DNA of 64,000 bases from Megaustenia siamemsis. Taxonomy: Eukaryota > Mollusca > Gastropoda > Stylommatophora > Ariophantidae. The position numbers and the translations under genes were made by a program. The stretch's first letter is position 1. The number at the start of each line of letters is the position of its first letter. The notes below the pieces were generated by a model. The model made no database searches. It was not told the origin of the DNA and was given only the letters and a program-made list of their open reading frames with translations. Location: positions 11,287,821 to 11,351,820 of the forward strand of contig JAVIAB010000024.1 of NCBI GenBank assembly GCA_032433765.1. Direction: 5' to 3'. Below are positions 1 to 64,000 of this stretch, in pieces.

Positions 1-1288
1 AGTAGCCAACATCATAGCTAGCTAACTCGCTAACCATCGAACTAAGTAAGGAACTAAATTACAAAATAACTAACTAAATAACTAAGTAACTAAATAACTA
101 ACTTTCTACATGAATAACCAACTAAATAACTACGTAACTAAATATCTAAGTAACTATCATTCTAGCTAAAGAACTAATGAACTAACTTTCTAACTAAATA
201 ACTAAGTAACTCACTTTCTAACTAACTAAATAAGTAACTCACTTTCTAACTAACTAAATAAGTAACTCACTTTCTAACTAAATAACTAACTCACTTTCTA
301 AGTAACTCACTTTCTAACTAACTAAATAACTAAGTAACTCACTTTCTAACTAACTAAATAACTTAAGTAACTCACTTTATAACTAACTAAATAACTTAAG
401 TAACTCACTTTATAACTAAATAACTAAGTAACTCACTTTCTAACTAAATAACTAAGTAACTCACTTTCTAACTAAATAACTAAGTAACTCACTTTCTAAC
501 TAACTAAATAACTAAGTTTCTAATTGAATAACTAACTAAATAACTACGTAACTGAATAACTAACTAAATAACTAAGTAACTAACATTCTAGCTAAGTAAC
601 TAATTAGCTAACTTTCTAACTAAGTAACTAACTTTCAAACTAAATAACTAACTAAATAACTATGTAACTAACTTTCAAACTAAATAACTAACTTTCAAAC
701 TAAATAACTAACTTTCAAACTAAATAACTAACTAAATAACTAATTAACTAACTTTCTAACTAAATAACTAAATAACAAACTAAGTAACTCACTTTCTAAC
801 TAAGTAACTAAGTAACTAACTTTCTAACTAAATAACAAACTAAGTAACTCACTTTCTAAGTAAATAACTAAGTAACTAACTTTCTTACTAAATAACAAAA
901 TAACAAAATAACTAACTAACTTTCTAACTAAATAACTAAATAACAAACTAAGTAACTCACTTTCTAACTAAATAACTAAGTAACTAACTTTCTAACTAAA
1001 TAACTAAGTAACTAACTTTCTAACTAAATAACTAAGTAACTAACTTTCTAACTTTCTAACTAAATAACTAAATAACAAACTAAGTAACTCACTTTCTAAC
1101 TAAATAACTAAATAACTAACTAAATAACTAAGTAACTAACTTTCTAACTTTCTAACTTTCTAACTTTCTAACTAAGTAACTAAGTAACTAACTAAATAAC
1201 TAAATAACAAAGTAACTAAGTAACTAACTTTCTAACTAAATAACTAAGTAACTCACTTTCTTACTAAATAACTAAATAAATAACCAGA
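1..1288. repeat. CTAA-rich degenerate tandem array
   Basis: The whole stretch is built from short words such as ctaactaaataact, aagtaactcactttcta and actttctaact, repeated with many small length changes. The basic word is a tetranucleotide (ctaa/taac), overlaid by a looser period of about 30-40 bases in which actttc recurs. It runs to the left edge, so the array probably continues outside the window. Stop codons (taa) are dense, so no coding is possible. It ends near the word taaccagatt. Confidence 0.95.
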
Positions 1289-1935
1289 TTTTAACTAATT
1301 TCCTTAAGTAAGTGTAGTTGTTCTCACAATCATGTCACGTATAGACCTCATTACTTACTCCATTTGCTTTTAGCTCCGCGTTAATCTGTGAGCGCATCGA
1401 GATTTTGATTAGAAACTACAGCCAGAAACTGAGTTATGGTTCTTCCTTTCATTACTTGCTTACTTCTATATGCCGAGGGAGATGGTAAAACATAATTCCC
1501 GTTTTATTGATATCCACACTGAATGACATTGATGTCGCACGCTGTGTTTCTTTAGCTAGTCGTAAATTCATTCATTTTTTTTGTACGGAATCCGTTGCGG
1601 CTTCATGACTTGCGTGTTCGCTACTAGCAAAAATGACCCTTGTTCAGATCCTAGATTTTATTAAATCTGTCGCACCCACACATCTTCGTGGTCCCCACAG
1701 CCTCTTTAGCTTTTGTTAATGGTAAAATAGGTTATCTCTGGTAATTTGGAGCGGTCTGTCGGGCTACTGATGACACCATACTCCTCATATGGCTCTGGAG
1801 CATCCTAATATACAGACATAAATCAACTGATCTCGCCCTAGTATTAAAAGTTCATAGTGGAAAAGATGAAGCAGAGACAAGACACACAAAATATACAAGG
1901 TAATGTTGAGTTCAATAGAATAAAACCTAGAATGA
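1289..1935. other. Unassigned intergenic DNA
   Basis: I recognise no gene or repeat family in this stretch. There is no long open frame, no tandem structure and no similarity to the other repeats of the window that I could see by eye. Confidence 0.6.
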
Positions 1936-2014
1936 GTTCAAGAATAAACTATCTTGCACATGATAGAAACCAATGATAGAAAATGGAAGACAGGAAATGA
2001 TAAAAATAGGAATT

Positions 2015-2060
<46 letters not shown>

Positions 2061-2290
2061 ATAATAAATTTTAACAAAATGAAAAACATACTCGTATCAC
2101 GGCAAATAACATCAGCAATAAAAATACGAATAGCAGAATGCTGTATAGAATCAACATACCTTTATGATGCAGAAACATGGAGACTAAATAAGAAAACACA
2201 ACAGAGACTTAAAGCCTTTAACATGTGGATCTATATAAAATGGGGATAATTGGTTGGAAGGGAAAAAAAAGACTAACACAGAGAGTATGA
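1936..2290 (+). pseudogene. LINE-A ORF2 C-terminal fragment, frameshifted
   Basis: After the A-tract the frame reads FNKMKNILVSRQ, then YLYDAETWRLNKKTQQ and a WIYIKWG stretch. This is the same protein tail as the better copy at 48.5-49.0 kb (FNAMKNTLTTKQ, FLYDAETWTLDKKTEQ). Homology continues upstream of the A-tract: accaatgatagaaaatgg here matches accaatgatggaaaatgt there, but with frame changes and stops. The fragment stops near GWKGKKR, well before the GHV motif. It is a dead piece of the RT tail of an RTE-like non-LTR retrotransposon. No catalytic RT motif is present. Confidence 0.75.
2017..2057 (+). repeat. A41 homopolymer inside LINE-A ORF
   Basis: Forty-one consecutive A residues. In the intact LINE-A copy the corresponding place is ggtatggcaaaaagtaattt (AKSNFN). 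Here it reads ggaattgc, then A41, then tttataataaatttt. The tract therefore lies inside coding sequence, with LINE-A similarity on both sides, and is not the 3' tail of a retrotransposon. Confidence 0.85.
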
Positions 2291-3420
2291 ACAAGTAACA
2301 AACGGACAGTCAACTTTACTGTTGAATGTGTTGAAGAATGTACCCGTTTTTACAGAATTAAAAAAGATGAACATACAACTGTGGTGAAGCAAATAAATTA
2401 AAGGATAACGAAACAAAGTATAACGTTTCGACAACAGACCTACTGCAGATAGTTATGGCATGCTTTAACTTGCATCTAAATCATTGGAGCATCATCAATA
2501 TGGTCATAATGCACCTACTTAGCGATACAGTGTCAAAAAGTGTTGCCAATTAGAGACTAAAAAACGTAAGTAATGGGATGAGTATTGTCAGCAAAAGGGG
2601 AGCTAACTAAGAATAATTCCAGTGAAGGTGAGAGGCTTTCAGGCATGCCTGGATGGACAGCTCACGCATGTGTACAATGGAAATAGAAACATTGAACCGT
2701 AGGTAGAAAACAGGGACAGAAAATTGGACCATGTTTGTTCTGTTCATTTTCGGGGATATCCTGGGTATTATTCGGTGGTATTTGCATTCATTGACATTCA
2801 TGAACTTGTCAGCAGATCTGTCAAAAACCTAGTTTTCAAGGGCACCAGATATAGGAATTAACGAATACATGACGATTTTTTTTTTTTTACACATACCTAC
2901 GAATGATGCCATAAATTGTGACAAATTAAAAGACTTTTATTTAAGCGCATCATATCTAGCTCATATCACGTACCTTCTGTGCATAGTATGAAACCTAAAA
3001 TAAGATACGAGATACAAGTTTATAAACAAAAATGGTTCTTATTGCTGTCATCAATTGTTCAACTAGATGGTGAGCACCGGCGATAGCCTCTAGGGTGCTG
3101 AAATATTAGACCTAGCACTTCACACATTTTTACTGTACGATAAATGAGGACCTTTTTTTTTTTTGAGAAACTACCTCCAACTTGTCACTTTATTATTTGC
3201 TAAAAAAAATTGATGAAGCTACAACCATGTCAAGGTAATGAGGTAAGTCCGCGTCGTAGATGTTTTAATAAAGCTCACATTTTTTAAACTGACCGCATCT
3301 TCTACCTACAATTTCTTCTCCAAATATCCCTACTGCTTTGACCATGAAACCCTATTCTCGATTTTTGAAAAAATATCTTCGATTTTAAGAAAAGAAATGC
3401 AAAAGACTGGAGATAATACT
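2291..3420. other. Unassigned intergenic DNA
   Basis: About 1.1 kb with no recognised element. It holds two short T-runs (near 2878 and 3153). A 64-codon minus-strand open frame at 2607-2801 has no motif I know and no support from context. I see nothing else. Confidence 0.55.
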
Positions 3421-3436
3421 TTATCATTACATATAT

Positions 3437-5049
3437 CGTTACGTTCTTCTACCTTTCTGCTCTCTGTGGAGCATAGGTCTTCAACAAACCGTTTCCATGT
3501 CGTTCTGTTTCTTGCCATTCTTTTAAGATCTTTCCATGTGTTCCCCATCATCTTCATCTCTGCTTCTGTGTGTCTTCTCTAAGAATTCCTTGGTCCTCCT
3601 CTTTGTCTTTTCCCCTGGGGTTTCCAAAAAAGGGCCTGTTGTGTAACTCTCAGTTGGCTTCCGTAATGTGTGTCCTATCCAGCGCCATCTTCTTCGCTGT
3701 ATCTCTTTATCCACTATTATTTGACTGGTATATTCCCATAATTCTATGTTAGTGAATGTGTCCTGCCATTTCCATCCTTTTATTCTGCGTAAGCATCCAT
3801 TAATGAAAGTATGTATCTTCATGATTGTCAATTTTGTTGTTCTCCATGTTTCGCAGCCATATAATAGGACTGACTTAACATTGGATTTGAACATTTTTGT
3901 ATGTGTATTTAACCTAATTTCTCTGGACTTCCTTATGTTTCCCAGTGCAATGAAAACTCCCCTTGCTTTTGATATCCTTATTGTGGTATCATTTCTGTTC
4001 CTCCCTCTTTATCTATATTACTGCCCAGATATATGTAAGATTGTACGTATAGTAGAGGTATTACTCCTAATTTTATTTGGTTATTGCCAACTGCATTAGT
4101 TCTCATAATGTTGGTCTTATCTCTATTAATCTTCAGTCCTAGCTGTTGTGATCTGTCATTAAGTATGCTCATTTTATCCTGCATCTGTTGATGGCTGTGT
4201 GATAGGAGAGCTATGTCAGCAGCAAAGTCTAAATCATCAAATTGTTTGGTCAGTGACCACTGAATTCCATTTCTTTTGTTTTGAGTTATTTTCATAATCC
4301 AATCTATGGCAAGTAGAAAGAGAAATGGAGACAGAAGGCATCCCTGCCTTACTCCTGTTCTTATTTCAAATGCTTCTGTAATCTGTCCTTCATGCACCAC
4401 ACTACATTTTGTTCCTTCATACATTGTTTTTATCAGGTTAATAAACTTTATGGGGATTCCGTAATGACTCAGCAACTTCCAAAGCATTCCACTGTCTAAA
4501 CTATCAAATGCTTTTTCGTAATCTATGAATCCAATATAAAGTGAGGACAGTAGTTCTAAACTTTGTTCGGCTATTATACGTAGAGTAGTTATTTGATCAG
4601 CACATGAGCTGTTCTTCATAAAACCTGCTTGGTCATCTCTCAAATGTTTCTCTATGGCCTCTTTTAGTCTCGCCAGAATGATTCTGCCTAATATTTTTCC
4701 TGGCACTGATAGTAGCATAATTCTCATATAATTTGTGCACTCATGTGAACTCCCTCTCTTTGGTAGTTTGATCATATAACCTTCTTTCCATTCTTTAGGT
4801 ATTTCTTCCCTCTCCCAAATTTTATCTAATAGATTATGTAACATCTTGGTAGAGGTGTTAATCACTGCTATGATGGTTTCCGAAGGAATTTCATCTGGTC
4901 CTGTGGCTTTACCATTTTTAATAGCTTGATGACTTTCATTATTTCTTCTTTGCTTGGTTTTCCACAGTTAACGTGTAACTCTTCTTCTGCTGGTAGTATA
5001 TCTGGAGGGTTATTTGAGCCGGGTCTGTTCAAAAGTTCTTCATATTCTA
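3437..5049 (-). mobile_element. LINE-C (RTE-like) 5'-truncated copy
   Basis: A minus-strand non-LTR retrotransposon fragment holding most of the RT domain and the complete C-terminal tail. Reading 5' to 3' (descending coordinates): a connector with PAEEELHVNCGKPSKEE, a frameshift near 4930, AIKNGKATGPDEIPSE, the RT core (4865-3978), a frameshift near 4000, RISKARGVFIALGN, LLYGCETW, RRWRWIGHTLRKP, a frameshift near 3550, then NRTTWKRFVEDLCSTES. The near-identical 15-mers tatcattacatatat (3422-3436) and tatcgttacatatat (5050-5064) flank it and look like a TSD. It is 5' truncated and dead through at least three frameshifts and one catalytic substitution. Confidence 0.85.
3978..4865 (-). pseudogene. 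LINE-C reverse transcriptase domain, catalytic Asp lost
   Basis: A 295-codon open frame covering RT fingers, palm and part of the thumb. Visible motifs in order: WKEGYMIKLPKRGSS, the DDQAGFMKNSSCADQ block (RT2), YIGFIDYEKAFDSLD (motif A, with its Asp), RTGVRQGCLLSPFLFLLAI (motif B) and FAADIALLSH (motif C). Motif C should be FADD or YADD; the first Asp codon is gct (Ala), so one of the two metal-binding residues is missing. The protein could not polymerise even if expressed. The frame ends at a frameshift after EGGTE, and the homologous tail continues in another frame. There is no host promoter and the start Met is internal. Confidence 0.85.
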
Positions 5050-5184
5050 TATCGTTACATATATATTAGATATTCAAATAGGTTATAGTTGTGGCCATAT
5101 AATGATGGAGCAAGCTGCTCGTTCCTCATTCATGAAGCATCCAATATCCAGACGGAACCTAGTCCTATCAGATACGGACATGCC

Positions 5185-5325
5185 ACTTCATCAAATCTTC
5201 TTCATCTCAGTTCCCTGTGGAGCATCAGTACTTCAACAAACACTTTTCAAGCATGTCTGTTTCGTGTCATTATTTTAGAATCATTCTATGTCTTCTCCGT
5301 TCTCTTCACCCCTGTTTCCACCTGT
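5185..5325 (-). pseudogene. Second LINE-C 3' fragment
   Basis: The words ctgtggagcat, cttcaacaaac and gtctgtttcgtgtcattatttta align in order with the 3' end of LINE-C at 3440-3540 (ctgtggagcat, cttcaacaaacc, gttctgtttcttgccattctttta). This is the last part of the ORF tail of a second, more diverged copy. It ends directly at the 33-bp array that follows. Confidence 0.65.
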
Positions 5326-5962
5326 CTTCTACCAATATGTGTTGATATTCCGCTTTGTCTTCTACCAATATGTGTTGATATTCCGCTTTGTCTTCTCCCA
5401 ATATATGTTGATATTCCGCTTTGTCTTCTCCCAATATATGTTGATATTCCGCTTTGTCTTCTACCAATATGTGTTGATATTCCGCTTTGTCTTCTCCCAA
5501 TATATGTTGATATTCCGCTTTGTCTTCTCCAAGTATATTTTGATTTTCCTCTATTTATCTTATAACAGTATATTTTGATATTCCTCTTTATCTTCTCCAT
5601 GTATATTTTGATATTCCTCTTTATCTTCTCCATGTATATTTTGATATTCCTCTTTATCTTCTCCATGTATATTTAGATAGTCCTCCTTATCTTCTCCCAG
5701 TATATTTTGATATTTCTCTTTATCTTCTCCCAGTATATTTTGATATTCCTCTTTATCTTCTCCATGTATATTTAGATAGTCCTCCTTATCTTCTCCCAGT
5801 ATATTTTGATATTCCTCTTTATCTTCTCCCAGTATATTTTGATATTCCCTTTATCTTCTCCATGTATATTTAGATAGTCCTCCTTATCTTCTCCCAGTAT
5901 ATTTTGATATTCCTCTTTATCTTCTTCCAGTATATTTTCATATTCCTCTTTTATCTTCTTCA
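5326..5962. repeat. 33-bp minisatellite
   Basis: About 19 units with a period of 33 (accaatatgt recurs at 5331 and 5364). Early units read accaatatgtgttgatattc plus cgctttgtcttct. Later units diverge to a cagtatattttgatattcct type and an atgtatatttagatagtcct type, each ending in (t)atcttctcc. Since 33 is 11 codons, several frames stay open on both strands and give peptides such as GEDKAEYQHIL repeats. I do not consider them genes. Confidence 0.95.
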
Positions 5963-6856
5963 TATAGACACATCAAGATCGTGTAACAAATAATATTGGT
6001 AAATATAGAAACATCATGATTATGTTACATATAATATTGGTAAATATAGTCACATCAAGATTGTGTTGCAAATAATATTATTAACAATAGACACATCAAG
6101 ATTGTGTAACAATTAATATTGGTAACTATAGTCACATCAAGATTGTGTAACAAATAATATTGCTAACTATAGTCACATCAAGATTGTGTTACAGATAATA
6201 TTGGTAAATATAGTCACATCAAGATTGTGTTACAAATAATATTATTAAATATAGACACATCAAGATTGTGTAACAAATAATATTGGTAACTATAGTCACA
6301 TCAAGATTGTGTAACAAATAATATTGGTAACTATAGTCACATCAAGATTGTGTAACAAATAATATTGGTAACTATAGTCACATCAAGATTGTGTTACAGA
6401 TAATATTGGTAAATATATAAACACATGAAGATTATGTTACAGATAATATTGGTAAATATATAGACACATCAAGGTTGTGTTACAAATTATATTGGTAAAT
6501 ATAGACACATCAATATTGTGGTAGAAATAATATTAGTAAATATAGACATATCAAGATTGTGGTAGAAAAATTAATATTGGTAAATATAGACACATCAAGA
6601 TTGTGGTAGAAATAATATTGGTAAATATAGACACATCAAGATTGTGGTAGAAATAATATTGGTAAATATAGACACATCAAGATTGTGGTAGAAATAATAT
6701 TGGTAAATATAGACACATCAAGATTGTGGTAGAAATAATATTGGTAAATATAGACACATCAAGATTGTGGTAGAAATAATATTGGTAAATATAGACACAT
6801 CAAGATTGTGGTAGAAATAATATTGGTAAATATAGACACATCAAGATTGTGGTAGA
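5963..6856. repeat. 41-bp minisatellite
   Basis: About 21 units of roughly 41 bases: cacatcaagattgtgtaaca followed by aataatattggtaactatagt (period 41, for example between 6131 and 6172). The second half of the array is a homogenised subtype with gtggtagaaataatattggt. Subtypes are arranged in blocks, as expected from local unequal exchange. Confidence 0.95.
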
Positions 6857-6966
6857 AATAAATAACCACTGACAAATATCCACTGACAAATAACCACTGA
6901 CAAATATCCACTGACAAATATCCACTGACAAATAACCACTGACAAATAACCACTGGCAAATAATCC
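6857..6966. repeat. 14-bp minisatellite
   Basis: About eight units of ccactgacaaataa or ccactgacaaatat following directly on the 41-bp array. The two forms alternate irregularly. On the minus strand they encode QWLFVSGYLSV-like peptides, which I regard as spurious. Confidence 0.9.
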
Positions 6967-7395
6967 CTGCAAGAATTAATTTCACGTTGCCAATATGATC
7001 ATTGTGTGGTGTCCGATAATGGTCTCAAGCAGACAATATTTTCTACGAATGCAGAAACCACATAACGACTACTATTGAACACATGTCCTCATTCTCAGCT
7101 ACTATCAGGTATCATTAATAAAATCATTTTGTTGTTGTTATAATAGTCTATTTTTATAGACTTTAGACTATGACGACAACAAGTGTGTCCCCCATCTCAG
7201 CGTGCATGTGAGCAACATCACAATCTTATTCTTACTATTATAGCCACCTATCTCTTGTCTGGAAAATTGATAAAGGTCATAATGTGAGAATTACGTTACA
7301 CTGTTAGGCATGTGGCCGAGTGCATACGATTTCAAAATGTTGGTGTCTAACTTTTTTCAGATCCTATTCTTTTAACCTGTCCAGTGGTTCCCTGG
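6967..7395. other. Unassigned spacer with an imperfect hairpin
   Basis: No gene or known repeat seen. Around 7131-7182 ttgttgttgttataatagtct faces agactatgacgacaacaa across a short AT loop, an imperfect hairpin. Nothing further. Confidence 0.5.
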
Positions 7396-8985
7396 TAGAT
7401 TTATTACCACTAGCACACTTGGTGGCGATATTGGCAAACATTTTCCTCTACCACTAGAACATATGTTGGAGATATTGGCACACAGCCTCCTCTACCACTA
7501 GAACATATGTTGGAGATATTGGCACAGTCTCCTTTACCACTAGACCATATGTTGGAGATATTGGCACAGTCTCCTTTACCACTAGAACATATGTTGGAGA
7601 TATTGGCACAGTCTCCTCTACCACTAGAACATATGTTGGAGATATTGGCACACAGCCTCCTCTACCACTAGAACATATGTTGGAGATATTGGCACAGTCT
7701 CCTTTACCACTAGAACATATGTTGGAGATATTGGCACAGTCTCCTCTACCACTAGAACATATGTTGGAGATATTGGCACAGTCTCCTTTACCACTAGAAC
7801 ATATGTTGGAGATATTGGCACAGTCTCCTTTACCACTAGAACATATGTTGGAGATATTGGCACAGTCTCCTTTACCACTAGAACATATGTTGGAGATATT
7901 GGCACAGTCTCCTTTACCACTAGAACATATGTTGGAGATATTGGCACAGTCTCCTTTACCACTAGAACATATGTTGGAGATGTTGGCACACAGCCTCCTC
8001 TACCACTAGAACATATGTTGGAGATATTGGCACACAGCCTCCTCTACCACTAGAACATATGTTGGAGATATTGGCACACAGCCTCCTCTACCACTAGAAC
8101 ATATGTTGGAGATATTGGCACACAGCCTCCTCTACCACTAGACCATCTGTTGGAGATATTAGCACACAGCCTCCTCTACCACTAGACCATCTGTTGGAGA
8201 TATTAGCACACAGCCTCCTCTACCACTAGAACATCTGTTGGAGATATTAGCACACAGCCTCCTCTACCACTAGACCATCTGTTGGAGATATTAGCACACA
8301 GCCTCCTCTACCACTAGACCATCTGTTGGAGATATTAGCACACAGCCTCCTCTACCACTAAAAGAACTGTTGGAGATATTATCACACAGCCTCCTCTACC
8401 ACTAGAACATATGTTGGAGATATTGGCACACAGTCTCCTCTACCACTAGAACATATGTTGGAGATATTGGCACACAGTCTCCTCTACCACTAGAACATAT
8501 GTTGGAGATATTGGCACACAGTCTCCTCTACCACTAGAACATATGTTGGAGATATTGGCACACAGTCTCCTCTACCACTAGAACATATGTTGGAGATATT
8601 GGCACACAGCCTCCTCTACCACTAGAACATATGTTGGAGATATTGGCACACAGTCTCCTCTACCACTAGAACATATGTTGGAGATATTGGCACACAGTCT
8701 CCTCTACCACTAGAACATATGTTGGAGATATTGGCACACAGTCTCCTCTACCACTAGAACATATGTTGGAGATATTGGCACACAGTCTCCTCTACCACTA
8801 GAACATATGTTGGAGATATTATCACACAACCTCCTCTACCACTAGAACAGATGTTGGAGATATTGACACACAACCTCCTCTACCACTAGAACAGATGTTG
8901 GAGATATTATCACACAGCCTCCTCTACCACTAGAACAGATGTTGGAGATATTGACACACAACCTCCTCTACCACTGTGGTGGATA
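7396..8985. repeat. 42/44-bp minisatellite, about 37 units
   Basis: The unit is ccactagaacatatgttgga followed by gatattggcacacagtctcctcta. Two length classes exist. The 44-bp class has cacacagcctcc or cacacagtctcc; the 42-bp class has cacagtctcc (for example 7709 to 7751). The 42-bp class is concentrated at about 7520-7980 and, being 14 codons, keeps frames open there. The 44-bp class dominates after 8000. Further blocks carry gaccatctg and gaacagatg variants. The open frames here are by-products of the period. Confidence 0.95.
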
Positions 8986-9154
8986 TACGTCAGAGAAGCC
9001 AATTTGTCATAGTTGAGCTATTATTGAGTTATCGTGTTATATTAATTATAAGTAGTTATTAGTTACGTTGAGCTCATGTTAAAAGAACTCTTGATATTTC
9101 GACTGATGAAACCTCTGCAAACAGCAGATATATAATTTAGTTCATTGCAACCAA

Positions 9155-9345
9155 TCATCCTAATTGAATGCCGTCTCTGCATCAAAAGGTGGCTACCATG
9201 CAGCGCCATTCAGCTCTTTCACTTTCTTTGATAGTGCTGGTTGTCACATACTGAATTGTTCATTTTTGTAATGTTACTAATCCATGCTAGTCGTTGATCT
9301 TTCTTCTATGTTATAATTTCTCTCCACGGCTTTCCTCCGAAAATA
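9155..9345 (-). pseudogene. Degenerate LINE-A 3' fragment
   Basis: The sequence gaatgccgtctctgcatc, ggtggctaccatgcagcgccattc and tttgatagtgctggttgtca follows the same order as the adjacent LINE-A 3' end at 9450-9560 (cagtgccgtctcagcatc, ggttggcaaccatggagcgccattc, tttgatggtgcagattgtca). It is an older, more diverged copy of the last codons of the LINE-A ORF on the minus strand. Confidence 0.65.
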
Positions 9346-9435
9346 CGTGATTAGACTACAACCTCTTTCAAGAAATAATAACAAATGCAGATAATCATAG
9401 TCTAAATACCATTACTGGTTAGGGACATTATGTTT

Positions 9436-9774
9436 GTTTCATCATCATCATCATCATTCAGTGCCGTCTCAGCATCGAAGGTTGGCAACCATGGAGCGCC
9501 ATTCCGCCCTTTCTCTTGCTTTGATGGTGCAGATTGTCATAGGCTGCCTGTCCATATTTTGATGTTACTCGTCCACTTTAGGCTTATTCGGCCTCTGCCT
9601 CTTTTATCTTGTATTTTCCCTTCCAAGATTACTTTTAGTAGGCTGTTGTGTCTTTTAACACGCCCCTATCATTTGTCTTATTTGAATTGTATTTAGTAGT
9701 TCTCTTCGTTTTTAGTTGTTTTAAGACTTCATCGTTTGATTTCTTTTCTTTCCATCCAGTACTAATTATTCAAT

Positions 9775-9775
<1 letters not shown>
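9436..9775 (-). pseudogene. LINE-A 3' end with (ATC)n tail
   Basis: On the minus strand this is the C-terminal tail of LINE-A: a KRGRGR-like basic block, a W-T-S-NIK block and an R-V-E-W region, ending in a short (GAT)n tail (atcatcatcatcatc at the left edge). The copy at 48.9-49.05 kb has the same order and also ends in GAT repeats. The fragment is 5' truncated and has no RT core. Confidence 0.7.
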
Positions 9776-9778
<3 letters not shown>

Positions 9779-9829
<51 letters not shown>

Positions 9830-9855
9830 CATCATCATCATCATCATCATCACCA
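9779..9855. repeat. (AT)n followed by (ATC)n microsatellites
   Basis: About 48 bases of pure AT dinucleotide (9779-9827), then ATC trinucleotides (9832-9852). The ATC part is the 3' tail of the adjoining minus-strand LINE-B copy (GAT repeats in its sense orientation). Confidence 0.95.
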
Positions 9856-10500
9856 CCATGTGCCATACCGGTTGGCGTAGGCGATCTTGTCCTTCCACAA
9901 TATTCTATCTACAGTGCATCGTATCAGTTCTGTTGTTGACTGTTTTCCATGCCATGACACCAAGCTATCCAGTATTTTCTCTCTTTGTCGTCCGCGATCT
10001 CTCTTTCCTTTTATTTTCCCAGTTGTAACCAAGTATTCCAACTTTCATTTTCTCATGATGTGCCCGAAAAATGTTGATTGTTTCTTTCTGATGTTTTATA
10101 GGAGTTCCCTTTTTGAGTTGGCTTCTTTGAGAATTTCCTTATTTGTCATTTTACCTGTCCAGGAATGTTCAACATTCTTCTGAGAAATCTCATCTCTGTG
10201 GCCTCTAATCGTCTTTTCATTTATTTTTCTACTGTCCATGATTCGCTTTCATAGGTCAGAATTGGTTCTATATAGCACCGATGAACTGTATATATCATTT
10301 CTATTGACATTGATTCGTTGCATACGATAATTTTCATTTTCTGAAAATGCAATTTTGGCCAGAGCTATTAGGCTTTTTATTTCTATGGTTCATCTTCCAT
10401 CCGGTGCTATTATTGTGTCCAAGTATTTTGACTCGTTGCACTTGTTTCAGATTTGTCATGTTTATTTATATGCTCGTGGTGGTGATGAATGTTTCTTTTA
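9853..10500 (-). pseudogene. LINE-B 3' fragment
   Basis: The minus-strand tail of LINE-B. Near 9850-10041 it reads LEYLVTTGKIKGKRDRGRQ, then ILDSLVSWHGKQ and TELIRCTVDR. Further upstream in the element, with frameshifts, it matches the 240-codon copy at 23.7-24.5 kb. It ends around 10500 beside a short (TA)n run. No RT core is present. Confidence 0.8.
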
Positions 10501-10580
10501 TATGAGCATTACTTATGTTTTTATATATATATATATATATATGGGTTAAAAAAATGTTTCCTTTCTTTATATATAAAATT

Positions 10581-10922
10581 AAAAAAATAAAGTACCCCCG
10601 TCACGCCAAGTGGCGTATAGGGAATATGGTGTTAGTGACCATACATTTTACAGACCTTCGGTACATTATTTTTTTTGGGTAATGTGGTCGGTATTACGTC
10701 CGTGCCGCTTTACTTTCCCAGAAAAAAAATCCGGTACCCATTAAAGGGTGGGTGAACCCGGAAGGTTTCTGTTTTTGAGATTGTGGTTCTGCCCTATGTG
10801 CCGTCTTCGGCTCGAAAGGACAATAGATAGATAGATATAACCCGGAAGCCGTCGGTTGGGATCGAACCCTACCTCTTGTCCTTTGAAGTCAAGTTCACTA
10901 ACCACTAAGCTATCGCGGCTCC
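10581..10922 (-). mobile_element. SINE-alpha, split by a beta insertion
   Basis: A tRNA-headed SINE on the minus strand. The head (right end) reads agccgcgatagcttagtggt with box A, and gggttcgatcccaaccga with box B. The body contains ggtaccggattttttttctg, a conserved agcggcacggacgtaatacc block and, at the 3' end, gccacttggcgtgacggggg followed by an A/T-rich tail. Inside it, at 10765-10838, sits a truncated beta element between two copies of aacccggaag. Other copies are at 19.65, 20.14, 53.33 and 59.80 kb. Confidence 0.85.
10765..10838 (+). mobile_element. Truncated beta retroposon nested in SINE-alpha, exact TSD
   Basis: Seventy-four bases from gtttctgtttttgagattgt to a (GATA)n tail (caatagatagatagatat). 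They are flanked by perfect 10-bp duplications aacccggaag at 10755-10764 and 10839-10848. Compared with the 269-bp copies at 16.6 and 50.7 kb, this copy keeps only the 3' end. This shows that the (GATA)n side is the 3' end and that beta moves by target-primed retrotransposition with 5' truncation. Confidence 0.9.
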
Positions 10923-11034
10923 CTATTCATGACATTTACTGATTGCTTTAGAGCCTGATAAAGTGGGAGATGATTTCCTGCTGTTTTTGACTATCTATCA
11001 TTATCGCTAGATGTTACGTGTTAGTGATGTAAAA

Positions 11035-11395
11035 GAAACAAGTCCTAATAGTAAGAAAACAGAAGTAATGGCCACATCGAAGAAAGAATCATCACCATCA
11101 TGTAGCATAAAATTAAAGAGGACAAATGAAACAAGTTAACGTTTCAAATACTTGGGTGCAATAATAATATTAGATGGAAGATGCACCACAGAAATAACAA
11201 GCAGAATAACTCAGACCAAAATAACATTTCAGAAACTGAAGTATCAATAATAGTGAAAAAGAGAGTTAATTGGCTCTATATAGCGCCATTCTGAAGTATG
11301 GAAGCGAACCATGGGCAGTAAACAAACATATGAAAAGACGGTTAGAGGCCACAGAGATGGGATTTCTCAGAAGAATCAATAGATTGTAGTTTGTT
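11035..11395 (+). pseudogene. LINE-B fragment (plus strand)
   Basis: Contains NSKKTEVMATSKKESSP-like sequence, then FKYLGAIIILDGRCTTEIT and, after frameshifts, a region matching SESWTV and KRRLEATEMGF of the 23.7 kb copy. It is a decayed piece between the RT core and the GHV tail. Several stops are present. Confidence 0.75.
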
Positions 11396-11849
11396 TCTCC
11401 GTCAACAACTCTCACAACTACGATTTCAATCTTGAATTTAACTAACATCAGAAATCATCATCTACATCACAGTGAAAACATCAAAGATGAAACATCAAAC
11501 ATTCTGTAAATATTTTACACTAACACCAGTTTGATTATCCCTTGTTGACTTTCATGTCTGTTTCAAATCTTACTACATACCTCTTGTGGTAAACCTTGTT
11601 CCTATAAAGCAAATAGTTCTTACAACATATGTACTTTCACAAACATCGTCACTGAATGTTTAAACATGTTCAGAGTGGCATTCATATCGATGTTTCATCA
11701 ATAATTAATCAACAATTCAGCCAATCATCAAATAGCATATACACAGGACGGCATTGATTTTTTTATTAAAAAATTTTTTTTTTTAAAGCCAACATAATTG
11801 TTTCCTGGAAATGTATTCTTTCAACTTATCTCAATTAGCGACATTCTTA
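11396..11849. other. Unassigned AT-rich DNA
   Basis: No recognisable gene or repeat apart from A/T runs near 11757-11785. Confidence 0.5.
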
Positions 11850-11927
11850 CTTCGATTTACCTGATTGTTCTACTTTCATTTACAGACTTGTTTTATTTTG
11901 ATTTACCGACTTGTTTTACCTTGAATT
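11850..11927. repeat. 23-bp array, left block
   Basis: Three to four diverged units of the type gatttaccgacttgtttta. They are the same sequence as the large array starting at 12888 and were separated from it by the LINE-B insertion at 11928-12887. Confidence 0.85.
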
Positions 11928-12887
11928 CATCATCATCAACTACCGGGCCTAGTAGCATAGGTGATCATGTCTCTCCACAACTTTCGATCTCGGCAGCTAT
12001 TTATCATTTCTGTTGTTGACCTTCTGCCAAACCATTATCTTAAGCTGTCTGTTATTTTTTTCTCTTTGCTTCCCTCTATCTCTTCGTCCCTCAATTGTTC
12101 CAGTTGTTACAATATATTCCAGTTGTTCTCTTCTCATTACATGGCCAAAAAATGATGATTGTCTCTTCCTAATATTGGAAATTAGCTCTCTTTTTGCTTT
12201 GACCTCTCTCAGAACCTCTTCATTACTCTTCTTAGCTGCCCATGGTATTCTCAACATTCTTCTGTAAAACCACATTTCTACAGACTCCAGTGATTTTCTT
12301 GTCTGTTGTCATATTGTCCATGATTCGCATCCATATGTTAAGACTGGCTCTACGTAACATTTAAGAACTATTTTTCTTGTTTCTATTGTCAAAAATGCAT
12401 TGCATAGTATTTTCCTCATTTTTTGGAAAGCTGCTTTTGCCTGAGTCATTCTGCATCTCACCTCTTTTGTACATCTTCCGTCTGAGGTTAACAAAGTTCC
12501 CAAATATTTAAATTCATTTACCTGTTTTAATATTGTTCCACTTGTCTTTATTTTACACTGAGGTGATGCCTTTTTCTTTGTTTTTACCATTACCTCTATC
12601 TTTTTGCTATTAAGGCTGAGTTCTTTATTTTTGCTTTCTTTCACTATAATGTCCAACATTTCTTGTAACTCATTTTCACTCTTAGCGATTAAAACTGTAT
12701 CATCAGCATACATTAGATTATTTATATTATGACCTCCAATTGTTATTCCAGGCATGCCCCTTATGGATCTTAAAATAATCTCACTATAAATATTAAACAA
12801 ATCTGGTGACAGAACACAACCTTATCTAACACCCTGTTTTATTTGTTGAAACATTCCCAATTGGTTTCCAGTTCTTATGGCCGCTGA
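11928..12887 (-). mobile_element. LINE-B copy inserted in the 23-bp array
   Basis: A 5'-truncated LINE-B on the minus strand with a short (GAT)n 3' tail at its left edge. It covers the RT core from just before motif B to the C-terminus. The right boundary lies before gccgctgac; the 23-bp array then resumes. Frames are broken: the segment 12309-12800 carries the RT palm and the segment 11997-12275 the GHV tail, with a shift and stops in between. There is array on both sides, so this element is younger than the array. Confidence 0.85.
12309..12800 (-). pseudogene. LINE-B RT palm fragment with intact YADD
   Basis: 163 codons starting FNIYSEIILRSIRGMPG, then NNLMYADDTVLIAKSENEL (motif C intact), SLNSKKIEVMVKTKK, FKYLGTLLTSDGRCTKE and YGCESWTI. 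It is the palm-to-thumb part of a non-LTR reverse transcriptase. It lacks motif A and the endonuclease, so it is a remnant. The apparent start Met is internal to the element. Confidence 0.85.
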
Positions 12888-13692
12888 CTTTTATTTACCG
12901 ACTTGTTTTACTTTAATTTACCGACTTCTTTTACCGTAATATACCGACTTGTTTTACCGTAATATACCGACTTGTTTTATCTTAATATACCTACTTGTTT
13001 TACCTTAATTTACCGACTTGTTTTACCGTAATATACCGACTTGTTTTATCTTAATATACCGACTTGTTTTACCGTAATATACCGACTTGTTTTACCGTAA
13101 TTTACCGACTTGTTTTACCGTAATATGCCGACTTGTTTTATCTTAATATACCGACTTGTTTTACCGTAATATACCGACTTGTTTTACCTTAATATACCGA
13201 CTTGTTTTACCGTAATATACCGACTTGTTTTACCTTAATTTACCGACTTGTTTTACCTTAATTTACCGACTTGCTTTACCTTAATTTACCGACTTGTTTT
13301 ACCTTAATTTACCGACTTGTTTTACCTTAATTTACCGACTTGTTTTACCTTAATTTACCGACTTGTTTTACCTTAATATACCGACTTGTTTTACCTTAAT
13401 ATACCGACTTGTTTTACCTTAATATACCGACTTGTTTTACCTTAATTTACCGACTTGTTTTACCTTAATTTACCGACTTGTTTTACCTTAATTTACCGAC
13501 TTGTTTTACCTTAATATACCGACTTGTTTTACCTTAATATACCGACTTGTTTTACCTTAATTTACCGACTTGTTTTACCTTAATTTACCGACTTGTTTTA
13601 CCTTAATTTACCGACTTGTTTTACCTTAATTTACCGACCTGTTTTACTTTAATTTACCAACTTGTTGATTAACCGACTTGTTTTACTTTGAT
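12888..13692. repeat. 23-bp minisatellite, about 35 units
   Basis: The unit is cgacttgttttaccttaatt plus tac, with variants accgtaatatac and atcttaatatac. Variants form runs: the first third is rich in ccgtaatatac, the rest in ccttaatttac. It is the continuation of the block at 11850 and is interrupted again by SINE-gamma at 13693. Confidence 0.95.
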
Positions 13693-13970
13693 CATGAGCC
13701 TCAGTGGCTGAGTGGTTAGTGTGCTTGCTTCCTTACCAGGTTTCGGGTTCGAACCCAACCAGTGGTGGAATTTTTTTTTAACGACAAGGATCCGGGGTTC
13801 ACCCAGCCTCTAACAATGGGTACCGGAGAATGTTCTGGGAAGTTAAGACGGTGATTAAGCGTGATACCGACCACATTAGCCAAATATATCCCGTGGTTAT
13901 AGAAAAATATGGTCACTAGCACCATATTCCCCATACTCCTAGCAAGGCGTAGAGAGAATCTTTAATTTAC
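13693..13970 (+). mobile_element. SINE-gamma inserted in the 23-bp array
   Basis: The head reads gcctcagtggctgagtggtt (box A) and gggttcgaacccaaccag (box B), like a tRNA. The body shares ggtaccgg, gataccgaccacatt and ggtcactagcaccatattcc with SINE-alpha, so the two families have related bodies and different heads. It is flanked by tttactttgat at 13682-13692 and 13971-13981. Because these words also belong to the array, the TSD is suggestive only. Confidence 0.85.
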
Positions 13971-14015
13971 TTTACTTTGATTTTCCAACTTGATTTACCG
14001 ACTTCTTTTGACCTC
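13971..14015. repeat. 23-bp array, right block
   Basis: Two diverged units (tttactttgattttccaact, then gatttaccgacttc) resume directly after SINE-gamma. They show that the SINE entered the array. Confidence 0.75.
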
Positions 14016-14274
14016 TAATTAAAAAGACAATGTTTTTTTGTTTTCCTCATCGAATATTCCTCACAAGCGTTTGATTACATTTCCATATTTTTGTTTTATT
14101 TGAGTCTTTAATATCTGCAATTAATAATAATGAATGAACTAATTCACAAGAAGGGAAAGCTGACTCATAATGCAAATGTTATCATTTGCTATTCTAGAAG
14201 GAAATAACTCTAGAGACAAAACGGACACTCTACAACAGAATCCCCTCCCAACGTTGTGCTATCATTGTATGTAA

Positions 14275-14648
14275 AGGTAAATGTAAAGTACGAGACTTGA
14301 ACCGGCGAGACTTGAACCGACGAGACTTGAACCGGCGAGACTTGAACCGGCGTCTTAGCACGCGAGTTTCCACCTATATGTGCTTGGTCGCCTCTCCAGA
14401 AATGTTCGGAGATTTCTGTAGAGTGTCGCCTCAAGCATCGAAACTCAGATGCGAAGCGACATTTCTCACCTTCCCAAGGTAATACCCTGGTACCCATTTC
14501 TGCCAACGGCTGGGTCGACCGTGGGGGTATTTTTTTTTTCCAACCACGAGTACAATTCACACTGCTCCCAGCGGGAATCGAACACAGGTTGTCCGAACGT
14601 CGGTAGTTCAGTCGGGTGGTTTTCCCAACTCGGCTACCGAGGCCCCCT
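14275..14648 (-). mobile_element. SINE-delta with internal 15-bp expansion
   Basis: Minus-strand copy. The head at the right end reads ggtagccgagttgggaaaac (box A) and gtgttcgattcccgctggg (box B), resembling a class II tRNA (Leu or Ser type) with a long variable arm. The body holds gtcgacccagcc, gaaatgggtacc, tttcgatgcttgaggcgaca and cgtgctaagacgccggttca. At its 3' side the word gagacttgaaccggc occurs four times in tandem (about 14291-14350), where the copy at 27.06 kb has it once. Other copies: 27062 and 46285. Confidence 0.85.
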
Positions 14649-14734
14649 AAAAGTCTATGTATCCTAGACTCAAGAACAATAAAAAAAATAACAACTACTT
14701 AGATGAAATGTGTTAGACGAAAAAAACCACCTTA

Positions 14735-14955
14735 GTTATAAGATAAAAAAGAAGAACAACAAAGAAAGTTAGGAATAATTCCCATCATAGAATACATAAA
14801 GAATGAACAGATGAAATGGTTTCGTCAAGTGAAAAACATTAGCAAACATAACAGCAAAGGAGAACAGAAGAGGAAAAGATTACAAATTATATCTCTCCAC
14901 GACACTGAAATGCTGATGAGGAGGAAAGGAAGAACAAGAAAAGCACAGTGACCCA
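14735..14955 (+). pseudogene. LINE-H C-terminal fragment
   Basis: Reads IIPIIEYIKNEQMKWFRQVK on the plus strand, followed by a basic stretch. The minus-strand copy at the right end of the window has CQEYIEQQQLKWFGHLVRM at the same place. It is the GHV-type tail of an RTE-like ORF, strongly decayed (GH is replaced by RQ). Confidence 0.6.
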
Positions 14956-14959
14956 TTTT

Positions 14960-15365
14960 TATCTTGTCAGAATGAATATATTTTCACTTTATTTAACAAT
15001 GTCAAGAAATAAATAATGGACAACATTAGCTGGATCGTGTTCCTGTGTTAAGCTTCGTTTGGACTTCCCAATTCATTGGCTACATCGATTTGTACAGTGA
15101 TTGACTAGCACATAATGTACGTCAGACCAGAGACATGCAACTAATGAAAATTGCGAGAAGCAAAATGGCGACAGAAACAATAATTATGTGCGTTTTATAC
15201 CGAGATTTAAATTAAACAAATTGGTCCTGACCTCTCAGAGCTTTTGATCGCACGAGTGGAGGGAAGAAGCATGTTGCTAGGGCAACACCTTGTTTCTTAT
15301 TGTTCTTCTATTCAAGCTCGCGCCCTGGACTCCGATTATCAACCCCCGCTCTCTGGTGGGTCTGT
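14960..15365. other. Unassigned spacer
   Basis: No gene, repeat family or long frame recognised. Confidence 0.5.
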
Positions 15366-15905
15366 CCGTTCACGGAACAGATTTCTGGATAAACAATGAG
15401 AAGAAATCTTGTAAACCCTGAGGGAAACGACTGGTAAACCCTGAGGAAAAATCTGGTAAGCTCTGATGAAAAAACCGGTAAACGGTGAGGAAAAAATCAG
15501 GTAAACTCTGATGACAAAACCGGTAAACACTATGGAAAAATCTGGGAAACTCTGAGAAAAAATCCGGTAAATCCAGAGGAAGAATCAGATAAACCCAGAA
15601 GAAAAATCTGGTAAACCCTGAGGAAAAATCCGGTAAACCGAGAGGAAGAATCAGATAAACCCAGAAGAAAAATTCGGTAAACCCAGAGGAAGAATCCGGT
15701 AAACCCTGAGGAAAAATCCGGTAAACCCAGAGGAAAAATCCGGTAAACCCAGAGGAAAAATCCGGTAAATCCTGAGGAAAAATCCGGTAAACCCAGAGGA
15801 AAAATCTGATAAACCCAGAGGAAGAATCCGACAAACCCAGAGGAAGAATCCGATAAACCCTGAGGAAGAATCCGACAAACCCTGAGGAAGAATCCGATAA
15901 ACCCT
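15366..15905. repeat. 22-bp minisatellite
   Basis: About 24 units of the type ggtaaacccagaggaaaaat plus cc (period 22, for example 15721 to 15743). Three units make 66 bases, so all minus-strand frames read a 22-residue repeat (GFTGFFLWVYRIF and similar). The long minus-strand frames of 99-179 codons are artefacts of this. The right boundary merges with LINE-I sequence at ataaaccctg. Confidence 0.95.
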
Positions 15906-16078
15906 GCAACTTGGGAAAAGATAACTGCAGACTGCAATCTTTGCAAACACACTCTAAAGCTCCAACTCAAACAAGTAGCGGGCAGATTCATAGAAAAACA
16001 GAATACACGTCCAAAGAAAGAAAAAGTAACATATCCTAGGGGCGCTGCAAGATTTATGGTAGACTATAATTGACGGCG
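15893..16078 (+). pseudogene. LINE-I C-terminal fragment
   Basis: Plus-strand frame reads INPATWEKITADCNLCKHTL, KLQLKQVAGRFIEKQ and RPKKEK, then runs out at ctataattgacggcggaatc. The minus-strand copy at 52.43-52.84 kb has the same order (AAP, SDSNLWKHTLKLQLKQGTDRF). This is the C-terminal end of an RTE-like ORF of the INP-W type. A 22-bp array adjoins its left end and a large array its right end. Confidence 0.7.
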
Positions 16079-18243
16079 GAATCTATTACTACTACTATGA
16101 CTGGCGAAAGCTACTACTACCACTATGACTGACGGAAGCTACTACTACTACGACTGGCGGAAGCTACTACTACTACGACTGACGGAAGCTACTACTACTA
16201 CTATGACTGAAGGAAGCTACTACTACTACTATGACTGACGAAAGCTACTACTACCACTATGACTGGCGGAAGCTTCTACTACTACGACTGACGGAAGCTA
16301 CTACTACTACTATGACTGGCGAAAGCTACTACTACCACTATGACTGGCGGAAGCTACTACTACTACTATGACTGACGGAAGCTACTACTACTACTATGAC
16401 TGACGGAAGCTACTACTACTACTGTACTATGTCTGACGGAGGCTACTACTACTACTATAATGACTCACGGAGGCTTCTACTACTACTATGATGACTGACA
16501 GAGGCTACAACTACTACTATGACTGATGGCGGCTACTACTACTACTATGACTGACGGAGGCTACTACTATGACTGATGGCGGCTACTACTATCTATCTAT
16601 CTATTGTCCTTTCGAGCCGAAGACGGCACATAGGGCAGAGCCACAATCTCAAAATCAGAAACCTTGCGTGCCAAAGCGGCACATATTGCAGAGATCACTG
16701 CTCTAAAATATATGGCGCTGTTTCCATAACAATACTTTTTACAATGACAGCTTGTCAAGCCATCGATCAACCTCCTTAGTCGCCTCATACGACATGCCTG
16801 GAAGGTCACAGTGTCACTATTCTTTACTTCCCTCATAATGAGGCCCCGGTAACACACGGGGGCTACTACTACTACTATACTTACTGATGGAGGCTATTAC
16901 TACTACTACTATAATGACTGACGGAGGCTACTACTTCTGCCATGACTGACGGAGGCTACTACTACCACTATGCCTGACGGAGGCTACTACTACTACTATG
17001 ACTGACGAAGGCTACTACTTCTGCCATGACTAACGGAGGCTACTAATATAATGACTGACGGGGGCTACTACTACTACTATGACTGAAGGAAGCTACTACT
17101 ACTATGATTGACGGAGGCTACTACTACTATAATGACTGACGGAGGCTACTATTGCTACCTTGACTGACGGAGGCTACTATTACTACCTTGACTGACGGAG
17201 GCTACTACTACTACTACTATGTCTGACGGAGGCTACTGCTACTACTATAATGACTCACGGAGGCTACTACTACTAGTATGACTGACGGAGGCTACAACTA
17301 CTACTATGACTGATGGCGGCTACTACTACTACTATGACTGATGGCGGCTACTACTACTACTATACTGACTGACGGAGGCTACTACTACTACTATAATGAC
17401 TGACGGAGGCTACTACTTCTACTATATTGACTGACGGAGGCTACTACTTCTGCCATGACTGACGGAGGCTACTACTACTACTATGACTGACGGAGGCTAC
17501 TACTACTACTAATATAATGACTGACCGAGGCTAATACTACTACTATAATGACTGACGGAGGCTACTACTACTACTATATTGACTGACGGAGGCTACTACT
17601 TCTGCCATGACTGACGGAGGCTACTACAACTACTATGACTGACGGAGGCTACTACTACTACTATGACTGACGGAGGCTACTACTACTACTATGACTGACC
17701 GAGGCTACTACTACTACTATGACTGATGGCGGCTACTACTACTACTATACTGACTGACGGAGGCTACTACTACTACTATAATGACTGACGGAGGCTACTA
17801 CTACTACTATATTGACTGACGGAGGCTACTACTTCTGCCATGACTGACGGAGGCTACTACTACTACTAATATAATGACTGACCGAGGCTAATACTACTAC
17901 AGTACTACTACTATAATGACTGACGGAGGCTATTACTACTACTATAATGACTGACGGAGGCTACTACTATTACTATGACTGACGGAGGCTACTACTACTA
18001 CTATGACTGACCGAGGCTACTACTATGACTGATGGCGGCTACTACCACTACTACTATGACTAATGGAGTCTACTACTACTATGACTAATGGAGTCTACTA
18101 CTACTATGACTGATGGCGGCTACTACTACTACTACTATGACTAATGGAGTCTACTACTACTATGACTAATGGAGTCTACTACTACTATGACTGATGGCGG
18201 CTACTACTACTACTACTATGACTAATGGAGGCTACTACTATAC
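16079..18243. repeat. Large (CTACTA)-type minisatellite, about 28-33 bp units
   Basis: Units of the form ctactactactatgactgac followed by ggaag or ggagg, with variable numbers of cta triplets and some inserted taat or tt. About 65 units in 2.1 kb. A 269-bp beta element is inserted at 16592-16860. The founder sequence seems to be the 3' end of the adjoining LINE-I: the copy at 52.4 kb ends, in sense, with ctatgacagacggaaactat and tactactatg. Confidence 0.95.
16592..16860 (-). mobile_element. Beta retroposon, full copy with exact TSD
   Basis: 269 bases on the minus strand. It starts (right end) with cccgtgtgttaccggggcct and ends (left end) with a (GATA)n tail. It is flanked by perfect 11-bp duplications ggctactacta at 16581-16591 and 16861-16871. 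Conserved inner words include catgcctggaaggtcacagt (plus strand) and gccgaagacggcacataggg. I could not find a convincing tRNA head. The central block around cgtatgaggcgactaaggag may be a conserved SINE core domain; this is inference. Confidence 0.9.
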
Positions 18244-18309
18244 AAAGATGAATATATTTATTGTGTAACCGTCAAAATGGTTTTACCATCCATAGATTGG
18301 GAATACATT

Positions 18310-18600
18310 GTTAATGGACATGCTTAATTTCATTTGGCCGTAAGAATTGTCGATCCATCCAGTGCTATTAGACGGCACATTGGGCTCGTAGAGTCTCCCG
18401 TCAATATCCTCTATTCTGGACGAAATATTGGATTATAGAGTGAGTTTATGCATGCTAACATTGCCTCTTTAATTGAGTTTTTTTCAGTGTTTCTCGAAAT
18501 CGCCCTCTTTTCCTTTGATTTGATGTTTCCCATCTGAGAGCCTGGTTAGTAATTCTCAGATCTCTTCTTATAATTAAATGTCCGACTTGTATCCATCTTT
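18310..18600 (-). pseudogene. LINE-J C-terminal fragment
   Basis: Minus strand reads WIQVGHLIIRRDLRITNQAL, RWETSNQRKRGRFRETLKKT and later LRAQCAV. This matches the general pattern R-W-I-G-H-x-L-R-R, ALRWNPQGKRKRGRPRETW and ALCA seen at the end of many RTE-like ORFs. It is decayed, with stops. Confidence 0.65.
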
Positions 18601-19024
18601 CTTTCTTCCTAGTAGACGAGATAAATGTAATAATTAACCCACACCTTTTATTTCCATTTTGAGTCTGAGTGATGAATGTTCATTCATTTCCCTCTCTGGC
18701 AGAAGACGGCGAGTAGTACGGAAGTAGCAAGCCGCCATGATTGATTGATTCGTTGCTTTTTCTTGTAGACTTGGTTGTTTCTTAATCCCATGATTGAGGT
18801 AATTATTGCAACATTACAATATTTCATCGCAACTTTGGAACGTTGCAACATTCAATCTCTAAGTCTTACTTCTTACCACTGCATCTCTGTCTGCCAGCTG
18901 AAACAATAGAAAACGTCGACGATGTAGTAAGGGACATGAAAACAAAAAAAAAATCTGTTCTGAAATTCAAACACACCTAATTATATACCTGGACTCTGCA
19001 GGAGTAAATGACGTCACGTGAGTA
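18601..19024. other. Unassigned spacer
   Basis: No recognised element. A short tgattgattgattcgttg stretch near 18738 and an A9 run near 18940 are the only visible features. Confidence 0.5.
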
Positions 19025-19506
19025 GACAATAGGACATCAGGCAAGAAAATCACTGGGTGTTGTAGAAATGTGGTGTTATAGAAGAATGTTGAGAATACTA
19101 TGGACGGCTAAGTAGAGTAATGAAAATGTTCTGAAAGAGGTCAAATAAAAAAGAGAGATCTAATAAGTAGGGTCGTTATAAAGTCGTTAACTAGTTCACA
19201 ACGAGACTTTTTTTATGTTATATTAGCCTTTTACTGTGAGTGAATAAAACAATACTTCAGTCTCGTGTAGGTACTCCATTGTTTTATTCACTCGTAGTAA
19301 AAGGCTAATATAACACCAAAAAAGTCTCGTTGTGAACTAGTTAACGACTATATAACGATCCTACTTATTAGATTTCTCTTTTTGCTTTGACCTCTTTCAG
19401 AACATTTTTATTACTCTACTTAGCTGTCCATAGTATTCTCAACATTCTTCTGTAACACCACATTTCTACAACATCCAATGATTTTCTTGCCTGATGTCCT
19501 ATTGTC
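19025..19506. repeat. Palindrome with 229-bp arms
   Basis: Left arm 19025-19253 and right arm 19278-19506 are inverted copies around a 24-base spacer. For example gacaataggacatcaggcaa starts the left arm and ttgcctgatgtcctattgtc ends the right arm; gtgaataaaacaat and attgttttattcac meet at the centre. The outer 140 bases of each arm are LINE-B sequence; the inner 90 bases are not. Mismatches are few, so the inversion is recent or maintained. The transcript would form a long hairpin. Confidence 0.9.
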
Positions 19507-20115
19507 CATGATTCACATCCATATGTTAAGACTGGCTCTACATAACGTTAAAGAACTCTTTTCCTTGTTTCGATTGTCAAAAAAGAATTACATAGTATCT
19601 TCCTCATTTTTTTGGAAAGCTGCGTTTGCCTGAGCCATTCTGCATCTCGGGAGCCGCGATAGCTCAGTGGTTAGTGAATTGGACTATAAAGGACAAGAGG
19701 TAGGGTTCGATCCCAACCGACGGGGCCTTTTCGCCCAGCCTTTAATGGGTACCGGATTTTTTTCTGTTAATGTAAAGCGGCACGGGCGTAATACCGGCAA
19801 CATTACCCCAAAAATCATGTGAAGCAGGTCTGTAAAATGTATTGTCACTAACACCATATTCCCTATGCTACACTTGCGTTGCGTGACAGGGGTACTTTAC
19901 TTTTTTTTTAAATTCTGCATCTCACCTCTGTTGTACACCTACCGTCAGAGGTAAACATTGTTCCCAATTATTTAAATTAATTTACCTGTTTTAATATTGT
20001 TCCACTCGACTTTATTGTACAATGCGGTGGTGACTTTTTCTTTTTTGTTACCATTACTTCTGTCTATTGCTATTAAGCCTGAGTCCTTTATTTTTGCTTT
20101 TAGAATCGTATATAT
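19350..20115 (-). pseudogene. LINE-B fragment, interrupted by SINE-alpha
   Basis: Minus-strand LINE-B from the KSNEEVL-like region through a SESWTI-like block to KKKVTTAL-type sequence upstream. It is continuous except for SINE-alpha at 19648-19911: the words gccattctgcatct and cacctctgttgtacac join across the insertion. Its right part contains the region equivalent to SLNSKKTEV. Many stops. Confidence 0.8.
19648..19911 (+). mobile_element. SINE-alpha, full copy with exact TSD
   Basis: 264 bases. Head: gggagccgcgatagctcagt with box A and agggttcgatcccaaccgac with box B. Body: aatgggtaccggattttttt, agcggcacgggcgtaatacc and ggtctgtaaaatgtattgtc. 3' end: gcgtgacaggggtactttac and a T9 run. Perfect 11-bp TSD attctgcatct at 19637-19647 and 19912-19922. 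The target is LINE-B, so this copy is younger than that LINE. Confidence 0.95.
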
Positions 20116-20138
20116 AAAATCTTATTTTACATACACAA

Positions 20139-20300
20139 TGAAATTAAATAAATAGCCCCGTCACGCCAAGTGGCGTATAAATATAGTGTTAGTGACCATA
20201 ATTTTCACAGATCTTCGCCACATGATTTTTAAGGTAATGTGGTCTGTATTACGCCCGTGCCGCTTTACTTTTCCAGAAATAATCCAGTTCCCATCCAAGG
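20139..20300 (-). mobile_element. SINE-alpha, 5'-truncated copy
   Basis: Minus strand. The 3' part of SINE-alpha is present (gccccgtcacgccaagtggc, gtgttagtgaccata, ggtctgtattacgcccgtgc, ccagttcccatccaagg), but the tRNA head is absent. The right boundary is near 20300. Confidence 0.85.
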
Positions 20301-20547
20301 CACATACACAATAGTGGCGATATACAGTCAAGCAAGTTGTAGAAACAGAAAAAAACAAAACAACAATTACGTAAAGGTCGACTTCGTTTCTCTGAAAGAG
20401 AAAATATAAAACTGTCATTTAGACGCAAATATTTGTAAAAAGTTGAATTCTATATTTTAATTGTCATTTTAAATCTCTACTGAGGTAACTGAAACTAATT
20501 TTGGTTTAATTCATGGTTCTTATAGTCTTGACGAGTTTTTTTTTAAA

Positions 20548-20762
20548 TGTTTCTCGCTGTCAGGTCGAGTTTTCTTGGTTCAATGTTTTTCGTATTAGGT
20601 CGAGTTTTCTTTGTTTAATGTTTCTCATTGTCAGGTCGAGATTTCTTTGTTTAATATTTCTCGTTGTCAGGTCGAGATTTCTTCGTTTAATGTTTCTGGT
20701 TGTCAGGTCGAGTAGTCTTTATGTAATGTTTCTTATTGTCATTTCGAATTTTCCTACGATTC
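20548..20762. repeat. 36-bp minisatellite, about 6 units
   Basis: The unit is tttctcgttgtcaggtcgag followed by atttctttgtttaatg. Thirty-six bases is 12 codons, so the frame MFLIVRSRFLCL repeats; I do not regard it as a gene. Confidence 0.9.
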
Positions 20763-21236
20763 TATAGCGCTCCTGGCTCATTGACCAGATTGTATGTGGC
20801 CTAGTTAGTGTTTCTGGTCTGAGTGAGCAAGAAAATACAAAGACTAGAAGAGGAACTGGACTCTGCCAGAGAACTAGCTGAAACATCACACAGCAGAGAG
20901 AGCAACATTGCCTACAGAGCAGCCTCGGCCAAATACAGACGTGAGGTCATGAGATCACCAAGACAGAGCTGATTAGACAAAACAGAGAGTCTTAATCTAG
21001 ACAAAAACAGTCACAAATTATGGAAACTTGCGAAAGCTCTGAGCAATGAAAACAACTACCGACCTTAATAACATTAGCACACAATCTGAATATCCTCACA
21101 GGCAAAAGGATAGGAAATCTACTGATAGAAACTAACAAAAACACTAGTAGAATAAACATTCCTAAAGAAAAACAAAGCTGCAAGTCAGGAAAACCAATAT
21201 GTAAAACACACGCCTCTAGCATCAGAAAAGCATCAG

Positions 21237-22083
21237 ATGACCATCTTTACCCACACTGAATTAGATGTTGCCCTCAAAGGATTGAAGCTCAAAAATTCCC
21301 CTGGTAAAGATGGAATCTCCAACGAAATACTCCTAAATCTGGGACAGAAAGCCAAGAGCCAGCTTCTAAGGATAATAAATGCTAGCTGGAAGAGAGGTCA
21401 TGTGCCGGCAATCTGGAAAGAAGCTATTATGGTGATCATCCTCAAGCGTGGAAAAGACCCACTAGACCCAAGTAGCTATAGACCTATTAGCCTACTGAGC
21501 TGACTGAGTAAACTCATGGTAAGGCTGGTTAACAGAAGACTTATGTGGCATTTGGAGACTTAACAACAAATCGTACCACAACAAAGTGGCTTCGTTCAGC
21601 ACAGATCAACTGAAGACCTGATCACCTACATCGCACAGGAAATAGAAAGATGGTCTACAAGAAAAGAAACACACACTGGCAGTGTGGGTCGACATGGAGA
21701 AGGCTTTTGATAGCGTATGGAGAGAAGGATTAAAGAACAAGCTTTTCAGACTTGTCTTCCAGGATCGTTTATTCAATTGGGTCTCTCAATACCTTCAGGA
21801 CAGAACTGCCAGAGTACAAGTACAAGGTCAACTAAGTAAGAAGGTCTCTATCGAGCAAGGTGTCCCACAAGGTGGAGTCATGTCCCCAACATTCTTTATA
21901 ATTTTCATAAATGACATCGTAATGGACATTCCACCCAGAATACACACAACAATATACGCAGATGACCTGGCGTTATGGGCTCGCGAGGAAAGTATGTCAG
22001 TGGCTGGATCCAGGATGCATGATGCCCTAGAAAAACTTGAAAATGGACGAACACCTGGTTATTACCAATTAATGAAAAAATAA
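21237..22083 (+). pseudogene. LINE-D reverse transcriptase core
   Basis: Two open segments in different frames. 21237-21503 carries LKLKNSPGKDGISNEILLNL, HVPAIWKEAIMVIILKRGKD and SSYRPISLLS. 21682-22083 carries MWVDMEKAFDSVWREGL (motif A), EQGVPQGGVMSPTFFIIFIN (motif B) and TTIYADDLALWAREE (motif C, intact). The join has a stop after LLS and a frameshift near 21670. All catalytic Asp residues of RT are still present, so inactivation is by frame damage. The upstream endonuclease is missing through 5' truncation. Confidence 0.88.
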
Positions 22084-22289
22084 CTACATATACAATTTTC
22101 AGCCTATCAAGAAACACACTCTCTGCAAACTTGAAGATAAAAGACCATACACTCCCTATTGACCAAAACTCAACATATCTTGGCGTCACCATGAATCGCA
22201 GAATGACTTGGAAAAATCAGATAGACAGAGCAAGCAAAAGAGCCAGAAAACGAACAAAAATTATGAAGAAATTGGCAGGAACGGACTGG

Positions 22290-22317
22290 GAAGGGGGGGG
22301 GGGGAGGGAGGGGGGGC
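22290..22317 (+). repeat. G-rich homopolymer expansion inside LINE-D ORF
   Basis: A run of G with two interrupting A residues (ggggggggggggagggaggg). The ORF around it reads KKLAGTDW and then ADSYILKRLYVGRVR in a shifted frame. An unexpanded element would read directly from W-G to A-D-T. The run has four or more G-tracts and could form a G-quadruplex. Confidence 0.85.
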
Positions 22318-22849
22318 AGACAGCTATATTTTGAAAAGACTATACGTAGGAAGAGTCAGACTAGTTCTAGAGTATGGAGTCACAGCTTGGGCTATGGCTT
22401 CCAAATCACACCTTAGCAAAATTAATAGATCACAGAACCAAGCTGCCCGTATCATAACTGGTGCTATTAAATCTACACCTATCAAGACTCTAGAAACAGT
22501 AACAGGTTTACAACCCTTAGATGACAGACGGGTCAGTAAAGTATTGCAACAAGCGGAGAAATATAGAAGGCTCCTTAGTCACCACATGCACCAAAGAATA
22601 TCTGGTTCCGGAATAGTATGACTAAAGGGGAGCAACTACTGCACTGCATTCTCCAAAGAACGGGCAACTAGAGACCCAGTACTGTCCCAAACAATATCGA
22701 AACCCTTGGTCCCATCTGATATGTCTCCTCATGGGAAACACAAAATACCAGAACTTAAGGAAGATATAATATGAATCATGCAAAAAGGCACCAAATCAGA
22801 CATTGGGAGAAAATACGTAGTAGAAAAACACATAAGCAATTAGTACCCA

Positions 22850-23240
22850 CATGATTCTTGGCCTCACATATACACAAATGGCTCTGCTACAAACGCCACC
22901 AGAAATGGAGGGGGAGGGGTGTTCTTGACGCTGAATAATCAGGATGAGATCACCAAGTCATTAGCTACTGGGAAATTCTCAAACAACCTTAAAGCAGAAA
23001 CTGAGGCCCTCAGAGATGCTGCAAAACTGGCTTTTCAACACAAAAATAACATGCACACGCAATTGGTGATACTTATTGATGCATTTTCAGTACTAACAGC
23101 TCTAAAAAGCCCCAGGAAAAATGAACTAGATGACTTGAGAACAACCCTGGGCCAACTTTGCAATAACTTCCAGAGAGTAGTCATTCAGTGGATACCATCA
23201 CACTGTAATATACACGGAAATGAACCCCCAGATAAATAAG
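22850..23240 (+). pseudogene. LINE-D RNase H domain, first Asp lost
   Basis: Reads WPHIYTNGSATNATRNGG, then LKAETEALRDAAKLA, VILIDAFSVLTAL and QWIPSHCNIHGNEPPDK. RNase H needs D-E-D-D. The first (normally YTDG) is Asn here (codon aat), while E (AETEA), D (LIDA) and the final D are recognisable. After PPDK the frame stops, and homologous sequence continues in another frame. Confidence 0.8.
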
Positions 23241-23732
23241 CAAAAGAGGGAGGGAGATTACCACAAGAGAACCATCCGCTCAGTTATGATGAAGCCAAAT
23301 TCATCTTCAAAGTACAGTACCATGAAAAATGGAAACGAGAACACCCAAAGTATAACGAGATGGACGGTTACCATCAACTATCAAGGAGGGATCAAGTCAT
23401 CATACTTCGCCTACGCACAATAGAATGAGAAGTCACATGTTCACCAAATTCAAAATAGGTACAACCAGCCTATGTCACTGTACACTGGACAATATGACTA
23501 CAAAACATGTTCTACAGGATTGCCTCCAGTAAACAGACCTGAGAAGGACAACGTGGTCCACACCCACCTCCCCGGAAGAGAAACTATATGGGGCAAACGA
23601 ATCACTTAAACTGACAGCTGACTTCATGAGAGAGTCTGGAATCCTACTCTGAACTTGATCGCAGAGAAAGAGACTGAGTGAGCAAGTTTTGACTCAATTA
23701 ATTTAGTCTTTAATTTCCAACGGCGTCTAATG

Positions 23733-24487
23733 CTCATCATCACGTACCCTGCCGGTTGGCGTAGGCGATCATGTCCCTCCACAATCTTCTATCTACAGTG
23801 CATCGTATCAGTTCTGTTGTTGACTGTTTTCCATGCCATGACACCAAGCTATCCAGTATTTTATCTCTTTGTCGCCCGCGATCCCTTTTTCCTTTTATTT
23901 TGCCAGTTGTAACCAAGTATTCCAACTTTCCTCTTCTCATGATGTGCCCGAAAAATGTTGATTGCTTCTTTCTGATGTTTTTTAAGAGCTCCCTTTTTGT
24001 GTTGGCCTCTTTGAGAACTTCCTCATTGGTCTTTCTATCTGTCCAGGGAACTTTCAACATTCTTCTGAGAAATCCCATCTCTGTGGCCTCTAACCGTCTT
24101 TTCATTTGTTTGTCTACTGTCCATGATTCGCTTCCGTAGGTCAGAATTGGTTCTATATAGCACTGATGAACTCTCTTTCTCATTTTTATTGACATAGATT
24201 TGTTGCATAAGATATTTTTCATTTTCTTAAATGCTATTTTGGCCTGAGCTATTCTGCTTTTTATTTCTGTGGTGCATCTCCCATCTGATGCAATTATTGT
24301 GCCCAAGTATTTGAAACGTTGCACTTGTTTTAGATTTGTCTCGTTTATTTTTATGCTGCATGATGGTGATGATTGTTTCTTCGATATAACCATTACTTCT
24401 GTTTTCTTACTATTCAGACTGAGACCGTTCTTGTTGCTTTCTTCTACTATTATGTCTATCATTTCTTGTAGTTCGTTCTCGTCTTAT
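23733..24487 (-). mobile_element. LINE-B 3' fragment, best preserved tail
   Basis: A 5'-truncated LINE-B on the minus strand with an open 240-codon frame through to the natural stop. The left edge carries a short ATC tail. The right edge passes into a three-copy 56-bp repeat. This copy serves as the reference for the C-terminal half of LINE-B in this window. Confidence 0.88.
23740..24462 (-). CDS. LINE-B ORF2 C-terminal part, open
   Basis: 240 codons without a break. Order: IDIIVEESNKNGLSLNSKKT (after the palm), FKYLGTIIASDGRCTTEIKS (thumb), ILTYGSESWTVDKQMKRRL, GFLRRMLKVPWTDRKTNEEV, STFFGHIMRRGKLEYLVTTG, KIKGKRDRGRQRDKILDSLV and TELIRCTVDRRLWRDMIAYA, ending RQGT and a stop. No catalytic motif is included, so it cannot act alone. 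The Met at 24462 is internal to the element ORF. Openness over 723 bases suggests a fairly recent insertion compared with other LINE-B copies here. Confidence 0.8.
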   Translation of the reverse strand: MIDIIVEESNKNGLSLNSKKTEVMVISKKQSSPSCSIKINETNLKQVQRFKYLGTIIASDGRCTTEIKSRIAQAKIAFKKMKNILCNKSMSIKMRKRVHQCYIEPILTYGSESWTVDKQMKRRLEATEMGFLRRMLKVPWTDRKTNEEVLKEANTKRELLKNIRKKQSTFFGHIMRRGKLEYLVTTGKIKGKRDRGRQRDKILDSLVSWHGKQSTTELIRCTVDRRLWRDMIAYANRQGT

Positions 24488-24496
24488 TTTACCATC

Positions 24497-24674
24497 TTTT
24501 AAGACGCACGAAACTCGCTTTCTGGTATTTATGCTTCAAGTTAATGTGCAACTTTTAAGACGCACGAAACTCGCTTTCTGGGATTTATGCTTCAAGTTAA
24601 TGTGCAACTTTTAAGACGCACGAAACTCGCTTTCTGGGATTTATGCTTCAAGTTAATGTGCAACTTTTAAGACC
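24497..24674. repeat. 56-bp tandem repeat, three copies
   Basis: The unit begins aagacgcacgaaactcgctt and ends aatgtgcaactttt; copies start at 24501, 24557 and 24613. The copies are nearly identical (one t/g difference). It abuts the 5' edge of the LINE-B fragment. Confidence 0.9.
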
Positions 24675-24954
24675 ATTTTGCGTTTTATGTAGCTAGGAAG
24701 CATATTTTATTTTCTTATTTAAACTCACTTTCAAGTTTTTTATGTCCAATTTGTCACTTTCAGCTCTACTGTGGATTTTGTTTTTCTTTTGTTATACTTG
24801 TCCATAAATATAAGGGAACTTCTTGCAATATATCATCACAAAAGATGACATTTTCATTGTTGCTGCTTGTCCTAGTATAGCGATTATTACGACGACCCTG
24901 ATGGTACGAACACCAGAGAAAACAAAGCTCTTTATTCCCAAAGCCCCGGAGGTA

Positions 24955-25345
24955 TCAACCCCTTTGGCCTCTTTCATGATGTCTTCATTACTCTTCTTAG
25001 CTGTCCATTATATTCTCAACATTCTTCTGTTATACCACATTTCTACAGCCTCCAGCGGTTTTCTTGCCTGTTGTCCTATTGTTCATGAGACATATTCATA
25101 TGTTAAGACTAGCTCAACATGATATTTAATAACTCTTTTTCTTGTTTCTATTGTCAAAAATGGATTGTACATTATCTTCCTCATTTTCTGGACACTTAAT
25201 TTTGCCTGCGATATTCTGCATCTCACCTCTGCTGTACATCTACCTTCTGAGGTTAACATTGTTCTCAGATATTTAAATTAATTGATCTGTTTTAATATTG
25301 TTCCGTTTGTCTTTATTATGCATTGCAGTGAAATCTTTTACTAGA
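24955..25345 (-). pseudogene. LINE-B fragment
   Basis: Minus-strand LINE-B from the KSNED region (tcttcattactcttcttagc) through SESWTI-like and TRKRV-like blocks to the region before FKYL (aatattgttccgtttgtctt). Stops throughout. The 3' terminal part is missing. Confidence 0.75.
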
Positions 25346-25834
25346 ATGCTAACCTTTCATACATCTAATCAAACATATCTGACCTGTGGCAGTTTTATCA
25401 CTTGACAGACTATCACAGTACAGTCAGGTCGATTCAATCGTAAACAAGGCAAAATTACACAATCTGAAAGTTTGTCACCAACAGGATGTGATAGACAAAT
25501 ACAACAAGCATGCAGGACTGGTGTCCTGGTTATTACGATTATCAAAGGGAACAAAAACATTGAACACATATTCTAATGCACACGTTCTGGTTAATATGGC
25601 TTTGAAAATTCGTACATGACTGTCTTCTTGAATATGGTTGATTAAGCAAACATCATCACGTGATCGTGACTATGTTTGTGTTCACGCCATTTGGGATGTT
25701 GATTATCTTCTGTAAAACTAAGCCTACTTTACATCATTTGACTTACAACATCTGCCTCAAGTTGAACCTACGAAGAGGATATTGAATATTAAGTGAGAAT
25801 GCCTATTCCCCAACCCTGATATTCATCATTATAT
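25346..25834. other. Unassigned spacer with a 77-codon frame
   Basis: The frame at 25386-25619 (plus) begins MAVLSLDRLSQYSQVDSIVN and has ordinary residue composition, but I recognise no domain and no neighbouring exon. It may be chance or an exon of an unknown gene. Nothing else is visible. Confidence 0.35.
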
Positions 25835-26720
25835 AATGTGTACACCAGCATCATCCTGCCTCACTTTCTGTTGCATTCGCCACGGTCTGTCTGAAAGAAT
25901 TCCTGTCACCAGCCAGATCTCCCACAGAACGTTGCATTCATCACAGCCCGTGTGAAGAATTCCTATCACCAGCCAGATCTCCCACAGAACCTTGCATTCA
26001 CCACAGTCTGTGTGAAAGATCCTGTCTCCAGTCAGATCTCCCACAGAACGTTGCATTCACCACAGCCCGTGTGAAAGAATTCCTATCACCAGCCAGATCT
26101 CCCACAGAACCTTGCATTCACCACAGTCTGTGTGAAAGATCCTGTCTCCAGTCAGATCTCCCACAGAACCTTGCATTCACCACAGTCTGTGTGAAAGAAT
26201 TCCTATCACCAGCCAGATCTCCCACAGAACCTTGCATTCACCACAGTCTGTGTGAAAGATCCTGTCTCCAGTCAGATCTCCCACAGAACCTTGCATTCAC
26301 CACAGTCTGTGTGAAAGATCCTGTCTCCAGTCAGATCTCCCACAGAACGTTGCATTCATCACAGCCCGTGTGAAAGAATTCCTATCACCAGCCAGATCTC
26401 CCACAGAACGTTGCATTCACCACAGTCTGTGTGAAAGATCCTGTCTCCAGTCAGATCTCCCACAGAACCTTGCATTCACCACAGTCTGTGTGAAAGATCC
26501 TGTCTCCAGTCAGATCTCCCACAGAACGTTGCATTCATCACAGCCCGTGTGAAAGAATTCCTATCACCAGCCAGATCTCTCACTTCTTCTGTTGTCATGT
26601 TCAAGGTCTCTTTGATGTCATAAAACCACATTGTTCTTGGTCTGCCCCCGATGCGTCGCTCAGCAAACTATGTTTCCTATTATTGTTCTTTCCATGTGGC
26701 TGTCCCATTTGAGAGATTGT
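25835..26720 (-). mobile_element. LINE-G 3' fragment carrying a coding-derived array
   Basis: Minus strand. Upstream part (26720-26580): LKWDSHMERTIIGN-like, then a GRPRTMWFYDIKETLNMTTE-like block and EVRDLAGDRNSF. Downstream end (25930-25835): DLAGDRNSFRQTVANATESE then AG and a stop. Between them the short coding segment around VGDLAGDRNSFTQTVVNA has been amplified into 12 tandem copies. The element is an RTE-like ORF tail; RT core and endonuclease are absent. Confidence 0.8.
25905..26578. repeat. 59-61-bp minisatellite inside LINE-G
   Basis: Twelve copies of agatctcccacagaacsttg-type units. Two unit types alternate irregularly: one with gaattcctatcaccagcc (61 bp) and one with gatcctgtctccagtc (59 bp). 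On the minus strand the 61-bp type reads VGDLAGDRNSFTQTVVNA, the same peptide as the host ORF. Because the period is not a multiple of three, the frame changes from unit to unit. Confidence 0.93.
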
Positions 26721-27061
26721 TCATGATTCACAGCCGTTTGTGGCCATCGGAAATCAACGTGTCCTCAGTAATTGTAATGTTACTGTCTTGTGTTGTGCCA
26801 CATGTTTCATGCCCCTTAATTTGTGTGTTGCTATTACTAATCTTCTACTTGATCTCTTTCTTACAGTCTCTTTCAGAAAGCACATTCAGAGAACAAAATG
26901 TGTAAATAATTGTAAATGATTTAGAGAGACCGTTCGGGCAAAGACAGTTTAGTTACCACTGAGTTATATTTTACAACTACATGTATCACTCTATGATACA
27001 TAAACTTTATTGAGAAAAAATTATTGTTCTTTCAATTTTGTGTTTTTATAGCATGAATAAT
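26721..27061. other. Unassigned, possibly further LINE-G decay
   Basis: A plus-strand frame at 26651-26905 has no motif. Parts may be older LINE-G sequence, but I cannot align it. Near 26960-27000 there is an imperfect local repeat (atgtatcactctatgataca). Confidence 0.4.
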
Positions 27062-27395
27062 GAACCTCTGTAGCCTAGTTGGGAAAACCACCCGACTGGA
27101 CTACCGACGTTCGGACAACCCGTGTTCGATTCCCGCTGGGAGCAGTGTGAGTTGTACTCGTGGTTGAAAAAAAAAATACCCCCACGGTCGACCCAGCCGT
27201 TTGCAGAAATGGGTACCATGGTATTAACCTGGGAAGGTGAGGAACGTCGCTTCGCATCTGAGTTTCGATGCTTGAGGCGACACTATACAGAAATCTCCGA
27301 ACATTTCTGGATAGGCGGCCGAGCACATATGGGTGTAAACTCGCGTGCTAAGACGCCGGTTCAAGTCTCGTATTTTACCTTTCCTTTACGCTACA
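27062..27395 (+). mobile_element. SINE-delta, plus copy
   Basis: Head: tgtagcctagttgggaaaac, then cccgtgttcgattcccgctg (box B). Body: cccacggtcgacccagccgt, tttcgatgcttgaggcgaca and acatttctggataggcggcc. 3' end: gctaagacgccggttcaagt, then a pyrimidine-rich tail. The 3' block ggttcaagtctc also resembles a box B, so the family may be a tRNA dimer; this is inference. Confidence 0.85.
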
Positions 27396-27589
27396 AAATA
27401 ATTGGAAAAGCAGTGGTTAGGCAAAGATTTCAATGGAATGAAAACTTCAAAGAGGTGAACAGTGATTCCATTGGTGGATCAACTTAAGTGACAGTTTGTT
27501 TGTTCTCCGTGTAAGTCTACCTTTTCTGCTGAAACGGCACGTCCTAATGATGATGATTATGATACCATCACTATGACTATGTGCACACA

Positions 27590-28025
27590 CTTCACAATGG
27601 GGTTGGAATACCGATAAATATGGCGGAAAGACAGCAGGAACCGTTAAAGCCTTTGACTGAAAATTTTCCCTTGTTGCAGTTTCCCTATATTCCAAGTCCG
27701 GCTTGCTGCAGGAGCTACTGCGTTAAGTCCTCTGTGCACACAGTGAGCTGTGCGTTTCATCCGTTTTGATCGTGTTTCGATATTCTCATTGCTTACGATG
27801 AATGATGATATCGTATGACAGGGAACATATGGCTGTGTTCACTTTTTGTGCGGTTTCGTTTTGCGTCTTTTGGCGTGTGCTGAGACTACTACGATGGGGA
27901 CTGCAGCTACCTTTCTTTGTTTGGGAGAAGATACATTTTTTTTCGGATGATTCCACTAGCACGGGCGGTTGAGCAATTATGAATTTTAATTCATTTGCAG
28001 TGATACCGGGGCCTTCCATAACACG
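27590..28025 (+). repeat. Eta interspersed repeat, copy 1
   Basis: Shares in order: ccaagtccggcttgctgcag, gagctactgcgttaag, gatgatatcgtatgacaggg, cttttggcgtgtgctgagac, acgatggggactgcagctac, gcacgggcggttgagcaatt and gataccggggccttccataa, with copies at 35160, 43395, 44585 and 58900. No protein-coding frame is conserved. All five copies lie on the plus strand. Class unknown; I found no terminal inverted repeat. Confidence 0.8.
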
Positions 28026-28439
28026 TTTCTACAAATTTCTCATTGCTAGTCATCCTTTCTGTATATATTTTATTTACCTCTTGAGCCATTTTTTTAATCT
28101 GAGAAGGAAAATAGTGATCTTTACATTAAAAATCATATTTCTCAATGAATACATCCTTGATATTTATAAATCTGTCAATTCACACGGGGAACGATAAAAG
28201 TTATAACTCGTATACAAGACACGGCGGTTGCCCGTTTGAATACTTTAACTGTTACGATACGAGTCATCGGATCATGGTAGAACTATTGCCATAGAAAACG
28301 TTGTATGCAGTTCCTTTGTGTTTGGTATTCAGTGCTCACTTCCCTGTCAGTGAGGCCTGCGCAGTATTGTGTCTGTGAGTACTATATATAGTATCAAACC
28401 AGGGGCGATGACCGCGAGAATGGCTGATCCAAATGTTGG
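28026..28439. other. Unassigned spacer
   Basis: No gene or repeat recognised in about 400 bases. Confidence 0.5.
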
Positions 28440-29064
28440 GTTAAAAGATAATATATTCCTTTTTGGAGCATCTTATTTTCTCTGGAGAATCTAATTCTTT
28501 CTGGAACATCTAACCCACTCAGAAGCATCTAATCCTCTAAAGAGCATCTCATTCTCTATGGAGCATCTATTCATCCATGGTGCATTTCTTTCTCTCTAGA
28601 GCATCTAATCCTTTTTGGAGCATGTAATCCTCCCTCAAAAATAACATCCTCTCTAGAGCATCTAATCCTCACAAGAGCATCTAATCCTCTCAGGAGCATC
28701 TAATCCTCCCGGAGTATCTCATTCTCCCTGAAGCATCACATTTTCTTTGCATCATCTTATCCTCCCTGAACCATGTCATCCTATATGAAACCTCTAACCC
28801 TCATAGAGGCATATAAACCTCCCTGGAGCATCTAAATCTAATTATTTTTGGATCATCTCAGTCTCTCTGGGTCATCTTATCCTTTTTGGAGTATCTAATC
28901 TTCTCTAGAGCATCTGACATCTGAAACAGTAATCCTCTCTAGAACATCTATTCCTTCCTAGAGTATCTCATACTCTATTAAAAATATAGTCCTCTTAGGA
29001 ACATCTAAATCTAATCCTCTCTGAATATCTAATGTGTTTCTGGACCATCTAAATCTAATTTAAT
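28440..29064. repeat. Degenerate 20-22-bp array (GAGCATCTAATCCTCT)
   Basis: About 30 poorly conserved units of the type ctctggagcatctaatcctc. Divergence between units is high, so the array is old. It resumes at 29375-29470 after the LINE-D fragment. Confidence 0.85.
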
Positions 29065-29374
29065 AATTATGAGGGATCAAGTCATCATACTTCGCCTACG
29101 CACTGGCCACAATAGAATGAAAAACCACAGGTTCACCAAATTCAAAATAGGTACAACCAGCCTATGCCACTGTACACTGGACAATATGACTACAAAACAC
29201 GTTCTACAAGATTGCCCCCAGTACACAGACCTGATAAGAGCAATGTGGTCCACACCCACCTCCCTGGAAGAGAAACTATATGGGACAATCGAATCACTCA
29301 GACAGCTGACTTCATAGAGAGTCTGGAATCCTACTCTGATTGAGACTTGATCGTAGAGAGAGAGCGAGAGAGAG
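29065..29374 (+). mobile_element. LINE-D 3' end inserted in an old array
   Basis: Starts gagggatcaagtcatcatac (as at 23386 in the long copy) and runs through TSLCHCTLDNMTTKHVLQDC and MWSTPTSLEEKLYGTIESL to the stop and a (GAGA)n tail (gagagagagcgagagagaga). This frame is intact (82 codons from 29069), better than in the long copy. Array sequence on both sides shows it inserted into the array. Confidence 0.85.
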
Positions 29375-29470
29375 AGGGAGAGAAATATAATTTTCTTTGG
29401 AGTCAAAATCCTCTCTGAAATATATATTCCTCTTTGGAGCACATAATCCTCTTTAAAGGATATAATCATG
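29375..29470. repeat. Degenerate GAGCATCTAATCC array, right block
   Basis: Four to five units (ttttctttggagtcaaaatc, cctctttggagcacataatc) continue the array interrupted at 29065. Confidence 0.75.
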
Positions 29471-30826
29471 TCAGTACTCGCTATTTAAGTCTCTTCTGCG
29501 TTGAAAACGTGGACGAAAAACTTGTCAGTTGACAATGTGCGCGACGATATCTCCACAATGTTCCGCTGGCCAGCCCTTTTGTTTGACACGGATTTAAAAG
29601 AACAACTCAATTGTATACATCTTACATAGGAGTTTGAAGACTGTCGGAAGCTGTCAAGGAAATACCAGCATGCAGTAGAGGGTGTTAGCGCTGTGGGCCT
29701 GGTTTTTCTGACATCACGCATTGCGTTGATAACGACAGACGCTGTAGTAGTGGCCACTGGTATTGTGATGGAAGACCTGAGTGCTGCGGCGTTTGTCGTA
29801 AATGTGACCTTTCATCTGGGTCAAATGTAAATACGTCAAGATGTGTCTGAAGTATTCTGGGCTAATGTAATGTGCGACTGTCAAACTCAACTCTATAAGT
29901 GCATATGTTTCCGAACCATAATAAAAGCTGTGTAGCGGACGACAAAAACGTTGTTTGACAAAACGTACATAAGGTATAACAATACATTACGATTAAGGAC
30001 AGCACACACGGAAACTATGACAGTTCAAAATACATGTTTTATGGACAAATATAGCGAAACAGTTCGTGCGTAACTGTCAACATTTCTGGCTACTTTCGGT
30101 TCTTGCTGAATTGTTTTTGTTGTGACGTCCCTAAGGAAACATCGTGACAGTTGTAGTTAGCAAAGTGAGAGCATTTATTAAGCAGACCGGTAGATTAAAG
30201 TAATACAATGATGAAGTAACATACTAAATGTCATAGAAAAAATTAAATCAGGACAATAGGGGAAAACACTCAAGAAAGATGTTTAATAATGAATGTGTAA
30301 TGAGTGTCAATGGCATAGACTTTTGGACAATTTGAAAAATAAACCCTTAAAAGGCTGTTAGATTGTGTCCCCCTAAACTCGAAAAGGCCGTTAACTCGAA
30401 GTTCTAAGGGGTTGAATGTATTAGAGAACTGGTCTTGGTGCTTAACTCTTTTTGTACGTTTCGACGCTCCATGCGCCATGCAGATTTCGTTCATGTACGT
30501 TTAGCCGCACAGTACGTCACTCTCAATTTGGTAGTGTAAACCATCATTAAACCACATTCTTTGTATAGGTCTTGTATCATCTTGGTATTGGTAAAAGCTA
30601 ATTCCTTGTTTAATTATCTAAATATTCATATATAATATGGTATGTGTTAGATAAAGATACACATGTAGGTTGTGGAGCAATTTGTAGATAGCGAGTGAAT
30701 GAAACACAATATCTGGTCAAAGGAAATGTAATAGGACATGGCATGAAACCACGTGGAGCAGATTGCTTGATTGACAAATTAGAACTCTTAAATGATGGCA
30801 ATTTATAAAAAGGAAGAAAAAAGTGG
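29471..30826. other. Unassigned 1.35-kb spacer
   Basis: I see no recognisable element. A minus-strand frame of 90 codons at 29485-29757 has no motif. This is the longest stretch of apparently unique sequence in the left half of the window. Confidence 0.5.
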
Positions 30827-31214
30827 TAGGTAACAGCTTTACGTGGTAATTAACAAAACAAAAGTCGACGTTTTGGCGAAGTAGGCCTTCATGCGGAACA
30901 ACAAACAACAACACAAATATATATAAGGATATGTACAAAACTCTAACAACATGACGATAATATGCTAGATACTCAAGAAAGCTTTGACTCTAAGCAAAAG
31001 CCTAGGTTAACATAAAGTTGTAGGTAACAGCTTTACGTGGTAATTAACAAAACAAAAGTCGACGTTTTGGCGAAGTAGGCCTTCATGCGGAACAACAAAC
31101 AACAACACAAATATATATAAGGATATGTACAAAACTCTAACAATATGACGATAATATGCTAGATACTCAAGAAAGCTTTGACTCTAAGCAAAAGCCTAGG
31201 TTAACATAAAGTTA
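30827..31214 (-). repeat. 194-bp tandem duplication with hammerhead-like motif
   Basis: Two nearly identical 194-base units, 30827-31020 and 31021-31214 (one substitution seen: caacatgac against caatatgac). On the minus strand each unit contains ttgttccgcatgaaggccta followed by cttcgccaaaacgtcgac. This resembles the hammerhead ribozyme order CTGATGA, stem II (GGC..GCC), GAAA and GTC found in Penelope-like terminal repeats and in animal retrozymes. Core bases are altered (CGCATGA for CTGATGA, AAAA for GAAA), so self-cleavage is doubtful. Tandem dimeric units of this size are the usual layout of such elements. Confidence 0.55.
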
Positions 31215-31402
31215 AATTTAGATTTACTCAAATCAGACAAGAAGCTGCAAGACAAATATAAAATCACAATTCAGAACCGGTACAATGCAATAGAGAAGAT
31301 ACAAAGCATTGATGAACAGTGGGAAATACTAAAAGAATCAATGCAACAAACATAAAAAGAGTTCATAACACTAGTGAGGACAAATTTTAAAAAAAGAAAT
31401 GA

Positions 31403-31883
31403 ATGACAGATGACATTTTGCAGCTAATGGATTTAAGAAGAAGAAACAAAGAAAATAAAGATGAGTATAAGAGATTAAATAATGAAATTGTAGTAAAATG
31501 CAATGAAGCAAAAGAAGAATGGCTAAAAGAGAGATGCAAAGAAATCGAATTGCAACAAAAAGGAGATGCTAAAGCTATATACAAACAAATTGAGGAATTA
31601 ACAGGAAGAAAAAAAAACGCAATCAAAAACTGGATGTCTAAGATCAAAGGAAGGAGAACAGTTGATTGATCAAGAAAACATAAGGAAACGATGGACAGAA
31701 TACATTAAAGATCTTTATAATGATGAACGAACGGAAGTAAATATTAAGGATAATGGAGAAGGACCAGAAATACTCAGAGAAGAAGTGGAAGACGCCTTGC
31801 GCAATATGAAAGCAGGCAAAGCTCCTGGACCAGATAATATAACTAAAGAAGAGATTGAAGCCATGGGTGATTTTGGAATATAA
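31403..31883 (+). pseudogene. LINE-B pre-RT region
   Basis: Two overlapping open frames (31403-31669 and 31662-31883) that belong together after a frameshift near 31660 (KGRRTVD overlaps MIDQENIRK). The second ends with MKAGKAPGPDNITKEEIEAM, the conserved K-A-x-G-P-D element at the start of many LINE RT domains. Strongly Lys/Glu-rich. Confidence 0.8.
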
Positions 31884-31939
31884 ATAATAACAAAAATATT
31901 GCATGATATCTACAAAAGTGGATATTGAGTTATTGAGTA

Positions 31940-32374
31940 TTGAGTTATTTGCGGGTCATCATCATTGCACTCCGAACATGTCCATAGGTGCTCAGATCCC
32001 CTCCTCAGCAATTCCCTCAGTGTCCAGCGACTGACGACTCCAGTTCTATGTTGGTTGATAAGTCTTCTTACACGGCCACCAAGTTTCTCATTTCTGGCTG
32101 TGCCCATCTTAACTCCCATTTCCATCATCCGGAGAAGCGACGTTGATCTGTGTTTGTCGAAGTCCCGTGCTCTTCCCACATCTCGGAGTGCATTGATGAT
32201 GTCCGCCCGATCCATCGGTTGCCCGTCCTCAACGACAGCGCAGCTAGCCAACCTGTCCGCTCTCTCATTTCCCCGCACTCCCGCATGTCCAGGGACATAG
32301 ACAAAGGTGACCTTACGTATTTTGGATTTCTGCAACGACTCTACCCATTGCATGCGTACAAAGCCCGCCTCCAC
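31940..32374 (-). pseudogene. LINE-E RNase H end and C-terminal domain
   Basis: Continues the ORF in a second frame: VEAGFVRMQWVESLQKSKIR, then VYVPGHAGVRGNERADRLAS (the last RNase H block with His and Asp), DRADIINALRDVGRARDF, RHRTGVVSRWTLRELLRRGS and a Cys-x2-Cys end (WTCSEC). Only the single frameshift at the T8 run separates it from the upstream part, so this element was active until recently. Confidence 0.88.
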
Positions 32375-32382
32375 TTTTTTTT

Positions 32383-33705
32383 ATCATGCTCATCGAATCA
32401 CTCAGTATACATGCGTGGATGTAGTCTTGTGACTCTAACCATTTGAATGCCTTGGTCACTGCCATCACCTCCATTGTCATGCTACTCGTGGTCATGGCGT
32501 ATGCACCACTGTCTTCCTTGGCTATTCTGCCTGCCGAACGTGCTGTAAATGCCCATGCACTTCTTTCGTGTCGTCTTACAGATCCGTCTGTATAGATGAC
32601 TGCATCTTTCTCATCGGTGTTATCGCAGATGAGACCGTTGACCTCAGCATTAACCACGACCGGGTTATGTTCCCTACTTTTCCTGTCGAGTGTGACAATA
32701 CATGAGAAAGTCCCCTTGAATGACGTAGGCACCGGTATCCACTCCTCACCAACGCTGAGATTGGTAAGCCCACAGACCTGTTTGATGACACCTTCTGCTC
32801 GGCCCACCCATGATTTGCCTCTTTTTAGCCTGGTACCTTTCTCTGTGTTGAGCACGTGGTGCAATGGATGCTCTGTATCTGTACTAATCTTCAGGTATGC
32901 TCGTGCTCTCCAGATCTTGATTCTGTCATCCATGGTTGGAAAGTCAAGAAGATACCTCATTGTCACACAGGGAGTGTCCCTCGTACATCCCAGGATAATG
33001 CGCATGGCTTCATTTTGTATTTTCTCCAGCCTATCAATTTGAGTCGTACTGACAGTAAGAATGACCAGGGCATACTCGATTGGTGCGAGGACTAATCCCT
33101 GGAACAGAAGAGTAAGTAACCTCTGCTCGATGTTGGCAGCTGCCATGACCTTCAAGGCGGCTAATCCTTTGCGAGATTTTGTTATCACATGGTTGACGTG
33201 GTCCCGAAAACACAGGCTGCGATCAAACGTAACTCCGAGGTATGTCATCAACTTGTCCCTGGTCACCTCATCAGCTCCCATTCGTACTACCGGTGTGGTC
33301 GTATTAACGATATGATTGTTAAGGGAGAACCATGAAACTGATGCTTTATTAGGATTAACCAAGGCACCTGAAACCCCACACCAGGAAGAAATGCGATCGA
33401 GTTCGTCTTGCATTGTGGAGGCGATTCCCCGTCTGTCTCTTCCCTGTCGATATACCAGAATATCATCAGCAAAAGTCATAGTTCTTCCCCGCCCATCCAG
33501 CTGTTGGGCCGTGATCGTTATTGTGTACACGTTAAATAGAACTGGTGACAATGGTGAGCCTTGTGGCAGCCCAGGACAAATGGATGTTGGCTCGGAAGAC
33601 CAACTTCCACATCTGAGTATCACCTTCCTCTGAAACAGTGCCGCGGCGATCCATCTTATGAGGAAGGGGTTCACCGCCAGTTTGAGAAGCATATGCATGA
33701 GATAT
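32383..33705 (-). pseudogene. LINE-E RT and RNase H ORF, nearly intact
   Basis: The open frame extends over 478 codons, but its first 14 residues (MNIDLSMSSGIYPF) are antisense host LINE-B; true LINE-E begins at EYLMHMLLKLAVNPF. Motif B is GLPQGSPLSPVLFNVYT and motif C is MTFADDILVYRQ, intact. Then come thumb (YLGVTFDRSLCFRDHV), IILGCTRDTPCVTMR and RNase H with AVIYTDGSVR (Asp), SMTMEVMAV (Glu) and ILSDSMSMI (Asp). An 8-T run at 32375-32382 causes a frameshift inside RNase H. Motif A is lost by truncation. Confidence 0.9.
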
Positions 33706-33707
33706 TC

Positions 33708-34925
33708 AAATGGATATATACCAGACGACATGCTCAAATCAATATTCATAGCCCTACCAAAGAAATCGGGTGTGATTGAATGCGATGATTATCGCACAAT
33801 AAGCCTTATGAGTCATATGACTAAGATATTACTAAGAATCATCATGCGAAGAGTGCGAAACAAAATCAATCCAGAAATTAGCGATGAACAGTGTGGTTTT
33901 GTTAGAGATAAAGGAACAAGCAATGCCATTTATATCATAAGATCTTTAGTAGAAAAAGCCATAGAGGTGAAAACAGATCTATACCCATGTTTCATAGATT
34001 ACACCAAGGCATTTGACAAAGTAAAGCACGAAGAAATAATCAACATTTTAGAAAGCATAAACGTAGACAGCAAAGATCTAAGAATAATAAAGAAAATGTA
34101 TTGGCAACAAACAGCGGCCATAAGAACTGAAAACCAATTGGAAATGTTTCAACAAAAAAAAACAGGGTGTTATACGAGGTTGTGTGCTGTCACCAGATCT
34201 GATTAATATTTATAGTGAGATTATTTTAAGATCCATAAGGGGCATGCCTGGAATAAAAATTGGAGGTCATAATATAAATAATCTAAGGTATGCTGATAAT
34301 ACAGTATTAATCGCTAAGAGTGAAAAGGAGTTACAAGATAGGTTGGACATTATTGTGAAAGAAAGGAAAAATAAAGGACTCAGCCTTAATAGCAAAAAGA
34401 CAGAGGTAATAGTAACATCAAAGAAAAGACATCACCTCAGTGTAAAATAAAGACAAGTGGAACAAAATTAAAACAGGTAAATGAATTTAAATATTTGAGA
34501 ATTTTGTTAACCTCAAACAGAAGATGTACAAAAGAGGTGAGATGCAGAATGGCTCAGGCAAAAGCCGCTTTCCAAAAAATGAGGAAGATACTATGCAATC
34601 CATTTTTGACAATAAAGACAAGAAAAAGAGTTCTTAAATGTTACATAGACCCAGTTTTAACATATGGATGCGAATCATGGACAATAGGACAGCAGCCAAG
34701 AAAATCACTGGAGTTTGTATAAATGTGGTTTTACAGAAGAATGTTGAGAGTACCAAGGACAGCTAAGAAGAGTAATGAAGATGTTCTGAGAGAGGTCAAA
34801 GCAAAAAGATATATAATTTCCAATATTAGAAAGAAACAATCATCATTTTTGGCCATGTAATGAGATGAGAACAACTGGAGTATATTGTAACAACTGGAAA
34901 AATTGAGGGACGAAAAGTTATAGGG
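33708..34925 (+). pseudogene. LINE-B RT core and tail, YADN variant
   Basis: 33720-34206: SGVIECDDYRTISLMSHMTK, DEQCGFVRDKGTSNAIYIIR, YPCFIDYTKAFDKVKHEEII (motif A). A frameshift in an A8 run near 34155 splits motif B (QKKTGCYTRLC against the expected QGVIRGCVLSP). 34184-34450: NNLRYADNTVLIAKSEKEL, where motif C should be YADD; the last Asp is Asn (aat). Later segments hold YGCESWTIGQQ, MWFYRRMLRVPRTAKKSN and the GHV region, with stops. The copy is dead in frame and in catalysis. Confidence 0.85.
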
Positions 34926-35159
34926 AAGCAAAGAGAAAAAATAAAAGACAGCTTAAGAGAATGGCTTGGCAGAAGGTCAACAACAGAAATGATAAATAGG
35001 TGCCGAGATCAAATGTTGTGGAGAGACATAATCACCTACGCCAGTAGGCCCGGTACTTGATGATGACTTAAGAAAGGAAATAAAAAAGGTCACTTCCCTG
35101 TGGTACAGAGCCAGTTCAGCTTCTGAATGAATTAATATAAGTTGGCGGGATGACCAACT

Positions 35160-35512
35160 TGACCAACTTCATATTCCAAGTCCGGCTTGTTGCAGGAGCT
35201 ACTGAGGTAAGTGCTCTGTGCACACCGTGAGCTGTGTGTCTCATCCGTTTTGATCATGTTTCGATATCCCAATTGTTTATGATTAATGATGATATCGTAT
35301 GACAGGGAACAGTTGGCATTGTTCACTTTCTGCGCAGTTTCGCTTTGTGCCTTAAGTCTTTTGGCGTCTGCTGAGACTGCAACGATGGGGACTACAGTTA
35401 CCTTTCTTTGATTGGGAGATGAGATATTTATTCGGATGATTACGCTGGCACGGGCGGTTGAGCAATTATGGATTTTAATTCGTTTGCAGGGATACCGGGG
35501 CCTTCCATAACT
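35160..35512 (+). repeat. Eta interspersed repeat, copy 2
   Basis: Begins near atattccaagtccggcttgt and ends gggataccggggccttccat, with all inner words of the family (gatatcgtatgacagggaac, tggcgtctgctgagactgca, ggcacgggcggttgagcaat). Shorter on the left than the copies at 43.4 and 58.9 kb. Confidence 0.8.
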
Positions 35513-35833
35513 AAACGAAATCCATAACTAAATATCTCGCTGACCAGGCAGTCAGGTGAGACGACGGAAGGGTTATAAAAATATGGGGAGGTGGGTACAA
35601 GATACGTATAAACTGTGTATAACTAACTGTGTGTGTCCGCACAATGAACCAATGTATAAAAAAGCATGTGTATATAACCATACATGCGTTAAAGCATAAC
35701 TCCGTATATATTACCAGAAAGCACACAAAAGAAAACCCGAAGGTGTCCGAATGTGCCAATATATATGCCGACAAATATACATACATGTACAGATTCGGTA
35801 GCGCATGGGGGAAAGGAATGTGTGGTAGGTGTC
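35513..35833. other. 3' flank of the Penelope-like element
   Basis: Downstream (minus strand) of the GIY-YIG frame. It could contain PLE 3' untranslated sequence, but I see no terminal repeat and no hammerhead motif. Otherwise unassigned. Confidence 0.45.
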
Positions 35834-36560
35834 CTATGTGTATGAGAGCGATATGTTCATACCTCGTGGGGACAGCACACCCAACTGGGCAATAAGGCGA
35901 TTCTTAAGGGCGAACCGGCTGCGATTGCTGGAGTGACACGAGACAATGTCAGTAACTTGCATGTCAGGTTTACCACTATGGCCGGGGGAGTTGAATTGGG
36001 AAGACACCGGGCTGCCAGTCTTTTGCTCAACATCACGAAGATGCTCACAAAATCCGACACTGAAGCGGCGTCCACTTTCGCCCACATATGTCATCTGGCA
36101 ATGCTTACATATTAGGTCGTAGATGATATTCCGTGACACACAAGTAAACCCCTCCTTGATGTCGAATCGCCTATTAGGGAACAAGACCGAATCGGTGCAA
36201 AGCACGTAGTCACAAGTTCTGCAAACTCGACGTCCACAAGGAACAGTACCAAGGTGTTTGTGGTTTGAGCGGGGGAGGCGGCTCGTGATAAGAATGTCTC
36301 TCAGACTCTTGTCGCGTTTGAAGACTACCAATGAAGGATCACTGAAAAGTAGGCGGGTAGCGGGATCTGAGTGGAGAATGGAGTGGTACCAGTTAATGAT
36401 CCTCACAGCAGTCAAGTTGTGGGGGTGGTAGGTGAGGGTAAATATGGTCCTGTCAGAGGAACGGCGGGTAGAAGGGGAGAGGGCAACAAAACGGGAAATA
36501 TTGAGAGCTCGTTGGAAAGCAGATTGAAAAACAGAGTCAGGATAGAGACGACGCCTAAAG
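35834..36560 (-). pseudogene. PLE GIY-YIG endonuclease region
   Basis: About 240 open codons. First a linker with HLGTVPCGRRVCRTCDYVL (two CxxC-like pairs), then the nuclease: SRNIIYDLICKHCQMTYVGE (the IIY and YVG strands), SGRRFSVGFCEHLRDVEQK, HSGKPDMQVTDIVSC and NRLIAQLGVLSPRGMN. In GIY-YIG enzymes an Arg precedes the aromatic residue in the helix (R-F-x-E-H); here the codon is gga (Gly), so the catalytic Arg appears lost. The Met at 36571 is not a proven start; in PLEs this domain is fused behind the RT. Confidence 0.88.
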
Positions 36561-36660
36561 AAACCTAACATCAGGTGGACCTATTGGAGAAAATCTTGAT
36601 CATCCTGGCAGATACGACGAAGTCATAATAAATGAGAATATGAAATCGAATCTCTGCAGT

Positions 36661-36732
36661 GAGATGGATGAGACGAGGTGTAGAGAAGATAACAGTGAGA
36701 TGGATGAGACGAGGTGTAGAGAAGATAACAGT
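36661..36732 (-). repeat. 36-bp duplication inside the PLE ORF
   Basis: The segment gagatggatgagacgaggtg plus tagagaagataacagt occurs twice in direct succession. On the minus strand it reads CYLLYTSSHPSH twice, in frame, within the RT-to-nuclease region. PLE proteins normally have this stretch once. Confidence 0.85.
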
Positions 36733-36834
36733 GGGCGTCCGTGGGTTTATAGAAGACGGAAGTGTGGAGGCTGGAGGTACCAAGGGAGAGGACCAGATCA
36801 AGAAAAATGACGGACGGGGTAGAGATATAAGATG

Positions 36835-38272
36835 TAATCTTGATGGATTTATGAAAGTTGCCAATATAATCGATGAACCTGGAGATGTCATCTTGATGGA
36901 TTTATAAAAGTTGCCAATGTAGTCGATGAACCTGGAGATGTCATCTTGATGGATTTATAAAAGTTGCCAATGTAGTCGATGAACCTGGAGATGTCATCTT
37001 GATGGATTTATAAAAGTTGCCAATGTAGTCGATGAACCTGGAGATGTCATCTTGATGGATTTATAAAAGTTGCCAATGTAGTCGATGAACCTGGAGATGT
37101 CATCTTGATGGATTTATAAAAGTTGCCAAAGTAGTCGATGAACCTGGAGATGTCATCTTGATGGATTTATAAAAGTTGCCAATGTAGTCGATGAACCTGG
37201 AGATGTCATCTTGATGGATTTATAAAAGTTGCCAATGTAGTCGATGAACCTGGAGATGTCATCTTGATGGATTTATAAAAGTTGCCAATGTAATCGATGA
37301 ACCTGGAGATGTCATCTTGATGGATTTATAAAAGTTGCCAATGTAGTCGATGAACCTGGAGATGTCATCTTGATGGATTTATAAAAGTTGCCAATGTAGT
37401 CGATGAACCTGGAGATGTCATCTTGATGGATTTATGAAAGTTGTCAATGTAGTCGATGAACCTGGAGATGTCATCTTGATGGATTTATAAAAGTTGCCAA
37501 TGTAGTCGATGAACCTGGAGATGTCATCTTGATGGATTTATAAAAGTTGCCAATGTAGTCGATGAACCTGGAGATGTCATCTTGATGGATTTATAAAAGT
37601 TGCCAAAGTAGTCGATGAACCTGGAGATGTCATCTTGATGGATTTATAAAAGTTGCCAATGTAGTCGATGAACCTGGAGATGTCATCTTGATGGATTTAT
37701 AAAAGTTGCCAATGTAGTCGATGAACCTGGAGATGTCATCTTGATGGATTTATAAAAGTTGCCAATGTAATCGATGAACCTGGAGATGTCATCTTGATGG
37801 ATTTATAAAAGTTGCCAATGTAGTCGATGAACCTGGAGATGTCATCTTGATGGATTTATAAAAGTTGCCAATGTAGTCGATGAACCTGGAGATGTCATCT
37901 TGATGGATTTATGAAAGTTGTCAATGTAGTCGATGAACCTGGAGATGTCATCTTGATGGATTTATAAAAGTTGCCAATGTAGTCGATGAACCTGGAGATG
38001 TAATCTTGATGGATTTATAAAAGTTGCCAATGTAGTCGATGAACCTGGAGATGTAATCTTGATGGATTTATGAAAGTTGCCAATGTAGTCTATGAACCTG
38101 GAGATGTAATCTTGATGGATTTATGAAAGTTGCCAATGTAGTCGATGAACCTGGAGATGTAATCTTGATGGATTTATAAAAGTTGCCAATGTAGTCGATG
38201 AACCTGGAGATGTAATCTTGATGGATTTATAAAAGTTGCCAATGTAGTCGATGAACCTGGAGATGTCATCTT
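36835..38272. repeat. 53-bp minisatellite inside the PLE RT, with 477-bp higher-order repeat
   Basis: About 27 units of gtagtcgatgaacctggaga, tgtcatcttgatggatttat and aaaagttgccaat (period 53). On the minus strand one unit reads DDISRFIDYIGNFYKSI, which is the PLE sequence just after YIDD. Rare variants recur at a distance of exactly 477 bases (9 units): gccaaagtag at 37126 and 37603, taatcgatg at 37291 and 37768, tttatgaaagttgtc at 37431 and 37908. Since 53 is not a multiple of three, the insertion destroys the frame. Confidence 0.95.
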
Positions 38273-38664
38273 CCGGCAAGTCAGTCAGTCCAAAACCGTC
38301 ATCAATGTACCGGAGGTATTTAAGGGGAATAGGGCCACGGTACTAGTTAAGTATTTGATGTTCAAGGTGACTCATGAACAGGTAAGCATAACTAGGACCC
38401 ATCTTGGTTCCCATAGCTACACCACTGCCTTGGTCATTGAACTGCCCATTGAATTCGAAAGTATTAAGGTTGAGAACAAGTTCAGTGAGGCGGAGGAGAG
38501 TAGAGGTGTTCAGGCCCACCTGATGTTAAGTTTCTTTATACATTCTTTTTTACACATCTGTTCATTGTGCGCACCATTGACCATTATTGAGACTAGAACA
38601 GGCAGAACGAGTAAAGTTAGCACTGAGACAGACACGGTTCAATCAGTTGGAAGTTGGAGATTAT

Positions 38665-39125
38665 TTAGTTTAATCGATGGATCATCTGCATTGAACATCG
38701 GATATGTCCATAAGTGATCTGATCTTCTCCCCAGTATGTCCCTCAATTTGTGGAGACTGATAACCCATATTTTGTGATGATTAATTATTCATGTGTGTTT
38801 CCCTGCGCAGCGCTGCTTTCTGGCGTCCCTAGTTGAGACCTGATGTTTATGCAGTCTGGGCATGGTTGTAGATTCGTGATCATTCTTTGATTCATTAGCT
38901 CGCTATGCCTCCCTGTGGGTATTCACAATGTCAAACTGGTCCATTCAACGTCCGCTATCCACGGCAGCTGTTCCAGCCAGGCTGTCAGATCGTTAGTTTC
39001 CTCTTACACCGGAGTGTCCAGGAACGCAGATGAAGCAGATCCCAATCAGGCCTGAGGTTCTTTTGTAACTCCAACCGTTGCATTCGTGTCCACCCTCTGT
39101 CGATTTTTCTGAGCATCGATAAGTT
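38665..39125 (-). pseudogene. LINE-F RNase H and C-terminal fragment
   Basis: Same order of words as the better copy at 55470-56165: tgtggagactgataac, gtctgggcatggttgtagat, gttccagccaggctgtcaga and ccggagtgtccaggaacgca. The last is the antisense of the V-P-G-H/C-S-G-V region of RNase H. It is heavily decayed, with stops on the minus strand. Confidence 0.7.
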
Positions 39126-39719
39126 GGATATAGCTAGATAGAGATAACTACGCATAATTAGACGTAGATTAAGATATCATAGAATATGTAGAAAAGGTAC
39201 GAGAACCTATAATTATTTTGCAATGAAGAGTAGTAACTTCAGCCCCAATGTGGATAAGTCTACAGAGTTAGTTCCCAGTTGATGACGTATTCAGGAAAAA
39301 AACCCTACATGACGTGCCATAAGGGGAACCAGTGGAGACCTCAAACACATTGCTATGTTAAGTTAAGTTAGGAGCACTGCACAATGAAATATTCTTCCGA
39401 TACGTACATAGAAATATCGAATCTCTGAGAACAACCCTGACCTACATGCACGAACTCCGTACCACGTCCTGATATCCATCAGTTTAAGTAAATTTTACTG
39501 ACAATTTGACCGTGCAGTTCGGTCATTTTGTGTGTAACCTACTCTTTCCAGTTTTTATCTGCCAATTGCTCTTTAACGTGTGCGAGTACACTCAGACCTA
39601 GAGTTCTTTTTTTTTTTATTTTGCCAACATCAGAGACTACTAGATATTGGATAACACAACCCAGGAAAACGCCACGCAGAAACCAGGAATTCAATGTTAT
39701 TTATTTGTGAAAAAAAAAC
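39126..39719. other. Unassigned spacer
   Basis: Nothing recognised; short T10 and A8 runs near 39608 and 39710. Confidence 0.5.
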
Positions 39720-39721
39720 GA

Positions 39722-39798
39722 AACATATTCCCACTTGTGGAATTGAACCTAGGAATCCGACCTCTAGCCCATTGAGCCGGCTTGTTACCCAAGCTGGT
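39722..39798 (-). mobile_element. tRNA-like SINE head remnant
   Basis: Minus strand reads acaagccggctcaatgggct (box A-like) and cctaggttcaattccacaag (box B-like, ggttcaattcc) at normal tRNA spacing. No cloverleaf acceptor stem could be confirmed, so I call it a SINE head or tRNA pseudogene rather than a tRNA gene. Confidence 0.5.
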
Positions 39799-40189
39799 TT
39801 AAATGCTTCAACGCTGACCGCTAAAGTAGAAGATGATGACTTATCAACGAGAGACCATTAGGACGACACCGGCACGATATTCACTCAAGAGCCAGAGATT
39901 ATTTACCACCAATAATTATCTTAGTTTGCAGCTATAACTATAATCTTGACGAAAATAGATATGTACAAAGCAAGTGCTGATTCGGAAACAATGTATTTGA
40001 TAATATTCTATATAATCGATCTAATTATGTTTGAAAGTTTACCACTAACAGTCGCCAGCTGAACAGGGCTCCGTTGCAGCGTTAACAAACATGAATACGT
40101 AGGCTTTGTTTTCATTGGCCAGGAAAACAAAGAAATTCATACAAATGTGAAGCTGCAGTAAAGCTATTTGTGAGGAGAAATGGAAAAAA
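39799..40189. other. Unassigned spacer
   Basis: No recognised element. Confidence 0.45.
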
Positions 40190-40330
40190 AATAATATAGA
40201 AACATAGAAAAACACAGTATCGTTAAGGCTTTACGTAATAAATGTACGTCACAGATTAGAACGACGATTCGGCTAAATAGGCCGTCAGCAGGAACAAACA
40301 TACAACACACATAGATATGTAAGTAAATAC
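40190..40330 (-). repeat. Diverged copy of the hammerhead-like repeat
   Basis: Minus strand holds gtttgttcctgctgacggcc followed by tatttagccgaatcgtcg and attacgtaaagcc. It parallels the 194-bp unit (ttgttccgcatgaaggccta, cttcgccaaaacgtcgac, ccacgtaaagc). The core is closer to a hammerhead in one half (CTGCTGA for CTGATGA) and altered in the other (GAAT for GAAA). Possibly a solo terminal repeat of a Penelope-like element. Confidence 0.45.
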
Positions 40331-40584
40331 TGCATTTAAATTTAAATACTCCATTACTTACATATAAGTGTGTTTGTTGTACGTTTGATTCCAATGCATA
40401 ATGTTACATATTCGTTGTATTTGTACATCATGATACATATTCGTTGTATTTCTACATCATGATACTTACTAACGATGCATGGTACCAGATCTGAAATGTT
40501 AGAACAGGATGACAGGGTTTACCAAACATGTTTCTCGCGACAGACATTTCATGTCGCTGATATTATTCTTTCATCTCAGCGATG

Positions 40585-40760
40585 AGGAGCGCGTGGCCGA
40601 GTGGCTTAATTCACTGTTCCGCTGGCTGAAAAACCGGCGTACGGTGTTCGAAACTCGAAGTAGACAGAACGGATTACAGAAAAGATACAAATCCTGAGTC
40701 TCACGCCGTGGCGACTGTTTGACCAAGCGGCCTTTATCCCTCTGGTCCTAACATGCGCCC
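40585..40760 (+). mobile_element. tRNA-derived SINE fragment
   Basis: The head gagcgcgtggccgagtggct contains a box A of the Leu/Ser type, and cggtgttcgaaactcgaag a degenerate box B about 55 bases later. The following 100 bases (acgccgtggcgactgtttga and so on) are presumably SINE body. Only one copy in the window, so the family is not defined. Confidence 0.5.
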
Positions 40761-41224
40761 CCTCCAGCAATGGTAATATGTGTTGTTAAGGTATATATTT
40801 TCTTTTCTGAACGATGACAACATATGATGTCTGTTAATATGAATATCTATCAGTCGATTCACCAATCAATCAATCGATCAAAGCCGCATTGGTCTATCTA
40901 AATACTTTCAGTTTCAGCCAATGCTTTGAATGTCCCAATAACTTCTGTTCCCTTTGTATTCCTGGACCACCGTCCCCGCTTTCTCGTTCCCTGTATACTT
41001 CATGAAGAGTTCTCTCTGGCTACGCTGACATAAGGGTTTTTTAATGTCCAGTCTACCTTAATCTTCTATTCAAAACATGTTGTTTGATTTGTATCATTTG
41101 ATTCTTTCCCAAATTCCATCATTATTAATCTTATGCTGAATATCTTTAACAGATATTAGTTTAGCAATGCACATAACAATTGTTTATTTTTATTGTAAAT
41201 ATCGATGTATCAGAGCCAGCAATA

Positions 41225-41950
41225 TGAAGCACCCGACACAGAACTTCGCAGGAGAAGGCAATCTGAATATCAAAAGTGGCCATCCATTAAGCAAGTGCTT
41301 CAGCCCTTTACCTTCTTGACACTATAGGGAAGGTTGGTTGCCTAGACCGCGACTCCCTGACGTCGAACTCCTGTTGCACTAAACTCGAAAGCTCACACTA
41401 TGTTTGACATTTAATAACTAAACTTACTCTCTCTCTGCGATCAAGACTCAATCAGAGTAGGATTCCAGACACTCTTATGAAGTCAGCTGTGTGTTTAAAG
41501 TGAATCGATTGCCCCATAGTTTCTCTGGGGGCAATTATGTAGAACATGTTTTGTAGTCATATTGTCCAGTGTACAGTGGCATTGTCTGGTTGTACATATT
41601 TTGAATTTGGTGAACATGTGATTTATCATTCTATTGTGGCCAGTGCGTAGGCGAAGTATGATGACTTGATCCTGATTCTAATTATATCTACTATCAATAT
41701 GAGCTCGCACGCGACTGTCTTAATCTTAAGTTAGCACATTGATGTTCTCTTCGTTGTGGTATCAGCCTAAAATTGATTGCTACTCTGCGTGACGTACGTA
41801 TATACTCTCATACCTGCTTCCTATCATTGTGTAACTCGGCATGGTGGAGCGAATCGGTAGCTGATAACAGGCAAAAACGATAAGACGGTATGGGAACTTC
41901 ACTCATTGAACAGTCGGCACTTCTAACGGAGGTTGTAGATCAGGCACGGT
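41225..41950 (+). repeat. Theta interspersed repeat, copy 1 (split)
   Basis: Blocks 41225-41418 and 41683-41950 match 54480-54995 in order: agcaagtgcttcagcccttt, tgacactatagggaaggttg, gtcgaactcctgttgcacta, then after the insertion cattgatgttctcttcgttg, tataactcggcatg-like and cattgaacagtcggcac. No coding frame. Class unknown. A LINE-D 3' piece sits inside it. Confidence 0.65.
41419..41682 (-). mobile_element. LINE-D 3' end inserted in theta
   Basis: Minus-strand copy of the last 260 bases of LINE-D, from aggatcaagtcatcatactt to a (GAGA)n tail (tctctctctgcgatc at the left edge). The 5' boundary falls at almost the same base as in the copy at 29065, although the flanks differ. Confidence 0.85.
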
Positions 41951-42184
41951 TGATGTTATAACTTCGTATCGCCTAATTGTCCGTAACTTGGATATTCTAG
42001 GATTAGTCATATTCTTGTACCGTGTTTATGATTTAATTGAAAAGTCTTATGTTGGTAAATGGTTTTATGTTATCTTTCAGTCCATGTCTACAGGCTGAAA
42101 GCTCTTCTTGCCTTGTTCATGTTCTCCACTTAAAGCTCTCTCCGCTCCTTTTATATCGTCATTAATAAAAAGTGAAAGTTCCCT

Positions 42185-42335
42185 CCTCGCCTTACTGATG
42201 TTGGGAGAATATGTTATCAGTGACCATATCTTACCATGACCACGGCACATTTGCGTGTGATGTGGTTGCTACCACACTAAGTCCCCTTTATTTCCCGGAA
42301 AAAAATCTCTGGTACCCATTTAGAAGCTTGGGTAT
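42185..42335 (-). mobile_element. SINE-gamma-like 3' fragment
   Basis: Contains gttatcagtgaccatatctt, catttgcgtgtgatgtggtt and ctggtacccatttag, the minus-strand body of the gamma/alpha type. The tRNA head is not present. Confidence 0.6.
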
Positions 42336-42764
42336 TCATAGTTTTTTTTCTCAGTTCTTCATTTATGATCTTGTCTCTCAGACTGTTTTCTGGCATATGT
42401 CTGACACATTTAAATTCACTAGAGGCTATTTTCTTATTGTTCTTGCTTCTAGTGGAGTAATAATTCATTACCAATATAAATGTCAGTTCTACAACTCATT
42501 ACTTACCTTTAGCATAATCGTATTCAACTCCCCTAACTAAAAATAAGAAAATAATTTGGATTGTAAAGTATTAGAATATTTGTTTATCTTAACCGTTGAC
42601 TATTTTATAACCCAACTCAGTAAATTTCACAGGCAGCCCATGAAAGGTGTCAGTATCTTTAATATCTATATTTGTGATTATAGCATTCTATATTCCCTGG
42701 TTTTCAGAAGTATTCTTCCACGATTTGTTGAGCCACTCATTGTATTTGGAGTGAGTTAAATTAT
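42336..42764. other. Unassigned spacer
   Basis: A/T-rich, with two short frames (42211-42540, 42556-42759) showing no motif. Nothing recognised. Confidence 0.45.
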
Positions 42765-42865
42765 TGAGTTATTGAGTTATTTGCGGGTCATCGTCACTGC
42801 ACTCTGAACATGGCCATATGTACTCACCTCCTCAGCAAGTCTCGAAGTGTCCAGCGACTGACGAC
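42765..42865 (-). mobile_element. LINE-E 3' end, short copy
   Basis: Starts with the tail ttgagttattgagttatttg, then gggtcatcgtcactgcactc, gaacatggccata and gtccagcgactgacgactcc, as at the left end of LINE-E (31926-32045). Only about 100 bases remain; the part homologous to the CSEC block is present. Confidence 0.85.
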
Positions 42866-43394
42866 TCCAGAAATATGTTTCATTGCAGTCGAGGCATCTT
42901 CACAACTTCTTCACCACCCATAAACGTAGCTTGAACACGTAGGCATACTGATTGTTCCTGTAATGTGTTGATTGTAGACATGTCTTCTCACTAAGCACCT
43001 TCGTATCGACCATACATTGTTTTCTCTTCAGTCTCTCAATATATAACGCGATCTCTCCGTTTTCTCTTAAAATCGATGAACCATTTTGGAGATGCCCTAT
43101 TTGTTCAGAGTCAGACCACAGTCAGTGTCAGAGCTGCCAGTGTAAATCGTATACACCTCAATGCTCCTCTTTGTCAAGTCCAAGTTTGTGAATGCGACCT
43201 TCCCCTGTCTAGAGTTGATATGCGGTTTACGTCAACACATTGAGTGCTGTTCCAAGGCCATCGTTGGAATTATTTGACGCCAAGTATTTACATGTTAAAA
43301 CTCATTAATATGGACTGCTCTGCCATGTCAATCGCAGTCTTCACTTTAGAGATTGTTCATCAACTTTTCGTGCGTTTTTAGCTGCATTTATTAG
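42866..43394. other. Unassigned spacer
   Basis: No element recognised. Confidence 0.45.
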
Positions 43395-44178
43395 AGTAAT
43401 TGGGAATTATTGGGCGTAACCACTGTTGTGTGTGCTACGTCATCACAGTGGCTGATTGTATATCCCTAAAACGGGTTGTCCGCTAATAGTGAAAGGCGGA
43501 ATGGAGTTTCGTACATGACTTAAGAGCAACGGAGTGACTCCCGAGGGTTCATGTTGGTTAGGACGGATTAATAATTTCACAAATTCACATTGCTGGGGGA
43601 TCTTAGTCTGTTGTTTGATGTGTGACGGGGATAGTCCGATGACTAACTGTGTTTCATATGTTCGGATTTGGAGTCAAGGTGATGTCCTCAGCATCATCAA
43701 GCGCTATACATTATTTAAAAAAAAATATAACGATAATCATTTTCAGGAGGACGTGCTTCAATTTCCAGTCAATATGGTGGATAGTCCGCAGTAAACATTT
43801 AGGCTATGTCTGAAAAGTATTCCTTGTTGCAATTTCCTCATAATCCAAGTCCGGCTTGTTGCAGGAGCTACTGCGTTAAGTGCTCTGTTCACACCGTGAG
43901 CTGTGCGTTTCAACCGTTTTGATCGTGTTTCGATATTCCGATTGTTTACAGTGAATGATGATATCGTATGATGGAGAACAGATGGCTGTGTTCACTTTCT
44001 ATGCGGTTTCGCCTTGTGTCTTTTGGCGTGTGAAGAGACTGCCATGATGGGGACTACAGCTACCTTTCTTTGTTTGGCAGATGCGATAGTACTTCGGATG
44101 ATTCCACTGGCACGGGCTGTTATGCAATTATGGATTTTAATTCGTTTGCAGTGATACCGGGGCCTTCCATAACCATAA
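43395..44178 (+). repeat. Eta interspersed repeat, copy 3 (long form)
   Basis: Left extension shared with the copy at 58.9 kb: gtatatccctaaaacgggtt, gtctgttgtttgatgtgtga, ttcggatttggagtcaaggt and catcatcaagcgctatacat. Then the common right part from ccaagtccggcttgttgcag to gataccggggccttccataa. Length about 780 bases. No frame conserved between copies. Confidence 0.8.
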
Positions 44179-44584
44179 CACTGCTCATCAGTCTTCTGTA
44201 GCATAATTTGCGAGTCTGCCACTAAGACTGCGTGATCAACCTTCTATGCTACCAACCATGTTATCACAGCCGTTACTGCCTTCATCTACATTTTTATGCT
44301 GGACATCGTTATGACACATTTGCCAGATTCTCTAGCCACTACACTGCCAAGTTGGTATGCCAGAAAACCTTATCCACTGCTCTCACCGCTGGGACATAGA
44401 ACCGTTCTTGTAGCTGACAGGATCATGAAATGGATTCCCGTATTACAACCTCGGTAGCTCCGTAGCCCTATTGCGACACTCCGTGCCGAGCTGAATAATT
44501 GCTTTGGTCAGTCTTTTTCTCTTCGCTCTTATATCCACTCAATTCTTGCCAGACTTAATGTCATTCAGATCGCATACCTTCCAG
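44179..44584. other. Unassigned spacer
   Basis: No recognised element between two eta copies. Confidence 0.45.
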
Positions 44585-44998
44585 ACATTCAGTCAATATG
44601 GCGGAGAGGCGACAGGAACCTTTGAGGTACTGTCTGAAAAGAGTTCTTGGTTGCAGTTTTCTCATATTCAAAGTCCGGCTTGCTGTCGGAGCTACTGAGT
44701 TTAGTGCTCTGTGCACACCATGAGCTGTGCTTTTCATCCGGATGGTGTTTCTATATTCAGATTGCGTACTATGAATGATGATTTCGTTTGACAAAAGACA
44801 GTTTAGCTGGATTCATTTTCGGTGCCTCTTTGGCCTTATGTCTTTTGGCGTGTGCTGCAGCCGCTATGATGGGTACTTCAGTTGCCCTTCTTTGTTTGGA
44901 TGTTCGATTAGATGTTAATTCGGATGATTCCACTGGCACGGGCGGTTGAGCAATTACGGATGTTCATTCGTGTACAGCGACACCGGGGCCTTTGATTA
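44585..44998 (+). repeat. Eta interspersed repeat, copy 4
   Basis: From atggcggagaggcgacagga through aaagtccggcttgctgtcgg and cttttggcgtgtgctgcagc to acagcgacaccggggccttt. More diverged than the other copies. Confidence 0.75.
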
Positions 44999-45689
44999 AC
45001 TGTAGCAATAACATTCTTTCCTTATGGATTCCTCCGTCTCGGCTATCTAGAATTTGTTTTCCACGCTTGAGGTGTAATACCAGTCCATTTCTTCTCACTT
45101 GATCTCTCTTGTACTCTATCATCGAGAAGTGATGATCTAATTATTGTGTTGGTCCTCCAGAGAGAAGAGAATGGAATTATGTTTCTGGAGACCTTCGAAC
45201 ATAACTCTACCGCTACATGTTGTGCACATAGACAAGAGCATTGTTCAACCTTATAAAGGTGGCTGTAACTACCCTCCCTTAAGCAACCATTTTGTCCACA
45301 CACAAAATAACGCACCACTAAACTTTCCATCTTTAAATGTGAGTCTGTGTTTGACGGCTGGCGGGGGTGCAATAAAATAAGGTTTCTGTTATAATTATTT
45401 GATAGAAGTTTAAGTTGTACCGAGCGCGTAGAGAAAGTTGTAAAAATATCGCTCCGATGAGTTTAATGGCAGCAGCATCATAGTTACCTTGATCTCGTAT
45501 ATAGCGAATTAGATCTTTCCAAGACTGAGTACAACCTGGTTATCTCTTCTTCTACCTTTCATCTCACTATACCCATCTGTAGAATTTGTTGAAAATTGAA
45601 TATTGCGGCCTTCAAACTCTCCTCTTTTTCCAACCTTTTTGTTACGAGTAGTAATTACTAAAAATCATTCGTACATAAAAATAAGAAAA
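44999..45689. other. Unassigned spacer
   Basis: Two overlapping frames of 78 and 109 codons on opposite strands (45043-45380) have no motif and are probably chance. No repeat recognised. Confidence 0.45.
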
Positions 45690-46215
45690 GAGGTGAGATG
45701 CAGAATGGCTCAGGCAAAAGCAGCTTTCCAAAAAATGACGAAGATACTATGTAATCCATTTTTGACAATAGAAACAAGAAAAAAGAGTTCTTAAATGTTA
45801 CGTAGAGCCTGTTTAACATATGGGTGTGAATCATGGACAATAGGTCAACAGATAAGAAAATCACTGGAGTCTGTAGAAATGTGGTTTTACAGAAGAATGT
45901 TGAGAATACAATGGACGGCTAAGAAGAGTAATAAAAACGTTCTGAAAGAGGCCACAGCAAAACGAGAGCTAATTTCCAATATTAGGAAGAAACAATCATC
46001 ATTTTTTGGCCATGTCATGAGAAGATAACAACTGGAATTTATAGTAGCAACTGGGAACATTGAGGGACGAAGAGATAGAATACAAAGTGAAAAAGTACCG
46101 GACAGCTTAAGAGAATGGCTTGGCAGAAGGTCAACAACAGAAATAATAAATAACTGTCGAGATCGAAAGTTGTGGAGAGACATAATCACCTAGGCCAGCA
46201 GACCCAGTACTTGAT
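45690..46215 (+). pseudogene. LINE-B 3' fragment
   Basis: Reads EVRCRMAQAKAAFQKMTKIL, YGCESWTIGQQIRKSLESVE, MWFYRRMLRIQWTAKKSNKN and KRELISNIRKKQSSFFGHVM, then after a stop EFIVATGNIEGRRDR and a frame change to SLREWLGRRSTTEIINN. Ends with ccagtacttgatgatgac. Two frameshifts and one stop. Confidence 0.85.
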
Positions 46216-46249
46216 GATGACATAAAAATTTGCTTTTGCTGAAATTGAT

Positions 46250-46281
46250 TTTGTGTGTGTGTGTGCGTGTGTGTGTGTGGG
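46250..46281. repeat. (TG)n microsatellite
   Basis: ttgtgtgtgtgtgtgcgtgt followed by more TG, about 32 bases. It lies immediately left of SINE-delta. Confidence 0.95.
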
Positions 46282-46284
46282 GAG

Positions 46285-46622
46285 TGGACGTCGGTAGCCG
46301 AGTTGGGAAAACAACTCAACTAGGCTACCGCCGTTTTGACAACCTGTGTTCGATTCCCGCTGGAGGCGCTGTGAGCTGTACTTGTTTTTAGAAAAAAATA
46401 TTACCCCCCCGCTGTGGGCCCAGTCGCTGGCAGAAATAAGTACCTGGGTAGGACTCTCGGAAGGTGAGGAATGCCGCCTCGTATCCTGAGTTTCGATGCT
46501 TGAAGCGACACTATCCAGACGTCTCCGAACAGTTCTGAATTAGGGGCCGAGCACATATAGGTGAAAACTCGCGTGTTAAAACGCTGATTCAAATGTCGTA
46601 CTTTACCTTCACTTTTCTTTAC
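46285..46622 (+). mobile_element. SINE-delta, diverged copy
   Basis: Head gtcggtagccgagttgggaa and ctgtgttcgattcccgctgg. Body tttcgatgcttgaagcgaca, ctccgaacagttctg and gtgttaaaacgctgattcaa. More substitutions than the 27.06-kb copy. Confidence 0.85.
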
Positions 46623-46794
46623 TTTGTCACATTTTGTGTGTGTGGTGCCTCAAGATGGAACCACTCTCATAAAGTTTACATTTTAAGAATAAGTGGAATG
46701 CACTAGATTAAGGATACGTTCAACCATAAACGGCAGAAAATGTCCTGGCTAGAACTAAAATGCAGCACTCATGTGAAAACAAACATATATAAAT

Positions 46795-48055
46795 TAATCA
46801 TTTATTGTTCACATTAACATCTGTGATGCAAACGTTTCTTGTTCACACAGACAGCTGTGATGTAATTATTTCTTGTTTACACACACACAGCTGCAATGTA
46901 CTAATTTCTTTTTCACACTAACAGCGACGGTTTAATCATTTCTTGTTCACACAGACAGCTGCGTTGTAATCATTTCTTGTTCACACACAAAGCTGCGATG
47001 TAATAATTTCTTGTTAACACAAACATGTGCGATATAATCATTTATTTTTAACACTCACAGCTGCGATGTAAGAGTTTCTTGTTCACACATACAGCTGCGT
47101 GGTAATCATTTCTTGTTCACACACACAGCTGCGATGTAGTCATTTATTTTTCACACTCACAGCTGCGGTGTAAGAGTTTCTTGTTGACACACACATCTGC
47201 GATGTAATCATTTCTCGTTCAGACACACAGCTGCGATGTAATCATTTCTTATTCACGCACACAGCTACAAATAGCTGCAATGTGCTTATTTCTTGTTCAC
47301 GCTGACAGCTATGGGTTAATCATGTCTTGTTCACACAAACAGTTGGGATATAAATATTTCTTTTTGACGCAAACAGTTGCGTTGTAATTATTTCCTGTTA
47401 AAGCAAACAGTTGCGTTGTAATCATGTCCTGTTAACGCAAACAGTTGCGTTGTAATTATTTCCTGTTAACGCAAACAGTTGCGTTGTAATTATTTCCTGT
47501 TAACGCAAACAGCTGCGTTGTAATCATTTCCTGTTAACGCAAACAGCTGCGTTGTAATTATTTCCTGTTAACGCAAACAGTTGCGTTGTAATCATTCCCT
47601 GTTAACGCAAACAGCTGCGTTGTAATCATTTCCTGTTCACGCAAACAGCTGCGTTGTAATCATTTCCTGTTTACGCAAACAGCTGCGTTGTAATCATTTC
47701 CTGTTCACGCAAACAGCTGCGTTGTAATCATTTCCTGTTCACGCAAACAGCTGCGTTGTAATCATTTCTTTTTGACGCAAATAGCCGCGATGTAATCATT
47801 TCTTGTTCACACATACATCTGCGTTGTAATCATTTCTTGTTCACACACACAGCTGCGTTGTAATCATTTCTTGTTCACGCAAACAGCTGCGTTGTAATCA
47901 TTTCTTGTTCACGCAAACAGCTGCGATGTAATCATTTCTTGTCCACACACACACACAGCTGCGATATAATCAGTTCTTGTTCACACACACAGCTGCGATA
48001 TAATCAGTTCTTGTTCACACACACAGCTGCGATATAATCAGTTCTTGTTCACATC
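46795..48055. repeat. 34-bp minisatellite, about 37 units
   Basis: The unit is aatcatttcttgttcacaca plus cacagctgcgatgt. A homogeneous central block (47380-47760) has the subtype cctgttaacgcaaacagttg or cagctgcgttgtaatcattt. The outer units are more variable, as expected for an array growing from the middle. Confidence 0.95.
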
Positions 48056-48204
48056 TATGTAACCTTACCTCAAAAGCGAAATCGCCCAGCTGAAATCAGA
48101 AGATTTGAGACGTAAGATTTTAATTTAAAAAAAAAAACACGTTTACACTAAACACACTACACACACAGACACATACACATGCGAATACACATACACAGTA
48201 TGTA

Positions 48205-48440
48205 TTAGGAGCCCAAGTCAGTCATAGTAGACTATGGATTTTACAGCTCCTCTAAAAAATGTTGTTTTGTTCTTTTCTTTCGCAATGGATTATCTTTGTC
48301 TATGAATATTACTGCTCTTGCTTGAGTTAGAGCTTTAGAGTATGTTTCCAAAGATTGTGGTCTGTCGCGATGTCTTCCCAGGCTACAGGGTTTATGTTCA
48401 GTCTTCGTGTCGCGTTTACACGCGTCTATAAATCAGAATT
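48205..48440 (-). pseudogene. LINE-I C-terminal fragment
   Basis: Shares with 52430-52680: gtcatagtagactatggatt, tgttcttttctttcgc, gagtatgtttccaaagattg and gggtttatgttcagtcttcg. On the minus strand this is the LQ-LKQ and basic tail region of LINE-I. The 3' end again shows the actatgactgac word. Confidence 0.7.
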
Positions 48441-48444
48441 GAGG

Positions 48445-49062
48445 GAATACATCTGGAGACAGTCCAGAGCTACAACTACCTGGGACATACTATAACCAAT
48501 GATGGAAAATGTAAAATTGAAATAAACAAAAGAATAGGTATGGCAAAAAGTAATTTTAATGCCATGAAAAATACACTAACAACAAAACAAATATCAGCAG
48601 GGCTGAAACTAAGAATGGCAAAATGTTACGTCTTCTCAATATTCCTGTATGATGCAGAAACATGGACATTAGACAAGAAAACAGAACAGAAAATTGAAGC
48701 CTTTGAAATGTGGATTTATAAAAGAATAGGTAGAATTGGATGGAAAGAAAAGATAACAAACGATACAGTTTTAAAACAACTGAAAATAAAAAGAGAACTA
48801 CTAAACACAATTAAGACAAGACAAATGAAATTTTTGGGGCATGTTAAAAGACACAAGAGCCTACTAAAAGTAATATTGGAAGGAAAATTACAAGGTAAAA
48901 GAGGCAGAGGCAGAGGCAGACTAAGACTAACATGGACGAGTAACATCAAAAGATGGACAAGTCAATCTGTTAGCCTGCACCATCAAAGCAAGAAACAGAG
49001 TAGAATGGCAATCCATGGTAGCCAACCTTCGTTGCGGAGAAGGCACACGATGATGATGATGA
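48445..49062 (+). mobile_element. LINE-A 3' fragment, best copy
   Basis: Plus-strand, 5'-truncated. It begins near GDSPELQLPGTYYNQ-like sequence (frame-shifted NYLGHTITNDGKC), continues in an open 203-codon frame from 48540 and ends in a (GAT)n tail (tgatgatgatgatgatg at 49048-49072). The frame shift near YLGH shows decay at the left end. Confidence 0.85.
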
Positions 49063-49070
49063 TGATGATG
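48540..49070 (+). pseudogene. LINE-A ORF2 C-terminal part
   Basis: Reads AKSNFNAMKNTLTTKQISAG, FLYDAETWTLDKKTEQKIEA, FEMWIYKRIGRIGWKEKITN, NTIKTRQMKFLGHVKRHKSL and KGRGRGRLRLTWTSN-type sequence, then a frame change before the natural end (the residues after MAIHGSQPSLRRRH and the Met run are the tail out of frame). It is the post-RT tail with the W-T and GHV motifs; no catalytic residues included. Confidence 0.8.
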
Positions 49071-49378
49071 ATGATAAATCAGTTTTTGGCGCTGCCTAGC
49101 TCTTTTGTCATCCTATTGTTGTCCATAAAGTATATATTTTGGTATTCATAAATAGTACTTATACATATTTATAAATATACTATTCCGATATAATGGTAAC
49201 TAGTTATAACATACTTCACTTTACCTCCCTACACTTCACCAAATATCCTTCCCATCCCACTTATTGATGAGAAGTAAGGACACTTTTCGATTGCACTGTT
49301 TATTTTTCCTTCATATTTTGACGCCGCTGTCCTCTGTCAAAATTAAGGTTCTTTTTTTTCCTTGCCTGCACAGACTAT

Positions 49379-49793
49379 CTTTAAACATTGACAAATCCTA
49401 AACATTGACAAATCCTAAACATTGACAAATCCTAAACATTGACAAATGCTAAACATTGACAAATCCTAAACATTGACAAATCCTAAACATTGACAAATCC
49501 TTAACATTGACAAATCCTTAACATTGACAAATCCTAAACATTGACAAATCCTAAACATTGACAAATCCTAAACATTGACAAATCCTAAACATTGACAAAT
49601 CCTAAACATTGACAAATCCTAAACATTGACAAATCCTAAACATTGACAAATCCTAAACATTGACAAATCCTTAACATTGACAAATCCTTAACATTGACAA
49701 ATCCTAAACATTGACAAATCCTAAACATTGACAAATCCTTAACATTGACAAATCCTAAACATTGACAAATCCTTAACATTGACAAATCCTTAA
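49379..49793. repeat. 17-bp minisatellite, about 24 units
   Basis: Unit acaaatcctaaacattg, highly uniform; variants only at ccttaac and gctaaac. Low divergence suggests recent expansion. Confidence 0.95.
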
Positions 49794-50574
49794 GAAACGA
49801 TTCATAATGAAAAAGAGCAAGGGAGATATATTAAAAGTCGTAATCATTAAAACGAACTGGCTAAAAAAACATAATTCTACAAAGGAGATAACAATACTAT
49901 GATTGGGTCAACAGACACGGCAGATGAACAATAATGAAAGCGTGGTTTCAGGATGATGAGACAGGGACAGTCCAAGCAGAAAGTGGTTTTAAGACATCAA
50001 GGAGATATAAACATTACAACACAAGAAGCGGTAGGGCTGGCTAAAGACACAAATTCTCTCCGACAGGCTGTGATGAGAGCAGCTTTATGCAAAGGATAAA
50101 CGACATGAATATGGTCATTTTATCTTATTGATGCTGTGCGACATACTTCTCATGTCGATGTTTCTTGTAAAGTTTTCTTTCAAATCACCCATTACAAAGG
50201 TACGCCAACCGTAATTATTGCAATCTTCATGCCCGTACCTCTGTTAGAAACTCCTTCACTGCTCTAGGTTACAATACTTACCCCTAGTACTCCTCCTTCG
50301 AGTTCTAGTATCTGAGAAATCATTATTTTATTTAGTCAGAAAAATACAATCCTAAACGCATTTACTCATTTCTGTGCTTTTTTTTTCTTGACGTCGGGGG
50401 TCGGGTACTTCGAACCCCAGAGTGTCAAGATAAAGGATCAAAACATTAACGTGACCGTGCAGCGTCTGATGGCCAGATTACCTCTTGATGTGAAGCTCTA
50501 TATTAACTGTTTCCTATCATCAGTTTTTGTTTATATTCAGGCGCTGGTGATGTTGACATCTTATTTCTCATAAA
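49794..50574. other. Unassigned spacer
   Basis: No recognised element. A 61-codon plus frame at 50388-50573 has no motif. Confidence 0.45.
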
Positions 50575-50657
50575 CTGTACTGGGTGTACTGGGTGTACTG
50601 GGTGTACTGGGTGGGTGTACCGTGTGTACCGGGTGTACCGGGTGTACTGTGTGTACC
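50575..50657. repeat. 9-bp tandem repeat
   Basis: About nine units of tactgggtg or taccgggtg with one irregular unit. Confidence 0.9.
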
Positions 50658-50710
50658 CGGTGATGTAGAATTTGAACAAGTTGTCACAGTAATTCGATGT
50701 AGTAGTAGAT

Positions 50711-50979
50711 CTATCTATCTATCGTCCTTTCGAGCCGAAGATGGCGCATAGGGCAGAACCACAATCTCAAAAACAGAAACCTTGCGTGCCAAAATGGCAC
50801 ATATTGCAGAGATCACTGCCCTAAAATCTATGGTCTGTTTCCATAACAATACTTTTTACAATGACAGCTTTTCAAGCCATCAATCAACCTCCTTAGTCGC
50901 CTCTTACGACATGCCTGGAAAATCACAGTGTCACTATTCTTTACTTCCCACATAATGAGGCCCCGGTAACACACGGGGG
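50711..50979 (-). mobile_element. Beta retroposon, second full copy with exact TSD
   Basis: 269 bases, the same length as the 16.6-kb copy and about 93% identical by eye. Minus-strand orientation: 5' end cccccgtgtgttaccggggc, 3' tail (GATA)n. Perfect 10-bp TSD agtagtagat at 50701-50710 and 50980-50989. Confidence 0.9.
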
Positions 50980-50989
50980 AGTAGTAGAT

Positions 50990-51744
50990 GGCTCATGATT
51001 GTATTATCTTATGGTCTCCCTATGTACGTCTATATTTGTTTCTGTTAATGGCTGATTTATAATTGTATATGTACGTAGATCTATTGCAATTCTGCTTTTA
51101 TTGTCTCATTTTCTTTTACTATTTTGGTAGGGAAGGTATTTTGTTTAATCAATTTAGCGATAGAGATTTCAGAGACACAATTCTTTGTCTTTAAAACATG
51201 AATCTACATGTTTATATTTATCTAACATTTAACATATTACATATGCATTTTTAGATAATTGAACACGGAATTATATTTTACCAATACCAAGATGATACAA
51301 GACATATAAAAAGAATACGGTTTGAAATGGTGCGTTGAAACATACCGAAAGAGTGCAAGGAATTCTGTATAAACAGGACTTATTGGCCTATGACAATACT
51401 TGACAAATGCCTCACATACTTACAATGTTCTCTTTCAATGTATTTTTATTGATTTTTATATTAAGATCAAATTTTCTGTTTCCTTAGCCAAGTGTCCAGT
51501 TTTTATTCTTGTCTAATTTTAGTAGATCTCTGACTGTGCTGTTTATATTTTGTGGTACCACTCTTAATGTAGTCTTCGAAAGCACTGCTATGTCATTTTT
51601 AAAAATTACAATTGCATTGCTTATGGTGTGTGTGCTGTTTAATGACAGCTCATCTATTATGCTGTTACTGTTAATGTGTGTCTGCCTATGGAGGTCTTAA
51701 ATATTGTTGTATTATCACAATTAAGGGAATCTTCTAAAAACAAA
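50990..51744. other. Unassigned spacer
   Basis: No recognised element; A/T-rich. Confidence 0.45.
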
Positions 51745-51975
51745 AACAAGATCTTAGGCAAGGATGTTTACTATCACCAAATTTATTTTGAATGTATAGT
51801 GAGCTTATACTAAAACACATACATACTGATAAAGGGTACACTATGGAATTTCAGTCAATCATAATATAAACAAACTGAGATGCACATATGACACAATCAT
51901 AATATAAACAAACTGAGATGCACATATGACACAATCATAATCACTAAGAGTGAATACGAGTTAATCAACATCATT
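51745..51975 (+). pseudogene. LINE-B RT palm remnant with nascent 38-bp duplication
   Basis: Reads VRQGCLLSPNLF-like sequence (ggcaaggatgtttactatca), then MYSELILKHIHT and, further on, CTYDTIIITKSEYEL where other copies have MYADDTVLIAKSENEL. The motif C Asp pair is deleted. The 38-base segment starting aatcataatataaacaaact occurs twice in a row (51857 and 51895). Confidence 0.75.
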
Positions 51976-52027
51976 GTCATTATAGCGATGGAAATATAAA
52001 TAAAAGCAAAATTAATGTTTGTATCAT

Positions 52028-52422
52028 CATCGGTTGATGTAGGCGATTATGTCCTTCCACAATTTTATATACACGGCGAAGTGTGTCAGTTCTGCTGTTG
52101 ATTGATTGTTTTTCATATCATGACACCAAGCTATCTTGTATCTTCTCTCTTTGTCGTCTGCGATCTCTCTTTACCTAAATGTTGCCAGTTGTAACCAAGT
52201 ATTCCAACTTTCCTCTTCTCATGATGTGCCCGAAAAAAGGTGATTGTTTATTTCTGATGTCTTTTAGGAGCGTCCGTTTTGTGTTGGCCTCTTTGATAAT
52301 TTCCTTCTTCGTCTTTTAGCTGTCCAGGGGAATATCAATTTTCTTCTCGAAAATCTGATCTCTTTAGCCGCCGATGTTCTTTTCATTCGTGCATATACCG
52401 TCAATGATTAGCTTCTACATAG
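52028..52422 (-). pseudogene. LINE-B 3' fragment
   Basis: Minus-strand LINE-B tail from the terminal block (ggttgatgtaggcgattatg) through gttgccagttgtaaccaagt, catgatgtgcccgaaaaaag and ctgtccaggggaatatcaat. Many indels; no open frame. Confidence 0.8.
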
Positions 52423-52429
52423 CATAGTA

Positions 52430-52835
52430 GTAATAGTTTCCGTCTGTCATAGTTGACTATGGATTTCAGCGATTATCAGCGCTCCTAGAAATGTTTTTTT
52501 TTCCTTTTCTTTCGCCGGGTATTCTCTTGTTCTATGAACCTGTCTGTTCCTTGTTTGAGTTGGAGCTTTAAAGTGTGTTTCCAAAGATTGCTGTCTGAAG
52601 CTACTTCTTCCGGGGCTGCATGGTTTATGTTCAGTCTTTGTCTCGTTTACACACGTTTACAAATCGAAGTTTTGAGCACCCCCTAGATATTGTGCCATCT
52701 GCTAGTTGTCCATAGGGTATATCTTTTGGTCTGCGGCCATCTTACGGTGTACGTAGCCAGGCCAGCGTAAGCTACGTTGTTTGAGCAGCGTGTAGATGTT
52801 CGGGAGGCCTGTGCTAATCATGACATCCATGTTTG
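52430..52835 (-). pseudogene. LINE-I 3' fragment
   Basis: Minus strand, with frame changes: AGLPNIYTLLKQRSLRWPGY, VHRKMA, ILYGQL-like, then NLWKHTLKLQLKQGTDRFIE and a basic tail (RRKKRKK). Ends with ctatgacagacggaaactat and tactactatg. The general order (INT-LKQRRLRWLGHVHRM, DGR, NINPA-W, zinc-finger end) is that of a widespread RTE-like tail; the terminal zinc finger is not visible here. Confidence 0.8.
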
Positions 52836-52864
52836 TCCTTTATCCTTACTTTTTATTTAGTTTG

Positions 52865-53170
52865 TATTGATGGGGGACTGGTTGGTCTCGAGGCAAGACG
52901 CCGGCCTCGAGACAGAAAGGTTGTGGGTTCAAATCCCGCCTGCAACGGTTGGGATTTTTATTTACAACAACCACCCCTGGTCTCAGCAGTGAGCCCTGGC
53001 TTGAAACGTCAATTACTCTACAACGGAAAAAAATGTGTGTGCCTCCGAAGACGGAGTTATCAGCCTGTGCATCGAAGGACCCATGTGCACACGACTGCCA
53101 GGGAAAAACGGATTAACATGCAAAATTCAGTTCCTGATCTCTAAGGACTGCGACAGAAGTAAAAAGCTGA
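52865..53170 (+). mobile_element. SINE-epsilon, tRNA-derived
   Basis: Head: gggggactggttggtctcga and gttgtgggttcaaatcccgc (box B). Body to about 53170 with ccctggtctcagcagtgagc and ctcctttaagtaaa-like end unclear. The frame at 52833-53144 translates the head as RPRDRKVVGSNPA, a peptide that arises when tRNA-type promoter boxes are translated. It is not a protein gene. Confidence 0.7.
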
Positions 53171-53325
53171 CGAGCGAAAAAAAAACAAAAACAACTTACT
53201 TGGTGTAACGTGCGCTCAAACTAAAATTAATAAGAAAAACGAGATTATAATTTAGAAAATATGTTTCACAACACAGTTGTCTATCAGACCTTCAACTAAA
53301 TGGGTGTAAGTATGTGTTGACTGTG

Positions 53326-53581
53326 GGAGCCGCGATAGCTCCGTGGTTAGTGAACTGGCCTACAACGGACTAAAGGTAGGGTTCGATCCCAACCGACGGT
53401 TTTCGGGTTCACCCAGCCTTAAATGGGTGCCGGATTTTTTCTGGGAAAGTAAAGCAGCACGGGCGTAATACCGACCACATTACCACACAAATCATGTGCT
53501 GAAGGTCTGTAAAATGTATGGTCACTAACACCATATTCCCTATACTCCACTTAGCGTGACGGAGCTCTTAAACTTTATTTT
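53326..53581 (+). mobile_element. SINE-alpha with 15-bp TSD
   Basis: Head ggagccgcgatagctccgtg and agggttcgatcccaaccgac. Body aatgggtgccggattttttc, agcagcacgggcgtaatacc and ggtctgtaaaatgtatggtc. End gcgtgacggagctcttaaac. Flanked by tatgtgttgactgtg (53311-53325) and tatgtgttggctgtg (53582-53596), one mismatch. Confidence 0.92.
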
Positions 53582-54479
53582 TATGTGTTGGCTGTGGATT
53601 GCTGATTGCAAAAGTTACAAATCATTTACTCATTTCTCTTGTCTATTAAATTCATTTGTAGGTGATAATTACCCCCCCCCCCCTTTTTTTTTGTTTTTTT
53701 TACTTTACCCCAAACGGGATCGCGAAGGGTTAACTGGCAGTACTGAGCTAGAAGGTTGTAAAATTGAGAAAACAATAACATTACGTCATCGCGTCCTGCG
53801 CAGGGATTTATTTGCGTAATTGTGTAATGATCTTTCGTTGGTCGGTGCGAGATCTGTTGTCTACTTCATCTCATGTTACCAGCATCCAAGATGAAGTGCG
53901 ACATGAATTCTTAGATCTGCGGAACGATATCTCGGTACACAACTTATTTGATTAAAAACTGCTGGCCATATTCTGATGTTCTATGTACTGGTCATATCCA
54001 AACGTCAACATGCTTCCGTTTCAAGTTTGACTCCCAAGTCACCTGACCTGGTTATATTATGAACAAATCTCGCGATTAGCCAACTACTCACATATAGGAC
54101 TTTGCACTCTCTGCAGATTTAACTCTCCTTTGAGTTATGGGCACATCACTCTGTTATATGTTTGCTAATTTCATTGTTACCCCGATATCATAAACATCTC
54201 TATCTACTCCTATAAAAGTATTGCTCCTGGTAACTTACCACTGAGAATCTGCCACTTAAGTAATTGTCTTGATACTAAGAGAGAATAAACGTTAAGTTTA
54301 ATATGTAAACTATAAGATGTTTTATAATAGAATTCTTTATTGTGAGATTGTTAATACAAACAAAATGACAGTTATATTTTTAGGATAAAAAATGGTCGCA
54401 CTCCTAGTTTATTGACCGTGAAGGAATTGAACAAACATGTTTCCCAAAACTCGAATGTGGCTAAGTCTACTTTTCTGGA
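53582..54479. other. Unassigned spacer with C/T homopolymers
   Basis: A C13 run followed by T runs at about 53671-53702. The rest is not recognised. Confidence 0.5.
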
Positions 54480-54995
54480 CATGCGTTTGAACGTAACCAG
54501 TCCTTTAGTAACAGGACACGCTATATACATATCTTTGTAGCGGGAGACAGTCTGATCATGTGTTACAGACCCGGTCGAGCAAGTGTTTTGGCCCTTTAGC
54601 TTCGTGACACTCTAAGGAAGGTGGGCCCGCCTGGGTCATGACTCCCAGGCGTGGAACTCCTGCTGTATTGAACTCTAAAGCTTTTAATATATTTTTCATA
54701 AGACAACTACACTTATTCAAAGCAACGCTTCTGGTCAAATCTGCCATCCATACCCGGTCGTGTATATTTTTTCTTAGCTTTAACCCAGCACATCGATGTC
54801 CACTTCTGTGGTGACAGCAGTCTAAAATATTTAGCAGCCTGTATTTGGTACGTCCATTTATATACACTCCCGTGCACACTGCTTCGTGTCATGACATAAT
54901 TCGGCAGTAGATCGGTAACTAATAATAGGTGATAAATATATGTCGGGGTCGGAACTCCACCACTTTGAACTGTCGATACTGTAAACGCGAGGGGT
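54480..54995 (+). repeat. Theta interspersed repeat, copy 2 (uninterrupted)
   Basis: Matches 41225-41950 without the LINE-D insert: gcaagtgttttggcccttta, gacactctaaggaaggtggg, gtggaactcctgctgtattg, cacatcgatgtccacttctg, acataattcggcagtagatc and ctttgaactgtcgata. No coding frame conserved between the two copies. Confidence 0.65.
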
Positions 54996-55469
54996 GGGGG
55001 GGGCGGCTCATATACCATCGATGACGCAATTACTTATCGTACGCACCTCTGATTTAATGATTAAACAGTAGATGTATGGTTTGATTTTCTTGGGAGTCTG
55101 AAGTGATCGATGTGTAAACTACTCGCCTAATTTTCTGGACATCAGATTATTCTGGAATCGTTGATATGTCACTTTTACACCAGAGCCAGCACGACGCTCT
55201 TTTGTTTGACTCAGAAATAGCCATCATTGGTCTTCTTCGCATTCCCCCATTTATTCCTAGCCTCTTTAAAAGGACGTTAAGCTCTCTGACACCAATTTCC
55301 CCGGCGTACCTTCTGACCTGAAACCCTGCTCTCTCAGACTGGCGGCGAGATCCTTGCACTTGATTAGTTGTAATACATGTTGCTCCTCTATCCTGGATTC
55401 GAGTGGCACTGTGAGCTTAATTAAGATGTCAATGAATGCATCATTAGTTGCATTTTAATAAAACTGGAA
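54996..55469. other. Unassigned, with a 70-codon minus frame
   Basis: The frame at 55147-55359 (minus) reads FQVRRYAGEIGVRELNVLLK and is basic, but I recognise no domain. It lies just downstream of LINE-F in LINE-F orientation and could be a decayed 3' part of it or unrelated. Confidence 0.35.
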
Positions 55470-56165
55470 TAGTTTAGTTTAGTCGACGGATCATTCTAAT
55501 TACACATAGGATGCGGCCATAAGTACTCAGATCTATTCACCAGTATCTACCTCAGTGTGTGGAGACTGATAACTCCATGTTGTGTTTTCAATTATATTTG
55601 CCTGTGTCTCCCCGGGTCGTGTTCTTTTCTGACATCACCAAATTTGAGCTTATGTTCGTTCAGTCTGAACATGGTTGCAGATTTATAATCATTGATTAAA
55701 TCGTTAGCGCGTCCTGCCTCCCTGATGGCATTCAGAACGTCACCCCAGTCCATGACACGTCCGCCATACACGCTAGCTGTTCCAGCCAGGCTGTCAGCTC
55801 GTTCGTATTCTCTCACAGCGGAGCATCCATAAATGAAGATGCAACAGATCCTAATCACAGTTCGTCTTTAGAGGCATAAATCAGTGCGTTCGCGTCCAAC
55901 CTTCTTCGATATGCTTGAGCCACTCATCGAGTCACTTAGAAAGCACACTTGAGGTTTTGTTTCCAGCCAGACCATCACTTTAGTTACCGCCATGAGCTCC
56001 ATGGTCAAACTACTGGTAGTTATCGCACTGCTCTCCTCCTTTACTGTTCATTCTCTGACCTGGACCCCGAAAGCCCACGAGCTCGGACTGTGCCAAACGA
56101 CGGATCCATCTGAGTAGATGATTGTCGCTTTTTGAGGTGAATTATTGTAGATCAAAACTTATACC
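55470..56165 (-). pseudogene. LINE-F RNase H region
   Basis: Minus strand: EVXVLIYNNSPQKATIIYSD with GSVVWHSPSSWAFGVQVRE (first Asp), SSLTMELMAVTKVMVWLE (Glu), QVCFLSDSMSG (Asp), a decayed stretch, then EYERADSLAGTASVYGGRVM (last block, RAD) and DWGDVLNAIREAGRANDLI. X marks a stop. Order and residues parallel LINE-E, but it is a different family. A 25-bp array begins exactly upstream of EVLIYN. Confidence 0.8.
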
Positions 56166-58060
56166 TCGACCATAGATTAAAGCCTGCACCTCCAATATAC
56201 ATCAAAGCCTACACCTCCAATATACAACAAAGTCTACACATCCAATATACAACAAAGTCTACACCTCCAATATACAACAAAGTCTACACTTCCAATATAC
56301 AACAAAGTCTACACCTCCAATATACAACAAAGTCTACACCTCCAATATACAACAAAGTCTACACCTCCAATATACATCAAAGCCTACACCTCCAATATAC
56401 ATCAAAGCCTACACCTCCAATATACAACAAAGTCTACACCTCCACTATACAACAAAGTCTACACCTCCACTATACAACAAAGTCTACACCTCCAATATAC
56501 AACAAAGTCTACACCTCCAATATACAACAAAGTCTACACCTCCAATATACAACAAAGTCTACACTTCCAATATACAACAAAGTCTACACCTCCACTATAC
56601 ATCAAAGCCTGTACCTCCAATATAGAACAAAGTCTATAACTCCACCATACATCAAAGCCTGCACCTCCAATATAGATCACAGTCTACACTTCCACCATAC
56701 ATGGCAAATGGCAACCCTCCACCATACATCAAAGCCTACACCTCCAATATACATCAAAGCCTACACTTCCACCATACATCAATGGCAACCCTCCACCATA
56801 CAGCAAAGCCTACACCTCCACTATACAACAATGTCTACACTTCCACTATACAACAATGTCTACACTTCCACCATACATCAATGGCAACCCTCCACCATAC
56901 ATCAAAGCCTACACCTCCAGTATACAACAAAGTCTACACTTTCAACATACATCAATGGCAACCCTCCACCATACATCAAAGGCAACCCTCCACCATACAT
57001 CAAAGCCTACACCTCCACTATACATCAAAGCCTACACCTCCACTATACAACAAAGTCTACACCTCCAACATACATCAAAATCAAAGCCTACAACTCCACT
57101 ATACAACAAAGTCTACACCTCCACTATACATCAAAGACTACACCTCCACTATACAACAAAGTCTACACCTCCAACATACATCAAAATCAAAGCCTAAAAC
57201 TCCACTATACAACAAAGTCTACACCTCCAACATACATCAAAATCAAAGCCTACAACTCCACTATACAAAAAAGTCTACACTTCCACCATACATCAAAGGC
57301 AACCCTCCACCATACATCAAATACTACTCCTCCACCATACATCAAAGGCAACCCTCCACCATACATCAAAGACTACTCCTCCACCATACATCAAAGGCAA
57401 CCCTCCACCATACATCAAAGGCAACCCTCCACCATACATCAAAGACTACACCTTCACCATACATCAAAGACTACACTTCCACCATACATCAAAGACTACA
57501 CCTCCACCATACATCAAAGACTACACTTCCACCATACATCAAAGACTACACTTCCACCATACATCAAAGACTACACCTCCACCATACATCAAAGACTACA
57601 CTTCCACCATACATCAAAGACTACACTTCCACCATACATCAAAGACTACACCTCCGCCATTCATCAAAGGCAACCCTCCACCATACATCAAAGACTATTC
57701 CTCCACCATACATCAAAGACTACACCTCCGCCATTTATCAAAGGCAACCCTCCACCATACATCAAAGACTACACCTCCGCCATACATCAAAGACTACACC
57801 TCGGCCATTCATCAAAGGCAACCCTCCACCATACATCAAAGACTATTCCTCCACCATACATCAAAGGCAACACTCCACCATACATCAAAGACTATTCCTC
57901 CACCATACATCAAAGACTACACCTCCACTATACATCAAAGGCAAACCTCCACCATACATTAAAGACTACTCCTCCACCATACATCAAAGCCTACACCTCC
58001 ACCATACATCAAAACTTAAAACTCCACCATAATTCAAAGCTTGCTCCTCCATCATGGATC
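56160..58060. repeat. 25-bp minisatellite, about 76 units
   Basis: Left part: aacaaagtctacacctccaa plus tatac (period 25). Right part is dominated by accatacatcaaagactaca or catacatcaaaggcaaccct with period 24-25. No unit contains a stop in any plus-strand frame, so frames of 443 and 453 codons run through it. Their amino acid content (Pro, Thr, His, Tyr, Lys, Ser repeats shifting every unit) is purely a consequence of the repeat. I do not annotate a protein. Confidence 0.95.
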
Positions 58061-58899
58061 AAAACCTAAATGTTTGTGCACAATTCATATTGGAGACACT
58101 GACATCTAAACTTAACCGTCACACATTTCACAGAGAAGTTATCGACAGGGATTATGATGTACTTCCATTTGAGGTCTTGGAATAATCACTGACACCTTCA
58201 GTAATATGATTACATAATTAGTAGATGCATCATTTAATACATTACCTCGCGGCTGTTTGTTTTCATCTCAAAGTGCCATTTTAGTCATAATCGTTTAATT
58301 TGCAAAGTATTTATGGATTAGTAAGTCCTGAGCTTAATACATTCCACTCATGCTTAACATTGATATTGTATGCAAGTGGTTTCAGTTTGTGACACAACAT
58401 ACACAACATAACATTTTTGTTAAAATCAATATCCGTGTATGAACGATATTTGAGTTGTTTAGTTGATTTTTGTAACAAGAACATCACACATTGGCAAATC
58501 TGAGAGCTTTTGCAGGACAACATCCAATCTTTAACCACAAAAGTTGTTGTATTTTAACAAACATTCTCTTCTAATTACTTGGAATGTCTGAGAGAAGAAA
58601 CATATTTATGGTTACCTTCCTAGAAAAAACGCTAATGAGGGAATCAACTAAGGTATCAGAGACAAGCAAGCGTGTCATCACATTTTATGAACATATGGAG
58701 AAGCAAGACTCTCGTGGAAACAACTGCTATAGAGAACAATGATTGGATAAGGCGATAAATGAAATACATAAAATAGATAAGCTTGGAGGAATTGAATTAG
58801 ATGTATTCATTCATTGATTTTCCTTTCTGGACGTAGATGGCATATAGAGCGGAAGCCATAGTTTTCCACGATTGACGAATCTGCTGCTAGTTTGTGTAG
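58061..58899. other. Unassigned spacer
   Basis: No recognised gene or repeat over about 800 bases. Confidence 0.45.
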
Positions 58900-59562
58900 T
58901 TCTTGATGGTTTCTAAATCTCATGATTGAGCATTTCTGTGTGCGACATTGTTGTGGCTACATCATCGTAATGGTTCATTGTATATCCGTAGAATGGCCGT
59001 ACGCTAATCTTACGGTTTGTTGTTTGATGTGCGACGGGGATAATCTGACGACTAACTGTGTGTCTATATGTTCGGAATTGGAGTCAACAACGATGGCCTA
59101 ACATCATCAAGCGCTATACATTTTTTTTTAATATGACGATCATCATTTTAAAGAGGGCGTGAACTTCCGGTATATGGCCGGAACAATTGAAGGCTATGCA
59201 TGAAAAGGGTCCCTTGTTGCAGTTTCCTCATATTCCAAGTCCGGCTTGTTGCAGGAGCTACTGAGTTAAGTGTTCTGTGCACACCGTGAGCTGTGTGTCT
59301 CATCCGTTTTGATCATGTTTCGATATTCCAATTGTTTAGGATGAATGATGATATCGTATGACAGGGAATAGTTGGCTGTGTTCACTTTCTGTGCGGTTTC
59401 GCCTTATGTCTTTTGGCGTGTGCTGAAACTGCTACGATGGGGACTACAGTTACCTATCTTTGTTTGGGAGATGAGATATTAATTTGGATGATTCCGCTGG
59501 CACGGGCGGTTGAGCAATCATGGATTTTAATTCGTTTGCAGGGATACCTGGGCCTTCCATAA
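58900..59562 (+). repeat. Eta interspersed repeat, copy 5 (long form)
   Basis: gtatatccgtagaatggccg, gtttgttgtttgatgtgcga, atgttcggaattggagtcaa and catcatcaagcgctatacat match the long left part of copy 3. The right part ccaagtccggcttgttgcag to gatacctgggccttccataa matches all copies. Confidence 0.8.
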
Positions 59563-59795
59563 GCAAATAACCAAACCAAATAACGAAATGATGAGCATTT
59601 CCTAGTAATTGTTATGTTGTGCGATTCTCTTTGTTAACATTGTTTTCTTTCACCAGGTGGTTTCCACATGATTACCTGACGAGGAAGTCTTTCTTCATTC
59701 ATTTTCAGCACGTGACCGATGTATTTCCGACACCTTCTTATACAGCTCGACACGTCATCGTTTTTCTGACTCGCCTCCTATCTATTCAAATATAT

Positions 59796-60059
59796 AAAAG
59801 TAGTAAAGTAAAGTACCCCCGTCACGCCAAGTGGCGTATAGGGAAATACGGTGTTAGTGACCATATATTTTACAGACCTTCAGCACATGATTTTTGGGTA
59901 ATGTGGTCAGTATTACGCCCGTGCTGCTTTACTTTCCCAGAAAAAAATCCGGTACCCATTTAACGCTGGGTGAACCCGGAAGCGGTCGGTTGGGATCGAA
60001 CCCTACCCTTGTCCGTGGTAGACTAGTTCACTAACCACTGAGCTATCGCGGCTCTCTTG
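59796..60059 (-). mobile_element. SINE-alpha with TSD
   Basis: Complete minus-strand copy: 3' part cccccgtcacgccaagtggc at the left, head agccgcgatagctcagtggt at the right. Flanked by ttcaaatatat (59785-59795) and ttcaaatgtat (60060-60070), one mismatch. Confidence 0.92.
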
Positions 60060-60224
60060 TTCAAATGTATAGGGTACTATAAATCATATCACGCTTAACA
60101 TTTCGACAATTGGCAAATGTGATCATTCGGACATTGCAGGTTCAATGCGCATTTTCTCCACCCATTTATATAGAATTATAATTTAGTTAGTTATCAATAA
60201 AGATATAAATTGTCTAGCAATATA

Positions 60225-60405
60225 ATTATTTACAATTTCTCGTTCCTTTCGGCGCCACTAGAGGTTGTTAATAGCGCTCGTAGTGTTTGTCGCCATCTAT
60301 CTCTATTCTTGGCGAGATGTTCGATCTCATCAAACGAGTCTATGCCTGCCAATTTTGCTTTTCTTATAAGTGTTTGTGTGTATGTATCTCTAGGACCTTC
60401 TTATT
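60225..60405 (-). pseudogene. LINE-K extreme C-terminus
   Basis: Minus-strand open stretch AKLAGIDSFDEIEHLAKNRD followed by RWRQTLRALLTTSSGAERN. The D-R-x-x-W-R-x-x-x-x-A-L pattern is the usual end of RTE-like ORFs. It directly precedes the LINE-B fragment on the other strand. Confidence 0.6.
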
Positions 60406-60414
60406 TTTTTGTAT

Positions 60415-60915
60415 TCTGATGTTTCTCTGGACAGTTAAAAAGACCAACAAGGACATTCTCAACGAGGACATTCTCAACAAGGACATTCTCAACAAGGACA
60501 TTCTCAACGAGGACATTCTCAACAAGGGCATTCTCAACAAGGACATTCTCAACAAGGACATTCTCAACAAGGACATTCTCAACAAGGACATTCTCAACAA
60601 GGACATTCTCAACAAGGACATTCTCAACAAGGACATTCTCAACAAGGACATTCTCAACAAGGACATTCTCAACAAGGACATTCTGAAAGAGGTCAACACA
60701 AAAAGAGAGCTCATAATAAAAAAATCAGAATGGACAATGTTCTGACACCTCATGAAAAGATGAAAGTTTGAGTACTTGTTTTCAACTGGCAAAATACAGG
60801 GAAAGAGAGATCATGGACGACAAAGAGAGAAGATACTAGATATATTGCTGTACGTCACGATGCTGAAACAAGAGAATTGATATGATCTGTGAAATGTGAT
60901 GAGCTGTGGATAGAA
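60415..60915 (+). pseudogene. LINE-B fragment with in-frame 15-bp expansion
   Basis: Reads FLWTVKKTNKDIL, then 16 copies of a five-residue unit (NKDIL), then KEVNTKRELIIKKSEWTMF. Other copies have PWTDRKTNEEVLKEANTKRE with no insert. After the array come FSTGKIQGKRDHGRQREKIL-like sequence and a decayed region. The remainder of the 3' end appears at 61322-61378 (FWKDIIDSADRYGT, stop and GAT tail). Confidence 0.88.
60446..60685 (+). repeat. 15-bp in-frame minisatellite in LINE-B
   Basis: Sixteen units of aacaaggacattctc, almost identical (aacgag twice, gggc once). Fifteen bases is five codons, so the ORF stays open. The boundary words accaacaaggacattctc and gacattctgaaagaggtc are LINE-B sequence, fixing the founder segment precisely. 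Confidence 0.97.
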
Positions 60916-61321
60916 CATTGTGTATGGCTCTTTTCGTCTTGTCAGACGGTTTAGTGGAGACTATAGTTTATTTTTTGTTAGGTTTTGCTTTTGTCGAGCA
61001 GCTTCTCTCGTGGCTAATTCTACCAATGTTTAGCAAACACACACGACCACAGAATGAACATGTCAGGCCCACTGGTCCACAGGGTTTTCCATCCAGTCTT
61101 TTCTCTTCTAAGTCCTGTCTTAGAACAGTCTCAAATGATGTTATACCATTCCTTATACATGCTCTCCATAATGTGCGATCACTTGCCAGATGTTCCCAGT
61201 CATTTTCACAGATGGAGAAGTCATTCGGAGATTATTTATAGATATCTCTGTATCGTAGATTAGGTCTGCCGATTTGCCTTTTACCTTGTAATAGTTCACC
61301 ATATTATTAAAATAATATAAT
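60916..61321. repeat. Insert inside LINE-B, unclassified
   Basis: About 400 bases separate the two LINE-B blocks. The sequence (aatgaacatgtcaggcccac, tgctctccataatgtgcgat) has no second copy in the window and no domain I recognise. An insertion is inferred only because LINE-B resumes after it. Confidence 0.45.
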
Positions 61322-61378
61322 TAGAAAATTTTGGAAGGACATAATCGACAGCGCCGACCGGTATGGCACATGATGATA
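61322..61378 (+). pseudogene. LINE-B 3' terminus
   Basis: Plus-strand FWKDIIDSADRYGT and a stop, then tgatgatag. This is the end of LINE-B (compare LWRDMIAYANRQGT at 23.7 kb). Confidence 0.75.
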
Positions 61379-61497
61379 GCGTTCCCCCATATAAGAGCTG
61401 GTTTTGTGCTTTTAACACTGCAAATTGAATAGGAGAGCATTGGCGACCCGGGCTTTGCATTCCCTCATCTGCGATCAGAACACGTGGTAGATATCAT

Positions 61498-62130
61498 TAT
61501 TAATACTTTAGTTCCAGCTTGTTACATATAGATCTAGCTACTCATATCAATATTAATACTTTAGTTCCAGCATGTTACATATAGATCTAGCTACTCATAT
61601 CAATATTAATACTTTAGTTCCAGCTTGTTACATATAGATCTAGCTACTCATATCATTATTAATACTTTAGTTCCAGCTTGTTACATATAGATCTAGCTAT
61701 TCATATCAATGTTAATACTTTAGTTCCAGCTTGTTACATATATGTCTAGCTACTCATATCAATATTAATACTTTAGTTCCAGCTTGTTACATTTAGATCT
61801 AGCTATTCATATCAATATTAGTACTTTAGTTCCAGCTTGTTACATATAGATCTAGCTATTCATATCAATGTTAATACTTTAGTTCCAGCTTGTTACATAT
61901 ATGTCTAGCTATTCATATCAATATTAATACTTTAGTTCCAGCTTGTTACATATAGATCTAGCTATTCATATCAATATTAATACTTTAGTTCCAGCTTGTT
62001 ACATATAGATCTAGCTACTCATATCAATATTAGTACTTTAGTTCCAGCTTGTTACATATAGATCTAGCTACTCATATCAATATTAGTACTTTAGTTCCAG
62101 CTTGTTACATATAGGTCTAGTTACTTATAT
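61498..62130. repeat. 53-bp minisatellite, about 12 units
   Basis: Unit ttaatactttagttccagct, tgttacatatagatctagct and actcatatcaata (period 53). Variants gttcatg, gctattc and atatgtc are mixed. Unrelated in sequence to the other 53-bp array at 36.8-38.3 kb. Confidence 0.95.
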
Positions 62131-62224
62131 CAACATGTGCATTCTTTTAACTTACAATGTAATAGAATGGCTTGATGTTGCTTTCGTTGTCTCTGTCCTA
62201 TTGATATAAAGATTCTAATTTTAA

Positions 62225-62428
62225 TTAATTTCTTTCTTTATTCGTTCTTGTTTTTTCTTCTTTCTTTCTTTCTTTCTTACTTACTTTTTTTTTACTTTCC
62301 TACATTTTGCATTTCTTCATGACTTATTTCGTTTTTTCTTTCTTTCTTTCTTTTATTTTTTTTTTCTCTCTTTCCTACTATTTTTTCCTTTGCCTATTTC
62401 GTTCTTTCTTTCTTTCTGTCGTTCACCT
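62225..62428. repeat. Pyrimidine-rich (TTTC)n tract
   Basis: Long T/C stretch with ttctttctttctttc blocks, strongly strand-asymmetric. No coding. Confidence 0.9.
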
Positions 62429-62478
62429 GATGACTTCCAAAGGGAGTGTACTCTGTGTTATCCGTTGAGAGAGGGATG

Positions 62479-62697
62479 TTAAGCGGGCTCTCCGCTGTTG
62501 TTTGCAGTAGAACTGCGATATTCGCGTCTTCGGCCCATCATATCCGACTTCAGCACGGTACTTTTTAAGTACTGAGTTACTTTCCCTCTTAGATCCATAT
62601 TAACTTGGCTAGACTGGTTTGTCTGTTTATTGAAGCACTGCGGAGAGGTGTAGTACGGTCTGGATGGTTCTGGTTCACAGATCTTGACGTAAGCCAT
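62479..62697 (-). CDS. 72-codon open frame, function unknown
   Basis: Begins MAYVKICEPEPSRPYYTSPQ, contains QSSQVNMDLRGKVTQYLKST and MMGRRREYRSSTANNSGEPA and runs to a stop. Composition is ordinary and not repeat-derived, which sets it apart from most frames here. I recognise no domain. It could be a first exon or chance; no splice site was established. Confidence 0.25.
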   Translation of the reverse strand: MAYVKICEPEPSRPYYTSPQCFNKQTNQSSQVNMDLRGKVTQYLKSTVLKSDMMGRRREYRSSTANNSGEPA

Positions 62698-62815
62698 CAG
62701 CTATGAGTTGATGACAGCTTTTAACTCTGCTGCTTTCAGGCGCCTAGTCTCCATCAACTATGAGTCGCTCACAGCTTCCAACTCTGCTGCTGTCAGGCGC
62801 CTTGCCTGCTAGCTA
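62695..62815. repeat. 60-bp tandem duplication
   Basis: atcagctatgagttgatgac, agcttttaactctgctgctt and tcaggcgcctagtct are followed by a second copy catcaactatgagtcgctca, cagcttccaactctgctgct and gtcaggcgcctt. Two copies only, about 85% alike. Confidence 0.8.
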
Positions 62816-63094
62816 TAATCAATAAGTTGAACTTATTTTGTATAAAAACATATAATGTATTGAGTTTCAATATTTTGAAATCTGCCACTACATTCTATTA
62901 TTCTGTTCTACTTTTTGCAAGTATGCATCGCAGGCTAAATCCAATGATATTTTTTCTATAAAGGACACTTTTTGTGGCTTGGTAAATATTAGATAGACAT
63001 TTTAGTTTTTGTTGTTTTTTTTTTTTCACTGTGTCTCTGAGATTACGAAAATAGGTAGGCAACCTGCTAAAGCCGTGCCTTGTGTAATAAATTG

Positions 63095-63460
63095 TTATCA
63101 ATTAATGTTAGAAAACGTGCCCTAAAGTGCTAGATAGAATCTGTTCTACTATATGGAAGTGAGTCATGGGCGATACGTAAGACATCGCAAAGAACATTAG
63201 AAGCAGCTGAGGTGTGATTTATAAGAAAAATGTTACGAATTCCAAGGACAGGAAAGATTACTAATGAAGAATATTTAAACCGAGCTGGAGAATCCAGAAA
63301 TATTAGAATCATAGGAAAGTGACAATCTACGTTTATTGGACATATAAAGCGAAAAGACAGCATTGGGAAATACTATATCAACGGACAGAATGAACGGAAA
63401 AAGAGGGGCAAAGGTAAACCAAGAGAAAAAAATATTGAACAGTTTATTCAAATAGCATAA
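63095..63460 (+). pseudogene. RTE-like LINE C-terminal fragment
   Basis: Reads ESVLLYGSESWAIRKTSQRT, FIRKMLRIPRTGKITNEEYL, NRAGESRNIRIIGK, a stop, QSTFIGHIKRKDSIGKYYIN and GQNERKKRGKGKPREKNIEQ. Same architecture as LINE-B but a distinct family. Two in-frame stops. Confidence 0.8.
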
Positions 63461-63559
63461 TAAAAGATTCTTCCTCCTCTTCCTCTTGTCTCTTTTCACT
63501 GATACCTAAAAGGTGTCGTGGTTTATATCATTTGTCGTTGTTGAGCTGCTCGAATTGTC

Positions 63560-64000
63560 TGAATTAGTGATTTTCCTTGTTGTTACATGTCTCTGTCACT
63601 GCATCTATCCATCTTCTTCTGGGTCTTCTTCTTGGTCTTTTTCCATGCATTCTCGAGAAGAACGCCCTTGATGGTGATTGGTGAGGATTCATTCTGACCA
63701 GGTGGCCAAACCATTTAAGTTGTTGTTGTTCTATATATTCTTGGCAGGGTTTTGTTCCTACCATTTTTCTTATGGTTTCATTTGGTATTCTATCTCTTCT
63801 TGTGTTGTTTGTTACTTTTCTCAAGCACCGCATCTCACATGTATTTATCTTTCTTAATTGTGATTTAGAAAGGGTCTATGTTTGACTTTCATAGCACAAA
63901 GTTGGTATGAAAATGCTATTTATCATTTGTTGTTTAGCTTGCATAGAAATGTTTGGATGTCTTAGCAATGGTGAAAGCAATAAAAGATTACCGACTGAAA
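63560..64000 (-). pseudogene. LINE-H C-terminal part, runs off the window
   Basis: Minus strand, from the right edge: SPLLRHPNISMQAKQQMINS, IFIPTLCYESQT then a stop where W is expected, TLSKSQLRKINTCEMRCLRK, NETIRKMVGTKPCQEYIEQQ, QLKWFGHLVRMNPHQSPSRA and GKRPRRRPRRRWIDAVTETC, followed by NNKENH and a stop. Only one stop in over 140 codons, so it is relatively young. The RT core, if present, lies beyond 64000. Confidence 0.82.

Follow-up and report, generated by a model that had tools for sequence, protein, structure and literature searches.

Retroelement-derived units in tandem arrays of a mollusc-like genomic window, at a frequency not above the share of mobile DNA

The window (the whole stretch of 64 kb that was analysed) is retroelement-rich, mollusc-like animal DNA; mollusc reverse transcriptases are the best matches of its reverse transcriptases among the database matches that name an organism. 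RVT_1 occurs in six of the ten ORFs scanned, with one of the six under the curated cut-off, and this reverse transcriptase domain places the predicted elements in the LINE (non-LTR retrotransposon) class. ARAGORN, and Rfam at gathering threshold, returned no matches. Tandem arrays take up 16.4 of the 64 kb, and 47,629 of the 64,000 bases are array-free. The 55 TRF rows were reduced to 32 arrays by merging overlapping rows by hand; counts based on 33 rows refer to these 32 arrays with the CTACTA array split around its inner repeat. The original prediction listed 12 arrays or runs of retroelement origin without coordinates, and these were paired with TRF arrays by unit length. An element-like unit at the place of the array was found for 11 of them with varying support, while the 22-bp array is a weak case. 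The LINE-associated arrays and runs are the following:

51856-51941, + strand: 38-bp duplication in YADD-region codons of a LINE (2.3 copies, 100%; TRF)
60445-60684, + strand: 15-bp array in NKDIL codons of a LINE (alignment and library HSPs)
25870-26583, - strand: LINE-G 59-bp array at the C-terminal end of a LINE ORF
2017-2057, array strand unassigned: A41 run within a LINE fragment on the + strand (TRF)
22293-22316, + strand: G-rich run in the LINE-D ORF (by eye; not a TRF row)
56151-58068, - strand: 25-bp array in codons just before the RNase H of a LINE
5325-5959, - strand: 33-bp array, its unit similar to part of a neighbouring LINE copy

The clearest cases are units in which codons of the element itself are repeated (the 38-bp and LINE 15-bp units), together with the 15-mer of a SINE-like repeat. 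The 38-bp unit repeats the element codons HNINKLRCTYDTI, both copies aligning to residues 74-89 of P0061, and its DNA comparison with two paralogs gives p=0.001. The 15-bp array consists of NKDIL repeats within the element's TNxxIL segment; library matches flank it on both sides, and 89 HSPs cross the array when it is reduced to a single unit. The LINE copies compared with these two units carry no TRF array at the corresponding places. For the 59-bp array, the peptide aligns to another copy at 49.95-50.1 kb with a score of 69 (maximum of 1000 shuffles: 36) and, of the 28 residues aligned, 21 fall inside the array; support at the DNA level is weak (p=0.037). The first unit of the 25-bp array (EV*VLIY/EVQALIF vs P0027) falls within a strong match; the second, EVQALIY, scores only E=0.49 on its own, 11 HSPs lie on one side with none spanning both, and the DNA comparison with a second RNase H copy gives no support (p=0.20). 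The 33-bp unit matches a paralog (3540-3700) at the colinear place (p=0.002), and the left flank of its array (5196-5318) matches 3445-3566. When A41 is collapsed to one base, three library HSPs cross it (best P0152, E 1.2e-8), whereas uncollapsed P0152 aligns to the right flank only. A41 was also considered as the poly(A) tail of the adjoining LINE, which was rejected because library matches cross it. Both A41 and the G-run are homopolymer-like and are not minisatellites. Another candidate, a 56-bp array (24496-24673), directly abuts the limit of LINE protein homology, but nothing identified its unit as LINE sequence. All p values from shuffle tests of units against paralogs refer to hand-picked targets and single-base shuffles, uncorrected across 14 tests, six of which gave p >0.02.

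Two further arrays lie in one ORF:

36830-38272, - strand: 53-bp array in a PLE-like reverse transcriptase ORF (27.2 copies, 98%; TRF and translation)
36657-36733, - strand: 36-bp duplication in the PLE-like ORF (2.1 copies, 100%; TRF and translation)

The translation of this ORF contains the motifs GVAMGTKMGPSYA, YIDD and KPTDAH, which may mark a putative Penelope-like element at 35.8-38.5 kb, a class characterised by a Penelope-type reverse transcriptase and a GIY-YIG nuclease; homologues were not found in Pfam (three pieces), PDB sequences (two pieces) or a protein collection (one piece). The 53-bp unit translates as DDISRFIDYIGNF.KSIKITS in a frame that runs on into both flanks, and the 36-bp unit as YLLYTSSHPSHC twice, with KPTDAHC on one side and RDSISYSH on the other. 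Support for the 53-bp, 36-bp and G-run cases is by eye only. None of the 53-, 59-, 38- and 25-bp units has a length divisible by three, which gives no hint of selection on the ORF.

The remaining named arrays are linked to a SINE-like repeat or to interspersed repeats:

14291-14352, no strand assigned: 15-bp array from a SINE-like repeat
16077-18240, - strand: 28-bp CTACTA array, its unit matching interspersed-repeat paralogs
15390-15906, - strand: 22-bp array beside an interspersed repeat, element origin weakly supported

Two paralogs that lack the array (near 27.06-27.39 and 46.28-46.62 kb) each contain the SINE 15-mer once. Compared with paralogs at 48.2 and 52.4 kb, the CTACTA unit reaches p=0.001 both times, the lowest value that 1000 shuffles allow; the parent repeat of this unit is unclassified, a putative LINE at most. 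The 22-bp array shares TAAACCCTG with the 48.4 kb paralog (p=0.03), with p=0.43 at 52.6 kb. At the level of sequence, it is supported that about ten tandem arrays of the window were seeded by broken retroelements; for several of them the support comes from a protein-level comparison or from array-free paralogs. Which units count as element-derived (12 of 33 rows) was decided by hand from translations and from collapse, shuffle and paralog tests. The automatic collapse test by itself finds element homology over the unit in five of 33 rows, including a 12-bp row at 63612 that is not counted as element-derived.

Elements also lie inside arrays, as in the following case:

11847-14020, no strand assigned: 23-bp array (11847-11924, 12893-13666, remnants to 14020)

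Two elements are enclosed in this array, one a LINE fragment (about 11930-12886) and the other SINE-like (about 13692-13960). Array remnants at 13668-13692 and 13989-14020 exceed shuffle maxima, and the same search found none at 11700-11846 and 14100-14240. The same 23-bp unit flanks the LINE fragment on both sides, by which we rejected the array as offspring of that LINE. Similarly, a 272-bp repeat at 16591-16862, 94% identical to 50709-50979, interrupts the CTACTA array. As at least these two arrays hold insertions, they look older than the inserted elements. Runs of AT, GAT and AG adjoin element ends.

Detectable mobile or interspersed DNA makes up 38-60% of the array-free sequence. Element-derived units occur in 12 of 33 array rows against 12.7-20 expected (P(at least 12)=0.66-0.999), and other subsets (11/31, 10/28, 7/22 and 10/31) are each under expectation as well. 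The TE library is incomplete and largely without untranslated element ends, so that the mobile fractions on either side of this comparison are minimum values. Junctions with mobile DNA on both sides number 10 of 31 (16.0 expected), and those touching it on one or both sides 19 of 31 (17.7 expected, P=0.39). There is no excess of element-derived arrays within the window, 33 rows being too few to speak against a modest enrichment or depletion. The proposal that broken retroelement ORFs serve as minisatellite seeds holds in that about ten arrays are element-derived; their number does not rise above the mobile-DNA share. With unit-origin counts under expectation and junction counts within noise, enrichment given the transposon fraction is near one as far as one window shows, and the earlier statement that the array count exceeds chance fails on both counts.

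We consider generic tandem duplication, frequent and sequence-blind, acting on retroelement-rich DNA to be the best explanation, with a probability of about three in four. Because dead mobile elements make up roughly half of the DNA, about one array in three carries an element-derived unit. A segment of roughly 15-60 bases would be duplicated, with slippage or unequal exchange between short direct repeats at the segment's ends as the probable route, and the initial duplication would then enlarge by further rounds of duplication. Elements additionally insert into pre-existing arrays, and some end in simple repeats. The element-derived units, the array-free paralogs of the SINE 15-mer, the colinear flanks, the elements within arrays and the lack of a window excess are observed; we infer slippage as the mechanism, and duplication presumably followed element death. 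Two exact duplications within elements end in a partial extra copy, of 5 bp (CAGTG) for the 36-bp unit and 10 bp for the 38-bp unit, while random window segments (arrays included) reach at least 5 bp in 1.8% and at least 10 bp in 0.6% of cases. These are the two clean cases among 11 arrays; the remainder of the SINE 15-mer is 2 bp only, and for the remaining eight the longest exact run spans just part of the array, so that the remainder is not cleanly readable. Under the two birth models described in Ahmed and Liang (PMC3389668), an array is expected to show either an incomplete terminal unit or flanking direct repeats of 5-10 bp; the authors also state that the postulated mechanisms account for only 6% of human TE-derived arrays.

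An array abuts one edge of detectable mobile DNA in nine of 31 junctions against 1.6 expected (0/3000 draws), and in seven against 1.2 or 0.9 when gaps are filled. This one-sided excess counts against purely sequence-blind placement, which alone does not predict edge abutment. Arrays might instead form or survive preferentially at retroelement edges, being created or captured where elements insert into arrays, carry simple-repeat tails or undergo repair at a truncated end. The elements within the 23-bp and CTACTA arrays and the AT, GAT and AG runs beside element ends agree with such a link. We nonetheless regard it as an unlikely main explanation: the protein layer alone gives three against 0.9 (P=0.07), the one-sided class is a mixture of causes, and interior arrays can look like edge arrays because untranslated ends are largely missing from the library, the 59-bp array likely being one of these. 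It is also rather improbable that retroelement ORFs are preferred minisatellite birth places in this genome. About ten arrays are element-derived, two of them within one PLE-like ORF, yet in each of the five array subsets, whichever of the three TE fractions is used, the unit-origin count stays under the mobile-DNA share, and the junction counts do not exceed noise. Moreover, no element is detectable at 12 of the 31 junctions, including those of the large arrays at 7405-8975, 46795-48053, 49382-49790 and 61491-62133. That some arrays pre-existed in an element consensus and moved along with the element, as described for LTR12 and L1PA in PMC3389668, is very improbable here, since the SINE 15-mer has array-free paralogs, 20 of 28 arrays lack a match elsewhere in the window, and the eight with some include array-to-array matches only for the 23-bp pair and neighbouring 19-bp repeats, the others being single units, an inserted repeat, an A-run and a short partial match (28 arrays compared within one window rather than the whole genome, leaving out the short rows A41, AT, GAT and 63612).

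The birth of tandem repeats from mobile DNA is already established. In the human genome, 7,276 of 31,472 minisatellites and satellites (23%) are reported as transposon-derived (Ahmed and Liang 2012, PMC3389668), a share that is likewise under the transposon fraction of at least 44%. There, as in the window, units are copied from element interiors and grown by local duplication; the human count is genome-wide and concerns Alu, ERV and L1, whereas ours covers one window with mollusc-like LINE, PLE-like and SINE-like elements. Lathyrus sativus satellites, as outlined in PMC7004042, also start as short arrays within retrotransposons that occasionally expand, but their hosts are dispersed LTR elements, whereas the window has single arrays in LINE and PLE-like elements. 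PcH-sat of the limpet Patella caerulea, another gastropod tandem repeat, has a Nin-SINE-related unit, comparable to the SINE-like unit here, but according to the account in PMC11121367 it is a 179-bp satellite of about 10% of the limpet genome and not a four-copy 15-mer. Abrupt satellite-transposon junctions in molluscs are attributed in PMC5139131 to insertion or recombination of short arrays with mobile elements, although these concern satellite DNA families, one of the two groups being Helitron-type, and the arrays of the window are private and short.

Two claims that are easily merged are kept apart here, namely that units of transposon sequence are real and that transposons are special as birthplaces. 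In a transposon-rich region, the number of element-derived arrays alone is uninformative on the latter. Arrays with transposon units are instructive because the parent codons orient the birth of the array, and the window could be a small worked set for minisatellite birth in which the array-free paralogs represent the state before.

The 64 kb of the window contain no N, and 16,371 of its bases belong to tandem arrays, excluding the 272-bp repeat within the CTACTA array (16077-18240). A degenerate CTAA-rich array (18-1284) opens the window; at its junction, i.e., the point where the array was cut out, no mobile DNA was detected. Several interspersed repeat families emerge from self-comparison. 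RVT_1 occurs in six of the ten scanned ORFs (one of the six under the cut-off), and mollusc proteins (Elysia, Bradybaena, Plakobranchus) are the best matches of the reverse-transcriptase ORFs among organism-named matches.

For the protein-coding cases, library proteins were aligned across each array. Both copies of the 38-bp array (51856-51941) encode residues 74-89 of the library protein P0061, including the altered YADD region. Unit 1 of the 25-bp array (56151-58068) aligns with the library protein P0027 immediately before RNase H (EV*VLIY vs EVQALIF; match E 6e-27), while unit 2 reads EVQALIY, with a standalone E of 0.49. The element carrying the LINE 15-bp array (60445-60684) continues past both array ends, reading TNKDIL at the left end (E 6e-6) and NKDILKEVNTKRELI at the right end (E 2e-18). 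When every array was collapsed to a single unit and spanning library matches were counted, 89 passed through the LINE 15-bp row and three through the A41 run; only one-sided matches were obtained for the 38-bp (12) and 25-bp (11) rows. At the protein level, the 59-bp array (25870-26583) is a strong case: its score of 69 compares with at most 36 in shuffles, and the array contains 21 of the 28 aligned residues. At the DNA level, its unit reaches p = 0.037. In the DNA comparisons with paralogs, the 15-mer of the SINE array is single-copy in two array-free paralogs, and a match at the colinear place was obtained for the CTACTA, 38-bp and 33-bp units (p = 0.001 to 0.002). The corresponding match of the 22-bp unit (p = 0.03 and 0.43) is not convincing. 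Three paralogs gave p = 0.003, 0.003 and 0.028 for the LINE 15-bp unit. Protein alignments, collapse test and paralog comparisons thus bear out that the arrays attributed to retroelements in the original prediction include true cases.

By eye, the units of both arrays in the Penelope-like ORF (35834-38530) read as codons of that ORF on either side. We tentatively take the ORF to be Penelope-like from its motifs, which look conserved, although searches with pieces of it against Pfam, the PDB sequences and the protein collection gave no relative. Among the papers surveyed in a limited literature search, none described arrays within such an ORF, which does not prove that no case exists.

Arrays also hold elements. 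In the 23-bp array, whose remnants extend to 14,020, a LINE fragment has the same 23-bp unit on its two flanks. Further along, a SINE-like element (13690-13964) is flanked on both sides by TTTACTTTGAT, which is not a clean target-site duplication because it resembles the array unit. It carries look-alikes of tRNA-type A and B boxes; ARAGORN found no tRNA in it. The CTACTA array is broken by the 272-bp repeat, another copy of which (94%) lies at 50.7 kb. The copies of this family begin with a CTAT run:
16591-16862, long copy
50709-50979, long copy
10759-10837, short copy
CTA/TAG triplets on either flank of both long copies suggest a preference for such sites.

The prediction further held that more arrays are tied to mobile DNA than expected by chance. 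All arrays were excised and the remaining 47,629 bases annotated with protein matches, the Penelope-like stretch and interspersed self-repeats, giving a mobile share of 38.5% (protein and Penelope-like), 54.4% (all layers) or 60.5% (gaps of up to 300 filled). Mobile DNA lies on both sides of 10 of 31 junctions (16.0 expected, P = 0.99) and on at least one side of 19 (17.7 expected, P = 0.39); with 32 junctions, these numbers are 10 (16.6 expected) and 20 (18.3 expected, P = 0.34). Element-derived units account for 12 of 33 rows. After merging, they make up 11 of 31 arrays, 10 of 28 at a period of at least 9 and 7 of 22 when a length of at least 100 bp is also demanded; discounting the weak 22-bp case gives 10 of 31. 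None of these five subsets exceeds any of the three expectations in the window; by array bases, the share is 47% (42-45% in other subsets). As the counts by junction and by unit origin are at or below expectation or within noise, the prediction was right on the cases, but the excess is not borne out here.

Mobile DNA on exactly one side is nonetheless found at 9 of 31 junctions (1.6 expected; 0 of 3000 draws), at 7 with gaps filled (1.2 and 0.9 expected) and at 3 for the protein layer alone (0.9 expected, P = 0.07). Seen by eye, simple repeats at the ends of elements, arrays holding elements and arrays at an annotated ORF end are among the nine. This one-sided excess counts against a purely sequence-blind picture; the incomplete library is, we suspect, one of its causes.

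Two exact low-copy duplications within elements retain a partial unit of 5 and 10 bp, lengths reached in 1.8% and 0.6% of random segments, respectively. Among the other nine arrays checked, the SINE 15-mer retains 2 bp and eight have no clean remainder. The 5- and 10-bp partial units fit both models in the literature, i.e., slippage at non-contiguous repeats that leaves the last unit incomplete, and a duplication arising between flanking repeats of 5-10 bp (PMC3389668; Haber and Louis, cited in PMC6947457). Because the postulated mechanisms account for only 6% of the cases in the human study, by its own statement (PMC3389668), the mechanism is one that we infer.

Of human minisatellites and satellites, 23% (7,276/31,472) are transposon-derived (PMC3389668), and reviews list LINE ORFs, SINEs and LTRs as tandem-repeat sources (PMC9659126; PMC6947457). 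Given the Lathyrus satellites arising from retrotransposon arrays (PMC7004042), a limpet satellite akin to a SINE (PMC11121367) and the junctions between satellites and transposons on record for molluscs (PMC5139131), transposon-linked tandem repeats are an already established kind.
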